Source of the DNA: Tribonema minus
Lineage: Eukaryota > Sar > Xanthophyceae > Tribonematales > Tribonemataceae
Length of the DNA: 64,000 nucleotides
NCBI GenBank assembly: GCA_017506865.1
Contig: JAFCMP010000082.1
Location: 186,001-250,000 of the forward strand
Reading direction: 5' to 3'
Position numbers and translations under genes: made by a program. Numbering within the stretch: the first letter of the stretch is position 1; every line of letters starts with the position of its first letter. Shown here one piece after another: positions 1 to 64,000 of the stretch. The notes below the pieces were generated by a model. The model ran no database searches, was not told the DNA's origin, and was given only the letters and a program-made list of their open reading frames with translations.

Positions 1-674
1 CCTGAGTACGCTGCGCAGCGCACTGAGTGTCTGACGCTCGAGTAGGGACGGCGGCAGTGACGCACGCCGCCGTCTGCTGCCGCTGCGCACGGGCTCCGAG
101 GCACTGCTGGGAGAGCTGTACAGTATTATCAGCAGCTGTAGACACATAAGTGTGCATGCGGCGCTGTGCCTGTGAGACCTTCGTTGAATGTTTATCCTGG
201 GGTGGGGGCTGGGCGTGCTACCCTGAAGCTGTGCCCCCTGTCTCGCTCTTGACGGCTCTAGGAGCACTCTAGGAGGAGTCTCGAAAGGTGTGCGCGGCAT
301 TTGAAGTTGAGGTAGCTCGCGCAAGTGCAGAACGCACCACAGCGCCTGCAGGACCGCAAGCGAGCAATAAGCCTTTAGCATGCGGAGGCTCTTCTTCTTG
401 TGCGAGCGTGGGACCTGCTATGGCCGAGCTGCTGCGGCAGCGCCACTGTCGCGCACCCTGCAGAACGCTCTGTATGATGCCGTGCGGGGTTGTGGGCGCC
501 ACCTGAAGCTGTCTGGCACATCTGATGATGATTTACGATGCGTAAGATAGCTGTCACCCCATTTTTTGTATCACCGGCAGAACCGGTGTGTCTGGTGGTC
601 TTTCGCGTCCGCTCGCTCGCCAGCGCCCCCTGACAGCCCCCCCCCCCCCCCCCCCCCCCCCCCGCGCGCGCCAG
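1..674 (+). other. 5' part of the window, presumed intron of the IDE-like gene
   Basis: No exon could be assigned with confidence. The stretch should lie inside the IDE-like gene, because the first recognised exon starts at 675 and encodes an internal part of that protein. Short GC-rich coding-like pieces occur near 55-130 and 375-500 and could be exon remnants. A run of about 27 C residues (637-663) lies just before the acceptor of the exon at 675 and appears to serve as its polypyrimidine tract. Confidence 0.4.
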
Positions 675-3600
675 GTACCCCATCGCAGATGTGCGCGCCG
701 CACTGGAGGGGCTGACGGCGGACAAGGTCGCGGAGGTCGCGCGTGGCGTGTTCTCGCGCTGCTTTGGGGTGTCACTGCTGCAAGGTAGGTTATGCCGTTG
801 GTGGTCGTGCCGTTGCCTCTATCGTTAGTGGGTGCTGCCAGACGACGCTGTTGCAGGTTGCGCCGCTGCCTCTTGGAACACGACCCTTGAACAGAGAAAA
901 CGATGAGTGTCATCAGTACGTGACGGCATGTTTATGTCCATGCATTACGCATTTCAACTGCTTCGCGCACTGCCTGGGGTGATACAGCTGCAAGGAGATA
1001 TGTCGATGTGTTGCTGCTTAAACCTTCCGACCGGTGCAGCACCTTGTGGGAAACCATCCTGCTGATGTGATACTGAACCTTCGACCGGTGCAGCACCTTG
1101 TGGAAAACCATCCTGCTGATGTGATACTGAACTCAACGTAAACTTCTACTCGGCGATGTTGAGCCCAAATGCTGACATCCGCGCCACCGCCTCATCAGTT
1201 TTACTGCGTCCAACATCTCTGCTGATGCCTCACCAACTCCCCTGCTTGTCCGCTGCTGTTGCTTGTCCGCTGCTGTTGCCACCAGGCAACTTGCTGGAGC
1301 CAGACGTGAAGCGCTTCGTAACCTCCGTGGAGTCGGGGTTCCAGTTCGAGCCTCTGCCGAAGGCGGAGCGACCCGAGCGAAGAGTGGTGCAGGTGCCCCT
1401 GACGCCGAAGGGCGAGGGGTGCCTGCTGCGGCGGCCCGAGCCCAACAAGGACGCGGACAACAGCGCCGCCACCGTGAGTGTTAGGGTTAGGAGTAGGGTT
1501 AGGCGCCACTGTGGCGCCACTGTGAGTCTTAGGGTTAGGATAAGGGTTAGGCGTCACTGTGAGTCTTGGGGTTACTGTGGCGCCACTGTGAGTCTTAGGG
1601 TTAGGATAAGGGTCAGGCGCCACTGTGAGTCTTGGGGTGAGGAGTAGGGTTAGGGTTAGGGTTAGGCGCCATTGTGAGTCTTAGGGTTAGCATTAGGGTT
1701 AGGCGCCACTGTGGGTTGTAGGGTGAGGGTTAGGCGCCACTGTGAGTCTTGGGGTTAGGATTAGGGTTAGGCGCCACCGTGAGTCTTAGGGTTAGGATTA
1801 GGGTTAGGCGCCACTGTGGGTCTTAGGGTTAGATATTAGGGTTAGGCGCCACTGTAAGTAGCTGGCAGGCGGCGCTTTGCGGACTGGGCACGCGGCGGCG
1901 CTTACAGCAGTAATCTTTAGGGTTAGAGTTAGGGTTAGAGTTAACGTTAGGATCAGGGGTAGGGTCAAGATTAGGGTTAGTGGGTTATCCCTTAGGATGA
2001 GGGTCGATGTAGGTGTCAGGGCTGTGGTTGGGGTTAGGGTTAGGGTTAGGGTTGTTCCTGCATCTAACCGTAGGCGCTCGCATCCCAACTCTGCTGCTGC
2101 GAATGGCGCCGCAGAGGCTGACGCAAAAGGAGGGCACACATTGCAGCGGCACCTATCTGGGGCACGCGCGTGCGCGTTTCAGTGGACAATGGCAGCCATC
2201 CGTTGGCGAGAGCATGGACCAACTGACGCATGAAACTGAGCGGAGACCAAAGGACAGGAGTACGGGCAAGGGGGCCATGAGGGGTTAGGGTTGGGGTTAA
2301 CCGAATCCACTCTCCTCGCACCGCCCCCTCAAGTCACCCAAGCGCAGGCCTCATGCATTTTCTGACTAGCCTCAGCATTATCCGACGTTGCGTCTGCTGC
2401 GCTTCATAGAGGGTGAATGAGACACGTACGCTGCGCACCCGCCAGAAACGCGGACGTCCACGTAGGCATCGTTTGCGAGCATCGCCGGAAACCAGTGGTA
2501 AGCCATGCACAGGGGTCTCTGCGCATCATGGCGATGCCCTGCGTCTACCGGTGCAAGTTTAGCGCTTGGTGGGGCGCGGCGCTTGTAACCCTAACTCTTA
2601 TACTAACTCTAGCCCCTAACCCTCTAATTTAAAACTGCCGCGGCCGAAGCCCAGCGACGTCGCAGGCAGCCGCCCTAGATGCCTTCCGGCAGCAGTGATT
2701 GCAGGAATCGCCTGTGTGCACGCCGCTTCCAACTCGGTCATTTCATCTATGATCATAATTGCGCTGCAGCTGATCTTCCAGGACGGCACGCGCGGCCCTG
2801 GTCGAGCTCAAACTCTCCATACCCCTGCGACAAAGAAACGCCCTCTCCAGGTCCTTGCGCGCGCGCGCGCGCCTGCGGCCGACGAGCGCCGCTCCGCAGC
2901 TGCAGCGTCGCCGTCGCCGTCGCCGCCGCCGCGCGCGCGCCTCAGCTCACCTTCCAGGTCGGCAAGCGCCGGTTTGCAGTTGCAGCGCGCCATATGCTGA
3001 CGCGTGTGCCGCCGCCGCAGCCGCCGCCGTCGCCGCCGCCGCCGCCACCGCCGCGCTCTCTGCGCTCCACAGATTATTGTCTGACGCGTGCGCCGCACCG
3101 CTGCCGCCGCCGCCGTCGCGCTCCCTGCGCTCCGCAGCTCATCTTCCAGGTCGGCGGGCGCGACCCGGTGGAGCGCGTCCTGCTCGAGCTGCTGTGCGCG
3201 ACGGCCGAGGACGCCTTCTACGAGTCGCTGCGCACGCGCCAGCAGCTCGGCTACCTCGTCTTCAGCGGCGCGCGCCGCACCGAGGGCGTGAGCGCCGCCG
3301 TCTTCGCCGTGCAGAGCGGCGTGCGCGACCCCGCGGAGGTGGCGGCGCGCGTGCTCGAGTTTCTGCGCGGGTGGCGCGCGGCGCTGGCGCAGGCGCCCGT
3401 CGCGGCGTTCGCGGCCGGCCTCGCGGCGCAGCGCACGGAGCCCGACCAGCGGCTCGCGCAGGTGCGTGTGAGCGAGACTTGCGAAGACGTCAATTCGAAG
3501 TGATGGCCAGCGACAGTCTGTCGGTCGCAAGAGCACGTGCACGCCTAGGGTTAGTACCTGGCCCTATGTGAGCCGTCTGGGCTTTTTCGCGCCCGTGGTG

Positions 3601-5562
3601 AGAAGTCTGGGCTTTTTCGCGCCCGAGGCGAGAAGTAGAGTGATGACCAGCATGCCGTACGGGGCGGCGCGCGTCACTTTGTAGCGCGCGCACGAGCGAT
3701 CGCGGCCGGCCCCGCGGCGCAGCGCATGGGGCCGGACCAGCGGCTCGCGCAGGTGCGTTCATGCGAGCGAGACTCGAGAAGCGGACATGTGGGCAGGGCA
3801 AGTTGTTTGAAACGCTCTCGGATCGTCACGGACATGGCCTGGCGTTTGAAGATCGGGCACGCCGATGTCATTGAGGGCGATGGTCAGTGAGCGCTGCGAC
3901 GCTCTGTCGCGAGGGCAACGACATGCATGCGGTCCATGGCGCGCGCGAGCATCGCGGCGAGCCTCGTGACGCAGCGCACGGAGACGGATCCAAGGCTCGC
4001 GCAGGTGTGCATCGCGTCCACCACGACGGCGGGAGGTCGTGATGCACCTCGAATACTCCGGAAGTACTGCACTTTGAAGAGGAGCACATGAGCGCGTGCC
4101 ATGCATAGGTGCCACAGGACACAGATGCGGCCGGTGCCAAAGGTAGGATCGCAGAGAGTCTTCCAGTTGCGCGCACCTGGCAAACAGTATTGTACACTTA
4201 AAAGTACCTTCCTGTGGCGTGGCACGGCATCCACACTGCGACCTCACTACCGCGAGTTCACCCTATGTACCGCTGTTCGTTCCGTGTGCAGCATGCATGG
4301 GGTCGCGCAACATGCGCGCTCGGGCCCATTCACCAGAAAGGTTGCGCTGCAGGTGCAGTGTACCGCATCTGTACTGCTGCTGAACCACGTACTGCTGTGT
4401 GTACCATTGCTGCACCGCGCGAGCGCGCGCAGGAGGCGACGCGCAACTGGGACGAGATCATCGGCGGGGAGTTCAAGTTTGACCGCCGCGTGCGCGAGGC
4501 GCAGCTGCTGCAGAAGGTCACCACGGCTCAGCTGCTGGCGTTCTTTGACAAGTACATCGCGGAGGGCGGCGAGGGGCGGCGCTGCATCACCAGCCAGGTA
4601 TGTATGTATATGTATGTATATATAGCCCCAAGTGTGTGCATGTATGTACTTCAATGTGAAGTTTGTGACCTGTGAGACGCGGCGCGGAGGTCGGAGAGCG
4701 GCGGCGCTGAAGCGCCGGCGAGGTACGGCGAGAAGCGCTTTACGTGCATCCTAAGAACATCATAATGTTGTGATGCTTGAAAGCATGGTTCTCGCAGCGC
4801 TGCATCCCTCAACTTCAATTGAAAGTACTGAGCGTTGCTGCTGTGCTGAGCGCTGCTGCTGCAGCAGATTTCTGTGTGTGTGTTGGGTCTAGGGGGCAAC
4901 TGCCAACTGGTCCATCAGCTACGCATGTCGCAAACGTGCGTGCCCGAGGAATCCGTCCGACAAGGTCTGCAATCGCATACTTGGAAGTATTTGCTGAGTA
5001 TGACATGTGTTTCTTTGCGCACCACTGCATTATGCACCTCAATGCAAGAAGTCTCTTTTCACCATCTTCAGAGTACAACGGCAATCCGCGGGGCACCCTC
5101 TGACTGATGACACATGCCTGGCAGCAAATGAAGGTTAGGGTAAGGGATAGGCGAGGGTCAGGGTTAGGACGTACGGGACTGAGGTCATCTTACAGAATAA
5201 ACTGAATATATGACGGCTCTGACACCCATGACGGTACAAGCCGCACTTCAAGCAGCATTGAGCACTGCTGCGATGTGTCCCGCATGTAAAGTGCGCGCGG
5301 TCTCGCTGATGAGACACGCAGTGCAATGGCATCCTCACAGCTCCTCTCAGCGCATTCGCTTTCACTCAGTCGCGACAGGCATAACAGCGCCTCTGTGCCT
5401 ATATTTGACAACTGCTCTCAGGTGTGGTGCAAGCGGCACGCCGAGGCAGCGGGCGGCATAGACGCTGTTCCCGTCCCCGTTGGCGCCACTCTGATAGACG
5501 ACCCCGTGCTGTGGCGGCGACGGCAGCAACTGTATCCACCCATCGAGGGCAAACGCATTTGA
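675..5562 (+). CDS. insulin-degrading-enzyme-like M16 metallopeptidase, C-terminal exons (5' end outside window)
   Basis: Zinc peptidase of family M16 (insulysin/IDE), which cleaves short peptides inside a closed chamber. Exons: 675-784, 1286-1473, 3138-3461, 4433-4597, 5422-5562 (stop). All have GT donors and AG acceptors and the phases join without a break (308 residues). The third exon has the family signature LRTRQQLGY followed by FSGARR, matching the LRTxxQLGYIVFSGPRR region of animal and plant IDE, including the conserved Arg and Tyr of the non-catalytic half that contact substrate. The fourth exon (NWDEI, FKFDR) matches the IDE C-terminal segment WxEIxxxxYxFDR. The last ends in RRRQQLYPP, like plant and animal IDE tails. 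The HxxEH zinc site belongs to the N-terminal half and lies left of the window. Introns contain repeated copies of exon ends (listed separately). Assignment to IDE rather than nardilysin is probable, not certain. Confidence 0.86.
1023..1132. repeat. 55-bp tandem duplication in an IDE intron
   Basis: Two near-identical copies (about 1023-1077 and 1078-1132) of a unit containing CCGGTGCAGCACCTTGTGG and ending in GATGTGATACTGAAC. It lies in the intron between the first two recognised IDE exons and has no coding sign. Confidence 0.85.
1474..2060 (+). repeat. interstitial TTAGGG array with embedded splice-donor copies
   Basis: This intron begins GTGAGTGTTAGGGTTAGG directly after the exon end GCCGCCACC. 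The phrase GGCGCCACTGTGAGTCTTAGG (or a one- or two-base variant) then recurs about eleven times up to roughly 1860, every 30-50 bp, separated by TTAGGG-type hexamers. A purer but more degenerate TTAGGG block continues to about 2060. The array therefore amplifies the exon-intron junction together with telomere-type sequence. It is flanked by exons of one gene, so it is not a chromosome end. Confidence 0.85.
2770..2970 (+). pseudogene. two decayed acceptor-side copies of IDE exon 3138-3461
   Basis: The real exon starts after an acceptor with CTCATCTTCCAGGTCGGC (LIFQVGGRDP). Upstream, CTGATCTTCCAGGACGGC (2770, LIFQDGTRGP) and CTCACCTTCCAGGTCGGC (2946, LTFQVGKRRF) follow the same CAG acceptor. 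Spacings are 176 and 192 bp. Neither copy continues into the rest of the exon. They are potential decoy acceptors. Confidence 0.85.
3697..4004 (+). pseudogene. two decayed donor-side copies of IDE exon 3138-3461
   Basis: The exon end (about 3405-3461, GCGTTCGCGGCC to GGCTCGCGCAG followed by GTGCGT) is repeated at 3697-3752, with GTGCGT donor intact, and at about 3947-4004, more diverged, followed by GTGTGC. They lie in the intron before exon 4433-4597. Each retains only the last 50-60 bases of the exon plus a usable-looking donor. Confidence 0.85.
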
Positions 5563-5589
5563 CGGAAAGCTTCACCGTCACCAACAGAA

Positions 5590-6012
5590 GTGATTTTGTA
5601 TGCATGTTTAGGGCGCCGGCCGAGGCAGGCGGACTGCGGGTTTAGTAGACGTACATGCCGCGACCAAGAGGCCGCCAAGACTACCCACTATTCTGGTCAT
5701 TATGATCAGAATTGCTACAAACTTGCCACATTGGCAATAGGGTCATTTGGCAGCATCGGGGAGCAGGGGCGGAAGCTGCTGGAGGCTGTGGCGACGGAGT
5801 ATGCCAGCAGGATGTCAGTGCCCGGAGGAGCGCGCCCTAAAGCTCTCAAGGGCATCGCCCTGGCGCGCTTACGCTCGGCACTGTCGGCAGCGCTCCACAT
5901 GGCGTACTCTGGCCGTGTCATGACACACATGGCAGAATCCAGGGGGGGGGGGCACATGGAGGAGGACGTAGGGGAGGACCCCGAGATGCCATTTGGCGGC
6001 GGCGGCGTTTGA
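5590..6012 (+). mobile_element. retrotransposon ORF C-terminal fragment
   Basis: An open frame directly downstream of the IDE stop encodes a tail with FGSIGEQGRKLLEAVATEYA, then SVPGGARPKA and an Ala/Arg-rich helix, ending in PFGGGGV. It resembles the short C-terminal domain seen after the reverse transcriptase in algal non-LTR retrotransposons, recognised by general pattern only. No RT catalytic motif is present, so this is a 5'-truncated or dead copy. The element-like sequence probably starts near 5650. A G-run at 5941-5950 lies inside the frame. The 3' tail contains a GGGC...GCCC mini-hairpin and AATAAAAAG near 6112. Confidence 0.5.
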
Positions 6013-6859
6013 GTGGTTGTCGTTGCGACACTTTCAGACTGTCATACGACATGTAGATTCCTTACAGCTAGATGCCAATCATCTGGGCTTTTTCGCGCCC
6101 TGAGCGAGAATTAATAAAAAGTACATGGAAGCGCACTTCGCTAAGAAGATTCATCCATCAGAGAGTAGACGAAGGCAAAAGCGCAAACCTCATTGGCACT
6201 GTAGGCTGATCTCGGCATCTATGATTGCAGGGGCCAGCGTGACATCCGGGCGAACTAAGTGGATCACACGCTGATCATCACATGTGGCATTGCTCAGACA
6301 ACTATTTGCGGGGGGGGGGGTCTCAAAACAAACAAGGAAATGAAATGACTGTTTACAAATCATCAATGCCGCCACGAATTCGGCCTCGCTGATGCTTGTC
6401 TGCGCGCACCAGAAAGTTTCAACATGGGAATTTCCTATCTGCCAGGTTCTGTGCTGTGCTGGCCTCATTGCTCAATGTGCACATTTGGCACTGACGTGTA
6501 TGCCATGCTAATGGATGTTGCCATTTGCTATGTACTTTTTATTAATTCTCGCTCCGGGCGCGGAAAAGCCCAGATGATTGGCATCTAGCTGTAAGGAATC
6601 TACATGTCGTATTACAGTCTGAAGTGTCGCAACGACAACCACTCAAACGCCGCCGCCGCCAAATGGCATCTCGAGGTCCTCCCCTACGTCCTCCTCCATG
6701 TGCCCCCCCCCCCTGCATTCTGCCATGTGTGTCATGACACGGCCAGAGTACGCCATGTGGAGCGCTGCCGACAGTGCCGAGCGTAAGCGCGCCAGGGCGA
6801 TGCCCTTGAGAGCTTTAGGGCGCGCTCCTCCGGGCACTGACATCCTGCTGGCATACTTT
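5798..6859. repeat. long inverted repeat formed by two tail-to-tail retroelement fragments
   Basis: The left arm (about 5798-6125) recurs in reverse complement at about 6534-6859, with a spacer of roughly 408 bp. Both arms encode the same ORF tail from SVPGGARPKALKG through the stop and share the 3' tail with CTGGGCTTTTTCGCGCCC or a close variant and TAATAAAAAGTACAT. The right arm's reading frame runs on the minus strand (6843 to 6643). Differences include G versus C at the AES/AEC codon and P versus L in the last motif, so the arms have diverged slightly. Confidence 0.88.
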
Positions 6860-7248
6860 GTGTGTGTGGCTGTATGCCTTTACATAATAATCTGATGCTG
6901 AAAGTTCGATCTGTAAATTGTGTGAGGCAGGCAGTCGGTCCTCATATACTCGACAAAATCAATATGCGTTTGAAATCTTGTCTGAACAGCTGCTGGTGTA
7001 AAACAGCTGCGTTGCGGAACTCCGCTCTCGTGAGAATTCAAAGTCAGGTCCTGTCACTCGAGGCGCGCGCGTGGGGTCTACACACAGGGATGTTCTGTCG
7101 TTGCAGTAGAAGACACTCAAATACCCGACGAGCCAACGCGTTGCGGTGCGTTGCTAGGCATAGAAGGCATAGCAGCAGGCCTGTCTGGCAACAACCCACA
7201 TCTCTGCATCTCTGCGGCTCGCGCACGCACACTTAAGAAGCAGAAAAA
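6860..7248. other. intergenic region and probable 5' UTR of the EsV-1-7 gene
   Basis: No ORF or RNA gene recognised. The sequence separates the inverted repeat from the EsV-1-7 start codon. The stretch from about 7100 probably holds the promoter and 5' UTR, but no clear TATA element is visible. Confidence 0.4.
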
Positions 7249-9339
7249 ATGGCCGCGGCATCACCAGCACCGCGACGCGCCAAGCCTGCCAGGGTGAAGG
7301 TTTGCCAGGGCATGACCGACGGCGTTCGATGCACCAAGCAGCCAGCATTTGGCTACAGTGGCGGCAAGGCTGAGTTTTGCAGGTGCGGCCCTCGAGCGAG
7401 TCTTACATGCGTCCTGTTGGTGTACCTACTCTGAAAAAAATTTGCATCCTGACACCAATCTGGCGTGTGTGTCTGTCTGTGTGCTGCTGCAGCCGCCACA
7501 AGAAGCACCAGATGATCAACCTGCGCAACCGGCGCTGTGAGCAGTTGGGCTGCCACAAGGAGCCGTATTTCGGTAAGCATCTTCGCCCTGTCGTCGGCCT
7601 TTTTCCTGCGTGCCTATTGGAACACACCTGCTGAACTTGCTGTTGCCTATCGCTGCAGGCTTGGAGGGACACAAGGCGCGATTCTGCTCAGTGCACAAAG
7701 GAGCAATCATGGTGGACGTCAGGCATCGCCGGTGCGAGCGCGAGGGCTGCGCGAAGCAGCCGAACTTTGCGATGCCGGACACGCCGGCGATGTACTGCGC
7801 TGTACACAGGTGAACATTGAAACAGCATGGTCCCGATGTGTCACGACGGCTGATCAATGCACGTTTGTGCAATTAGCCAGAGCATTCGGCCTTGCGCTTC
7901 GCATGCATGCATCATCGCTCGTCAGGCGGGAATGAATGTGAGAATTTATTTGCTTTTAACCATGGCGGTTTTTACGATCATGTGGATACTTGATTGGCAG
8001 TACCGATGTCGCTCATACCAAGGCCACAACTTCTCATTGTTGGTGTACTGGTTTTGACACCAAAAGATGTCAGTCGGTTTCGGACCCTGCACTTTGAAAT
8101 TGAAGTTGCATGCCAGCGTTTTTGGCTGCGCTTTGTCCTGGTTGATTGTTGCGCTGAGGAAGTCGCGTTCATTACGGAATGCACACCTGCCATCGATGTG
8201 GGCTACTGCAGAGGCAGGCACGTGCATACAAATGCGACGCCAGACGCGCCGAGCACACCATCACTGACAGCTTCAACCGCTCCCTGCCGGTGTGTTGGCG
8301 CTTGTGCAGACTGCCCGGCATGGTCGACGTCAAGCACCAGCGCTGCCACGTGCCGCAGTGCGGCAAGTACCCGTACTACTCCACGACGCGTGCCGGCGCG
8401 CGCAAGGTGCTCGCGTGCGAGGCGCACCGCACGGAGTCCATGGAGCGCGTGAGCGCGCGCGCGAAGCGTAACCGCGCCGCAGCCACCGACGTCTGCGCCA
8501 GCAGCGACAGCGGCAGCTGCGCGTCTGCGGACACCACTCCGGCGTCGACGCCGCACCAGCGCGCTGACGCAGTGTGCGACTATGGCTCTGACTACGGCTT
8601 TGCGCCTGTTTGCGTGGTGTGGCCGCATGCGCCGCCGCAGCAGCGGCAGTGCTGCCAGCAAGAGCAGCAGATGGCGCCGTTCGCGGAGCAGCAGCGGCAC
8701 CACCAGCAGCAGCACCAGCAGGCGCAGCAGCGGCAGCAGCAGGCGCAGCTGCAGGCGATGGCGGCGGCGCACCACCTGCTGCACCGCGGCGCCCCCGGCC
8801 ACTACCATCTGCAGCAGCAGCAGCAACAGCATCAGCCAGCGGTGTTTGCGGCGCAACAGCTCGCTGCGGCGCACGTGCCGCCGCTGCCCGCAGCGCGTTT
8901 CGCGTTCTTCGCGCCGCCGGCAGCGCCTGCCGCTCAGTCGCGCTGCGTGTTTCCGCCGCCGCAGTGGCTGCTGCGAGGTAAGACGCTGTCGGCGACGAGC
9001 CCTGCCGCTGAGCAGCTGTTGATGGGAGCGGAGTGCGGGGCCGCGGCGCAGCCGGCGGCGGCGCCGCTGCCGCTGGCAGACAGGTGCTCGCTGCTGCTGC
9101 GCGCTTTCGGCGCGTCAGAAAGCGTGGGCGCAGGCCTGAAAGAGCAGCAGCAGCAGCAGCAGCCGCGGCGGCAGCAGCAGGAGGAAGGGTGCACCAGCGC
9201 AGACAGCAGCGACAGCTGGGGCAGCGGCGACGCCTGCAGAGGCGCTGAGGACCGCCACTCCGCCATCGTGTACACGTACAAGAAGCGGCGCGTGGAGGTC
9301 GTGGGGCACATCATGCAGGTGTTGGAGATGCTCGTCTAG
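7249..9339 (+). CDS. EsV-1-7 repeat protein with glutamine-rich C-terminal tail
   Basis: Four exons: 7249-7382, 7493-7572, 7659-7809, 8310-9339; joined frame 464 residues. The start AAAAATGGCCGC is a good eukaryotic context. The spliced N-terminal part carries four EsV-1-7 type cysteine/histidine repeats: C-x8-C...C-x2-H (CSRH), then RRCEQLGC...FCSVH, RRCEREGC...YCAVH, and QRCHVPQC...ACEAH, linked by MVDVRH/MVDVKH-type connectors. The first half of repeat 1 is atypical (x8 instead of x4). Intron 1 falls inside the C-S-R-H motif of repeat 1, and splicing is needed to complete several repeats. After about residue 150 the protein becomes low-complexity: Gln/His runs encoded at 8637-8836, another Gln run near 9145-9180, and a basic YKKRR motif close to the end. 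EsV-1-7 proteins include IMMEDIATE UPRIGHT of Ectocarpus; their molecular role is unknown. A regulatory role is inference. Confidence 0.87.
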
Positions 9340-10581
9340 GCATGCGGCGGCGCGCTGGCGATCTGCATACGTGTGGCAGTGCTCAAGTGAACAGCGGACC
9401 CGTCTAGCCAGCCCCCGGTTTACCCCGAGCCTTACTTTTCTATTTAGCAATCCATCACCAAGGTGTACCGTTTGCGCGACAATCGCCCTCTCTCTCCCTC
9501 ATTGTCACCCCCCCCAATCCCCATATGCCGGCTCCCTCAGCGCTCAGCGTCACCTAGTATTTTCCTGCGTGTGGGCACAGGTGCAAGTGACGCAAGTAGT
9601 GCGCAAGGGGGCTTTCTAGAGCAACTTGCCCCCTGTCTAAGTGACTGGCAAGGGGCTTTCTAGGGCAACTTGCCCCCTGTCTGATTGACTTGCCAGTCAC
9701 TTACGCCGGTCACCCTGCCTTACACCATCCAAGTGCATTCGGCCACCCAAGACCCGCCGCTGTCCGCCTCCGCTGGGCCCTCTGTCATGAGAGGGGTTGA
9801 CAGTGTTGCAATGTTGAAGTCACAGTCCATGGACCTGCCTGAGCACTGAGTTGCTACCGTGACATTCCAAAACTGATTAGTGAAAGTGGCCTGTGTGCGG
9901 CGAAGAAAGTCTCCAAGATGTAGTCACCAGATCTCCGTTGGGCCATTGTGCAAATCACCCTAATTGCAACATCTCCTGTACTAGATATCTTTTCCCTGAC
10001 TTGCGTGTGATGCTTGGTGCATGCCATGATGCTCGAGTACAATCAGATCGCAGATCTGATGCGGCACCGCTGTGCTCCATTGCGGGGCAGTCAAAAAAAA
10101 AAGAAGCACAAAACATGTTTCCTTCTCATGTGGTTGTGAGTGCACCGGCGATCAGCCAAAAATTATCAGTTCAGTGGCAGCATGTATCCTGTCTGTCACA
10201 TGTCCATACTGTACAAAGAGCGCACTTTGCTTTTCAGAGATGACACCATGGATGAACAGGATAGGCTGCCAAACAGCTCCGTGTGCAGACAATGAAGCAC
10301 ATCAACCTCGCCAAGCAGTACATACAGCCTTGATGCAGCACCAGAGGTAAAAAGGCAGCGGAAGCCGTGTGCGGCACAAGCAGCAGCAGCAGCAGCAGCG
10401 ACAGCTCTACAAAACTGTTCCAAGTCGATGGCATAGTGTGCAACTCAATTGTGCTTTGCATCCACCTCCCCATCCCATGGGGGGGGGGGGTAACTATGTA
10501 CAGACATACATGCACAATACGTGCGAAACCGACGCGCGCGGGGGCGCTGCGCGCGCGGGGGCGCTGCGCGCGCAGCATCGC
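9340..10581. other. intergenic region with short duplications
   Basis: No gene recognised. It holds an imperfect tandem duplication of about 46 bp (about 9601-9692; AACTTGCCCCCTGTCT in both copies), a CAG run near 10378-10400, a G-run at about 10482-10491, and a GC-only tandem repeat of GCGCGCGGGGGCGCTG at about 10536-10575. The region near 10585 is the 3' end of the minus-strand gene. Confidence 0.45.
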
Positions 10582-11049
10582 TCAGGCGCCGCCGCCGCCC
10601 GCCCTCCGCGGCGTTGACTCTCCTCGCGTCGCCGCGCCGAGCATCGCCTGCTGCGCGGCCCTACGCGCCATCTCTTTCCTCTCCAATTGATACGCCTCGC
10701 TCTCCATGTCCAAGTCGTCTAAATCATCGTCATCGTCGTCATCTATGAGGGACTCCCACGGGTCTAGGTCCGCGAAGCGCAGGTACAGGAGGAAGGCGAC
10801 GACGGAGGCGAAGGCCACGGGCACGGCCTTGTTGGTCTTGTAGGGGGGGGGAGGGGGGGGGAGGGAGGGCGCTTCTGTCGCCCGCGCAAACAAGCGCTTC
10901 TGAACCTGCGGTTGGAAGCAGGTGGGCGTTGACGCATGCAGACGCATCAGCTGACGTGCTGCGGTGATGAGGTAGCGCAGCGTATGGCTGTGGTCGGATG
11001 CTCTGGGGGTTACAGCTGGCTGCAATAGTGCTGAGCGGTGCGGAGGCAA
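10582..11049 (-). CDS. small single-pass membrane protein, possibly mitochondrial (unknown family)
   Basis: Open frame of 155 residues. The first 60 residues are rich in Arg, Ser, Ala and Thr and nearly lack acidic residues, as in mitochondrial presequences. A proline run follows, then one hydrophobic helix (AVPVAFASVVAFLLYLRF), then an acidic cluster after DPWESLI, and a charged helix ending in a Gly/Ala tail. The proline run is encoded by a pyrimidine-rich tract that ends in TACAAG at 10837, so an intron could end there and the real C-terminal exon could be 10582-10836. In that case the N-terminus given here is wrong. I do not recognise the family. The compact hydrophobic plus acidic design and codon composition support a real gene. 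Confidence 0.55.
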   Translation of the reverse strand: MPPHRSALLQPAVTPRASDHSHTLRYLITAARQLMRLHASTPTCFQPQVQKRLFARATEAPSLPPPPPPYKTNKAVPVAFASVVAFLLYLRFADLDPWESLIDDDDDDDLDDLDMESEAYQLERKEMARRAAQQAMLGAATRGESTPRRAGGGGA

Positions 11050-13021
11050 GTCCTCCGCTGGCTTGTGGTATGTACGTCAGACAAGGTCACATGGCCGCAG
11101 TTGACGTGACCTTAGCACACAAACTGGTGTGCGATTGACATGTATCAAATAATGACGGGCGAAAATAGCGGAGCCTGACTGAACCCCAAGCACAGAACAA
11201 CAGGCCACGTTGGCATGCATTGCATTGCATTCACATTATACATGCCTGTCCTGAACACTGTCCAATGAGCAACCTTGCTGCTGTGACATTGCAGCAGGTG
11301 TTGCTCACAGCAATAATCATCTACTGATGAGGCATTGTCAATTTCCCATCATCAAAGCTCAGGGAGATGGCCCAACCAAACTCGGCGTTCTTCAGAACGA
11401 GTGATGGCAGAGGTACCGTTGCAGAGCAAGACTAGAACAGCGCAGTAACCGCATACAAACTGATAACAAGACTCTTTGACGTGCCGTGTGGGCTTTGACG
11501 TGCCGTGTGGGCAATCTACCGCACTGTCTGCATGCACTATTTTGACACCTGTTGTGACCCCTAACCCTAACCCTAGCCCTTGGTCGCACCACGTCAGATG
11601 ATTCATCATGAAAGCGGTGGTCAACTGGTGACTAGGGAGATGTGCTGGTGCCACCGCCGCTTCCTTTGCACATTGCAGCAGTGCATCAGAATGATGGCAG
11701 ACACGTGCGTTGGTATCACTTCGTGCGTTGTGAGGGCGCCTAGGGACAGACTGCACGGAAAGACTGCTCATCTATGCTGCCCGCCTTGACTCGATGTCGT
11801 GACCCTGATCACTTCATTTTGAAAATGACTTGTGTGTGGCCATGAAAAGGAAACAGGATTGAAGGGTATCACTGAAGTTATTTCTGACTGGCGCCTCTGC
11901 TACTCCACCGCTGGCCCACATAGTGAAGTCGACTATCAACAACGATTACACTTCAGGTAAGTCATGCACTGAGCCGCTCTGATGCTTGGCAGCAGCGAGC
12001 GCAGAATACCAGGTGCTGCCAATTGCATGCTGCAGCATGAATACCTATTGCACAGCCGTATATGATGAGCTTGCATGCATGCTCCTGCGGCACATGTATT
12101 GTTGACATCTAGTGCAACAAAGCTCGCATAGGAATGTGGAGTAGTACCGGCAGACAGCAATCATGATGGTTTTGTACTTGACGGAGCCCGGCAATTCGAC
12201 TGCTTTCAAATCAGGCTACAACATAACAGATCATTCAGCAGTGCCACTGCAAGCTTACTGGTGTGGCAGCAGGAGCTGTGTGAGTCCACGCAGCCAGCTT
12301 GAAGTTCTACTGAAAGTGCCACAGTCAGTGCTGAGAATCCGTTTCAAGCTCTGAAAGCTTGGCAAATGGGAATTAGTCCACATAGTTCGTTACAAGCCAC
12401 AGAGCGAGTTTACACATGCCTGGCTGAAAACTCTCGAATTCCATGATTGCCAACTGTGACAATTCTTGTGACATTCTTGCACCAAGAACCACAAAAGTGA
12501 CTGGTGTTACCGCACATCATCAAGGCTCCTATCGAATTTTGGGCTATGACATCAATATCATAAACCAATGCTACATAGCAGCGTAATCTCAGTGCAGAGC
12601 GTCGGATGATCCAGGATCGCACAGAGTGATTTATTTTAGCACTCACCAACAATCGCTGCTGCTGCTTTCTTAACCTGCATGCCGTTCCGCCTCCTGCGCG
12701 CCTTACTGCCGCCATCCCAGCTGCCGCGCCTGCTCGTAGCATCATGTGTCTCGCAGTGCAAAAAGCTTCTTGAAGTCCCCCCCCCCCCTGACTCACTCAC
12801 CCTGTTGTGCTGACACTGCCTGAGCTCGTGCCGCTTGCAGCGCACAGACAGTGTGACAGCATATACACAGGGCTTAGAGGACACAGGCTTAGAGGAAGGA
12901 CGCCTACGACGTACCAGCAGTAGCTAGTAGGAAGCAGCTCGCTGGCGCCATCGAACGCGGCAGAAAGGAGGCATAGAACGAACGCAAATTGGACACCGGA
13001 ACAAGGAGCAGGAGCGACACC
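11050..13021. other. intergenic region upstream of the DUF2358 gene
   Basis: No convincing gene. Contents include a 19-bp direct duplication (TTTGACGTGCCGTGTGGGC, 11475-11512), a short CCCTAACCCTAACCCTA tract near 11560, and a C-run at about 12779-12788. The last 150 bp before 13022 are purine-rich and likely form the 5' UTR. Confidence 0.4.
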
Positions 13022-16000
13022 ATGTGCGCAAAAAAGCTGAGCGTGGCGGTGTTCACGCTTACTCTATCGCTGGTAAATGGCTTCGTGGGTGCTCCTTACT
13101 CGCTGGCCACGCAGAGGCTGAGCCACCCCACACAGAAACCGGACCAGTTTTTCATCACGCACGAGCCTGTTTCCAAGGCCAGCGCAGCAGCCAGGACGGA
13201 AAGGCGCAGCGTTGCCATGTCCAACCTGTCTTTCAGCAGCGTGGCGAGGACGGAATCGTCGCTGCTGGAGGAGCTGAAGCGGAGAGAGGTCTTCGGCATG
13301 CCTCCCCCACCCAATGGCAACCGGAACCCTGACTTTGAGCCCAATCTGGGCAAAGTCATCGACACCCTGAGGAGCGATTATCCGGAGCTGCTTAATGAGC
13401 CGCTGGACTATTCCATTTACACAGACGACATTACTGTCAAGGACCCCTCTGGAGTGGAGTTCAAGGGCATCGGAACCTGTGAGTACTCACCAGCAATCGT
13501 AATGTTCGTTTTGTCCAGCAAGTGAAACTCAGCCTTGTAGCTCTTATGGCAGTATGCTACTGCGGCTGAGCGATGTGCTTCTGTCTCGGTTAGCATGGTT
13601 CGAATGGCAGGCATGGCACCTGTAACTGGTCCGCCTTCACGTCTTACCTACGCCACGTTGGTTCGTCGCACACACAGTACTGAAAATAAGCCATACAACT
13701 GCACTTGTGCAGGCTGCTTGTTGCATGGACAGGTATCTCCTTTTGCAGGTCTGTGGCACTTCATTTCAGACACATAGGCCACATGCTTCGAAATCTGTGT
13801 GCCACGAACACGCCAACTTCCAGACCCACTGTCACAAAGATGCAGCTGCAACCGACATTCAAGCCATAGTCTCTGACAGCGTACCGAAGCAGTCGCAAGC
13901 ATTTGGCTTACTGTCATAAACGCTACCCTATATCAATGTACTAAGTACACTGTGCTGTCCAGCAGTGCTGAAGTCGTCGCGCTTCTTCTCCAACAGCAGT
14001 GTGATTGCCAGCCGCTCCTGTGCGGCGATGCAGGAGATCGTGTGTAATACATGTATCACCGTAATGTGACGCACTTGTAACATCATGCGATGGCTTCAGA
14101 TTTTGGCCACTGACTGCAGCAGCTAGCCCGGCAGTGACGCTGGCGAGCCTTGAACAAGGCAACTTCGATGCACACACTTCTAGAAGTGCTACTTGTCGAC
14201 AGCACACATTGCCTCTGGCAGCATCCTTGCGATCTCTATTGCGCGAGTGCTGCAGCAGTGCCTTTCATTGCACTTAATGTGCAGAAATGCGCTGTGGCTG
14301 TCCTGCTTTACGTGTTGTGTCCTTGTGCGTACGGCTGGCGCTTGACCCCTCTTTCGAGTCGAGACCAGCACTGCTTCACACCGATCGACAGCTTTACGCA
14401 TCAACTGCGGATGGTTCTGCTGCATGTGTCGGTTGATCTGGCTCACGCGTAGACCCAGTAGCAGACACTCTCACTTCACCTGCTCTCTTCCTGAGGCACG
14501 GAGGCGACTCACAGCGGAAGTCGAAGTTGACCACAGGTGCGCTTCCCTGTGCACGCGTAGGCACGCGTTGTTTCATTGCGCGCTGCTCGTCCCGCCCCCC
14601 TGAGCGATGCGCTGAACTTGCGCGCGCTTCCTCTTGCCCCTGCGACCGCACCTCCTGTCTGCGCCTCCATCACCTCCAGCTCCACCATCCTGTAGTGTCG
14701 CACCCTCAAACTTATGTGTGTTTTGGTGCTGACAACTGACAACTTGAACTTCTGTGCTGACGACTTGAACTTATGGTGCTGAAACACCTGTCTCCTCATG
14801 CCTGCCCCCCGCCGTTCGTTCGCTCTCGCGTGCGCCGCAGACAAGCGCCTGTTTGCGACGCTGCGCTTCTTCCGCCACACGTTCGTCGACACGGTGGACA
14901 CGCGCTTCCGCGTGACGTACGACTGGGCGCGCCAGCGCGTGCGCGTCAACTGGCACATGGCGCTGTCCTTCAAGGCGCGCGCGGGGCACCCCGTCTTTGT
15001 GGACTGCATCTCCGTCTACCACATCAACGACGAGGTGAGAGGAGCGGCGCATGTGTGCTTCAAAGAAGTGTATCGCCATGTGTTTGCGTGGTTTGCGATG
15101 GTGCGACCGTGCTGCGTTTGCGTGGTAGGGTCAGGGGTAGGGCTGGGATTAGGGTAAGGGCTAGGGTTAGGGTTAGCCCGTCTTTGTGGACTGCATCTCC
15201 GTCTACCACATCAACGACGAGGTGAGAGGATCGGCGCGCTGGTTGTCATAGAAGTGCATTGTCGTGTGCTGGTGTGCGACGGTGCGGCTGTGCAGCATTT
15301 GCATCTCAGGGCTAGGGTTAGGGCTGGGATTAGGGTTAGGGCTAGGGTTAGGGCAAGCCCGTCTTTGTGGACTGCATCTCCGTCTACCACATCAACGACG
15401 AGGTGAGAGGAGCGGCGAACGTGTTTGTAATGGAAGTGCATTGCCGGGTGCTGGTGTGGTTCGCGACGGTGCGACTGTGCGGCGTTTGCGTCTCAGGGTC
15501 AGGGTTAGAGCTGGGACTAGGGTTAGGGCTAGGACTAGGGTCAGGGCTGGGTTAAGGTTAGGGCTAAGGTAAGGTTTGAGTCAATAGCGAGAGGCGCGAG
15601 AGCTGTTGAGCGCGGCAGCAGTGAGTAGGCGGCGGCGCTGTCATGTCAGGTGCATCAGTGTTGGGGTTGTGTTTATTGACAGGAGCCATGTGACTCCATC
15701 ACTCAACCTGACTTGAACGTGTGCTGCGTCGCGGGTACAGACTGTTTTGCCAACTGGTGGCAGACCGTGTTGGGGCTGCGAGGAGCCACTAGAAACTCCT
15801 GCACGTGCGAGGTTGTTCAGAACAATGCCACAGATGATCTGGCAAGACACGCTGTGAACTTCGAGGGCAGTGGCTACATGTGGTGCATCCGGTGGTCCCG
15901 TGACGTCAACTATGCAATCAACTGGTCCAACTTTGCTTTAAGCCATCCGGTTTCTGACGTCAGTGCTCACCGCCTTGCTCGCGTGCCTGTGTTGGTTCTT

Positions 16001-17948
16001 GCAGGGCTTCGTCAGCGCTCATGATCTGGAAACCATCATGGTCAACGGCGAGGTGCGTCAACTGTAGTAAGGCTCGGCCTGATCATAGTATATAATTATA
16101 ATAATAAATGTATCAACTTATTGTTAGGGCGTACATTCCTGGCGTCAGGCCGCCTGCACATTTTTGGAAAGCCTCACACTGGCTTTCCCTCAGCATTCTA
16201 CGTTCTTCTGCTTAGCAGTTAAGCTGCACAAAGCTTATTCTCCCCACACCTTCCTGTCTCGTACACACCTGATGCTTGTTTCCCTGTTCACCTCGTACTT
16301 CACACCATCTGTCTTTCCCCTTGCAATGCGCCACCTCTCCTGACCTTGACCCCCCCCCCCCCCCCCCCCCCCCCCCTCCCCACCCCCTAAACAGGGCTTC
16401 GCCAGCGCGTACGACCTGCAGGCAATGTTGGGCCTCTTCCCCACATTCCCCCCCCCCTTCCCTCGCCACGCGCCCTCTCTTCTGACCTTTGACCCCCAAC
16501 CCCCCCCCCCCCCTCACCCCAAACAGGGCTTCGCCAGCGCGTACGACCTGCAGGCGATGATGGGCCTCTGGGTGCGCTCCGAGAAGGGCGTCGGCGCCGC
16601 CGCCGCCGCCACCACCACCGCGATGAGCGCCGCCACCACCGCCCTGAGCGCTGCTGCCACCGCCACCTCGCTGAGCACTGCCGCCACAGCGGTGGCGAGC
16701 GCTGCCACCGGGACGCTGGCGGCGGCGCTGCGCGGCGACAGCAGCGGCGGCGGCGACGCGGGCAAGGACCGCAGCAAGGCGCCGCGCCTCGCGTGGCCCA
16801 AGGTCGACCTGCCGAGCGGCTGCGAGGACTCGTGGGACTGCGAGTCGCCCATGACGTGCTGCGACTTTGCGCTGTTCAAGGTGCGTGGCGGGTGGCAGAG
16901 CGACGCACTCGTCCTATCACTTCTGTGTACTTTGTGTAATTTTGATTGAGGGGCGAAAACCGTATGAATAACACAATGTGCAACTCATGTACGCATGTGC
17001 TGTATCAGACGTGTAGCACATGCGCTATCTACACGCTCAAACGGTCACTGAACGCCAAGCCAACTGCAGATGGGCTCCCATCAGGACTGAGGGTTTGTGT
17101 ACTGCGTTGGTAAAATTCATGACAGGTCACTCAGCGTCAAGAGCGACTTGTTTGCCGAAGCGCGGGGCGTTGCGCGCCTGCGCTCGGCGGCACGCACGCA
17201 GACACTGGTGGTGCTACGAGGGTGATCGCTCGGTGGCGTAACGCAAGTTCAGCCACATGCGAGTCACGGACGTGTACAAAAAAGAGTACATGAGTGACGC
17301 CAATAAAGTCAGCGCAGGATGGTCAGTGGCTGATGATGCGCTGCGTGTCCGCTCTCAGCGAGGGGAGTGTGATGTGGCTCCAGGCTGGTCCGCTACGATA
17401 CATTGGCATTGTTGATGCCGGTACGGGGAATTCGCAGGATGTTGCACCGAGCGTGGTGCCAATGTTAGTTGCCTTGAAGTATGTGAGTCACTACCCCCAT
17501 CATTAATCTCGAACTTCAAGCTGCGCCATGAATCACTCTGCAGGTAAGCTACCACCAGGAGATGGATCCCCTCCTTGTACCCTACACACACCACCACATC
17601 CATGCCCGTACATGCCCGTCGATTGGCGACGCTGTCACTTGCCCTCGCCCCCTGGCTCAGCCTGCACTGAGCGTGATGCCGCATCACTCACATGGTCATC
17701 TTACACGCACCCCTGTCCATGCTCTTAGACACCAGCCCTCCCCCCCGGCTCACTCCATGGTGAGCGTCATGCCACATCAATCAACATGATCATCTGACAC
17801 GCGCTTGACCGTGCTCTCCATGACCGACGCGTAGGTGTGCTGCAATCAGGGCATGGGCAGCCCCGTCACGGAGCCGCGCCTCGTGCCCATACCCATACCC
17901 GTGGAGGACTACCCGCAGTACCCCCCCCGCTACCCCGACTACTACTGA
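13022..17948 (+). CDS. plastid-targeted DUF2358-family protein with Cys-rich C-terminus
   Basis: Five exons: 13022-13478, 14841-15034, 16005-16052, 16527-16880, 17835-17948; all phases agree and give 388 residues. The N-terminus is a signal peptide (SVAVFTLTLSLVNG) followed by FVGAP, the Phe-led start of a transit peptide typical of red-lineage secondary plastids. The next region is DUF2358: LRSDYPELL, then DYSIYTDDITVKDPSG, F-G-I-G-T-Y-K, LRFFRHTFVD, and SVYHINDEG. A variable Ala/Thr-rich linker leads to a cysteine motif C-x5-C-x5-CC-x7-CC in the last two exons, then a Pro/Tyr-rich tail. DUF2358 proteins occur in cyanobacteria and plastids and have no firm biochemical role. ATG at 13022 is chosen because it begins the signal peptide. 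Exon 3 resembles the start of exon 4, so it may be optional: skipping it keeps the frame. Confidence 0.86.
15177..15402 (+). repeat. two extra copies of the DUF2358 exon-2 end with donor, in TTAGGG-rich DNA
   Basis: The last 45 nt of exon 2 (14990-15034, encoding PVFVDCISVYHINDE) are repeated without change at 15177-15221 and 15358-15402, each followed by GTGAGAGG as in the real donor. The rest of each roughly 185-bp unit is diverged intron sequence ending in GGGCTAGGGTTAGGG-type repeats. A third repeat-rich tail runs to about 15575. Confidence 0.95.
16395..16439 (+). pseudogene. acceptor-side copy of DUF2358 exon 4
   Basis: After a C-rich tract and an AAACAG acceptor, 45 nt copy the start of exon 4 (GFASAYDLQAM) with two differences, then run into C-rich intron sequence without a donor. 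It is 132 bp upstream of the real exon at 16527. The copied unit includes the upstream CTGACC(T)TTGACCC and the poly(C) tract. Confidence 0.88.
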
Positions 17949-19772
17949 GCGGACTTCAACATCAACTTCCAGGCGTAAACGCATGGGGATGGGGGCCCCC
18001 GCGATGTCGTGTGGGGGGCTCAATGACCCATGATTGCACCAGTATGAGGCGTTTGACTCAGCGCTATGGGTGTGGCGGCGCTTACAGGGGGACCTTGGTA
18101 AGGGTCTCTTGTGCGAAGTGACGGTGCGGCGGAGGCGGAGTTTTGGGGGACAGTTTGCGGCAGGTTGCGGCAAAGCCCCTCTTGGGCCACCAACTTCATG
18201 TTGAGGTTGCCAATGAGGTGCCACTTACAGTTCTAGCGAAGCGCGTCTATTCAGGCGACGCCCTTCGCTGTGACTGTGCACGATGATTGAAGCTGCCGAG
18301 GGTGGCATCGTCGCTGCTCGGCAAGCGGGGAAAGCGTGCCGAGGGTACGCACGTATATAAATGGCACGCGTGCCAGCGCTGGCGCGCAGGGGCTCCGTTG
18401 GCCGATCTTCGAGCTCAAGCAGCAGCAGTTACTTAAATCACATGCGTATGGGTTAAATTATAAAGGCCTGCATGGGCGGGTGAAGGGGGGGTGGGGGGTG
18501 GGGCTTGTGATTGTAAGGCTGTGTTGTTCTTGAGAGCACTGTCGAAAGAGGCGTAGTGTGCGGCTGGTTTGCGGCTGGGCCACGCCTTGGTGCAGTAGTA
18601 TGTAGGTTACCTGCGTAGATGTATGTTGACATTCCTGCCAGCTGGCGGTTTTGAGAGCCTGTACATGAATGTTTCAAGCACCCTATGTCCCTTCAGTCTT
18701 GTGTGCTGTGGCTGTGTTTGCTGTCACCATGCTCTCACCTGCAGTCATGCATGCCGATGTGAGCATACAATGGCAGGCAGCGGCTGGCGTGTGCACGCTT
18801 GGGCGTTGGTCCTTGCTGTTTGCGCAATGCTACCTAATAGCCTTGCTGTTTGTGCATGCTACTTAATTGTATCGGAATCGGCACATGTATTACTGCAGTA
18901 GCTGGCTGACCACAAAAGCAACCTTTGCTGGTTCCTTTGCATGATGCCTCCGGTCAATGCAGTGCCTTCTGAATAGCTCTCAACCACTGTGCATCCTATT
19001 GAACATGGTCCATAATTGGCCTTTTGGGGCGAAGGATGCTGAAATCCTGCGAGCACCAGACGTGACTTTACAGCTCATGATCGAAGACATGCTTCCAGAA
19101 GACTTGGAGATGCATTAGTGAACATCTGCTGTGATATGCTGCACAGATTGCATGCTAGGTCGCAGCATTAAGTTTGCATGCTAGACATTGTGCGCACATA
19201 TAGTATGGTAACATGCAATGGCAATGCTCAATAGCGTACGAGCAAGCAAATTTGCTGCGAGGCAGCCAAGAAGCTCGAGGCAGTGGTCTCAGTGCGCTAA
19301 TGTATTGTGGTGTCTGTCATGTAGCATGCATGCATGACGGTCTCGGTGGAATGGGGGTGGGCACTGCAGAAACGGGGCAGCATGGCAGGCCTTTACACCA
19401 TATGTGCAATGACCAAGCGCCAGATGTAGTGCTGTCAAGCTGGTATAAATAATACTTGAGGTGCGTCGCCTGCCTTAATGTTTGCTGCACCTCAGTCACA
19501 CACACCGCCCACTGATACATGTATGGATGCTGACGCATGCTCCTGCGGTGCACTGCCTGCACACTTGCATGCAGTGGTGCGCATGAAGGTTCAGTTCTGT
19601 AACTGCCTTTGAGCATCAAATTCAGCTGCAGGCGGTGGCGGACATGTTTTGGGCGGACATGTTTTTCTGGGTGCAGCTTGAAACCCCAAGGCGCCGCAAC
19701 AGAAGCCTGGCAGCATGCTTGTCTTGCTGCTCCTACACGCTACTCAGAGGGGCCAGCACCCGTCGTGCCCTC
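17949..19772. other. intergenic region
   Basis: No gene recognised. A TATATAAAT element lies at about 18354, 40 bp downstream of a GC-rich stretch, but no ORF of note follows it. The rest is low-GC sequence with short open frames that have no coding signature. The region includes the likely 3' UTR of the DUF2358 gene and the 3' flank of the minus-strand paralogue. Confidence 0.35.
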
Positions 19773-20696
19773 TCACATTTCGGACAGAATAGACAGCTTC
19801 ATGACCACTACCGCTCCCTTGTACCTGCCGGTCCACACACGCACGGCGTAAATTCTGCCGACTGAAGGCGGGTCCCAGCAAAAGCTGTAGCCGCGGGTGC
19901 CCCCGAGCCTCGGGGTGACCTTGCATCCGTCCTTGGCCCGGGTGCCAAAGTAGAGGCTGTTGATGACTGCATCAGCAGTGCCGCCAATCGTCTCGATGAT
20001 GCCGTCCGTGGTGAACTCCTGCAGCTGGCCGCCAGTGCCGCCATGAAGACAGCTGCCCAGAGCAAGTGCGTCAACACACTCACCCCACCTGATGCCGAAG
20101 CGCATGCGCGGCTCCAAGCACTGCCAGGCAGACACATTGTCATAACTGCAGTTGAAGGCTGTGCTCCCCCCCACGTTGTGCTCCACCAGGCCAGGGGTGG
20201 TGTAGATGACGAGCTCGGTTTCATCCTCAATCTGCCGCCGAGTTTTGACGTGCGCACCCTCGAGGGCGGTTATGTTCCATGTACCCAGCCGCACCTCCCA
20301 GGATTCGTCGAAGATGGCGGTGCCATCTTGGCTCTCGATGAGCGTAATGAGCTGCTCTCTGTTCAGCTTCAGGACGGTGGTGCTGAGCATCAGATGAAGG
20401 CAGCACGTCACGGTGGTTGGAGCTGGGTACTTCGCGCTCTCAGCGCCGATCTTCTTGCACTCCATATCTGTGATCACAGCCAGCACTTCGCCTTCCGCGA
20501 CCGTGTAGGTCGAAGCGCTCGTCAGCACAGGCGCCTGTGCAGGCATGCTTGCCTGGAATTCGAAGAAAGGTTTTGCCATAATCGGCGTCATCTTGCTGTT
20601 CCAGTTGAGATGCGACATCGACAAGGCATCCGCATCACTGGTGATCGTGGCCGTGCCAGCGCCATCGTGCAGCAGATGAAGGTGGTAGTACCTCAT
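19773..20696 (-). CDS. uncharacterised protein, tandem paralogue A
   Basis: Intronless frame of 307 residues starting MRYYHLHLLHDGAG. The start is chosen because paralogue B begins with the matching MKYYHLRLLHDGAG. Shared blocks are MECKKI, CCLHL-LSTT-L-L-R, LTLIES-DG-A-FD, SWEVRLGTW-ITALEGA, VKTRRQIE, TELVIY-TPGLVEH-VG, LEP-MRFG, ALGSC, TTDG-IETIGG and PPSVGRIYA-RV-TG. There is no signal peptide or membrane helix. The C-terminal third (glycine-rich beta-like pattern ending KLSILSEM) has a faint look of a jacalin-type beta-prism, which I cannot support further. Paralogue-wide conservation shows that it is, or recently was, a real gene. Function unknown. Confidence 0.75.
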   Translation of the reverse strand: MRYYHLHLLHDGAGTATITSDADALSMSHLNWNSKMTPIMAKPFFEFQASMPAQAPVLTSASTYTVAEGEVLAVITDMECKKIGAESAKYPAPTTVTCCLHLMLSTTVLKLNREQLITLIESQDGTAIFDESWEVRLGTWNITALEGAHVKTRRQIEDETELVIYTTPGLVEHNVGGSTAFNCSYDNVSAWQCLEPRMRFGIRWGECVDALALGSCLHGGTGGQLQEFTTDGIIETIGGTADAVINSLYFGTRAKDGCKVTPRLGGTRGYSFCWDPPSVGRIYAVRVWTGRYKGAVVVMKLSILSEM

Positions 20697-21569
20697 GGTG
20701 TTAGGAAGAAGCAGCACTGCGAGCGCAGCGTCGCGTTAGCGGGGTCAGCGCGTGACTCGCCTTGCCCTGAGGAACAGTGTGACTCGCCAAGGGCCGCACA
20801 GAAAGGTGGGGGTTGCATGCAAGAAACAATGTTCGGCACGAAGTATGCGTGACCCACTCATGCCCACGTGCTGCAGCTGCGCTTGCGCTTGCTGTGAATC
20901 ACCTCTCGTCAATGCCCCTCAGATCAAGCAAATAAATAATGTATTTGGTGGCCAGCAGCATGCATGCTACAGTATGCATGCATGCCTAGACAACGTGACA
21001 GCAAGACGACGGCAGTGTATAAGCTGGTGATGTATATGGGGAAGGCGAAAGAGCCTTTCTCAGCATACGTGAATCTATCAAATCGCAAACATGTTGCACC
21101 GCTGTCAAGCACATGCATCAAGAAGTGGGAAGAAACACTTGTATTGATGTCGTGCTTTTTTGAGGAGGAAGTGAACCTGTTGGCGGATGTTGGCTGGTAG
21201 TTCTACCGAGAACAACACTTTACCGGTGCTGATGCATAGAGCACGGTAAAGCAGGCAGGGCAATTATCCTCTTGCTGCTACATCTCCATGAGAAGGATGA
21301 GACTATGCCACCGTTGACGCACACTCAAGGCCAGAACCCAAGCATGCATGTACAAAGGGGCACCTGCCTGCCGTGGTGTACACCAAGATGTACCTTGTTT
21401 GGCTATCATCATCTCTTGCTGTGAGTCACGCTTTTGTGCGGTGCGACATGGTGCGCCATCCGGTCCGCAGTCCCGCAGGGCCGCCTCGCTCGCACTCCTG
21501 CTTCAACCAAAGAAGTTGTATCTGGGTCTACATCAGCCGCAAAGAGAGGGCAAAGCTTGCTGCGTGCTG
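20697..21569. other. spacer between tandem paralogues
   Basis: No gene recognised. The part just 3' of paralogue B (about 21540-21570) resembles the 3' flank of paralogue A, as expected for a tandem duplication that included flanking DNA. TGCATGCATG-type motifs occur near 20960-20990. Confidence 0.45.
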
Positions 21570-22442
21570 TCACATTTCGGAGAGGATGGACAGCCTTACG
21601 ATCACCACCTGCCTGGAGTACGAGCCGGTAGTAACGCGAATTGCGTAGATTCTGCCCACAGAAGGCGGGCCCCAGCAAAATTCCTGGCCAACGCAGCTTC
21701 CCAGCGTCGGTGTGATCGTGCACCCGTGTTTCCCGCGGGTGCCAATATAGATGCTGTAATTGAATCCGTGCTCCGAGCCACCAATCGTCTCAATCAAACC
21801 GTCAGTCGTGAACTGTTGCAACTCGGAGGCGGTATCGCCGTAACGACAGCTACCCAGGGCAATTGCATTCACGTACTTGTCCGCGCTGGCGCCAAAGCGC
21901 ATGTGCGGCTCCAGGTAATGCCAGCCGTGAGTGTTGATGTTTTCAATGATGGCTGGCCCATGTGTGCCCACGCTATGCTCCACCAGGCCAGGTGTGTTGT
22001 AGATGACGAGCTCTGTGTCTTCCTCAATCTGCCGCCGAGTCTTGACGTACGCGCCCTCGAGGGCGGTTATGCTCCATGTCCCCAGCCGCACCTCCCATGA
22101 TTGATCAAAGACGGCGCTGCCGTCCTCGCTTTCGATCAGCGTAAGCACTTTCGCTCTATCCAGCTCAAGGATCGTCGTGCTAAGCGGCAGATGAAGGCAG
22201 CACGGGCGCTCCAGTGCCGAGCTCTTCAAGGCCTTCTCGACGGGGACGCTGATCTTCTTGCACTCCATAGTGGTGACTGAAGCCAGGCTTTGGTCTTCCG
22301 ACACCGTGTAGTGCGAGGAGCACGCCTCAGGCATGCTGTTCGGCGCCGTGCTGGACCCGGTGTAGGATAAGCCGTCTGCGTCACTGAAGACGGTAGCCGC
22401 GCCAGCGCCGTCGTGCAGCAGCCGAAGGTGATAATACTTCAT
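21570..22442 (-). CDS. uncharacterised protein, tandem paralogue B
   Basis: Intronless frame of 290 residues, start MKYYHLRLLHDGAG at 22442. It aligns with paralogue A along its full length, with identical blocks around SWEVRLGTW, VKTRRQIE, TPGLVEH, FCW-PPSVGRIYA and the same KLSILSEM-like end (RLSILSEM). It is shorter mainly in the region after residue 25. The two copies are on the same strand, separated by about 0.9 kb. The divergence is substantial, mostly outside the shared blocks, which suggests both have been kept under selection. Function unknown. Confidence 0.75.
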   Translation of the reverse strand: MKYYHLRLLHDGAGAATVFSDADGLSYTGSSTAPNSMPEACSSHYTVSEDQSLASVTTMECKKISVPVEKALKSSALERPCCLHLPLSTTILELDRAKVLTLIESEDGSAVFDQSWEVRLGTWSITALEGAYVKTRRQIEEDTELVIYNTPGLVEHSVGTHGPAIIENINTHGWHYLEPHMRFGASADKYVNAIALGSCRYGDTASELQQFTTDGLIETIGGSEHGFNYSIYIGTRGKHGCTITPTLGSCVGQEFCWGPPSVGRIYAIRVTTGSYSRQVVIVRLSILSEM

Positions 22443-22562
22443 GGCGTGAGCTAAGTCAGCGCTGTAGATGTCGTACTGCGTCGTCGTCTTTAACAACTAA
22501 CAGTTTTTATTCGCACTGGAGGAATAAATACACCTTTGCCGCAGATGATGCTCAGTGCAGAA

Positions 22563-22566
<4 letters not shown>

Positions 22567-22617
<51 letters not shown>
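22567..22617. repeat. (GA)n microsatellite
   Basis: About 25 uninterrupted GA dinucleotides, immediately after AATAAAA, upstream of paralogue B. Confidence 0.97.
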
Positions 22618-22618
<1 letters not shown>

Positions 22619-25600
22619 GTGTTGCGGTGCTGTGTTGATGTTGGTTGGATAGTTGGTGCAGCGGAAAGGGCTCAGCATAGAGCCGCCGCTAGCGGAAGGG
22701 AGAAATGGCGGATGCAATGGAACGTGGCACGGTGAGAGTGTCGTTACTCCTTGTGCTGATGCTGATGGTGATGCTTTGCTCGTTTCACACATCCATGAAG
22801 TCGCTCTAGCTCTTAGGAAACCACTCAGAGGCGAGGTCGATGCGTGCTGACGAAGAAGCGAGGTCGATACGTGCTGACTAGAAGGCAACGAAACCATCGA
22901 TCCCGTGTTGATGTCAGAGGCCTGCTCGTTCATGCTCGGCAGACCCTCTTGCGTGTCGCAAAAGCAGTCCAACCTGTGTATCTGTAGCGCCCAGCTTTTG
23001 ATGCCTTTGCAGCAGCTTCATGAGCACGCAGTTGTAGCAACGCAACTAGCATCAAACTTCTTCCTTCGCAGGTCAGGAGCCGGCTCAATCAGCACAGATG
23101 GCTATATCTGCAGCTTGTACCAGCTGACATTGCACTAGTCCTCGCAAAAGATGGAAGCTCTGTCATGTTGTCTTGAAGTATCTGGCGATGCTTTTGTTCC
23201 GCAAACTTGGGCTGACCTAGCGCATTGCCTGCGGATCGGAAGCCCTGTTTCAGATAATGCTGGGCCAACACTGTGACACTTGCAATCTCTTCGGTCATGC
23301 CTGCAGGTTAGGAATTTTTTGAGGCCTCTTGCCAGTGCCTGCATCAAATGTCTTGTTGTTAACTGTTGTGTAACCTCTTAATGTGTGCCTTGCTTTGATT
23401 GTCAGAGGAAAGCCCTGGATGTGATCGGCTCTGATGGCCACATGGCATATGATTGTGACAGCAACTGTGATGACGGCACTAGGGCGCGACATACCATTCT
23501 CAGGTGACGGGGCTTCATAGAAGTGAATGCATTATACGTACCTTGCACGTTTCGATACAGTAAATTCAAACCTAGGCGTCTGCTATCAGGGCTTGGCCGA
23601 TGTCTTGAGGTATCTTGCGCCAGTCGAAGCGTTGCGTGAGCCTCTGAGCTTGGTGCGCATGGACCGGTTTAGACGAGCCTCTGCCTGTCAAAAATCTTGT
23701 ACTCATGAGCACAGTTCCAAAATTTGCATGAAAGGATGATGCTCAGTGGCAGAGTCTGTCAGCGCTGCTGCGCTATCACCCAGCCCATGCTGGCCTGCAG
23801 AGTGCGTTGTGAGCATGCAGAGGGCAAGTACCATTTGCAGCTCAGTCTTCAAGTGCGTGTGCAGCTGCTGCTGCCAGCAGCAGCAGGTTGCTGATGCTGC
23901 TCGCTCTACCGAGCGCACATGTGACATGACCAGCAAAGCTCGGGTGGTGGCAGCAGCTGCTGCAGTGCTCATGTGCACGCAACCGCGCTGGGAGGCCTGC
24001 AGAGTATCTCTGAGCTCGTGCATAGGCTATATGCATGCGTCGAAACCACAAGGATTTTGTTGTTCGTGGCAGTCAGCTGCAAGTCAAGCAGCTGCATATT
24101 GTCTTGCTCTCAAACACAGGAGATTATTGTCCATTCTTTTTCAGGCCCTACTTCCCTCGCCCTTGGGTGTTGGTCGACCATGGTCCTTATTTGTCCCATT
24201 ATGGACTGTCATCTCTTTGCATGCATCACCTTGTGGCAAACGTTGACAACCTGCATGTAAACCGATATTTCGAAGTACAACTCATCCTGCCATGCAAAAA
24301 CATTTTTCAGGATCTGAATGCGCTGATGGCTGCGAGGCGCCATTACCCCATATGAAGTTGACAATTTGCAATGTTGAAGAGTTGCATGCGCATCCTGTGT
24401 GTTGGGAGCTGCTGGGTTCAAGTGGGTGGTGTCTAGCATACGGCCAGAACTTCAAATTTGAAAAATTCGCACTCTGATCCGCAATTGCAGTCTTACTCTC
24501 AGTTCTGAATTGATCGCGCCTGTACATTTGCAGGGGCGCACATGATGCGCATTCATGCGCATCATGGAAAAATAAAGAATGAAGGACTGTGTGCTCAATT
24601 TTCAGCATCGTCTGGCACGCTTTGTAGGGCACTTCGCAAGCTCGCTCGAGTGCGTTCTTGCTGCCAGGTCCGCCTGTGAGCTACTCGGTCCTGGCTGCAG
24701 CGCTATCACTACCCCGATAATAGTGTCACCACTCATCTGGTCAGGGTAATGGGCAGGGTAGGGGCTACAGTATAGGGACAAAATAGGACAACATTGCTAT
24801 CATATACTCTGAAGTTGGGTCCCACTCAGCATGGCTGCTGGCCCTGCCCTTGGCCTAAACGTACACCTGGGTAGGGCCACCGGGAGAGGAACTTTGCAAA
24901 CCTGCCTCTACAAAGACGCAGAGCACGCATAGATGCTCGCTTTATTTGCCCCTGGCTCTGGAGCCAAAGAAGGTATTCACAGCGAGGGAAATCCTGCTAC
25001 CCTTGGTTTATCGGACAGATGAGGGGCATGCGCAAAGTACATGCTTAGCTTGCTGTGTAGAGGCTCCCTTCCAGCCAAATGAGAGCTCTGCGTCAGCAGT
25101 TGGTCATTCATCAAGTCACTTATGTGTGGTCTACTCTGGCAGTTCTTTAGGTGCAGATCCAGATGAGCTTTGGTGCCAGAAAGCTACCTGTCATTTTACA
25201 ATACAAAAAAGTTCAGGATTTTCCTGCTTGTCACGTCCAGTCCATAAATTTCGTATACACGTCATATGTGATACATTGACATGCGCATTTCAAATCTTGC
25301 CGCAGCAGCGTCTGCTTCATGTCTCATGTCACCTTTGCATGGGTGCTGCTCTGTTGTCTGCTGCTGCTTGCAGGCTGTACTCAAGCCGCAGTCTTTGTTA
25401 GTGTTGAAATTTGAGTTCCGCTGTTTAGAAGTCTGCCTTGCGCGGTCTGACAATTCTAATTTGGTCAACGGTCTGACAATTTTAAATTGGTCAATGGCGC
25501 ATGTTGGTATGATGAGTCATTGTGCGTGGTTGCTGGTTCCTCATCATGATGATAATCTAGTTCATCAGGTCAGAGAATTTGAATTCAAACTGACAGTGTT

Positions 25601-25761
25601 TAACTTCTTGCTGAGGGTTACCAGTCGCCAGTATGGCCGTACACTGCAGTTTTGCCTCTGCCATCAACTGCGGTTGAACTTGAGGTTCGCTGACTCTCAG
25701 CATTAACCCCTCAATTAGCAGCGACACTGGCACCCACCGCTTACTCAGGCTGTTACTGCCG
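22618..25761. other. gene-poor region
   Basis: Many short open frames but none with a recognisable domain, targeting signal or supported splice structure. Includes a CTGCTGCTGCCAGCAGCAGCAGG palindromic stretch near 23865-23888. Confidence 0.35.
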
Positions 25762-26940
25762 TTGATGTTCTCCCCCATGCAGGCAGATAACGCTCCGATC
25801 CTGATGCTTCTGGTCTTGCTGGTTTGCGGCGTCTGTGCTGTTGGCAACCGCACTGCCGACAGTCGGGCATACCTGCTGACGCCCTCCTTCCCAATGACCG
25901 TTCCGATTCTCATGTACGTATTCCGGCCACTTGTGAAGCAACTGATATTGTGGCACTGTTTGTAGTGGTTGTAGTGGCTAAGACTTGTTCACCATGGTGC
26001 TTGATGCATCAGTGCCCATCTCTCTCTCTCTCTCTCTCTCGCTGTTCCTTCCGAAGGCATTGGTGTCTGCGATTACCAAGACCTGGTTGGCAATGTAGGC
26101 GAGTATGCGTAACTGCTATTGATTCAGCAGTCAGAGGGTCAACTAGTGTCTGCAATTGAACCGCCTTTTCCGTGCGTGCTTTTTGCTTACAGGCCGTTTA
26201 TGTACCAGTTCCCAGATTTGAAGCGCACAACGCTGCACACACCGTGTCACATGAATGTTTAGGCACACTGCACATAAGCGGCAGCATTGATTGCCTTGTG
26301 CTCATGGTCATATTCATTATGACTGAGACCTACTGCGTGCATATAGCAGCCAATCTGCATCGGTTGGTGACACAGCTTATGAGCAGGGTTAGGGTCAGGT
26401 TGGATTTGGCTTCAAAAGCTCACTTGAGAGGTTTGAGGTTTGGCGTGGAATGCACTGACAGCTGAGTGGGGTCAAGAGACTGAAAGAAGTGCAGATTTCA
26501 AAGCAAGCATTATGCGTATGTTGCACCAATTTCATGTAATGAGCGCTTGCAGGTGTTCCAGAGGGGCTCTATCGCTTAACGATGAGTTCTTCGGTCAAGC
26601 ATGAGGCGGCGTCCATCACCGTGAGATTTAATGTTGTTGAGTTTCCAGGCTCTTGCTTTGACAACAATTCATACGTGTCACTGCTGCTGTGCTCCCAACT
26701 GCTGTACCATCATTGTGGACCACAGTGATAGCATCATAGCGGTCTTGCTTGCCTGTTTTCTGCACTTATTTCCAGGGCATCCCCATGCTAGCTGCAATGG
26801 ATGCATTCCGCAAGGGGGATCGTAGAGGGATGCCCGTCCTTGTTCTCTGGACGCTGTTGGAGGGTGTGGTTGTGGCAGCGGTGGTGGCGGCATACACAAA
26901 TGCTGACAAGCGGAAGGCGGTGGTCTTAGCAGCCATCCTG
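25762..26940 (+). CDS. candidate exons of a multi-span membrane protein (unknown)
   Basis: Three candidate exons. First: 25762-25913 (MFSPMQADNAPILMLLVLLV..., ending TVPIL-AT before donor GTACGT), with a strong hydrophobic segment. Second: 26193-26243 (PFMYQFPDLKRTT), whose first base completes the Met codon. Third: 26776-26940 (GIPMLAAMDAFRKGDRRGMP, then a hydrophobic helix LLEGVVVAAVVAAYT), with clean AG and GTAAGC sites and an exact multiple of three. A missing exon between the second and third is likely. Further candidate exons lie near 27597-27657 and 27842-28060. The (TC)n tract at about 26020-26040 lies in an intron. I do not recognise the family, and exon joining is tentative. Confidence 0.35.
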
Positions 26941-29473
26941 GTAAGCCTCACATGTGCTATTTGCGAAATACGACTTGCAAGTGATACATGTGTCTGGGGT
27001 TGCTGGCTTTCTCACAGCGCATGCATGGGTCTGACATTAGTCCTTGTGAATGACAATGCAAAAGGTGTAGGGTAACCATCCCGTCCACACAAAGCTGCCT
27101 TCAATCAATCTCATTGAGGTCATTGGGCTCCATGTCACAATTAACCCGCCACCCAAGGCCTACATGGTGACAGCTTTGTGACCTTTTTGCTGCTTCTGTA
27201 TCATATGCGTGCTCCATGACGGCGTGTGCGTCGATGCTCACAATGTGTTAGCTGGCAATTTGTGAGTTGAAATTCTGGAACTTTTGTTTCAAAGCAGAAT
27301 GACAACCACAGACATAGTACCTTTGTCGATTGGCTCAAGTTACTGTTATTCAACAGGTATAGCTTAATATAGATCTTCCACCCACCAGATACATACCACT
27401 CAAGCCATACCAGTACAACCTTTGCAAACCCTCTGGTACTCGAAGCCCAACAATGCAGTTTCACAATGCAGCAAGTTGGTCACACAAGTGTGATTGTTTC
27501 AGTACTGAATGTCAGCTGAGGAGTCCCTGGATATGTTTCAACAAGCTGCAAAGCACAAAGCTGGTTTTTGACGGCCTCTTGCTTGCCGTGTCACAGACGC
27601 TGGGGATCTCCGTATGCTGTGTGGTTCAGCGCGCCCGACTCAAGCATTCCAGCAGTGGTGAGTGCTTATAGCGTCAACAGAGCACACAAGCTGACCGCAA
27701 CTAGCCTCACATCAAATCTGGAGCAGTCTGTCATTGTGCTGTGACGGTAACAGCAGCTGCCAGCAGCTTCGTACAGTTGACTCATGCATGATGATGCTCA
27801 AACACCGTAAAATTCTCTAGCTGGTGCTGCTTCTCCATCAGGGCCCTCCGTGCAGCTGCATCACCATCAACATCGGTGTTACGCTGCTCCTGCTTGTCCA
27901 TCTGATCACATCAGAAACATCACACCTGGGCCCATGCAAGGATGGCTGACGACAGCTACGTGTCACGTCTGTATTGGTGCACCTGCTTGCTTTGTGTGCA
28001 CTGCAGGTGCGGCGAACACCCTGAGCAATCTTCTGCTGGTGTACGTGGCGTGGGGGTAAGACAGCCCTGGCACTCAAGTATGCCACAGTGTGACAGTAAC
28101 CTTGACTCTAACTGTAACTGCTCTTGCACTAACCAGGTCCCGTTGAGTACTGCCATGGCCTCCCTTGCGGCCTATAAATCACCACACGGACCGGGAAGCC
28201 CTACCTGACCCTCACATTGGTGCAATTTCTTGTAGAACCCTACATCTTCAATTTACACAGCCTGATCAAGAGTTGGCATCCTCTCGGGCTTGGGTGCATG
28301 TCTGGACTGTGTTGCCACTCATACAAGGGGGGGGCACAGCGTTATAGCAGCCCTAGCCGCCAGTCACCGCTCTGCTATTGTCACTGCCTGCACTTCAGTA
28401 TTGTCCTTCGGTTTAAGTAGGTTTGGGCCCTAGGTCAATCCTGCCTCTAGCAAAGGCTTGAGGCAGTGACCAAGTTTGAAGTCGGTAGCAGAAAAGATTA
28501 TGCTTGCGCAGCTGCAGCTGCAGTGTCGTGCATATGATTCGCTGTGAAAAGATGGTTGTCGCCATCATGACCTTCATCGTCGCATCATACTCACACACGT
28601 ATCAGTCGTGCCGCTGCAAAGGGTAGGTCAAGGTACCAGTGTGTCAGCCTGGCTGCCTTTTGTCATACGGTTAAAGCAACCAGATACATACCAGGTGTCA
28701 GTTGCTCTTTTGCAAATTGCTATTGCTCGTACATGGTAGGTATATCGTAGCTGTACCCGTACACTAGCATTTCTGAAGTAAGCGAGGGAGGGGGCTGAAA
28801 AATATTGTGCCAGGTCAGCGGTTATGTATGTATACCTGTGACCCACCCCAACAGTATCCTGACAATAGCATCAGCGCTGGCGCTCTGCTGTTGTGAATCT
28901 ACAATTTAGTACTCTGCATGTTCGTTGCCGTAATTGCATTATCGCAATCATGCATACCAGGAGGCTATCAACTTAACAATGTATACAACCTCGTTTAAGC
29001 GCTTGACGACCCTCAGGCCTGTTACTCCGAAACTCCAAGTAGTGCGCTGTGGCTGATCATTCTACTTTACTGAAAGCTGGTCAGCGTTGATGATGTTGTG
29101 TTGAATGTAGATCCTCAAAACATACAGAAAAGCAATGGGCAAAAAGATGAATGTTGAGTTGCACTAATGCAGCTGCATTATGTCATAGTGTTAATGGATG
29201 TGCAGTCAAGAAATGGCTGAGTGTGCACAAGCTGCAGCGGTAAATATGCAACTGGCTTCTGGCCTACTGGCTTCTATGCTCTGCCCTACAGCCTGTGCAG
29301 CAGCACACCCACATTATGATGTCAGTGGGTTTTGCAAAGGGTGCAGTGCCATTCAAGGTTTATACTTCTACACACATGTAGGGCTGCCCATGTAGATGGC
29401 CTGCATGCCCTGCAACGTGCGCCGGTGCCAATTGCTGCTGAGTAGTGCGACGCTGCGCACACACACGGCGCAG

Positions 29474-29735
29474 GATGTACCACCAGAAGAAGCGGCAGGA
29501 GCCGTCACTCTGGTTCTCTGCATTTGGCGCGGTGACCGCCGCAGTGTACCTGCGCCACCGCAAGGGCACCACATTCCTGCCAGGGCACTCTGTCATTGCT
29601 GTCGTCACGCTCTTCTTGGAAGTGCTCAACTGCTGTTCGCGCATCACGGAGGCCGAGAGGGCGGGGACCATGCACATGATCCGCATTCTGATCGCCTGGA
29701 TCAATGGGATGTTCTTCGTGCAGAGCTCGGTCTGA
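29474..29735 (+). CDS. C-terminal exon of a membrane protein (unknown)
   Basis: A frame opening after a CAG acceptor reads MYHQKKRQEPSLWFSAFG, then hydrophobic segments (GHSVIAVVTLFLEVLNCC and IRILIAWINGMFFV), and stops at 29733-29735. The GC content and codon use look like the verified exons. It may be the last exon of the gene begun near 25.7 kb, or a separate gene. Not recognised. Confidence 0.42.
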
Positions 29736-32700
29736 GGTAAAGTTCCACTTTGTTGCAATCCATCACCTTTCAAGTTGTCGTCATCAATCCTGTCGAAATC
29801 TATGCTACTGGTTGCTTGCTGCATCCCGTCAATTAGTCTGTGGTCTCTGCATTGGCCAAATACCCAAGACTTGGGAGATATTTGTGGTTATGCTAAGGGT
29901 TAGGGTTACCGCCTTGCAGCCTACTTCTAGGTCAAACATTCATGCTGCAGACAAACCCTCGATGGTGTCTTGAACAGGGACGGGTGTCACCGGCAGCAGC
30001 ATGGACATGTGCAGATGTACATGATGATGCGTATATGTGCGCGTCAAACCAAGACAGGCGGCATTCCCTGACTCAGGAGCACGAGCTCAGAGCTCCTACT
30101 GATGTGTGTTCATAGCAGTAAGCCTTGAGCATTGCAGCAATTGAAGGTGGCACACTTTATTGCGGCTGCACATGCTATAGTATACCAAATTTACATGTGT
30201 TTTGTAGCTTGGATCATTGCGTTGTGTAGCTTGTAAGCGCTACGCATGCAAGTTGCCATATCACGTGTCACTCCAGGAGTACCTGGCTGAGTGCTGGAAT
30301 TGCTGTTTGATTCGTCTTGAAATTCCCCCAAATCAACATATGTACAGTAGTACACTCCTTTTTCTCGATTTTTGGAGTCTGGTGGTGGGTAAAGTGTGCT
30401 GGTGAGCCTGGCTTCAGCAGTTGCCAGATTCTCTTCGACACAATTCAACTTCAAAGCTAATGCCACTCATTCCTCAGTCATACGCTCTCAATAGTTACAG
30501 CTTGAGGTTTCAATGTGCGTAATTGATAACGTCATCATTCAGTGATCATAATAAAATGAATGTGCAGCAGATACCCATGCTGAGCAGATTCATGATGAAA
30601 CTTTCACCTTCAACCTCTGCGCTTTGGGCTGATGCCCATTGTCCGTGTCTCTCAAAGCCGATGAAGTCACCTATAGCGCCAGCAACTTGACTGGAACTGT
30701 CGCCTCCCGCTCATGAACCTGATGTCCCCATCACCGTCGCCGATGCCGCCGCCACCGCCGCCGCTGTCGTTGCCTTGATCCCTCTGTCCCGCAGCGGCTG
30801 CGCCAGCTCGAATCAGCGTGTGTAGCAACAGTAACGACGGCAACATGTGGCTCGCGCAGCGCTGGGCTAGCGCTGCTGGCGGCGGAGGCAAGCTTCGTGG
30901 TGGACACGCAAGGCAGTGCTGCGCGGACTGGGCGTGCGCGGCGTGGGCGACCTTGCGGCGTTCACGGTGTAGTTCTTCCGCACGCCATGGGATGGTGACG
31001 ACAACTCCGTGGAGGAGACGGACGAGCCGCCGCCAGATGCTGAATGCACTATGCGGGGGCAGAGGATGATGCCCTCAAGCCGCTCAGTACAAGTGGCATC
31101 CAGCCGGTCTATCTCATCGCCACCGTGTTGGCATTCACCGCTGACCAGTGCTAGGCGCGTGCAATGAGGGTCGTGCACCAAGGCAGTCACCGTGGTGGAG
31201 GGTGGCGACATTGCCACCGCAGTGCGGATGGTGGCGGCGGCGGGCGGCTGTGGCGCTCATGCAGATGCGACGTGCAGCAGTGCGCGCGCAAGCGCGCCAT
31301 GCAGCGGCGCGAGCACAAGTCCTGGCAGCGCACTGCATCAGTGCTCAACGGCAGCAGGGAGGTCACGCAGCGCGCACTTGAGGAAGCGCTCGCAACGCGC
31401 ACTGTGCGCAGCGCAGTGAGAATGCGCAGCTGTGTGCGTCACTAGGCGGCTGCCTCAGCGGCATTGTTAACAAAGACCTCGTCGTGCCGCCTGCGAACAC
31501 AATGCTGCCGCTTGTGCGCCGCCGCAGCGCTCAGGCGTTCTAGTGGTCGAACATACATGACGCAGATGTGCTAATACAATGACATGCTTCTGTTTTGGTA
31601 TGCTTAAGTGACGATGCGCAAGCTGGGCTGAGCATTGGCACCGACTTGTAGATTTGTCCAGACTGCTCAGCACGCCTACACTTGCAGTATGCTAGGGTGT
31701 TTATTATTAGCCTCTCTGTGACTTGCGTCCGCTGGTGCAATTGAGAAAATACATGGCGTGTGTAGAGCTCAAACAGTTGCTCTTGGCACTTGTCAGAGGC
31801 GCTGCATTGCAGCAATCAGATGTGATGGTTGTCATAATGTGCCAATGTCACACAAGATGAAGACGCAGGCCCCCTCTCAAGCCACTTGAAGCTCAATAGC
31901 TCGGGCACCAAAGATTTGTTCCCAATATGACGATATGACTTCCGGACGATTGATCCTTGGTAAATGCATTTTCGGTTTGTTAACGAGGCACAATCACACA
32001 AAATGTCCTGCACCTAAACCATGCACACGCAATGCGGTGTGGTGTCACCACACTGTACTGTATTTGCCAAAAACCGCTTGGTTCGCTGAAACAGTGCATG
32101 CTGATACTGTAGGTCTAAACATCTAATCAGCGCTGAAGGAAACTCACTAGGCTGGCTTTTATTTTGCATGTCATCACATTGTCCCCTTTCGCCGTCCCCC
32201 TGGATCAGATGTTGAATATGTGAGATGGTGCGTTGACACCGGGACAATGAGAGCTGTGCACACCGAGCACAGTGACTGCATAGCCGCGTAGCTCAAGAAG
32301 AGGGACATCGCACACAAGAATCGTGCAATCAGGTCATGACCAGATAAGCATGGCTGCAGCACAACTTGACCCCTACTCAACTATAAGTAAGCTGCAGGTG
32401 GCAGTGGTCACCTGGGCACGCTACTTCACACCCAACAGGGCATGAGGCATGGCATATTTGCAAATGCGTGCATAAATTTAACCAACGACTGTTAGGCAAA
32501 TGATTGACCCAACTCACGCCGCGTGCAGGTTTTGTGATGCGTCCTGTCCCTGCAGTTACAAAAGTGTCAAGGCAAGTGACTCAGAGGCTCTGAATGAACA
32601 CACATCAGGACCTGCCTACTCTTGCTGTTTGCACAACAGATGCTAGCGTTGTCACTCAGTCTGGCACACACTCAGTCTGTGGCACCCCCTACGCGAGAAA

Positions 32701-33834
32701 CCTGAATTGCACCCTAGGGCCCTTGAACTTCTCGTGGCCTAGTGATCGCACGAGGTACCACGCATAGCGAGCTACAGCGGTACAGATATATATCGATCTT
32801 GCACCAGCTATAATATATTATAGTACTCTCAGTAATACAAGTCCTCAAGTACACTCAGGCTGGCAGCTGGCTACTGGATACTAACTTAAGTAGCTGGCGC
32901 AGCAGTCACACATAGTCGCGTTCACTCTGAGTCACAGCGGCTGGGCCTCTCGGATGTTATCAGCGCTCAGGCCGACTGACAGAATCAACCATACATCATA
33001 CTTTTGTACTTACGTAGAGTTAGGAGCTTGTCAATCAGCTAGCAACACTTGCAGCATGTCACTTTAGTGAGCGCGATGTGAGAGCAAAATATGCGTGATC
33101 AATCAACCACTACAAGTTCCAGCATGGCATTGACGCAGAGCAGTCACAGTGCAAAGGACTAATATGGAAATGAACAATGCTGTGCTTCAATGGAGACAGA
33201 CTTGAGGGGCGGGAAGCATTGCTCCTTGAACGGACCTGAGCCAGATGCAAACATTGCCTCCACTAGTAGTACTAAAAGTATGCCAAACTTTCGCATGAGA
33301 CCCCCTCCCCCCCTCCATCCCCTTCCCTCCCCTCTTCTCCAACGCATCTAGCAGCGAACACCTATATTATGCGTAATGTGCAACGGTCAAGCTGCCAAAA
33401 AAATCAATGAAGATGCTCCAGTGCGCATGGCGCCTGCCGCCTTGCAGGCCTTGTTGTCCCCTCGGCCTTTCAATGGTCACCATGAACCCGTTAAACGGTT
33501 CAAATGGCGCCACCCCTCTCCACTCATCAAGCGAACGTCACTGGCGGTGAGAGCACGCTTGGCAGCCCTCCCTGCCAGCACAGCCAAGATTCAAAGGGCT
33601 CTAACGCAAGCTACGCCCTGACCTCCTCTGACAAAGTCTACGGCATGGAAATTAAACGGTTTTCGTCGCCGCGTTGGCTGCATCGAGACGGGCTTACTGG
33701 CGATGACTTGGGGATAGACTCCCCCCCAGCCTCGCAGCAGCACTGGTATCAAGGCATTGGGTAGCCAGTCAAACCAGTTGCTCGACGACAGTGATCAAGA
33801 ATTTATGTCACAGTGTAGCCAATCAAACCAAGTT
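29736..33834. other. gene-poor region with one GC-rich island
   Basis: No supported gene. A GC-rich island at about 30700-31520 has exon-like composition, but every frame is broken. One frame reads LRGLGVRGVGDLAAFTV, a stop, then FFRTPWDGDDN. It may be a dead gene. Two overlapping open frames at 33376-33621 and 33504-33764 lie just past the PreP stop codon and have no recognised domain. Confidence 0.4.
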
Positions 33835-36831
33835 CTAAATGACAGTGATCACGAACTTGTCATCGCCTTTGAGTTCCGCGTTCGCTTCGGTCAGTGCGAT
33901 CTTGGAGGCGACAACAGCAGCTTTCGCCGAGCTGTTGAATTTCTTGAGCCTTTTGCCGAAAGACTTGAAGTCCTCCATCGTAGTTGCCAGCAGCTCGTCA
34001 CGGAAGCCCTGCACGTGCTGGTCTGTGATCTGTGGACGAAGGCAGCACGCATAGCAAGCGCAGCGCTCCTTAGGTGAGGCCTGGAGTCCAGACAGCGTGA
34101 CCGTTGCAGATCGACTAGCACAGGCAACAAGGCAGGTTAAGGTTGCGGGGGACTGCAACTTTTTTGAACAGAGGATTGGGGTCAGGAGATTGTGAACATC
34201 ACATCTTCAAGTTGACTAGTACGTGCAGGGAACAAGGCAGGTCACGGTCAGCCAACGGTCGCAGCGCAGCCCTTGTAGGGTATTGCTGAGCACAACAACA
34301 GCCATAGCAGAGCACACGATGAAACTGTGTGTAGCAGCAAGTTGGGGAAGAGCCCCCACACGTTCTGCAATTTTTGTAGGAAAAAACACACAAAAGTGCG
34401 TTCATTGATCATCCGACTACACATGCAGTTGAGGTGGCTATTAGCAGGTAACGTGAACATTTACATCTATAGCCGCATCACAATTTGAAGTATTGTTCAG
34501 GCGAACACTGAAGTAAAATGGTTGTGCAAAAGCACGATCGTGGTGTTGCGTACCCCGATGAGGTGACGCCGAAGGCTGAGGAGTGCCTGAGAGCCGACAG
34601 CCAGAGGCCGGTCAAGGCCGCTTATGGTGCCAATCACGAACGATTCCAAGTCCTCTGCGCACATGACAGGGCAACATTGATTGCAGCAGGTTGAGCATCA
34701 TGATGACATCCTGCAGCGCAGCTGTTGTCAAGGGCACCATAGCAAATGATTTACCTGCGAACAGCATCACAAACAAACCTCTGCAGACACGACGGCGTAG
34801 CACGCATGGCGACAGCCTGAGGCTGAGACTTGTTGCAATTCGCTTACTTGCTGTTCCAGGTAAAACCATGCAAAACTGGTGCTCTAAGTTCTTTAGAAGC
34901 ACCACCGGCAAATAACCTAACCTTAACCTCACATAATCTTATGCTTCCATATGCAAGCAGCTGCATCTAGACTTCTGGGCAGTGCGAGCCCAGCCGGTGC
35001 GCAGCTGCCTTGTCGCACGTTCCCAGCATCCACACCATCCATAGGTAACCGTTCACAGTTGGCTAACAATAGCAATAATTTGAAGTTGACAGTGGCCTTG
35101 ACGAGGCTGCTGATTCAGAAGTTCCACCACATTTCACATGCGATGTACTTTATTCACTTCCTATCGAGGGGCGGACAGCCCATGAAAACAAGTAAAATAT
35201 GCAGCTCTCGTGCTTGTGTCAAGCCATGTACTGTGAACCTGGCATGAACATTTCCACTCATGTTTTGCAAGGAATTGGTTGGTTCATGCATGTGATGCTG
35301 TTAACATTGATTATGATAAATTTTACTGTTTGGTCTGTATTGCATGTGCACATGAGCATAAAATATGGAGCCCCCCCATTCTCAGGAAGTACGCAATGGG
35401 CCACAGACTGAGTTTTGAGAGGCTCATTCAAATACTTGTGAAGCATTGAACTTTGCGGTCGGTGTAACTTGACTTACTTTTAGGCAGCGTCAGCCCAGCC
35501 AGGTGTGCAGCCGCCTTGTCGTACGTTTCCAGTGTTGACAGCACATTGGGGTCACGGTAGGATGTGAAGGAGAAGATGCCGGTAGATCTGTCGAGGGACG
35601 TGGAGGCACCGTAAGCCCCCGTCTTGATACGGACGTTGTCCCACAGATACGGGTTGTTGAGGTACCTGTGGCGGGGAGAAGAAGGGCGTTCCGACGACTG
35701 TGGTCAACCACGGTAACAAAAGAAGCTTGCAGTCTTGATATGTTGACAGCATAGCTTCATACAAGCACCGCATGAGAGTTCAACGAATGCATAGTGGCAT
35801 GTTTGTTAGCATCATGCTATTACTATCGTGATGGTTCCCTTCCCTCAAGCAGAAGTCAGTAAAGTGGTTGTGTGTAGAACAGAGCAGAGAGGCTTGTGTA
35901 CTGCTTGATCATTTCTGTTGTGTAGAAGTGTGTTTGCAACGTTCAGTGAACGACGCGGTTTGCAGTCCTGTTCTCGTTTGGCATAGGCCAATGATATTTC
36001 CTCTGGATCTACTTCAGAGCACAGCAGGAATGAAGCAGTGAGATTTTGTGTCCGCAGTAGTCGTGGAACCTGGCCTTGGTTCTATCTTGTTGTCCCACAA
36101 GTGCAGACTAGTGGCTCAGGGCAGAGGCACGTGAGGCTGTTGCTGACTCGGAGCTTCTTTAAGGGCACGAACAACCAACCCACATACGCGTGTGAGGCGC
36201 CGCCCTGAGTGAGGCAGCAGCTTGTACATACTACTACATACTCGCTGCATTCTGTAGACTGTTGGAACTCATCAACCAATGTCACATATGACGTGCGTTT
36301 TGCGTTATTCTGGGTGCACGCCAGAGGGGTCCTCATCCTGCTTCTGGAATATTTCCACAGGAACTGGTGCGGTCTGTTGAGGTTTCTGCAGAGCGGGGCA
36401 GGGGCGTCAGAGTCTGACGTGCAGCACTTGCGCAAACCCCAGACGACCTGCAGTGGCGCATGGTCAGTGGCGCACGGTAGCCATTATTGGGCGGCCAATA
36501 GCAAGAAAAGAGAAGAAGAAGCATCAGCATTTGGTGTGCACGCTCAGTCACCACGTATCTTGAGGCATGCCACATGGGTAGAAGCAAACAGGGGGGCTGG
36601 GGGTTTGGCGTTAGGCTGGGGTGAAAACCCATGTCATGTGGTCACAACAGTAAGCTAGAAGTATGCAAGCAAGTAGCACTTGTTGTACTGTGCACTTCCT
36701 TAATGCATGTATATACTTCAAAAATCAAGTAGCTACATGCTACGAGCCAGATTGATTCATTGCTGCGTGATCACACTCGTCGGCACATGCCGCGTTCTGA
36801 ATGCTGCCTACAGTGTTTGTTTAGCCCAGTG

Positions 36832-36863
<32 letters not shown>

Positions 36864-39800
36864 CTGCCGCTGCTGCAGATGCTGCCTGATGGTGTTCGAA
36901 GCTCAACTGGAACCTGAAGTTACTGTAGTGCTTTGACTGACCTGGACACAACGCTGACACTGCCTGAAATGTGCTCCCCGGGATCATACAAGGCGACACC
37001 CTTGCCGACGTAGTTCACCTGCAATAAAAGGACATGACGAACATGCAAGCCACAAGGCGTTGTGATGATAGCGTTGACGTTACTCAAATGCAGCACTGTT
37101 GAGACCGCGTCACCCACAGATGTTTGATGTTTGTACAATCAGCCTCCCCATTGCCGTTAAATAATATAAGAAAACGAGTCCAACAAAAGTAATGCATGCT
37201 ACATTGGCATTTGTATGATGAGTTGTGGTAACCACGTGATAATTTGTGATAATTTGTCATGAAAGCGCCGCTGTGTACGCAATTACTGGTCTACTGGCAC
37301 TGCTCGCAACAAGTGCACGACTTGATCAATAACACTTGCCTTCTAAATCAGCAAGTACTTGTGGACTTGTGTTTACTGCCGGGTGAGAGCCAAGCGCAAG
37401 GCATACTGGTGGTACTGTTTGCGCTACTTTTGCTTGCGTTTTGACTTCCGTGTCCTGAGCTCAATGGTTGCCATTGCCTATGCCATAAGTGATTGCATGC
37501 TGATAGTAAGCGACATGCACAAAACAAGTACTGTAACAGTAACTGCACATCACAAAGTAACAGATAAGGAAGTTCTTAATGCCATACTTGTGGAACAATC
37601 ATTCCTGATTGGCGAAACCTTCATGCACTTAACACAACGAGGATGACACCCATGACACTATCTCCCACAAGCATACTGGGTGTGCTGCGGAGCGAAGGCA
37701 TGGCGAGTGCTTACCGCTGTTTCCGTTGCGAAACCCTCGTTCCTGATCGGCAGAAGCTTCACATCTTTTGCCCAGACGCTGCTCCCCTTGGTCCACTTTG
37801 CTCCGGCTACACAAGGCCAACAGGTCCAAGCAATCAGCATTGAATGTATCGATGACGCTTCCCTGAGCAAGGAACCAGCTTGTACAAGGATGTTCGCTGC
37901 ATGTTTCATAGCCCGTCGGGGTTCATCCGGCTACACCAAAAGTATATGATTAGTGTATAATAGTAGCGATGGTGAGGCTGGTGATAAGCATGCACTGTGG
38001 TTTTCTCCAACATGGTCGCTGTTTGTGAAGCGGGACCGGCAGAACTTCGCAACTGTAAGAGACAGGTCACTACCCCCCTTGACCATTCTTTACTCCAAAG
38101 TTGTACCAATGCTGGCGGGCGGCAGCTCCAACATGACAGTGTGATGATAATAGCATTTTGGAGTACAAGCAACACGCATAAGTTGACCAGAAGACCACAC
38201 ACCATCGGCTCACATTCATATGATAGCGAAGGCTGTTGCATGGAGGTTGACAGGGTAATGGCAGTACCCACCTGCACAAGCCCCACTGCCAGAAACCTCT
38301 GTATTACACAGGCATACTGCTGTAGTGACCCACAGCATAAGTGCACTTGACACAGGCAGCACAGACTGGTTGTAGCTCGAACCTTGCACTGGGAGTGTGT
38401 TGACTCAGCATCTCATGATCAGGCTGCCCTTACTGGTAATCCATGCAGTGCTCCGAGAGTCTTTCTGTGATGCACCAAAGATAAGCTGAGCTTCTGGATG
38501 ACCTGCCAACTAGTTCAGAAGAACCAGAATCTGGTGCTTTCCTAATGAACACTTTACGTAATCTGCCGATGATCTGACCTGCTCGGCCTAGTAGTACACG
38601 AGGCGACCGCACCAGCGGTTTATTGCAAGATTCCGGTATCTGGATTCAAGCGACTACACTCTGGCCACTCCCTTCACAAACACCTCTTTTACCACAAATA
38701 AGTTCACAACCCCTGTGCTTGCGCTCCGGCAGCGAGACGCCGGCAAACAAGGGAACACTAAAGCACAAGTTCAAGCCTGCGTTTCCGGAATTGTAAACTT
38801 GCGGCTCACCGGGGATCTTATTGATGAAGCTGCGCAACGACGGCGTCGCAGCGGCAATGGTGCTTTTGTCACCTGACGCAGCCCCAACGCGCACGAAGAG
38901 AGAAGCAAAACAAGGGTGCAACAGTGGCAAGTAGAACAGGTGTTTAGGCTCACGATGGCTCACATGAAGTTTGCATGTGACCCTGTGTCAGGGCGCAGGT
39001 TGAGGCGCGCATGTGTGCACATGGTAGCAGCTGTCACAACTATCTGGTATGCACATTGTGGGCCAAGTGCCATGGCAGCGTCAAACGAATTTCAATATGT
39101 GTGCACTCACTTCGCGCTTGTGCCGTGAGATCTGCTCATTCAAGCTGGTCACAGCTCCTTGAGGCGACAACGTGAGAGGACAGGGTTGCCTTTGTAGCTC
39201 CTAGTTATATCTACTTCAGAAGTACTTCAAAGCACTTGCTCTGTTGTCAGTGTCCTGCCTGCTAGCCCCCCCAAGTTGTTAAAATGTAGCTGCGCGCAAC
39301 CTCAAAGCTTATGTTGCACGTTCTCACTGCTCAAGCTGGCGGGGTACCAGCCTGGCATTGAGCGAGGCGCAGATGGGCAACGCTACTTATTTGTGGGTTT
39401 TACAGTAGTAACTGCGGAGATCATTGTCACCCGCCCACTCATCTGTCAGGCTTGTCGGCAGCAGTATGCTGTTGTAGCCTACACGCCGCGGCCAATGTTA
39501 CTTCTGCCGAGGCAATACCGGTGACCTGGTAGGCCCATTGCAATTTCTGACAGTGTGTCCGGTGTTGACGCACACATGCTTTCAACACGTACTAGACCAC
39601 TCTGCCATGTGTTGGCAGGACACACGGCGTTGTAAGCATTGGTCCACTGCATGAGGCACCGGCAGCCGCTGATGATTTGCCAAACGGTTGGCCTACATAC
39701 ACAGCTACGCTCATGCATGCTTTCACAGTGCACCAGGAACCCGGCCTGAGGTCCGTCGGTCATATCTCAGACCATGCGCATCATGATTTCTTCGTACAGT

Positions 39801-42800
39801 CAGTCAGCCTTACATCATATCTAACCCATATGCATATATGTGCAATATTTAATAGCATCAGCTACCATCACACAGGACCAACTGCTGTTGACGATTAGCT
39901 GGGCGCAAACAGAGCCGTATGTGTCGTTCAGGTGCCCCGCAGCTGCGAGATGGTGACCACGTCACAAAGTTGTGGCATTATGCAGCTCTTGATCTCATTG
40001 AATGACAGATTACAGTACCTACTGCTGATGTTGACATTCATGTTGGCCCGACCACATACGGCTTGCGCATGTTCTTCAGGCCACATTCCGGACAGTGAGC
40101 ACAATCATTCAATATGGCAGACAAATGCCGTTATCACACATGCACCTCTGAAGGCGACTTCAACATGACACAGTCGACCCAGACTCGCCATCTGGCATCT
40201 GCTGTTTGCCGCTAGGGCTTACTGGAATATCGCAGCTTCTCCGCTGTCCTAGCTTCCTTCTGTCACTAAACCCATGCACAAGAGGATGCCTTCGTCATCA
40301 GTCACGGTGGCTTCTGCACTGCACCTACCGCTGATGTTGACAATCATGTTGGCTCGCACGATCACACGCTTGCGTATGCTCTCCAGACGCTTGAGGACCC
40401 CGGGCCAATCGTCCTTCACGTCCCGGATGATGCGCTTGATGGCGGTCACAGCGCCCACGCCGTAAGTGAGGTCATCCAGGTAGCCCTGGAGGGAGTAGCG
40501 CCCCTGTATGCGAATGGCCGCAACGGTATTGCCGCTGTTGGCAATCCCCTGCTCCAGCCTGCACACATAGCCAGCAGTTGACAATTGGGCTTTGGTTCAC
40601 CACTGTTTTGGTTTCTGACCAACAATCTCCGCTTGTGCAGACAGGCTCCATACAACGAACGTGATGCCAATGAGTATTAGCACTTTCTGCTTGGTTACGG
40701 CCCCATTGTACAACGTACTACATGTAGTTCTCAGATATCTCTTCCACAAACGAACGCAAGCTGGTTTGCACCGTAGCCAACCTCAAGCCATTGCCAGGAT
40801 AACCTCGTCAATCGCTGTCAGTGATCAAGCCGAGCAAACTGCATCGAGCCCATCGCTCGGTTTGTTTAGCTTCATATGTTACGGTAGCGCACTGCACAAG
40901 GTGATCAGTTTTAAGGGCACTTCTGCATCAGGTCCCTGACCAACCACTTGTACTTAAAACTATATATACAAATTGTTCCTTCGCTGTCCATTATCATAGC
41001 CTGTTGCGGCTCATCTGACTGCTGATGCTTAAAGAAAACCACACCTTGCATAGTGTGTGATCCTGCTGCTTCTGCTGCTGCTCTTGCTGCCGGTGCGCTT
41101 GCTGGGCTAACATTATCTGTCAACAACATTGCAATGACGTTGGACCAAGTTCCCATTGGACTCGCTCTGTCTGCCGCTGGCTCAGCAGGTCCAGCGCGCT
41201 TCACCGCAAGGTCATGCGCGCTTTCGCATGCTGCAGCAACCAGTTCCATCGTTTCAGCTCATGATACTGTGATGAACTTCAGGTGAAAGTCAACAAACTC
41301 TGTCTGCCACTCACTCAGCAGGTCACCACAAATTCAAGGTTTCGTTCGTTGCAACAGAGCCATTGTGTTATTTGATAGGTTGCATCGGAAGTTGGTCAAG
41401 GTGAAGTCGGAGTTGATCTCACTCTGTCTGACGCTCGCTCTGGTCCACAGAGCGCTGCCGCAAGTCTAGCGCACTTTGGTGGGCACCAGTGCCATCATGT
41501 CGTTTGGTGATATTCTATGGGGTGAACTCGGAGATGAAGTTGAGACGAAGTGTAAGTTGAACTCTAAGTTGAGCTTGATGTGCAGCTTGCTCAGCAGGTC
41601 CGGGGCGCGCTGGCGGGAGTTCAAGTGCGCTTCTGTGACCACCAGTGCTATCATGTTTGTGATAAATTGTGATGAAGCCAAAAGAGTGAATCTGAAGTTA
41701 AAACTCACCCTGTCTGCTGCTCACTCAGCAGGTCCATCGCGCGCTGCTGCGAGTCCAAGTGTGCTTTTGTGGCAACAAGCGCCATTGTGTCCATGAGCTT
41801 GCGGCCCTGTGCCGCAAGCGCCTGGCCTCTGCACAAATCCAGACAGATGACATGGGGTGGGACATGCTTACTGCTAAATCAAAATTGAGTACATGGTAGT
41901 AAACTGCCTACAGCCCGGCAATATACGAACGCCGATGCCAACACCACCGAAATGACATCATGGTTTGCAGCAGTGCGCAAATCTGGCGCAGCAGCTACAG
42001 TTTGCCACCAACGGCCGCCGTGCTTTTGAACTTCAGCAAAAGCTCTGTATGACTCGCTCATTCAAGTTGCAACAATGGACCCCACAGCGCCATTGCTCCC
42101 AGTCAGCTTGGTGCTTCGCTCTGCGAATTGCTGCGCGTTCTATTCATGCTTGTTTAAGTCTGACCCTAAGTATCAACGCATCACTGGTCATATCTGATGC
42201 GGCAACGGCCGCCGTGCTTCTTACACGAGCACTCTACAAGTCACTCATTGCAACAACGGATATTGTGCGCACTAACTCATGTTGGACCTTGATCCTAGAT
42301 GTGCAAGCATTGCTGCCTGCACCAAATGAGGCAACGGCTGCCGTGCCAAGCCTTCTTGCACGAGCTCTCTATGGTTTCCTGATTGCATCAGCTTCTCAGC
42401 ACTTTCTGCCTGTTTTACTCCTTGCTGGGTCCGACCCCGGCCACAATGTTCGGCACAAAGTCCTAAAGTGCAACAAATCCACTGGCGCAAAAGTCGAGGG
42501 GCGACTGCATGTGGAATCTAATCCACATGCGTTGCTGACCGCACCTGATGAGCAGGTAGGCCATGGCGTCTTGAGAATTTGCTCTCTCTGATGGCAAGAC
42601 TAGGCGCATTCGCTATCACTTCTGCGGAACCCTAACCCTATGCCATGCGCGGCGCACATGCATCGCCGCCCTCCCGGTTGCGGAGATACGCAATGGCGTC
42701 TTCAAAGTTTGCGCTTTCCAACGACAAGGTGCGTTGCTTCTTTACAAGTGTACTTTGAGGTACTGTGCTGCACGCTTTCACTCCTGCATGGGTGTCCGCT

Positions 42801-45800
42801 CTGCTGCACTTGAACTGCGACGCACTGCGCTGCACGCTATCACATATATAGGCTGCGCCGTGCATCCCTGACTGTACCTGACACGCCGGATGAGGAGGTA
42901 GGCCAAGGCGTCCTCGCGCTCTTCAATGGCAAGCTGCCATGCGTGCCTGCTCTGCTACATGTATGCTTCGAAGTGCAGTACTTCCTGCGGTCACTTGTGT
43001 GGTTCAAACCCTTACCCTGAGCGCACATGCATTGCTGACCGTACCTGATGAGAAGGTAGGCCATGGCATCTGTGCGAGCTCCAACGGAATACTTGGGCTT
43101 GTTCTTGGTTGCGGTCAGCATTGTGGTGTAGATGCCTCCCGTCTGCTCATTCGCGCGCAGTGTGGCAAAGAAAGCACAATGAGCATTTATTAATCGATTA
43201 CTGGCATGTATCTACCAGACTGGTATTGAAAAATTGAAGGTGCAATGATCACATTCGTGCTGTTGGCGCACTGTCTGCTTCCAGAAACTATTCAGTGAAT
43301 TCGGCCTTAGATAATCAGCAAGTATGACAAGGATAGGTCTAGGGGGCGAGTGGGTTGCACTCGGCGCACTGATGCGAGTGATACTGATCTGCACGCATGC
43401 ACATGCGCTCGATACAGTTCACTCAGTCTGATCAATCAGCTGGTGCCATTCATGAGGGTTCTTGATATTGATTTGTGGTTAGCGATGATGAAAAGAAGTG
43501 TGTACGAGAGCACTGAGAGCCTCAGATAGTTGTTGTCGGAATCATGCTCTCATGTAACTGCAGAGTCGTGTAATTGCAAGGACGTGTAACTGCAGGGGCG
43601 TGACTGGCTTAGCTGGCCCTTACTTGAGCAGGTTGCGCGAGCAGATTGCACCTTCTCGTGACAAGCATAAGACTCGTCGCTTGGACTGCTCACTACATAG
43701 CTGGCTCTATCGTGCCAGCTCTATTCACGACCTCAACATTACACTCAGTATTCACTTCGCCTTAGCACGGTCCTCCAGCCGGAGTTTCTCTTCCTCCCTG
43801 CTGCCTTGCTACCTGGCTTGGCATCTAGTCATGGAGCTCTAGCTGAGTCGTCATTTCCGACAGTTGTAATACCTCTGCATGCTGGTACAACTCAAGAGGC
43901 TGCAAACTAAGGCGCATACTATCTCTAATGTAACAGTTGCAGAATTGGCAAGAAGAGCCTGATGCTGCATGCCAGCATGATTTCAGCACACGGAACAACA
44001 CTATGGTTGATGATCATCAGCCGCATACAACCATAATCCTGCGCTGACACGGTGTCACAGTGCTGCCAAAGTCCATCATGTTGAACTCGTGCGGATTGCG
44101 TGAGGGCTGCCAGAGACCAGGTTAACAGTTTTACAGTTTTCACTGGTAATTCCGTCTGCTGCTCAATTGTCTCCCACATTGCTTGCTCCGTCAGTTCGCC
44201 TTAATCATTCCTTGCGAAAGGCCGTGGCTCCCTCTCAAGCATCGGCACAAACCTTCCTTCAGCTCTTGCCCTCATCTTGCCCTACTGTAACACCAGAAAA
44301 CCGCCTCACAGCACCAAGGAGTTCATGGTCGACCTTACTGTCGTACATAAAGTAAGACACGATGTTAAGAATTATTGTAGTTCGCATCAAATCAGGCGTG
44401 CGTGTGCTCACGAATAAACACTCTGAACTGCGCAAGCGCAGGGACACCTGACCCTAAAACGAAGGCAGAAGACGGTCTTAGAGTGGTATGCTAGGGAGGC
44501 GGCCCCGGATTCAGCGCCACTGCGGGCATTGGATGTTGTGCACCAGAGGCACTATATTCAGCCTCACCGGATGGCGCTTTCTGCATGTGATCGATTGCAT
44601 GGATGTAACTCGGCAGGCAGGGGGGTACGGCTACATACGTTGAGGAGACCGCTGAAGAGCAAGATTTGAACACCTTGACGTTGTACATTTTCTAGCCTCA
44701 ATACGGCGGCGTCGCATAGGTTCTTCCTGCATGTGTGGTTCGCAGGTCAGAGACCGAAGAGTTGCAGATGAAGCTTTAATGTAGTAAACTCGGAGTCCAG
44801 GACAGCAGAGTCGTGTCACTCACATAGGTGCTGATCTGCTGAGAAAGCTCCAGCTGGTCCAGGGCTCCAGCGCCAGTTTCCGTCAGCAGAGAAGAAAAAA
44901 GTCTGACCAGGGGATAATCAGACAGCGGAATAGCTGCAATCCACACAGATAGGCATGCCGGAGTCAGTTAGGATCAGAACTGGGGGTGGCAGTTAGGGTG
45001 AGATTGGAGGTGGGACCAGGAGTTGGGCTCTGCCAGTGGGATGTCATCTGCAATAGCTTTGAAGTGAGTCAACTTTCACTTAGCCCCTGCTTCCAATCAT
45101 CGTCAGCCGAAAGTGCTTGCACTCCCTGGTACGCGGAAGTTGCCTCAACTACACATAACACAGAGGCAAAGAGTTACTCTGAGAGGTGAACTGGGGCAGA
45201 CTGAGAAGTGACAGCGTAAATCTGCAGTACACCATAGTCAGTCAGCGCGGCTGTTTGGTACGCGTTAAGTTGAGATCATGTCGACGTTTGTTATTGTTAG
45301 CCATACTACCCTTCGCACAAATACAGAGCTGCTTTCCGTTCGCCTGTCCGTTGGGGATTGGGGTAGCAAGCCTGAGGTTGATGGAGGCTTAGGGTCCCGG
45401 AGCGTCAGGGCAACAGTCACTGTAAGAAATGGTCGAAGAGTTCAATGCCTAACAGCACAAGTGTTTGAGATGGACAAGGACAGATGAAAGTAGGGCAGAA
45501 GTAATGTGGTCAGAGCTAGCATCATCAATGATTCCTTCATTCTGATGTTCAGTTGGAGCTCATGATGTCATGAAGTTTGATGGCATCTCTGCTACTCTCG
45601 AGATCTGAACAAATGGCTCTTGAGCATGTTTCAGAGGAGACTATAGCCTGAGTGGCAGCTACAAGCAGAACTTCAATAGGGCAGAGGCAAATTGAATGTA
45701 GCCAGCGCTGGTGTTATCTTAATCTGCTGTCAGTGGAAGCTCATGCAAACAACGCTTTATCAATCATACTTCGAAGTACAATCATAATCATTGAGCGGTA

Positions 45801-48800
45801 ACTTGCCACTGCCAACTGCAGATTGCGCTTTGCCTGGCTCTCCCCTCAGCACATGCCTTTTGTAGATACACTGGGCCATTCTTTAATCGGCCAGTGGACT
45901 GCAGTGTCAACTTGTCGTGGCTGCTTGTCTTGCTTGATGTGTTTGCATTTGGCGTCAGCAAAGAAAAAGAATGACCTCATCAACTGTCAGCAACTTGAAG
46001 CTGGTGAACACGGCGAGCCAGGCCACGACAGCGGCAACCTCCAAAAAGCGAGGTATCCCATGGGCTCCCCCGAGCCCACTTTAACAGTCAAAGATCAGTG
46101 AAACTGTGCTGCTGTCCTGAGAGTGTGGCAATTTCGCAATAGTTTCAACAATCATGTGCAAAGGATGCAGATCACCCAGGCTGCCCAGCGGGCTCGGCCC
46201 ACAGCAGCAGCAAAACTGAAAGCTCAGCGACGACTTGAAGCGAGCATTTGACAGTGGTGCCAGCCTGAGCCTCTGAGTGGCAAGTGGCGACCAGGGCAAG
46301 CAGAACATCAGTTGGCGGGAGCTGGTGTTTGCATTGGCGCCGCACTGCCTGTACCCTACGATTAAAAATTTACGTCTTCCTGGTGCCTCGCCAATCATGT
46401 TGGATCGTCATGTGTTGAACTCTACTTGGACAATAAACAAAACTGACGCAGCTGTGGTGAGCGAGCAGAAGAAGATATCTTCATAAACCTTTAAGACTGA
46501 GTACTTGAATATTACAGAAGCTTCAGCTCATGAACACGGCCCACCTGTCAGGTCGAAGACAGCGTCAACATACACTATGCCAGAAGACGCGATCTTGTGC
46601 TTCAGGACCTCCACGCCGGCCACCTGTTTGCGCAGGCCAACGCGCAGCATAACTCCTTAGCAATTTGAAACCCGGTGGGCCATGAGACAGATTGGTTGGA
46701 ACTTGAGTTTGCCTTGCCCCTCCATTTCAGGGCATCAGAACTCAGTTCAGCTAAGACTGGCACACAACATCCATAAGCACGTAAGGAGCGAAAGGCGCGA
46801 AGTGTCTTGCAGCAGGTGCTTCTTGCTGATGTCAGGGAAGATGACAGCTGCTGTTCATGACCATTGAGCTGTGGGTCATTTTGTTGGCATCAGGCTGAGC
46901 TTGACAATTAATGGCAAGTAGCAGTGGTTATAGGCGAGGGATCCCGGGGGCCCGGAGAGGTGCCAGCGTCCGACTGCAGGTCGACGCCGGGACCGTGGTC
47001 CCAACCCTCATAAATGGTGATGCGCGTGTGTTTATGCACGTAAAGTTATTTTTTTGCAGAGCGGGGTCCAATTCTGGTGCCATCGGGTCGATGGTGTGCG
47101 TCTGTTTGGAGCCTTCAACTCGTGAAATGCTGATCGTACCGTACCGCCGTCATCACATGTGGTGACGGGCGAGAACGAAGCCTCAATCAGTTTGACGGGA
47201 CCTGACGCATCCAGCCGTAATTTGCCAAAGGCGGCTGCTGTGCATAGCGCAGTAGCAAGTGCAGCCTTTCGCAAGCCATGCGTCGGTGGTCCGATGATTT
47301 TAAAATAGGCAAGTGATCCCCGGGGAGAGGTTCTCAAGTAATTTGAATTCACCCTGCGTATCCTGCATAAACCAAATTATGTGTGTGCTATATGCATATA
47401 CTGCGTTGAGCGCAGCTCATCGTTGGACTGACAACAATGAACACAAACACAATTGCAATGATATGTAGTGAGCAGCTGCGCTGATGATCCCGAGCCCGGC
47501 GGCCCACCCCGCTCTGGGGGGTTCAGTAGTACTCGTCTGAGCCATTCGTTTCACGAGGGCTACAACTGTCCCTGCTGCCTTCATTGGCCAGCACTCTCCT
47601 CACTCTGGTGGCGTACACAGCGACAATATGATCATGTACAACTCATACATGCCTACTCGGCAGGTTTACCTTAGCTGAAGGCGGCCTTGAGAGCACAGTG
47701 CCGCAGAAGCACTGAGCGAGTGGGCTGCACATTGCATGTTTCAAAGTGCATGGTATGCTACAGGACAGCACGCACCTGGGTGACAATCTTGGGGATCAGC
47801 GGGTTTTTCTTGTTGACGTCGGAGAGGCTGAGCCTGGGGATGGTGGCACGCGCCGCAGGGGAGTCCGGTTTGGTCTGCCAGTCCTTGAGAGCCTTGGTCT
47901 GGGCAACAATGTCGTTGATTTGCTGTGTGGACAAGAGGGACAGAGCAGAAGCCGAGAAATCATGTGCTTTGGTGTTTTTTCGCGTCACTCTGCAGCACCT
48001 TGAAGCACGGTAAAGTCATGAGCTGTACTTGTGCGAAGAGAGTCCCTACGGCAGGGCTGAGAGCCCTGGTCTTCATCATGAAGTTGCTGATTTGCTGCTT
48101 CAACCATTGGCAAGTGGGATGCAAAAATAAAATCACAAAATGAGTAGCACACAATCATATTGCCAAAGCCTCGTGGCACCTGCAGTGCGTAATCTCTGTA
48201 GCCTGATTCGGAGGTGCAACCAGACAAAATGCGCATATTTGTACATATACACGCATGGGGAGGTCAAATAGCACAACTATGCATGTCATGATGACTAACT
48301 TTACCTGACATCAAGTGAGGCGTGATATTCGACTCTTTCATCGATGATTTGTTGACAGTGGGCAACAAGGGACCACTGGCAGGCCTCCAAGTGATTAATA
48401 ACCATTGCCAACTCAGGTAGGAAAACCTTGTGCTCTACATTATCTTGTTTAGACATCATCTGGGAGGCAGGGACGCTCGGCACCATTGCAGCTCGCGCTC
48501 TCAGCTCCACCAGAGTATGCCATTGCTGAAGCGGCACGGCAGGCTGAGCTGTGACCCTACACTCACTGGCAGGCACTTTGTTACATTTGGCCCATCTGAT
48601 GACAAAAGGCACCTCTACACAGGACACGGACACAACTGCAGCTGCTGCTAATGCAACTGCTCGGGGCCCGACGGGTTCTGTGCTAGGCACTCGAGAGGTG
48701 CAAGTGCGCTGCCATGCAAAGTCACACAATGCTTGAGACAGTTTCCTTTGTTGATTGTTCATTATTATCGCTGCTGTTGCACCTTGGGCGTCATCTTGGC

Positions 48801-51800
48801 CTTGATCTTTGCCAGCTTCGCCGCCTCTCGCTCCTCTGCGCCAGTCTCGGGCTTCAAGTCAACTGTCACCCTGCAGGCGTCATAATAGTTACAATGCAGG
48901 TGTCCCTATCAGCATGCAGCGCACGTTTAGCCTGCCAATCAAGTAGCAGCTTTTTGACCTCATATATCACAATCAAGACTTTGAGGCGGCAGCTTGTTTA
49001 TAGGTGTTCTGCTCCTTCTTCTGTGAGCATCCGTTTTTATAGCCTATTGGCGCTCGCCCGACCTCATATCTGCTACTGAAATTTGTGTGACCTTGAGGGC
49101 CTAGACTGCAAAAAAACAGGCGAGAGGGAAGTGCACCAACGCTAGTCTGAAGAGCGGAGATGTATGCATGTCAGCACGCAAAGTGCTCTAAATGCGGTGC
49201 GTGCGAAAAAATCACGACAGCTCCGCCTTCAGCAACATCAAGACTCCGTAAGTAGGCGGGCCGGGCAAACCTCTCTGGTGTCATGGGAGACAATAGAACA
49301 GGGCTGACTACATCAGCATGCGTAAGCGTGCCGGTGCATGCGCATGCAGAGCCGGCATCAGGCTTTCCTCGCCTTGCTTCCGGCTTGGAAGTCATTCATG
49401 TTAAAGAGTTACCCTGCACGTGCCGAATCATTGTGGCAGAGGTGTGGCACCGCAAGTGCAGAGTGACAAATTGTTGCATGCTATGTGCACCGCACCGCAG
49501 TCATACAGACATACACGCGGTGCTGCCTAGCGATGACGCGCAGTGCGGAGTGTGTTGGGGTTGAAGTGACATCATGCAAGTATAAAGTCCAGCTACAGGC
49601 GCAAACGCATTGTGACAGAAGGGTTGCTGTGAGCAGGCAGAGTGCGTAGGGTCTCAAGCAGTATTGCGTTGTGCCCAAATGCGCCAATCAGGCATAAACA
49701 CATATTTCTATGATACTTAGGCCATCTATGTAGTCAATGTATATACCGCATATGTGCGCAGCATTGAGTACGTCTGCCAAGCCAGGTCATGCCCGTGTAC
49801 GTGGGCAGATAAGCTCCGCACAACGCTATCAGCTGTGCTGGGATATCACACTGCAGATGTGTGAGCAGCAGACTGAGTGCGAAATGGTAGGTTCTTACTG
49901 GCTACAGTCACAAACAGCCAAAATCGCTACCTCTTCCATGACTCTCAAGGACAAGCATCTGGACATGGCTACCCATTGGCGACTGATCGCACAGAGTCTG
50001 GCAGCGCCGCCGCGGACGGTGCCTCCTACATATACTTTGAAGTATGCTTGTACTTCGCAGTAGTAAATTACAAAAGGCTGCAAAGCAGATCGGTTGCTTT
50101 GGAGTGAAAACAGCGAAGGTTATTGGTGGCGCTGCTTACACAATGCCATGCCTGAGCAAGAAAATCATGGGGCGCGCTGCACTGCAGGGCATCCCCGCTC
50201 TGCGCACATCTTGAGGTTTGAGCACTAAGTCTTGCACAATCTGCAAGGGTTCTCCAGCAACGACATGCTTTAGCGATGGTATGAAGAACCTTGCAGGCGT
50301 GTTTCAGAGGACATTGAGCGAGTAGCCCACTCCTTGCAAATTCTCAAATACACATTGGTTCCTTCTAGACGTTATCACCAAAGTGGCTCTGCATGGCTTA
50401 CCTGTGCGTGTTCTTGATGAAGTACTTGGTGACTAGCTGCTGGAAAACGGCCTGAGACTGTCCCTGTGTGAACTCTTTGGTGATCTCGGAGAAGGCGTCC
50501 GCAAGGTGCAGATTCAGCGTCGGGTCCCTGCATGCAGCCAGGCATGTGCAACAGCGATGCATTCAGTTCTTCAAGTTGGCGCAATAAGGGTGGAGCACAA
50601 GTCTGAGCAGCCTCGAGACGATTGCGGACCGCCATGCATGTGAACAGCAATGCGTTCAGCTCATGACATATTCAGGGTGGAGCAAGTGTCTGAGAAGCCC
50701 TTGGAGAAGTACTGGAGGGGTTGGCGGCCCATAAATAACGATGGCACTGATCAGCTCAAGCGACACCTCCCCGGTTGCCTGTCCCTGTAGCGGGATCCAT
50801 AAGCATTGCTGGTAGCCAGGTATGTGAATTTGCTACAGCAACTTGAAAGCGTCTGGCTCTTGACGCATTCCGGGTGCTGCACATGTCTGAGCAGCCCTTG
50901 CGGGGAGTGTTGCAAGTCCATCTTGAAGAACATAGCTGATCCACTGAAGTTATTCTCCAGCAGCTAATGTCAACACATCAGCTGCATGCGCCCCGCGATG
51001 TTTGCGAAAGGCAGGAGATATGTGATGGGCAAGTCACATGCACAGGCAGGTTTGGGCAGCAACTTGTTGAACTCCTGAAAGTGTCATAATTATGCCTAAG
51101 TGGTAGAAAAAGCCCTTGCCCTGTTGGCTGTGATAAGCGGAGAATCGCTCCGCCTATGATGTGCTTCTATCCCAAACAACTTGAAGTAGCAAAGCAGACA
51201 ACGGATTGCATATGCACATGTAGGAGCCTACTGAAAGCGGCAGAGCGCGTGCGAGTGTGGCAGTGTATGAAAATGCACAATATCATCACTTCACACTTGC
51301 ATTTCATTTCTCACCACATAAGTGGTATGTGTTTCAATGCATGTCCGCATTGGTACACTTCACACTCAATGGCACAATGCTGACGTCCAGTTGCAGACAA
51401 TCTATCTAGTGGCTGCGCTACACAATGCCTGTGTACTTCCTAAACAGATAGAGCAAATGCGATATACCAAGACCTCAGGACCGCACTCATTTCCTCCCAT
51501 CAGAGAAGGACTGCAAGCGAGTCAAGCGAGTCGATTTACTTGGTGTGAAATTTGAAAATCAGAGGATCGTCGCTTACTAGTAGAAGCGTTATGATCCTCA
51601 ACGCCAATTTTCACTAGCAGCTGCTTGCCGCTGGTGCTTCAGCAACCCACCTGTCATGCACCCATTGGATCATGACCGTCTGCAGAAGGTCAAAGCCTCT
51701 GTTGTAATTACCCGAGGCTGGCGGGCTCAGGTAGGCAAACTGCACAGAGTTGATTGAAGCCTTGATGGCAGCTGCCTGGTGGGGATCGAAGATGGAGGAG

Positions 51801-54800
51801 ACTTGGGGGTTACTTTATGAAAGTTGTGATTACTTTACCATTGCCAATGCCAGTCATGATGATCGCAAAGCAAAGAGTATACAAAGTAGCCCCTTGACGC
51901 TGCTTTTTGATGTTTGCCTTTGGCAGAAAACATCAGTGACACGAAACAATTTGGCTCAGTTCAAGAGAGCTCCAAGACTGGCAATCTGGTATTACTCTCA
52001 AAGCGACTGAGAACATGATGCTGAAAGTCCCAAAGGGCCCGAGCTTGAGGTTTCAAGGGGAAAAATTCTTTTGTGGGGTTTCACCAAATATGCCAGCTCC
52101 CCGGGGGTGTTGTCCAGCGAAAGCCAGTGTAAGTTTGTAGAAGAAATGATGGAGGTGTGTGCGTCCAGGTGCTGACGAGACCTGGACGCACACATGCTTG
52201 CTTAGTACGGGCTTGATTGACTCCTTGCCAGCGATTGCTACAAACTTCAAGGCCCGGGGCGGCATCCTTTGCTTGTTGATCGCATTGCACGCATTCGTGT
52301 TGTGGCAGTCAGTGCCAATGCAGCACCCGCTGATGCGAGAAGGGTCATACTTCATTGACTCCCGCTTGAGGGGCAGACATCCTATGCTGATACACAATGT
52401 AGCTTTGTTGTCCTGTCAACAAATCCGATATATATGTATGTTATAAGTGTACTTCTATATATAATCATATATGTATGCACCATGCGGGCCCGCTGAGTGC
52501 AGCTGTGCACAAATTCCATCCACACGTGCTATGGACGAGCCTCCAGTCACACGGTGTACCGCGTAGACGCAAACGTTTCAATTGCATAGGCGACCCGGCC
52601 TCCCTTGGGCCTTTGTAGTACAAGTCCACAAGTACTGCAGACTTCGGAAGGAGATTGGTGCATCATTGCAATCAGTGTTGGGGGTGGAGCCGGCCTCGTC
52701 TCATCGCTTTCCATCACGATGCACATGTGCATATTAATCCACTGCTTTTGAGCCTGTATGCTCACATGACGATGTATCTTACGGGCGAATGGACCCAATG
52801 AGTCACGGTGCATTGGCCTATGGCAAGTGGCACCACCAGTTGTGGGTAACCGGAACTGTCGTAGGCAACCCTAACTAAGCCAGCCAGAAGAGCCACATTG
52901 GGTGTCCCAAGCGTGCTGCAACCGTTTGTTTGGGCAATGTCTTCAAACTTTGCAATGTTCTTTGTGCGTTGTGCGATGCCAGTCTCACACGATCCCTGTA
53001 CTTCATACATTGCCAGGTCATGCTTGAGGGCATCCTTGTTCCGTATGCCATGTGATGGCGGGCTCTGGAACAGCTTCGCCCATGACAGAAGCATGTCCGC
53101 ATTAATATATTGTGTAACTTGCAAGCTACTGCCGGAACAATCACCGACTCACCTTGAATCCGGTCTTTGCAATGGTTGTGAGGGTGTCCAAGATTAGTGT
53201 CTCGACGGCGTCGGCCTAGCAGCGTCCAGAGAGCAGGCATTTTGTTTCTCAGATGAGCGGGGTGCAAGGCGAATGCTGTGTGAAAGGAAGGGATGCCTGC
53301 TTGCAGCATCGTGGTTCCCAAGGTCACCAACGGTTGCACGAGGTTCAACATGCCCTGGATGCGGTGCACTTGAACATGGACAAACACATGGAGTTGTTTC
53401 AATCATAAATTCAACACCGCGACGGACCAAAGCAATGCTTGCTGAAAGAGGCTTGGAGCAGCGGTGTCTGTGTTACTACACATACCTCATTTATGAAAGT
53501 AAGACATGACATGAAGCATGAAGCAGTCAACACAAGCGTCTTTATACTGGCTGTCGCAGCACTAGGGCCTAGACTGAAACCGAGATTCACACCACAGCCA
53601 CTGCCGTTTCAAAACCCTTCGTGAGCGATATGCCAGAGCTTCATGTATGGTCCAGTCATGGAAGTGGGTAAATGGCTGACTTTGGAAGGTTTTCCGCCCA
53701 GGCTCATGGTGAAGCAACTTAAAGATACTCACTTTCAAATTGATACGTTGAAGTACTGTGCAGACCTGGAATGTGCAAGACCCACACAATGGCAACCATG
53801 CCAGCATGGTGCAACCATCATATGCCCTGCGTGGCATACGCCTCCAGAGTCGCTGCAAGTGCCATTGAAACAACCACACTGATTACCTTGGAAGGCTTCA
53901 CGCCCAGCAGGCCGATGGTAAAGATGCTCTGGCGCAGCCACGTCACGTACCCATAGCCAGTGGGCGCCGTTCCCAGCCCGCTGTCAGTCAGTGCCTTCAA
54001 CAGTGGCGCCGCACTGGATGAGGATCAGGGGGGAAGATGCCATCAGTGAGGGCTGGGTGTAAATTTGCGAAGGCCAACATCATGGCATTGATTCTTGAGG
54101 TGGAAGCTGAAGATTGGCAGCAAGCAGCAGGGCAGCAGCAGAAGCAGCAGAAGCAGCAGCAGCAGCAGCAAGCTGCACAGCTCGCGCCAGTGCCGGCACA
54201 TCACCAACCCATATCCAGACGCGCTGTACCAAAGCCGCAGTCGGGTAGCGCATTTACAAGCGGCGCCTCACAGCATGCCAGTTTAAGGGATAGGTGTCGG
54301 GAAGTAAGCTCATGCTCAGGCTCGGTGCCATAATACTGGTGCTGCTGCCCTTCTGTGCACTGCAGAACACAGGGAAATACACAGTAACTGTGCAGATTGT
54401 CTGGGGGTTGAATTTCACACGATGTAATACTGCTAGACATGACAGAAACCCCGTGGTGAGCAAGCTGTAAGAGGCAGAAAGAAAGGGCGCCGCACCTGGA
54501 GCCGATTAGGAGGTTCTCCAAGATGCTGAGCTCCAATGACTCCTTGAGAGAGAGCGTCCTGAAGTTCAGGACCCAGTTGACAGACACCACGTGCTCTGTA
54601 GTGCTCGCGTCGGCGACAGAGTATGTCGCCGGGTAGCGTGAGGGCTTTGGCAGCCGTTTCTGATCATGGCAATGTGCAAGCAGCACGTGAGGCTCTCAGT
54701 TATCTGTTACACGAGCATGCAGCTGCTTCAAGTTCTCACATTGCTAGCCCCAAGACATGACATTGTGTTGCTGCGAGCACCCCAGCAAATTGCGCAAGAG

Positions 54801-57800
54801 ATCAAGCCGAGAGTGAACACTATGCACATGATATCTAGCACATCGGTGTGCTTTGCATCTGAGATTGGCGCAAGATGTAACTCAACGGTAAACCGGTGTA
54901 AAGTTTGGGAAGCTACCATGTCTTTCCAGCGCTCCAGCAGTTCCTGGCCGCATGCGTGACAATGAAAAGGTGTGTGACATGCAGAACCAGCAACGCGGCG
55001 TAGCTCGGTGTTCTCCATTTTTGAAAAGGGGACAGTGAGCGGCGCATAGGTTTTGACAGTCGCGAGCGATGACAAGGGAAAAGTGAGGGGTGCGTGTTTG
55101 GAGGGCCGTTTCTGATCACCTGGACTCTGAAAAAGCCGGCACCACCATTGATTTAAGTCCTGTTAACAATTGGGGCTTCAACTTTGCGAACTCATGCCTT
55201 TCAAACTAGACTGTGGGCTCAATGGAAAGGGTTTTAGGCATTCGCATGCCAGCGATGTTCAGTTGCGCAGAAATAACTTATTGAATGTGAGGCAGCAGCT
55301 TTTGTAAACATAGACGCTCGCTGCCCTTTCAAAGCCCGTCAGACGACGTGAGTCATGGGGGGCAGGGGGGGGGGGGGGTAGAAATGGCTGCAGTCGGCTG
55401 ATGTATGGCAGCAGAATATATATACTTCCCAAAGTACTCCATAAGAGGTCCAGCTACGACAGCTGTAGCAACAGGCTGTAGCAACAGGCTGCGATCAACA
55501 AACAAGGGGCAGAATCAAGGGACCTTTGTTGCCAAAGATACGTAGTTTCGAGTTAACTTGTTACATTGGAATTGCAACATTTGCTGCACGGGCGGATGGG
55601 TCATACATCTTCAGATGTCTACGACAAGGGATGAATTTGGTGGGTGCGGCTGGCAAAGGAGTGGTGGGTGAGGGCGGTGGTATCAGGTTCAGCACGTTGC
55701 AGGTGCACCAAAACGCAGCTGAAAGGGCGTTCAAGAGCTGCACTCTCAGTTTCAGTGCACATGGCGCACTGTGGGCGCATCGTGAGTGGCAGTGCTGAAT
55801 GTTGAATGCGGCAGGCAGGCGGCTATAAGGCATGTGGAGGCTAATCGTCATGGGAAGTAGCACAGAGTGGGATGGCAGCTTTACAGTGTAGCACAGAGTG
55901 GCCCAGGGACGGCTTTAATGTAGGTTACTTACTGGTTTACATAATATCTTTAATGAATCATTTTGAACGGGGCGTAGCCGAAGTTGTGAGTGTATGGGCT
56001 GCCGGCTGGAGCTGGCCTACCGAACACGTGAGACCTGTCCATACTGAACACCCATGCCTCAAACGTTAAAAAGCTTGCACACAGAAGTCTTTTTGCCTAC
56101 TGTGGTTATGGTGGCACTGTTGACTTGTGGCCAGTGACTGCAGCAGCGGCAACCACGGTTATTGGTGGAAGGCACTTGCGGCTAACCATCCCTTGTCAAC
56201 TAGAGCTCTACAATCTTTTGATTCGTTTCTCATATGGCACCTGAAGTGTATGCTCTCGTAGTGCGACAGCAGTGTGTCGAGCTGTGGGTCGTGGAGATAT
56301 GTAAGCACACAACATGTCGTGAGCTGCTTCATACTAGAATTTCACTGCCCAACCAGCGAGGCAGATCATGCAAATCACCAAACCGAGCGGACCTGCACAC
56401 ATGTACGCGCCTGCACTTCAGCAGTGTAAGCTGTGCGACGGGTGCCGCTGCTGACATCTGGAGCAAGATTTGTCTTTTGAAATACTGCGCTGCCATATTG
56501 GTGCCGCACTGCACGTCAGCAGACGTGACACACCGTCAAGAACGAGGCTCAACAAACGCGATGCGCAAGGTTTACCTGAAGCTGGGTTGCTGTTGTTGAC
56601 ACGTCGACGTCCCTCTTGTCATACGCGCTGAAGTACTGCACCGAGGCGACGTCAGCAGCGAGCAGCGACCGAGTGAGACTGATTGACAAAGACCTACATT
56701 CGCTGGAGGGGGGCCGCCCTTCATGCGAACAATTGAGCATGCGTGCTCACTATGGAGTCTGTTTGTTAGGAATAGGACGCATGCATGGCGACTCTCAAGC
56801 GGTGCACACAGGCGATCAGCAGTGAGCGGGTGACGGCGGCAAGAGGCCCGTCGCCTATATTGACAGGCAGTGGGCCGCTGTACTACCCTCGTGGCTATCT
56901 CTGAGGGAAGAGGGCTCATACTACTTTAAAGAAGCATATTAAACAAGAAGAATGCAAGGCTCGCTTAGAAGTGACCAACAATATTATGGGGTGTCTGGGC
57001 GATACCGTCACATTCATTGACCACGATATTCAACAGCCGTTTCTCAAAGTGCCAGAGCGTGAAACGAGCTGCCCGCTCTACAAACTTTCACGCCCCCTTG
57101 ATGGTATCCAGGCGTCACATGTGATGCCATGCTGGCTTCTGCCGATTCAACGTCGCTGATCAACATGACCGCGTCAACCATATCATCCCACCGCTTCACC
57201 ATCTGGTTGTTTGCAAACATAGTCACGGCTGTTGGCAGGACGGTACTGGCGCCCATGGGAGTGCCACATGTACACCTTCAATTTTAGGTGACAAAATGCC
57301 AGAACAAGAATATCAGAGCCAGTGATTGGAATAACCTCGTCAACGATGTCCAGCCGTTTCATAACAGAATCGTTTCCATAGAAGAAGACGCGACTGTTGG
57401 CGGGGTGGTAGTAGCGCTTGTGAAAGTCCTGGATGTACTCGAAGGTGAGCGTTGGGATGACAGCAGGCTTGCCACCGGAGTCAAACCTGTACGCTGTGTC
57501 CGGAAAAAGTGCCTGTGGCAGGCGTGAAAAAGCAACATGAGCGCGCTGTGGGTTGGATGCTCCAATTCAGTGTGCTATTATTTGGTACCTGTATGTGCAA
57601 AGTATACTTCAGAGTTTACACTGTGGAGTCAGCTCTGATGTTTTACATACTTCTCGAAGTATGTGAAAAGCGGGCATCAGTGCACGAGCTGCCTCACTCA
57701 GGGCGGCTTGTAAATATATTGGGCTACAGCTGAGTGACGAGATGGCGGCAGGGGCACAGCCATAGCTGGACCTGTGAGCGTTAGCGCCAGCAACAGCAGC

Positions 57801-60800
57801 AGTGGCAGCCGCCGCAGCAGCAGCAGTGCCGCCAACCAGCACGTGAGATGAATTGGCTGCAGAAGGAGATATTTCTTGGTGCCTCGTGTTTTGTACTTAT
57901 ATTCACTTCCGCTTGAGGTATGAAAAATGCAACATATGCAAGTCTTGTGTGTGCGTTGACTGTGTGCTGATAAGCATTTGAGACTGCAACACATGCACTA
58001 TATACACTATTTTAACACCATTTACCACTACATCCGCAGCTTCAGTACTAATCTCTCAGATCAGCGTTCATAGACCTAAGCCGTTCTACATCGAAATATA
58101 TCTGCAAGTGAAACTGGCTTCACGAACATGGATGTCCGAGTCGGTGACTGCAACCTGAAATGCACATCACAGCCAGGTATATGCCCCTGCACCCCCACCG
58201 CCGGTGAACCAAGCCGCCACCGTTGACACACCTTCTACATGCCTGGGTGCCAGTGTGCGCCCAGGTGGTCAATGCAACGCATTTCGACCTGTACGATTGT
58301 GCGCCCAGGTGGTCAATGCAACGCATTTCGACCTGTACGATTGTCAGGTGGTCAATGCAGCGCATTTCGACCTGTACGATTGTCGTATAGGTCGAAATGC
58401 GCTGCATTGACCACCTGGGCGTACACAGATTGTCGTACAGGTCGAAGTGCGTTGCATTGACCACCTGGGCGCACACCAGCAGTGGTGATCTTCCCAGTCA
58501 TACTTGCCTAGTACGCACTCTGTGATGTGTGGTCTTCCTCGTACAGGCCCACGTACGCAACTAGGCATACAAAACCGAGCACCAATACAAAAAGCCCACC
58601 TCGCTTCGGAAGGCGTCACACGCTAAAGTGCCGACGCGTCTGGCCGGCCTGTGCCTGACCAGAAGTGAACGCAAGGCAGTCGCTGCAAACGCTTGGCACA
58701 AGACGTTCATGACTCGCATTGTTCCCCTGCTATAGCAAATCATCATGATGGTCTAAAAGCCCCCCCCCCCCCCTCTTCCTCTCATATAACCTATGATAGT
58801 ATAACACAATATCGCCTTCGGCTTCGCATGGCATGGCCTTTGCGGAAGTAGGCCAGGGGTACGCTGTATTAGACCGGGTTTGACACCAAGTGCATACCTG
58901 AAACGGAGGGTCTGAAGCAGAATTTAGGAGCTATGCTCAACATTTCAAGGTTGCAGGCTTCATGCCCGTCTTCCCGTTGTTTATTGGTAGTTGTTAAACC
59001 AATCTCAACACTTGAAGGAATCAAGCCAGGGTACTGACAGACTCTGTCCCACTAAGGAATCAAGCCAGAGTACTGACAGACTCTGTCCCACTTTCATGCC
59101 ATTCACAACAGCGCATGTGAGATCAGGGGTAATCATGCAGACCTCCCCCCCCCCATGGGCAGTCTGGCTACATTATTTACATGACCTGCCTTGTTTATGG
59201 TCCAGCACAAAAAGCATGCGCCGGCCAAAATCTGCCCATGTTCATTTTGCCAACGGAGGGGGGGCAGGAGGGGGAGAAGGAGGAGTGGGAGGAGGAGGAG
59301 GAGAAGAAGGAGAAGGACGAGGAGGAGGCAATGCATCCCCCCTTCTTTGTCACTTACTTCGTATTTTGGACTGTTGCTGTGATTAAGCAAGTATACATCA
59401 CACCCCGTGAATGTAGGGAGCCTCGTGTCTCAATCATAAAATATTGTATTCAGTCAGAATGGGGCATGTTCACCGTTGTTATCACCACTGATGGCCTTCG
59501 TACTACCTTCACAACTGTCTGAAACTTGGCTCGCCCTGTTGGCGGCCCAATACAAACCGCACAATTGCTGATTGTTCGTCCCGCTCTGTTTGTCTAACTG
59601 AGTTGGTTCACGGCCTTACGTGTCCAATGTATCACCACTGATAAGGACACCGTTTTCTTCCCTCAAATGGTTCTCTGATTCAAAAGTCCCCTTGAGTCTA
59701 ACAACATCATTTTTCGCTTTTAAAACCTATACCCATTTCCGTTGTGATCCACACATTGTCAAGTGCATACACCAGATTCTGTACTATTGGCATTTATGCA
59801 GTCGACCGGTCATAGGTCAACAATGGGTCCCCCTACGGTTTGCCGGCAATGCTAGTCATGCCTTCCACTTGCCTTCTTAGTTGTCGAGTACAGAACCGAC
59901 TCAGGATTGGAGTATTTGCCTTTCATTTCGCTCATCACGACCCCCTGATACGTCAGCGGGTCGCTGGCTTTCTCCAGCTCGTAGTGCCAGCCCTGCATGC
60001 ACAAGCGCATCATGATGGTGCAGGTAAGAAAGCACAGCAACTCTGCAACATGGACCGCATCACAGTGACCTGAACGGAATCATAGCCCCTTGGTGTGTCG
60101 CAAGGTTGCCTTCTCAAGCTTGTATTGCACATGCATATGCATGCAGCAGCACATGGTGCGGGCACATGATTACAGCAATTGTACTGCAAGCATGAAGCGC
60201 ATCACGGTTTGGTGACAGTTGGCGAAGTCACAGCCGTTTGTTGGAGAGTTGTTGAAAGCTTAGCCATACCTGATCCGGTTAAGGAGTCCCTTACTATGTG
60301 CGCGATTGCGGTTCCCGCGCAGTGCCAGCCCTGCAAGTGCACGCTGAACTAGTAGGAGTATCAGTACAGCAACCCAACAGGTTGCCTCAATCACGCGACA
60401 GCTCTAGTAAGGCTCTAGAGTATGAGTCATGGCTGGTGCAGGTGATGGCATCACAACTCCCGGATGAACGCTGTCTGTGAGGCCTTGGCGTTCTCCAGCG
60501 CGTACCACTAGCCCTGCATGCTGCTTCGGCATGGCCCAAAAACGCAACAAAAGTGCGGGAAAGTGCGGGAAGCTCTAGTACCCATTTCTTATCATCGTCA
60601 GCTACATGTGAGTATATCGTAGACGTCCACATCAGGGTCGGAACCCCCAGTAAAAAGCAGTTACTGTATGCCATGCAAAAGCGAGTGCATGCTTTGTGCA
60701 GCGAATCATGCTGCATAGTGCAATACGAAACGCATAGAGGTCTGAAGGCAACTATGCAGTCCAAGCAAACCAACTGAATGCGGGCATTCAGCGGGGCATT

Positions 60801-62890
60801 GACCCTGCAGCTCCCAACCCGTAGACACCCCTTCATTATGATGTACTTGGCTCTACTGGTGCACAGGTTCGTAACTAGACCGAGATCATGTACAGACCCC
60901 AAGCAAGCATGGCGTTGAGAGCTTCAACGATGCGTCATGATCTCACTCTGATTTGATCGGATGAGCGCCGACAGGCTATGAAAAAGGTAAGTACGTGTTG
61001 TTGATGAAGTTTACATCAAGCCACTGTTGTGCACACCTGATTGTTGGCAACATGCCTCAGTGAGAGCTGATCGGGTCATTTGTGTTATCAAAAATCAGCG
61101 TATTTACTGATAGTCGAACGAGCGCCGATGGCCATGAGAAAGGCAGCAAGCAACTGCGTACAACTTGCAGCTGCCGCCTCTTTCAGGCGGCGTCACACAC
61201 ACAAGCGCTGACATGGGTCTTACTCTAGGGACTCTGGAATCAGTACAACAAGTCTTGAAGGACACTGAGAACGCGCCGTGTGTACCTCGTCAATGTGTAG
61301 CTTAAGGCTGGTGCTTCAAATTGGAAGACTGCTTGCGCTGCGGCTGGTGAAAATTGATCAGAGCATGCCTACTGGGGGGTCTGATGCACGCATGACAAAG
61401 GTGCTTAAGCAGATGACTGCAGCTCATGCGCGTTTTTGCACTGACCTCCTGCTGCAGCCTGCGGGGGTCCTTAATGGCCAGTGGGTGGAGAACAGCGTCC
61501 AGGTAGACGTCCATGAGGTTGTAAAAATCCTGCGCCAGCCACAACGGGGGGGGGGGGGCGGGGCGGGGCAAGGCAAATTCGAGCGCATTGAGCGCTATGC
61601 TCACAGCGACTGTCCCAGGCGAGAAGGTTGTGCACGGTGAGGCTGGTACAAAGATGGGCAATGAACAAATTTGCAACAATACCACTGCAGTACCATTTGT
61701 AGCGTGATATCATCTTTGACAAAAGCAATGAGAAAGGCATGTACTTGCGGAGGGTGTCGGCGTGGTGCTCCAACATGTGCATTTGAGAGCCGTACAGTGC
61801 GAGGCACGGTACGCGCATGCATGGCTGTGGGCCAGGAAATGCTATATACTGCTGCAAGTTATTGGTACATGGTACATGGCATTTGCTCTTGAGTGGAAGC
61901 TTATGCTACCATGTATCCATGGAGGTGATGAGAGAACCGCGAAGATATACCATTACGCAATTATGGAGGTGCTGCACATTGGTAGCATCATGTGACTGGT
62001 GCTGGGAAGGCATCATGCACTGCTTCAGTACCTTGCATATGGCACATGCCTTTGTGCGGAACTTTCATGCCACCATATAGGTGATAAGAGAACCACAAAA
62101 TTTATGCCAGTACGCATTCAATTGTTGTGGTGCACATGGCAGCGTCATGTGACTGCTGCTGGAGTGCTGTCGATGCAGCGTGGGCGAAATCTGCATGTTG
62201 AACAACAACCTCTGCGCAAAATGCAGCTCACACATCTTTGTAAACAAGGACTTGCGGATACGAAACGCTCTCTCACTCACACAGACATGCCGACTTGAGC
62301 AACTGTGCTTGCATTTGTTTGATGTAGATGCCGCGCATGGATACGGGCAGATTGTGCTGATCTGTGGCATTATAAAAGCTGTACCAACACAATGGTGCGC
62401 TTGCAGATGATATTTCAGAGTACTCGTCAAGATGCCGATGAGGTCTGCTGAGCAAAATCGCGTGGTCAGCGACGGCAAAAATAAGCACACCCTGCATGTG
62501 TGTAACAACATAAATAAATCAAAAGAAGCATCATCAAGAGCCGCACAAAGCAATTGTCCGCATTGCGTTACAAAGCCGTGAAACTCTAAACCACACCCTG
62601 AAACCCTCACCCTATCCCTACACGTACTGCAGTACATATCATACAGGCACCGGCAATCGACCATCGCTTCAGTCAACGCATCACTGTCAGTGAGTCTAAG
62701 CCACAGTCGACCACACTGCAGTGCTTATGGGCCTGCATTACACCCCCTCCGCCATACATGTAAGCACTGTGGCACAACTGTAATGCCTGTCTGCCCAATC
62801 AAGAGTGCTCACCTTCAAGTTCAGGCTGGAGACCGGGTACATGGTGAAGTCGTCGTATGTCAACGCGTTCAGGAATGTCTGCAGGGAGCT
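33835..62890 (-). CDS. PREP: presequence protease (PreP), M16C zinc metallopeptidase, 23 exons, 5' end outside window
   Basis: PreP degrades free targeting peptides in mitochondria and plastids. Exons in transcription order: 62813-62890, 61446-61529, 59873-59992, 57336-57512, 56576-56635, 54496-54659, 53887-54013, 53153-53215, 51651-51775, 50402-50527, 48783-48870, 47776-47922, 46545-46623, 44824-44933, 43045-43145, 41709-41828, 40329-40558, 38810-38872, 37715-37806, 36942-37018, 35478-35665, 34554-34654, 33835-34029 (stop). Every phase matches; total 904 residues. Diagnostic motifs: SLQTFLNALTYDD, DFYNLMDVYLDAV, GWHYELE, GVVMSEMKG (its Glu matches the distal zinc ligand), DSGGKPAVIP with YYHPANSR, VSVNW, SGLG, VNYVGKG, VRIKTGAYG and SYRDPNVLSTLETYD. 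Conserved GG before AYG is TG here. The HxxEH zinc site and transit peptide lie beyond 64000. One donor is GC. Several introns contain pseudo-copies of neighbouring exon ends. Some short exons could have alternatives. Confidence 0.93.
34972..35033 (-). pseudogene. decayed donor-side copy of PreP exon 35478-35665
   Basis: On the minus strand this stretch reads LGTCDKAAAHRLGSHC, a copy of LETYDKAAAHLAGLTL at the end of exon 35478-35665. Plus-strand bases GCCCAGCCGGTGCGCAGCTG match the exon's GCCCAGCCAGGTGTGCAGCC. It lies about 505 bp downstream (in transcription) within the following intron. Confidence 0.85.
36831..36880. repeat. (CTG)n trinucleotide repeat in PreP intron
   Basis: About ten CTG units followed by interrupted CTGCCGCTG repeats. 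Short open frames reading poly-Ala across it are artefacts of the repeat. Confidence 0.9.
40023..40080 (-). pseudogene. decayed donor-side copy of PreP exon 40329-40558
   Basis: Minus strand reads RANMNVNISS before a GTAGGT donor. The true exon end reads RANMIVNIS plus G before the same GTAGGT. Spacing is about 306 bp. Confidence 0.85.
41170..41670 (-). pseudogene. three decayed donor-side copies of PreP exon 41709-41828
   Basis: The true exon ends MALVATKAHLDSQQRAMDLL. Minus-strand copies read MIALVVTEAHLNSRQRAPDL (about 41590-41655), MMALVPTKVR then a stop (about 41440-41500), and MELVAAACESAHDLAVKR (about 41185-41250). The plus-strand phrase CTGTCTGCCGCT(G)GCTCAGCAGG and variants mark each unit. 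Decay increases with distance from the real exon. Confidence 0.85.
42545..42935 (-). pseudogene. three decayed donor-side copies of PreP exon 43045-43145
   Basis: The true exon ends GARTDAMAYLLI before GTACGG. Minus-strand copies: REDALAYLLIRR before GTACAG (about 42878-42930), ANFEDAIAYLRNRE with donor lost (about 42670-42715), and ANSQDAMAYLLI before GTGCGG (42545-42585). Spacings are about 130-170 bp. Confidence 0.9.
48053..48094 (-). pseudogene. decayed acceptor-side copy of PreP exon 47776-47922
   Basis: After a CAG acceptor the minus strand reads QISNFMMKTRALSP, a copy of QINDIVAQTKALKD at the exon start. A weaker second candidate (QIIDERVEYH) lies at 48306-48351. Both are in the intron upstream of the true exon. 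Confidence 0.7.
50787..50845 (-). pseudogene. possible decayed copy of PreP exon 51651-51775
   Basis: Minus strand reads SKFTYLATSNAYGSRYRDRQ, resembling VQFAYLSPPASGNYNRGFDL from the middle of exon 51651-51775. No splice sites are retained. The resemblance is partial. Confidence 0.45.
53681..53716 (-). pseudogene. decayed donor-side copy of PreP exon 53887-54013
   Basis: Minus strand reads FTMSLGGKPSK before GTCAGC. The true exon ends FTIGLLGVKPSK before GTAATC. The copy is about 206 bp downstream in the following intron. Confidence 0.8.
54117..54175. repeat. (CAG)n-rich tract in PreP intron
   Basis: Interrupted CAG/AAG trinucleotide repeat. It lies in the intron between exons 54496-54659 and 53887-54013, so it is not coding in the gene model. 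Confidence 0.85.
54917..55111 (-). pseudogene. exon-length copy or alternative version of PreP exon 54496-54659
   Basis: After an identical GATCAG acceptor the minus strand starts KRPSKHAPL, against KRLPKPSRYP in the true exon, and stays open for 65 codons to a GTAGCT donor. The downstream sequence has little resemblance to the true exon beyond the start. The phases differ (0 to 0 here, 0 to 2 in the true exon), so it could not simply replace the true exon. Confidence 0.5.
57165..57262 (-). pseudogene. frameshifted copy of the PreP YYHPANSR exon end
   Basis: Minus strand reads RQYRPANSRDYV in one frame, then QMVKRWDDMVDA in another. The true exon has KRYYHPANSRVFF and SVMKRLDIVDE. The copy lies in the intron after exon 57336-57512 and is broken by an indel. 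Confidence 0.75.
58250..58475. repeat. three direct and two inverted copies of a 40-bp unit
   Basis: The unit CAGGTGGTCAATGCAACGCA, continuing to TTCGACCTGTACGATTGT, occurs three times head to tail (about 58261-58383) and then twice in reverse complement (about 58384-58425 and 58433-58475). The transcript of this PreP intron could fold into a long hairpin. Confidence 0.92.
59018..59092. repeat. 38-bp tandem duplication
   Basis: Two nearly identical units GGAATCAAGCCAG(G/A)GTACTG followed by ACAGACTCTGTCCCACT. In a PreP intron. Confidence 0.9.
60299..60513 (-). pseudogene. two decayed acceptor-side copies of PreP exon 59873-59992
   Basis: The true exon starts GWHYELEKAS after GCATGCAG. Minus-strand copies: GCATGCAG then G, stop, WYALENAKAS (high end 60513), and GCACTTGCAG then GWHC (high end 60330). 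Both lie in the upstream intron. Confidence 0.82.
61885..62165. repeat. degenerate tandem duplication in PreP intron
   Basis: A unit of about 165 bp with landmarks GGTGATGAGAGAACC, TACGCAATT and CATCATGTGACTGGTGCTGG (about 61915-62005) recurs diverged as GGTGATAAGAGAACC, TACGCATTC and CGTCATGTGACTGCTGCTGG (about 62080-62165). No exon homology is visible. Confidence 0.7.
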
Positions 62891-64000
62891 CTGCGTGGCT
62901 CAAAGCATCAAGCAAGGAGACACAGCATCAGCTGCCATTCCACGTGAGCTGCTTGGTGTTATTGCGGCATCAGCATAAATGCCTAAGATGCTGATGGTGC
63001 CCGGAGCAGCAGTGATGGCAATGCCAATGCACTTCTGGTCGGGGGTCCTTGTGGCATTGCCTGAGGGATCCGACAGGCGCTGATTGGACGAAGCTTTACA
63101 TAGTATGGCCGGGCCCCGGGGTGGTTCCCATATGACCACACCTTTTTGCACCATAGACAAAGATGTCTGCTGCAATGGTGTGGGGCCTGGGTGACAGGCG
63201 CCATGTGTATGAAAAATGGATGTGAGAACCAAGCATCTATACCGGCTATGACATTTCACGTAAACGTCAGTGCAACAGTTGACTCCCCTCGTCCTGATGG
63301 GCAAACTCTTACTGCTTCAGATACACGCCTTGCACATTCGGTGGCCTCTTGTTGCTCCCGGACAGTGGCATGCTGCCTAGAGCCAATGCACGTATACCTA
63401 AATATACAAGTGCACGTATGTTTGAACAAGCCCTGATGGGCGACTCAAACCAGGAAACACCATGCACAAGTTGCTGCCTCACTCCGGGCAGCGACACACA
63501 TGGCGGCGCTGACACGATATTTGTAACCCTCTCCGCCTGCAGCGCTTTCGCCTGCAATGTGAAGTACTTCACAGCGCACAGTAACTGCAGCTATGATTGT
63601 ATGCACCCAGCAGCAGATCTGCAATTATTTGAGCACAGTAGTGGTATGTGATAGGCTGGCTGGCAGCAGTGCCACACACCTTTGGCATCTCAGTCAAGGA
63701 ATACTGCATCACCTGGCGGTGGCAAGCCCCAGTTTTGGTTGGAGATGCCAGTCACTTCCTCACTATTGTCCAACATTTGCAAGTTCAAAACTTTCAAGTT
63801 GCAATGGGACGATCCAAATTTTTTTGAACCAGCTCTTGCTATATTTCAACGGTCTATATGTGGCTGTAATGCTTGACTTTGACCATGTAAGGAACTTTCT
63901 CTCTCTAAGAAGACTTGTGTACTGGCGCAAATCAGGATAGCATCGCTGTGCCGCATCATCAGGCAGACAGCCAATGCGAGTACACAACGGTGCGACCACG
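62891..64000. other. right edge: presumed PreP intron
   Basis: No minus-strand exon could be assigned. The expected preceding exon, with the HxxEH zinc motif, is not present, so the N-terminal coding part should lie beyond 64000. If so, this is an intron longer than 1.1 kb. Confidence 0.5.

What the first reader, a model, noticed from the sequence alone, without database searches (positions are those of the whole stretch)
675..62890. Introns of three genes carry extra copies of adjacent exon ends with splice sites
In the IDE-like, DUF2358 and PreP genes, at least a dozen introns contain one to eleven partial copies of the neighbouring exon's first or last 30-60 bases together with its acceptor or donor. 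Copies range from identical to badly decayed, and some have stops or frameshifts. Only junction-proximal parts are copied and rarely whole exons, which argues against ordinary exon shuffling. I infer a local mechanism that repeatedly duplicates DNA across exon-intron junctions. This lengthens introns and creates decoy splice sites. It would need splicing to discriminate true from decoy sites, or it supplies alternative isoforms.
Basis: partly seen in the sequence, partly recalled or inferred. Interest (0 to 1): 0.88.

Follow-up and report, generated by a model that had tools for sequence, protein, structure and literature searches.

The report
Exon-edge copies littering algal introns
In this yellow-green alga short pieces of DNA are copied side by side again and again, so introns fill with decaying duplicates of neighbouring exon edges and their splice signals; the duplication seems largely to ignore exon borders and the copies look mostly inert, but they make a natural test of how cells pick the right splice site.

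Summary
In four PreP paralogs (95 exons), 111 copies carry exon edge plus splice site: 64 exon-end+donor copies lie downstream, 44 exon-start+acceptor copies upstream, 3 on the wrong side; none is a whole exon. At score >=25, adjacent introns match in 43 of 182 pairs, non-adjacent ones in 0 of 1982. Kinesin loci: 21 to 0. A junction-targeted mechanism is not needed: local duplicates are equally frequent along introns, and exon-edge copies stay recognisable longer because the parent exon is conserved, though a donor-side excess among young copies remains (p=0.017). Copies evolve close to neutrally: 36 of 46 exon-part indels shift frame; third-position excess is odds ratio 1.47 in copies against 3.0-4.0 between real exons. 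Best reading: unusually active short tandem duplication that lengthens introns and leaves decoy splice sites, 19 of 56 decoy donors scoring at least as well as the real one. Why it is so active, and how splicing picks the exon-proximal site, is open.

The parts
33835..64000 (-). PreP (presequence protease, M16C) gene, 23 of 25 modelled exons within the window; the 5' exons lie beyond 64000
   Evidence: annotated Tribonema minus protein P0006 covers the 5' half
60449..60521 (-). copy of start+acceptor of PreP exon 59873-59992, 0.73 identity, stop in frame; aligns to a copy in paralog C511
57165..57273 (-). copy of end+donor of PreP exon 57336-57512, 0.63 identity; aligns to a copy in C511
54192..54277 (-). 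copy of start+acceptor of PreP exon 53887-54013, 0.69 identity
   Evidence: also seen at protein level
50608..50659 (-). copy of start+acceptor of PreP exon 50402-50527, 0.74 identity
48058..48097 (-). copy of start+acceptor of PreP exon 47776-47922, 0.72 identity
45988..46052 (-). weak copy of end+donor of PreP exon 46545-46623, 0.67 identity, E=7e-4
42524..42929 (-). three copies (42855-42929, 42652-42701, 42524-42571) of end+donor of PreP exon 43045-43142, identity 0.68/0.75/0.92; the first aligns to a C511 copy, the other two lie in intron sequence without a collinear C511 match
41160..41656 (-). four copies (41549-41656, 41401-41501, 41292-41368, 41160-41255) of end+donor of PreP exon 41709-41828, 0.66-0.70; three align to C511 copies
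40012..40079 (-). copy of end+donor of PreP exon 40329-40558, 0.81; in sequence without a collinear C511 match (the C511 intron has other copies of its own)
34971..35037 (-). copy of end+donor of PreP exon 35478-35665, 0.78; in sequence without a collinear C511 match
33761..33794 (-). copy of the end of the PreP coding sequence in the 3'UTR (54-bp offset), 0.79; aligns to a copy in C511; shows the process is not confined to introns
1515..1818 (+). five copies of end+donor (7-14 bp exon + donor) of IDE exon 1286-1473 inside a 37-bp tandem array with TTAGGG-like sequence
2761..2969 (+). two copies of start+acceptor of IDE exon 3138-3461
   Evidence: sequences printed
3696..4007 (+). two copies (3696-3767, 3952-4007) of end+donor of IDE exon 3138-3461, 0.88 and 0.82
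4683..4725 (+). copy of end+donor of IDE exon 4433-4597, 0.81
15170..15441 (+). two copies (15170-15259, 15351-15441) of end+donor of DUF2358 exon 14841-15034 in a 181-bp x3 tandem array; 45 exon bases + donor identical in all three, intron part diverged
16002..16437 (+). copies of start+acceptor of DUF2358 exon 16527-16571 (16002-16041, 0.75; and within 16318-16437, about 0.81)

Best explanation
Recurrent short local tandem duplication (units of a few tens to a few hundred bp) strikes Tribonema minus genes more or less uniformly. A duplication that straddles a splice junction keeps the gene intact only if the exon-proximal site goes on being used, so one copy always ends up inside the intron: downstream for donors, upstream for acceptors. 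Duplications of whole exons or exon interiors harm the protein and are removed by selection. The intronic copy then decays nearly neutrally, and exon-derived copies stay recognisable longest because their template, the real exon, is conserved. Shown: the copies, their adjacency, orientation and polarity, near-neutral decay, and a flat profile along introns. Inferred: continued origin since the C82/C511 split (young copies in sequence without a collinear match), the mutational mechanism (replication slippage or microhomology-mediated repair), and purging of whole-exon copies. Not shown: which sites are used in RNA.
For: Adjacent introns 43/182 pairs at score >=25, next-but-one 0/174, others 0/1808; reverse complement of adjacent introns 1/182. 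Polarity 108 to 3 and 21 to 0 in 30 kinesin loci. Nearest copies with identity >=0.80: in 12 of 23 the homology runs to within 12 bp of the copy, i.e. head-to-tail units, e.g. 117 bp = 66 exon + 51 intron in C35. Flat intron profile. Frame-shifting indels 36 of 46. Copies change at third codon positions only mildly more often than at first and second (143/770 against 281/2087 eligible sites, odds ratio 1.47; real exons between paralogs 3.0 and 4.0). Paralog comparison: of 21 C82 copies, 7 align to a called C511 copy, 9 align to C511 intron with no called copy, 5 are in sequence without a collinear match, including the 0.92 copy in an intron of 1216 against 828 bp. A 3'UTR copy shows no need for a splice junction.
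Against: 11 of 23 nearest copies have 47-238 bp of unmatched sequence before the copy, so not all are simple head-to-tail duplicates. Donor-side exon edges have copies more often than acceptor-side ones, 29/80 against 13/80, p=0.007, which a uniform process does not predict. Young donor-side copies (>=0.85) are more frequent at exon edges than in introns, 14/37 against 53/276, p=0.017. The third-position excess in copies is not zero (p=0.0009), and 121 of 418 changes are synonymous against 0.205 expected at the same sites; exon changes wrongly assigned to copies explain part of it (inference), some past coding constraint is not excluded. Between copies the exon part is more alike than the intron part (0.80 against 0.74), though in only 9 of 16 arrays. 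In DUF2358 the exon part plus donor is identical in three copies while the rest of the unit diverged. Copy columns are slightly more conserved between C82 and C511 than other intron columns, 603/952 against 7754/13206.
Confidence: 0.78

Rival explanations
1. A junction-targeted duplication mechanism (for example transcription- or splicing-coupled breakage) copies DNA across splice sites preferentially.
For: Junction queries had a copy in 61/180 against 86/448 interior tiles; donor-edge excess at >=0.85 identity p=0.017 in the young-repeat genes; donor/acceptor asymmetry p=0.007; spaced copies in 11 of 23.
Against: Purely intronic windows next to junctions are not enriched over deep ones (p>0.1 in all comparisons); in C35+C201 exon-edge and intron rates are equal over all identities; a 3'UTR copy exists with no junction.
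Confidence: 0.11
2. The copies are functional alternative exons or splice sites that diversify isoforms or regulate splicing.
For: Many keep GT/GC (52/56) or AG (29/41), and 19 donors and 8 acceptors score at least as well as the real site; four copies are annotated as in-frame exons in the C201 PreP protein P0003; residual third-position excess, odds ratio 1.47; DUF2358 array conservation.
Against: The third-position odds ratio is far below that of real exons (3.0-4.0); 36/46 exon-part indels shift frame; GT/AG retention (43/51, 31/38) is about what one-sided neutral decay predicts (inference).
Confidence: 0.07
3. The copies are remains of whole-exon duplications (mutually exclusive exons) that decayed.
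For: Copies contain exon sequence plus a splice site.
Against: 0 whole-exon copies among 146 hits, and copies of 0.90-0.97 identity already stop about 15-95 bp inside the exon, so truncation is not decay.
Confidence: 0.02
4. Assembly or sequencing artefact.
For: Local repeats are hard to assemble.
Against: Copies are mostly 5-37% diverged, found on several contigs, and 7 of 21 in C82 have matching copies in the paralogous introns on C511.
Confidence: 0.02

Closest known systems
Internal gene / tandem genomic duplication involving introns (Gao and Lynch 2009, seen only as a citation; Ma et al. 2016 PMC4974935, passages read)
   Same: Local direct duplication of segments that include exon and intron sequence and carry splice signals along; Ma et al. 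also mention an 83-bp duplication inside an intron.
   Different: There the point is creation of new introns; here the gene product appears unchanged, the copies look like inert decoys, and they recur at roughly a third of tested junctions (61/180) with up to six copies per exon edge in PreP and nine in one kinesin locus.
Rogers-type AGGT intron gain by exon duplication (Rogers 1989, Hellsten 2011; as described in PMC4974935 passages)
   Same: Tandem duplication brings splice sites.
   Different: By my derivation it predicts the downstream exon's start at the 5' end of the intron and the upstream exon's end at its 3' end; the observed polarity is the reverse.
Introners (PMC9860276, listing and abstract start only)
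   Same: Repeated sequences with splice signals in introns.
   Different: [quoted passage not shown] here each intron carries copies of its own neighbour exon only (0 of 1982 non-adjacent pairs within four genes).
Tandem exon duplication / mutually exclusive exons (PMC9013439, PMC6071210, listing and abstract start only)
   Same: Exon-derived copies next to the parent.
   Different: Partial, junction-anchored, nearly neutral; no whole exons found.

Membership tests
Local tandem genomic duplication | copies in direct orientation and adjacent to the source | tested here: met
   43/182 adjacent, 0/1982 non-adjacent, 1/182 inverted at score >=25
Local tandem genomic duplication | head-to-tail contiguity of units | tested here: inconclusive
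   12 of 23 nearest copies contiguous within 12 bp, 11 with 47-238 bp between
Local tandem genomic duplication | no dependence on splice junctions | tested here: inconclusive
   flat along introns and a 3'UTR copy speak for it; donor-edge excess p=0.017 at >=0.85 identity and donor/acceptor asymmetry p=0.007 speak against
Rogers-type intron gain | copies of the far exon's edge at the opposite intron end | tested here: not met
   only 3 of 111 splice-site copies lie on that side
Introners | same sequence inserted in unrelated introns | tested here: not met
   within four genes; not tested genome-wide
Tandem/mutually exclusive exons | whole exon duplicated | tested here: not met
   0 whole copies in 95 exons
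Tandem/mutually exclusive exons | copies under coding constraint | tested here: not met
   mostly frame-shifting indels, third-position odds ratio 1.47 against 3.0-4.0 in real exons; weak residual excess noted
Alternative splicing of copies | copies used in RNA | not testable with these tools
   no RNA-seq at hand

The most novel reading that the evidence does not exclude
Tribonema minus has a hyperactive local duplication process that is biased towards the donor (5') side of introns, perhaps coupled to transcription, and its spliceosome must pick the exon-proximal member from arrays of near-identical, equally strong splice sites by position or exon definition rather than by site sequence.
Probability: 0.15. 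Interest if true: 0.75.

Novelty: new variant of a known kind. Interest (0 to 1): 0.48.

Why it matters
It gives a natural library of splice-site choice: many introns in which the true donor or acceptor competes with copies of itself, some scoring as well or better. RNA-seq could measure directly how position, exon context and site strength decide. It also suggests introns growing by short duplications, with conserved exon edges serving as fossils that help date each event. In practice it misleads gene predictors: four of the 27 exons reconstructed for one annotated PreP protein are such copies.

Tried and rejected
Junction-targeted duplication: first favoured by the two-fold excess, then weakened because purely intronic windows show no gradient. 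Coding function of copies: suggested by C201 copies whose changes are all synonymous and by the third-position bias of unpolarised differences. The earlier 'even' claim is withdrawn and my confidence was lowered from 0.82 to 0.78. Conservation of the exon part between copies: striking in DUF2358 but held in only 9 of 16 arrays. Conservation of decoy splice dinucleotides: 43/51 GT and 31/38 AG kept, about what one-sided decay gives (inference). Telomere-like TTAGGG repeats as the driver: hexamers below or near expectation in PreP introns.

Full report
ORGANISM AND GENES. The window is contig C82:186001-250000 of a 158-Mb assembly. The PreP protein annotated for a 314,812-bp contig, the length of C82, is named Tribonema minus (P0006); three more T. 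minus PreP proteins match contigs C511, C201 and C35 (the contig given for P0003 is 1,141,321 bp, the held C201 1,140,000). The T. minus genome announcement is recalled and did not appear in the listings. IDE and PreP were confirmed by PDB sequence matches, DUF2358 by Pfam. Exon boundaries of the C35 and C201 genes, most of C511 and the 5' half of the window gene come from exact agreement between annotated protein and DNA; some C511 exons and the rest of the window gene were set by hand from homology, exon length and splice sites. IDE and DUF2358 boundaries are predictions from a splice-site matrix trained on PreP.

THE OBSERVATION. Local direct repeats in the window far exceed chance: 115 direct, 15 inverted, 0 in each of three shuffles at score >=20. 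In the four PreP genes each exon with 40 bp flanks was compared with its two neighbouring introns, or with 1.5 kb outside the gene at its ends. I left out as exons the four P0003 segments that repeat a neighbouring exon's edge. Of 146 matches at E<0.01, 64 are exon end plus donor downstream, 44 exon start plus acceptor upstream, 2 and 1 are the same on the wrong side, 20 are exon interior only and 15 flank only; none is a whole exon. The 108 include two copies in 3'UTRs (C82, C511) and four upstream of the first modelled C201 exon, whose own acceptor is not established. The aligned exon part has a median of 40 bp (99 copies with E<=1e-3). Thirty kinesin loci, of 132 matches found in the genome, give 11 upstream start+acceptor and 10 downstream end+donor copies and none on the wrong side, from 5 of the 30 loci; 9 interior and 1 flank-only matches make up the rest. 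Exon borders there are matrix predictions. Those 30 loci together with two PreP stretches hold 349 direct and 71 inverted local repeats in 125 kb.

LOCALITY. At score >=25 an exon with flanks matches an adjacent intron in 43 of 182 pairs, a next-but-one intron in 0 of 174 and any other intron of the gene in 0 of 1808; reverse-complement matches are 1, 0 and 0. Together with the polarity this fits tandem duplication and speaks against dispersed copying, which would land on either side. In 12 of 23 nearest copies with identity >=0.80 the duplicated intron part runs up to the copy itself; in 11 there are 47-238 bp of other sequence between. Those need later indels or spaced duplications.

IS THE JUNCTION SPECIAL? 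But a junction query is half conserved exon. Purely intronic 50-bp windows show no gradient: C35+C201 donor side 47/111 near and 62/165 far; acceptor side 30/111 and 46/165; C82+C511 donor side 9/129 and 28/224; acceptor side 7/129 and 17/224. Exon edges (last or first 50 bp) exceed introns clearly in the genes with old repeats (C82+C511 donor side 14/43 against 37/353); in C35+C201 the donor-side rates are 15/37 and 109/276. At identity >=0.85 a donor-side excess remains there (14/37 against 53/276, p=0.017). Exon sequence 50-150 bp from the junction is seldom copied on the donor side (9/69) and not at all on the acceptor side (0/66). Donor edges have copies more often than acceptor edges (29/80 against 13/80, p=0.007); this asymmetry is unexplained.

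DO THE COPIES DO ANYTHING? With the paralog's exon as reference, differences were assigned to the copy or to the exon (matches with E<=1e-4, exon-interior ones included; 89 differences could not be assigned). Raw counts for copies are 135/146/143 by codon position and for exons 16/24/78. Raw counts mislead because fewer third positions can be assigned, so one search counts per assignable site in 82 copies: copies changed at 135/1037, 146/1050 and 143/770 sites, an odds ratio of 1.47 for third against first and second positions (p=0.0009; 1.45 given the base), while real exons compared between paralogs give 4.03 (C35/C201) and 3.01 (C82/C511). Synonymous changes are 121 of 418 against 0.205 expected at those sites. 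Exon changes wrongly assigned to the copy must add to this excess, by how much I only estimate; weak or past constraint on some copies is not excluded. Indels in the exon part shift the frame in 36 of 46 cases. Between the C82 and C511 introns (21 intron pairs, well-aligned columns only) copy columns are 603/952 identical and other columns 7754/13206. Where the junction could be placed, decoy donors keep GT or GC in 52 of 56 and score at least as well as the real donor in 19; decoy acceptors keep AG in 29 of 41 and match or beat the real one in 8. So the copies are close to neutral in aggregate, yet many look usable; whether they are used needs RNA.

AGE. C82 and C511 introns align over 60% of their length, the chain averaging about 68% identity with exons included. 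Of 21 C82 copies, 7 align to a called C511 copy and have 0.63-0.79 identity to their exon; 9 align to C511 intron without a called copy (0.67-0.81, several of them weak); 5 fall in sequence without a collinear match (0.92, 0.81, 0.78, 0.75, 0.73). The intron with the 0.92 copy is 1216 bp against 828 in C511. Duplication was thus active before the paralogs split and, by inference, afterwards.

EXCEPTION. In DUF2358 a 181-bp unit is repeated three times; 45 exon bases plus the donor are identical in all three while the rest is much diverged. Local conversion or use of the copies are possible; other arrays do not show this consistently (exon part more alike in 9 of 16).

LITERATURE. The listings show no title or abstract start describing this in Tribonema or decoy exon-edge arrays as a genome-wide trait; that is limited to what this open-licence library returned. 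Tandem genomic duplication carrying splice signals is known (PMC4974935, passages).

VERDICT. Observation confirmed and extended; mechanism narrowed from junction-specific to general local duplication plus selection and unequal visibility, with a donor-side bias left open.

Noticed in passing
window 43045-44933 (-): An exon that is 208 bp in the C35 and C201 PreP paralogs is split by a 1.7-kb intron into 110+98 bp in C82; C511 also has the separate 98-bp exon: an intron gained or lost within the family.
   Followed up: partly
window 5798-6126 and 6530-6857: 329-bp inverted repeat, 98% identical, 0.4 kb apart.
   Followed up: no
window 58253-58476: Tandem and self-complementary 39-50-bp repeats inside a PreP intron.
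   Followed up: no
window 19770-20704 and 21567-22450: Tandem pair of about 0.75-kb segments, 71% identical, perhaps a duplicated gene.
   Followed up: no
window 7500-9336 (+): Sub-threshold match to the EsV-1-7 cysteine-rich motif (22.7 bits, cut-off 25) in the frame 8158-9336, with similar-looking motifs upstream.
   Followed up: partly
window 1513-2053 and 15126-15565: Degenerate TTAGGG-like arrays inside introns; the first resembles repeats near several contig ends.
   Followed up: partly
window 59872 (-): PreP exon 59873-59992 is followed by GCAAGT, a GC-type donor; 4 of 91 modelled donors in the four genes are GC.
   Followed up: no
window 33835-56500 (-), P0006 (C82 PreP): The deposited protein stops at 549 aa and includes a segment with no homology to the paralogs, while exons for the rest of the protein are present in the window: likely an annotation error.
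   Followed up: yes
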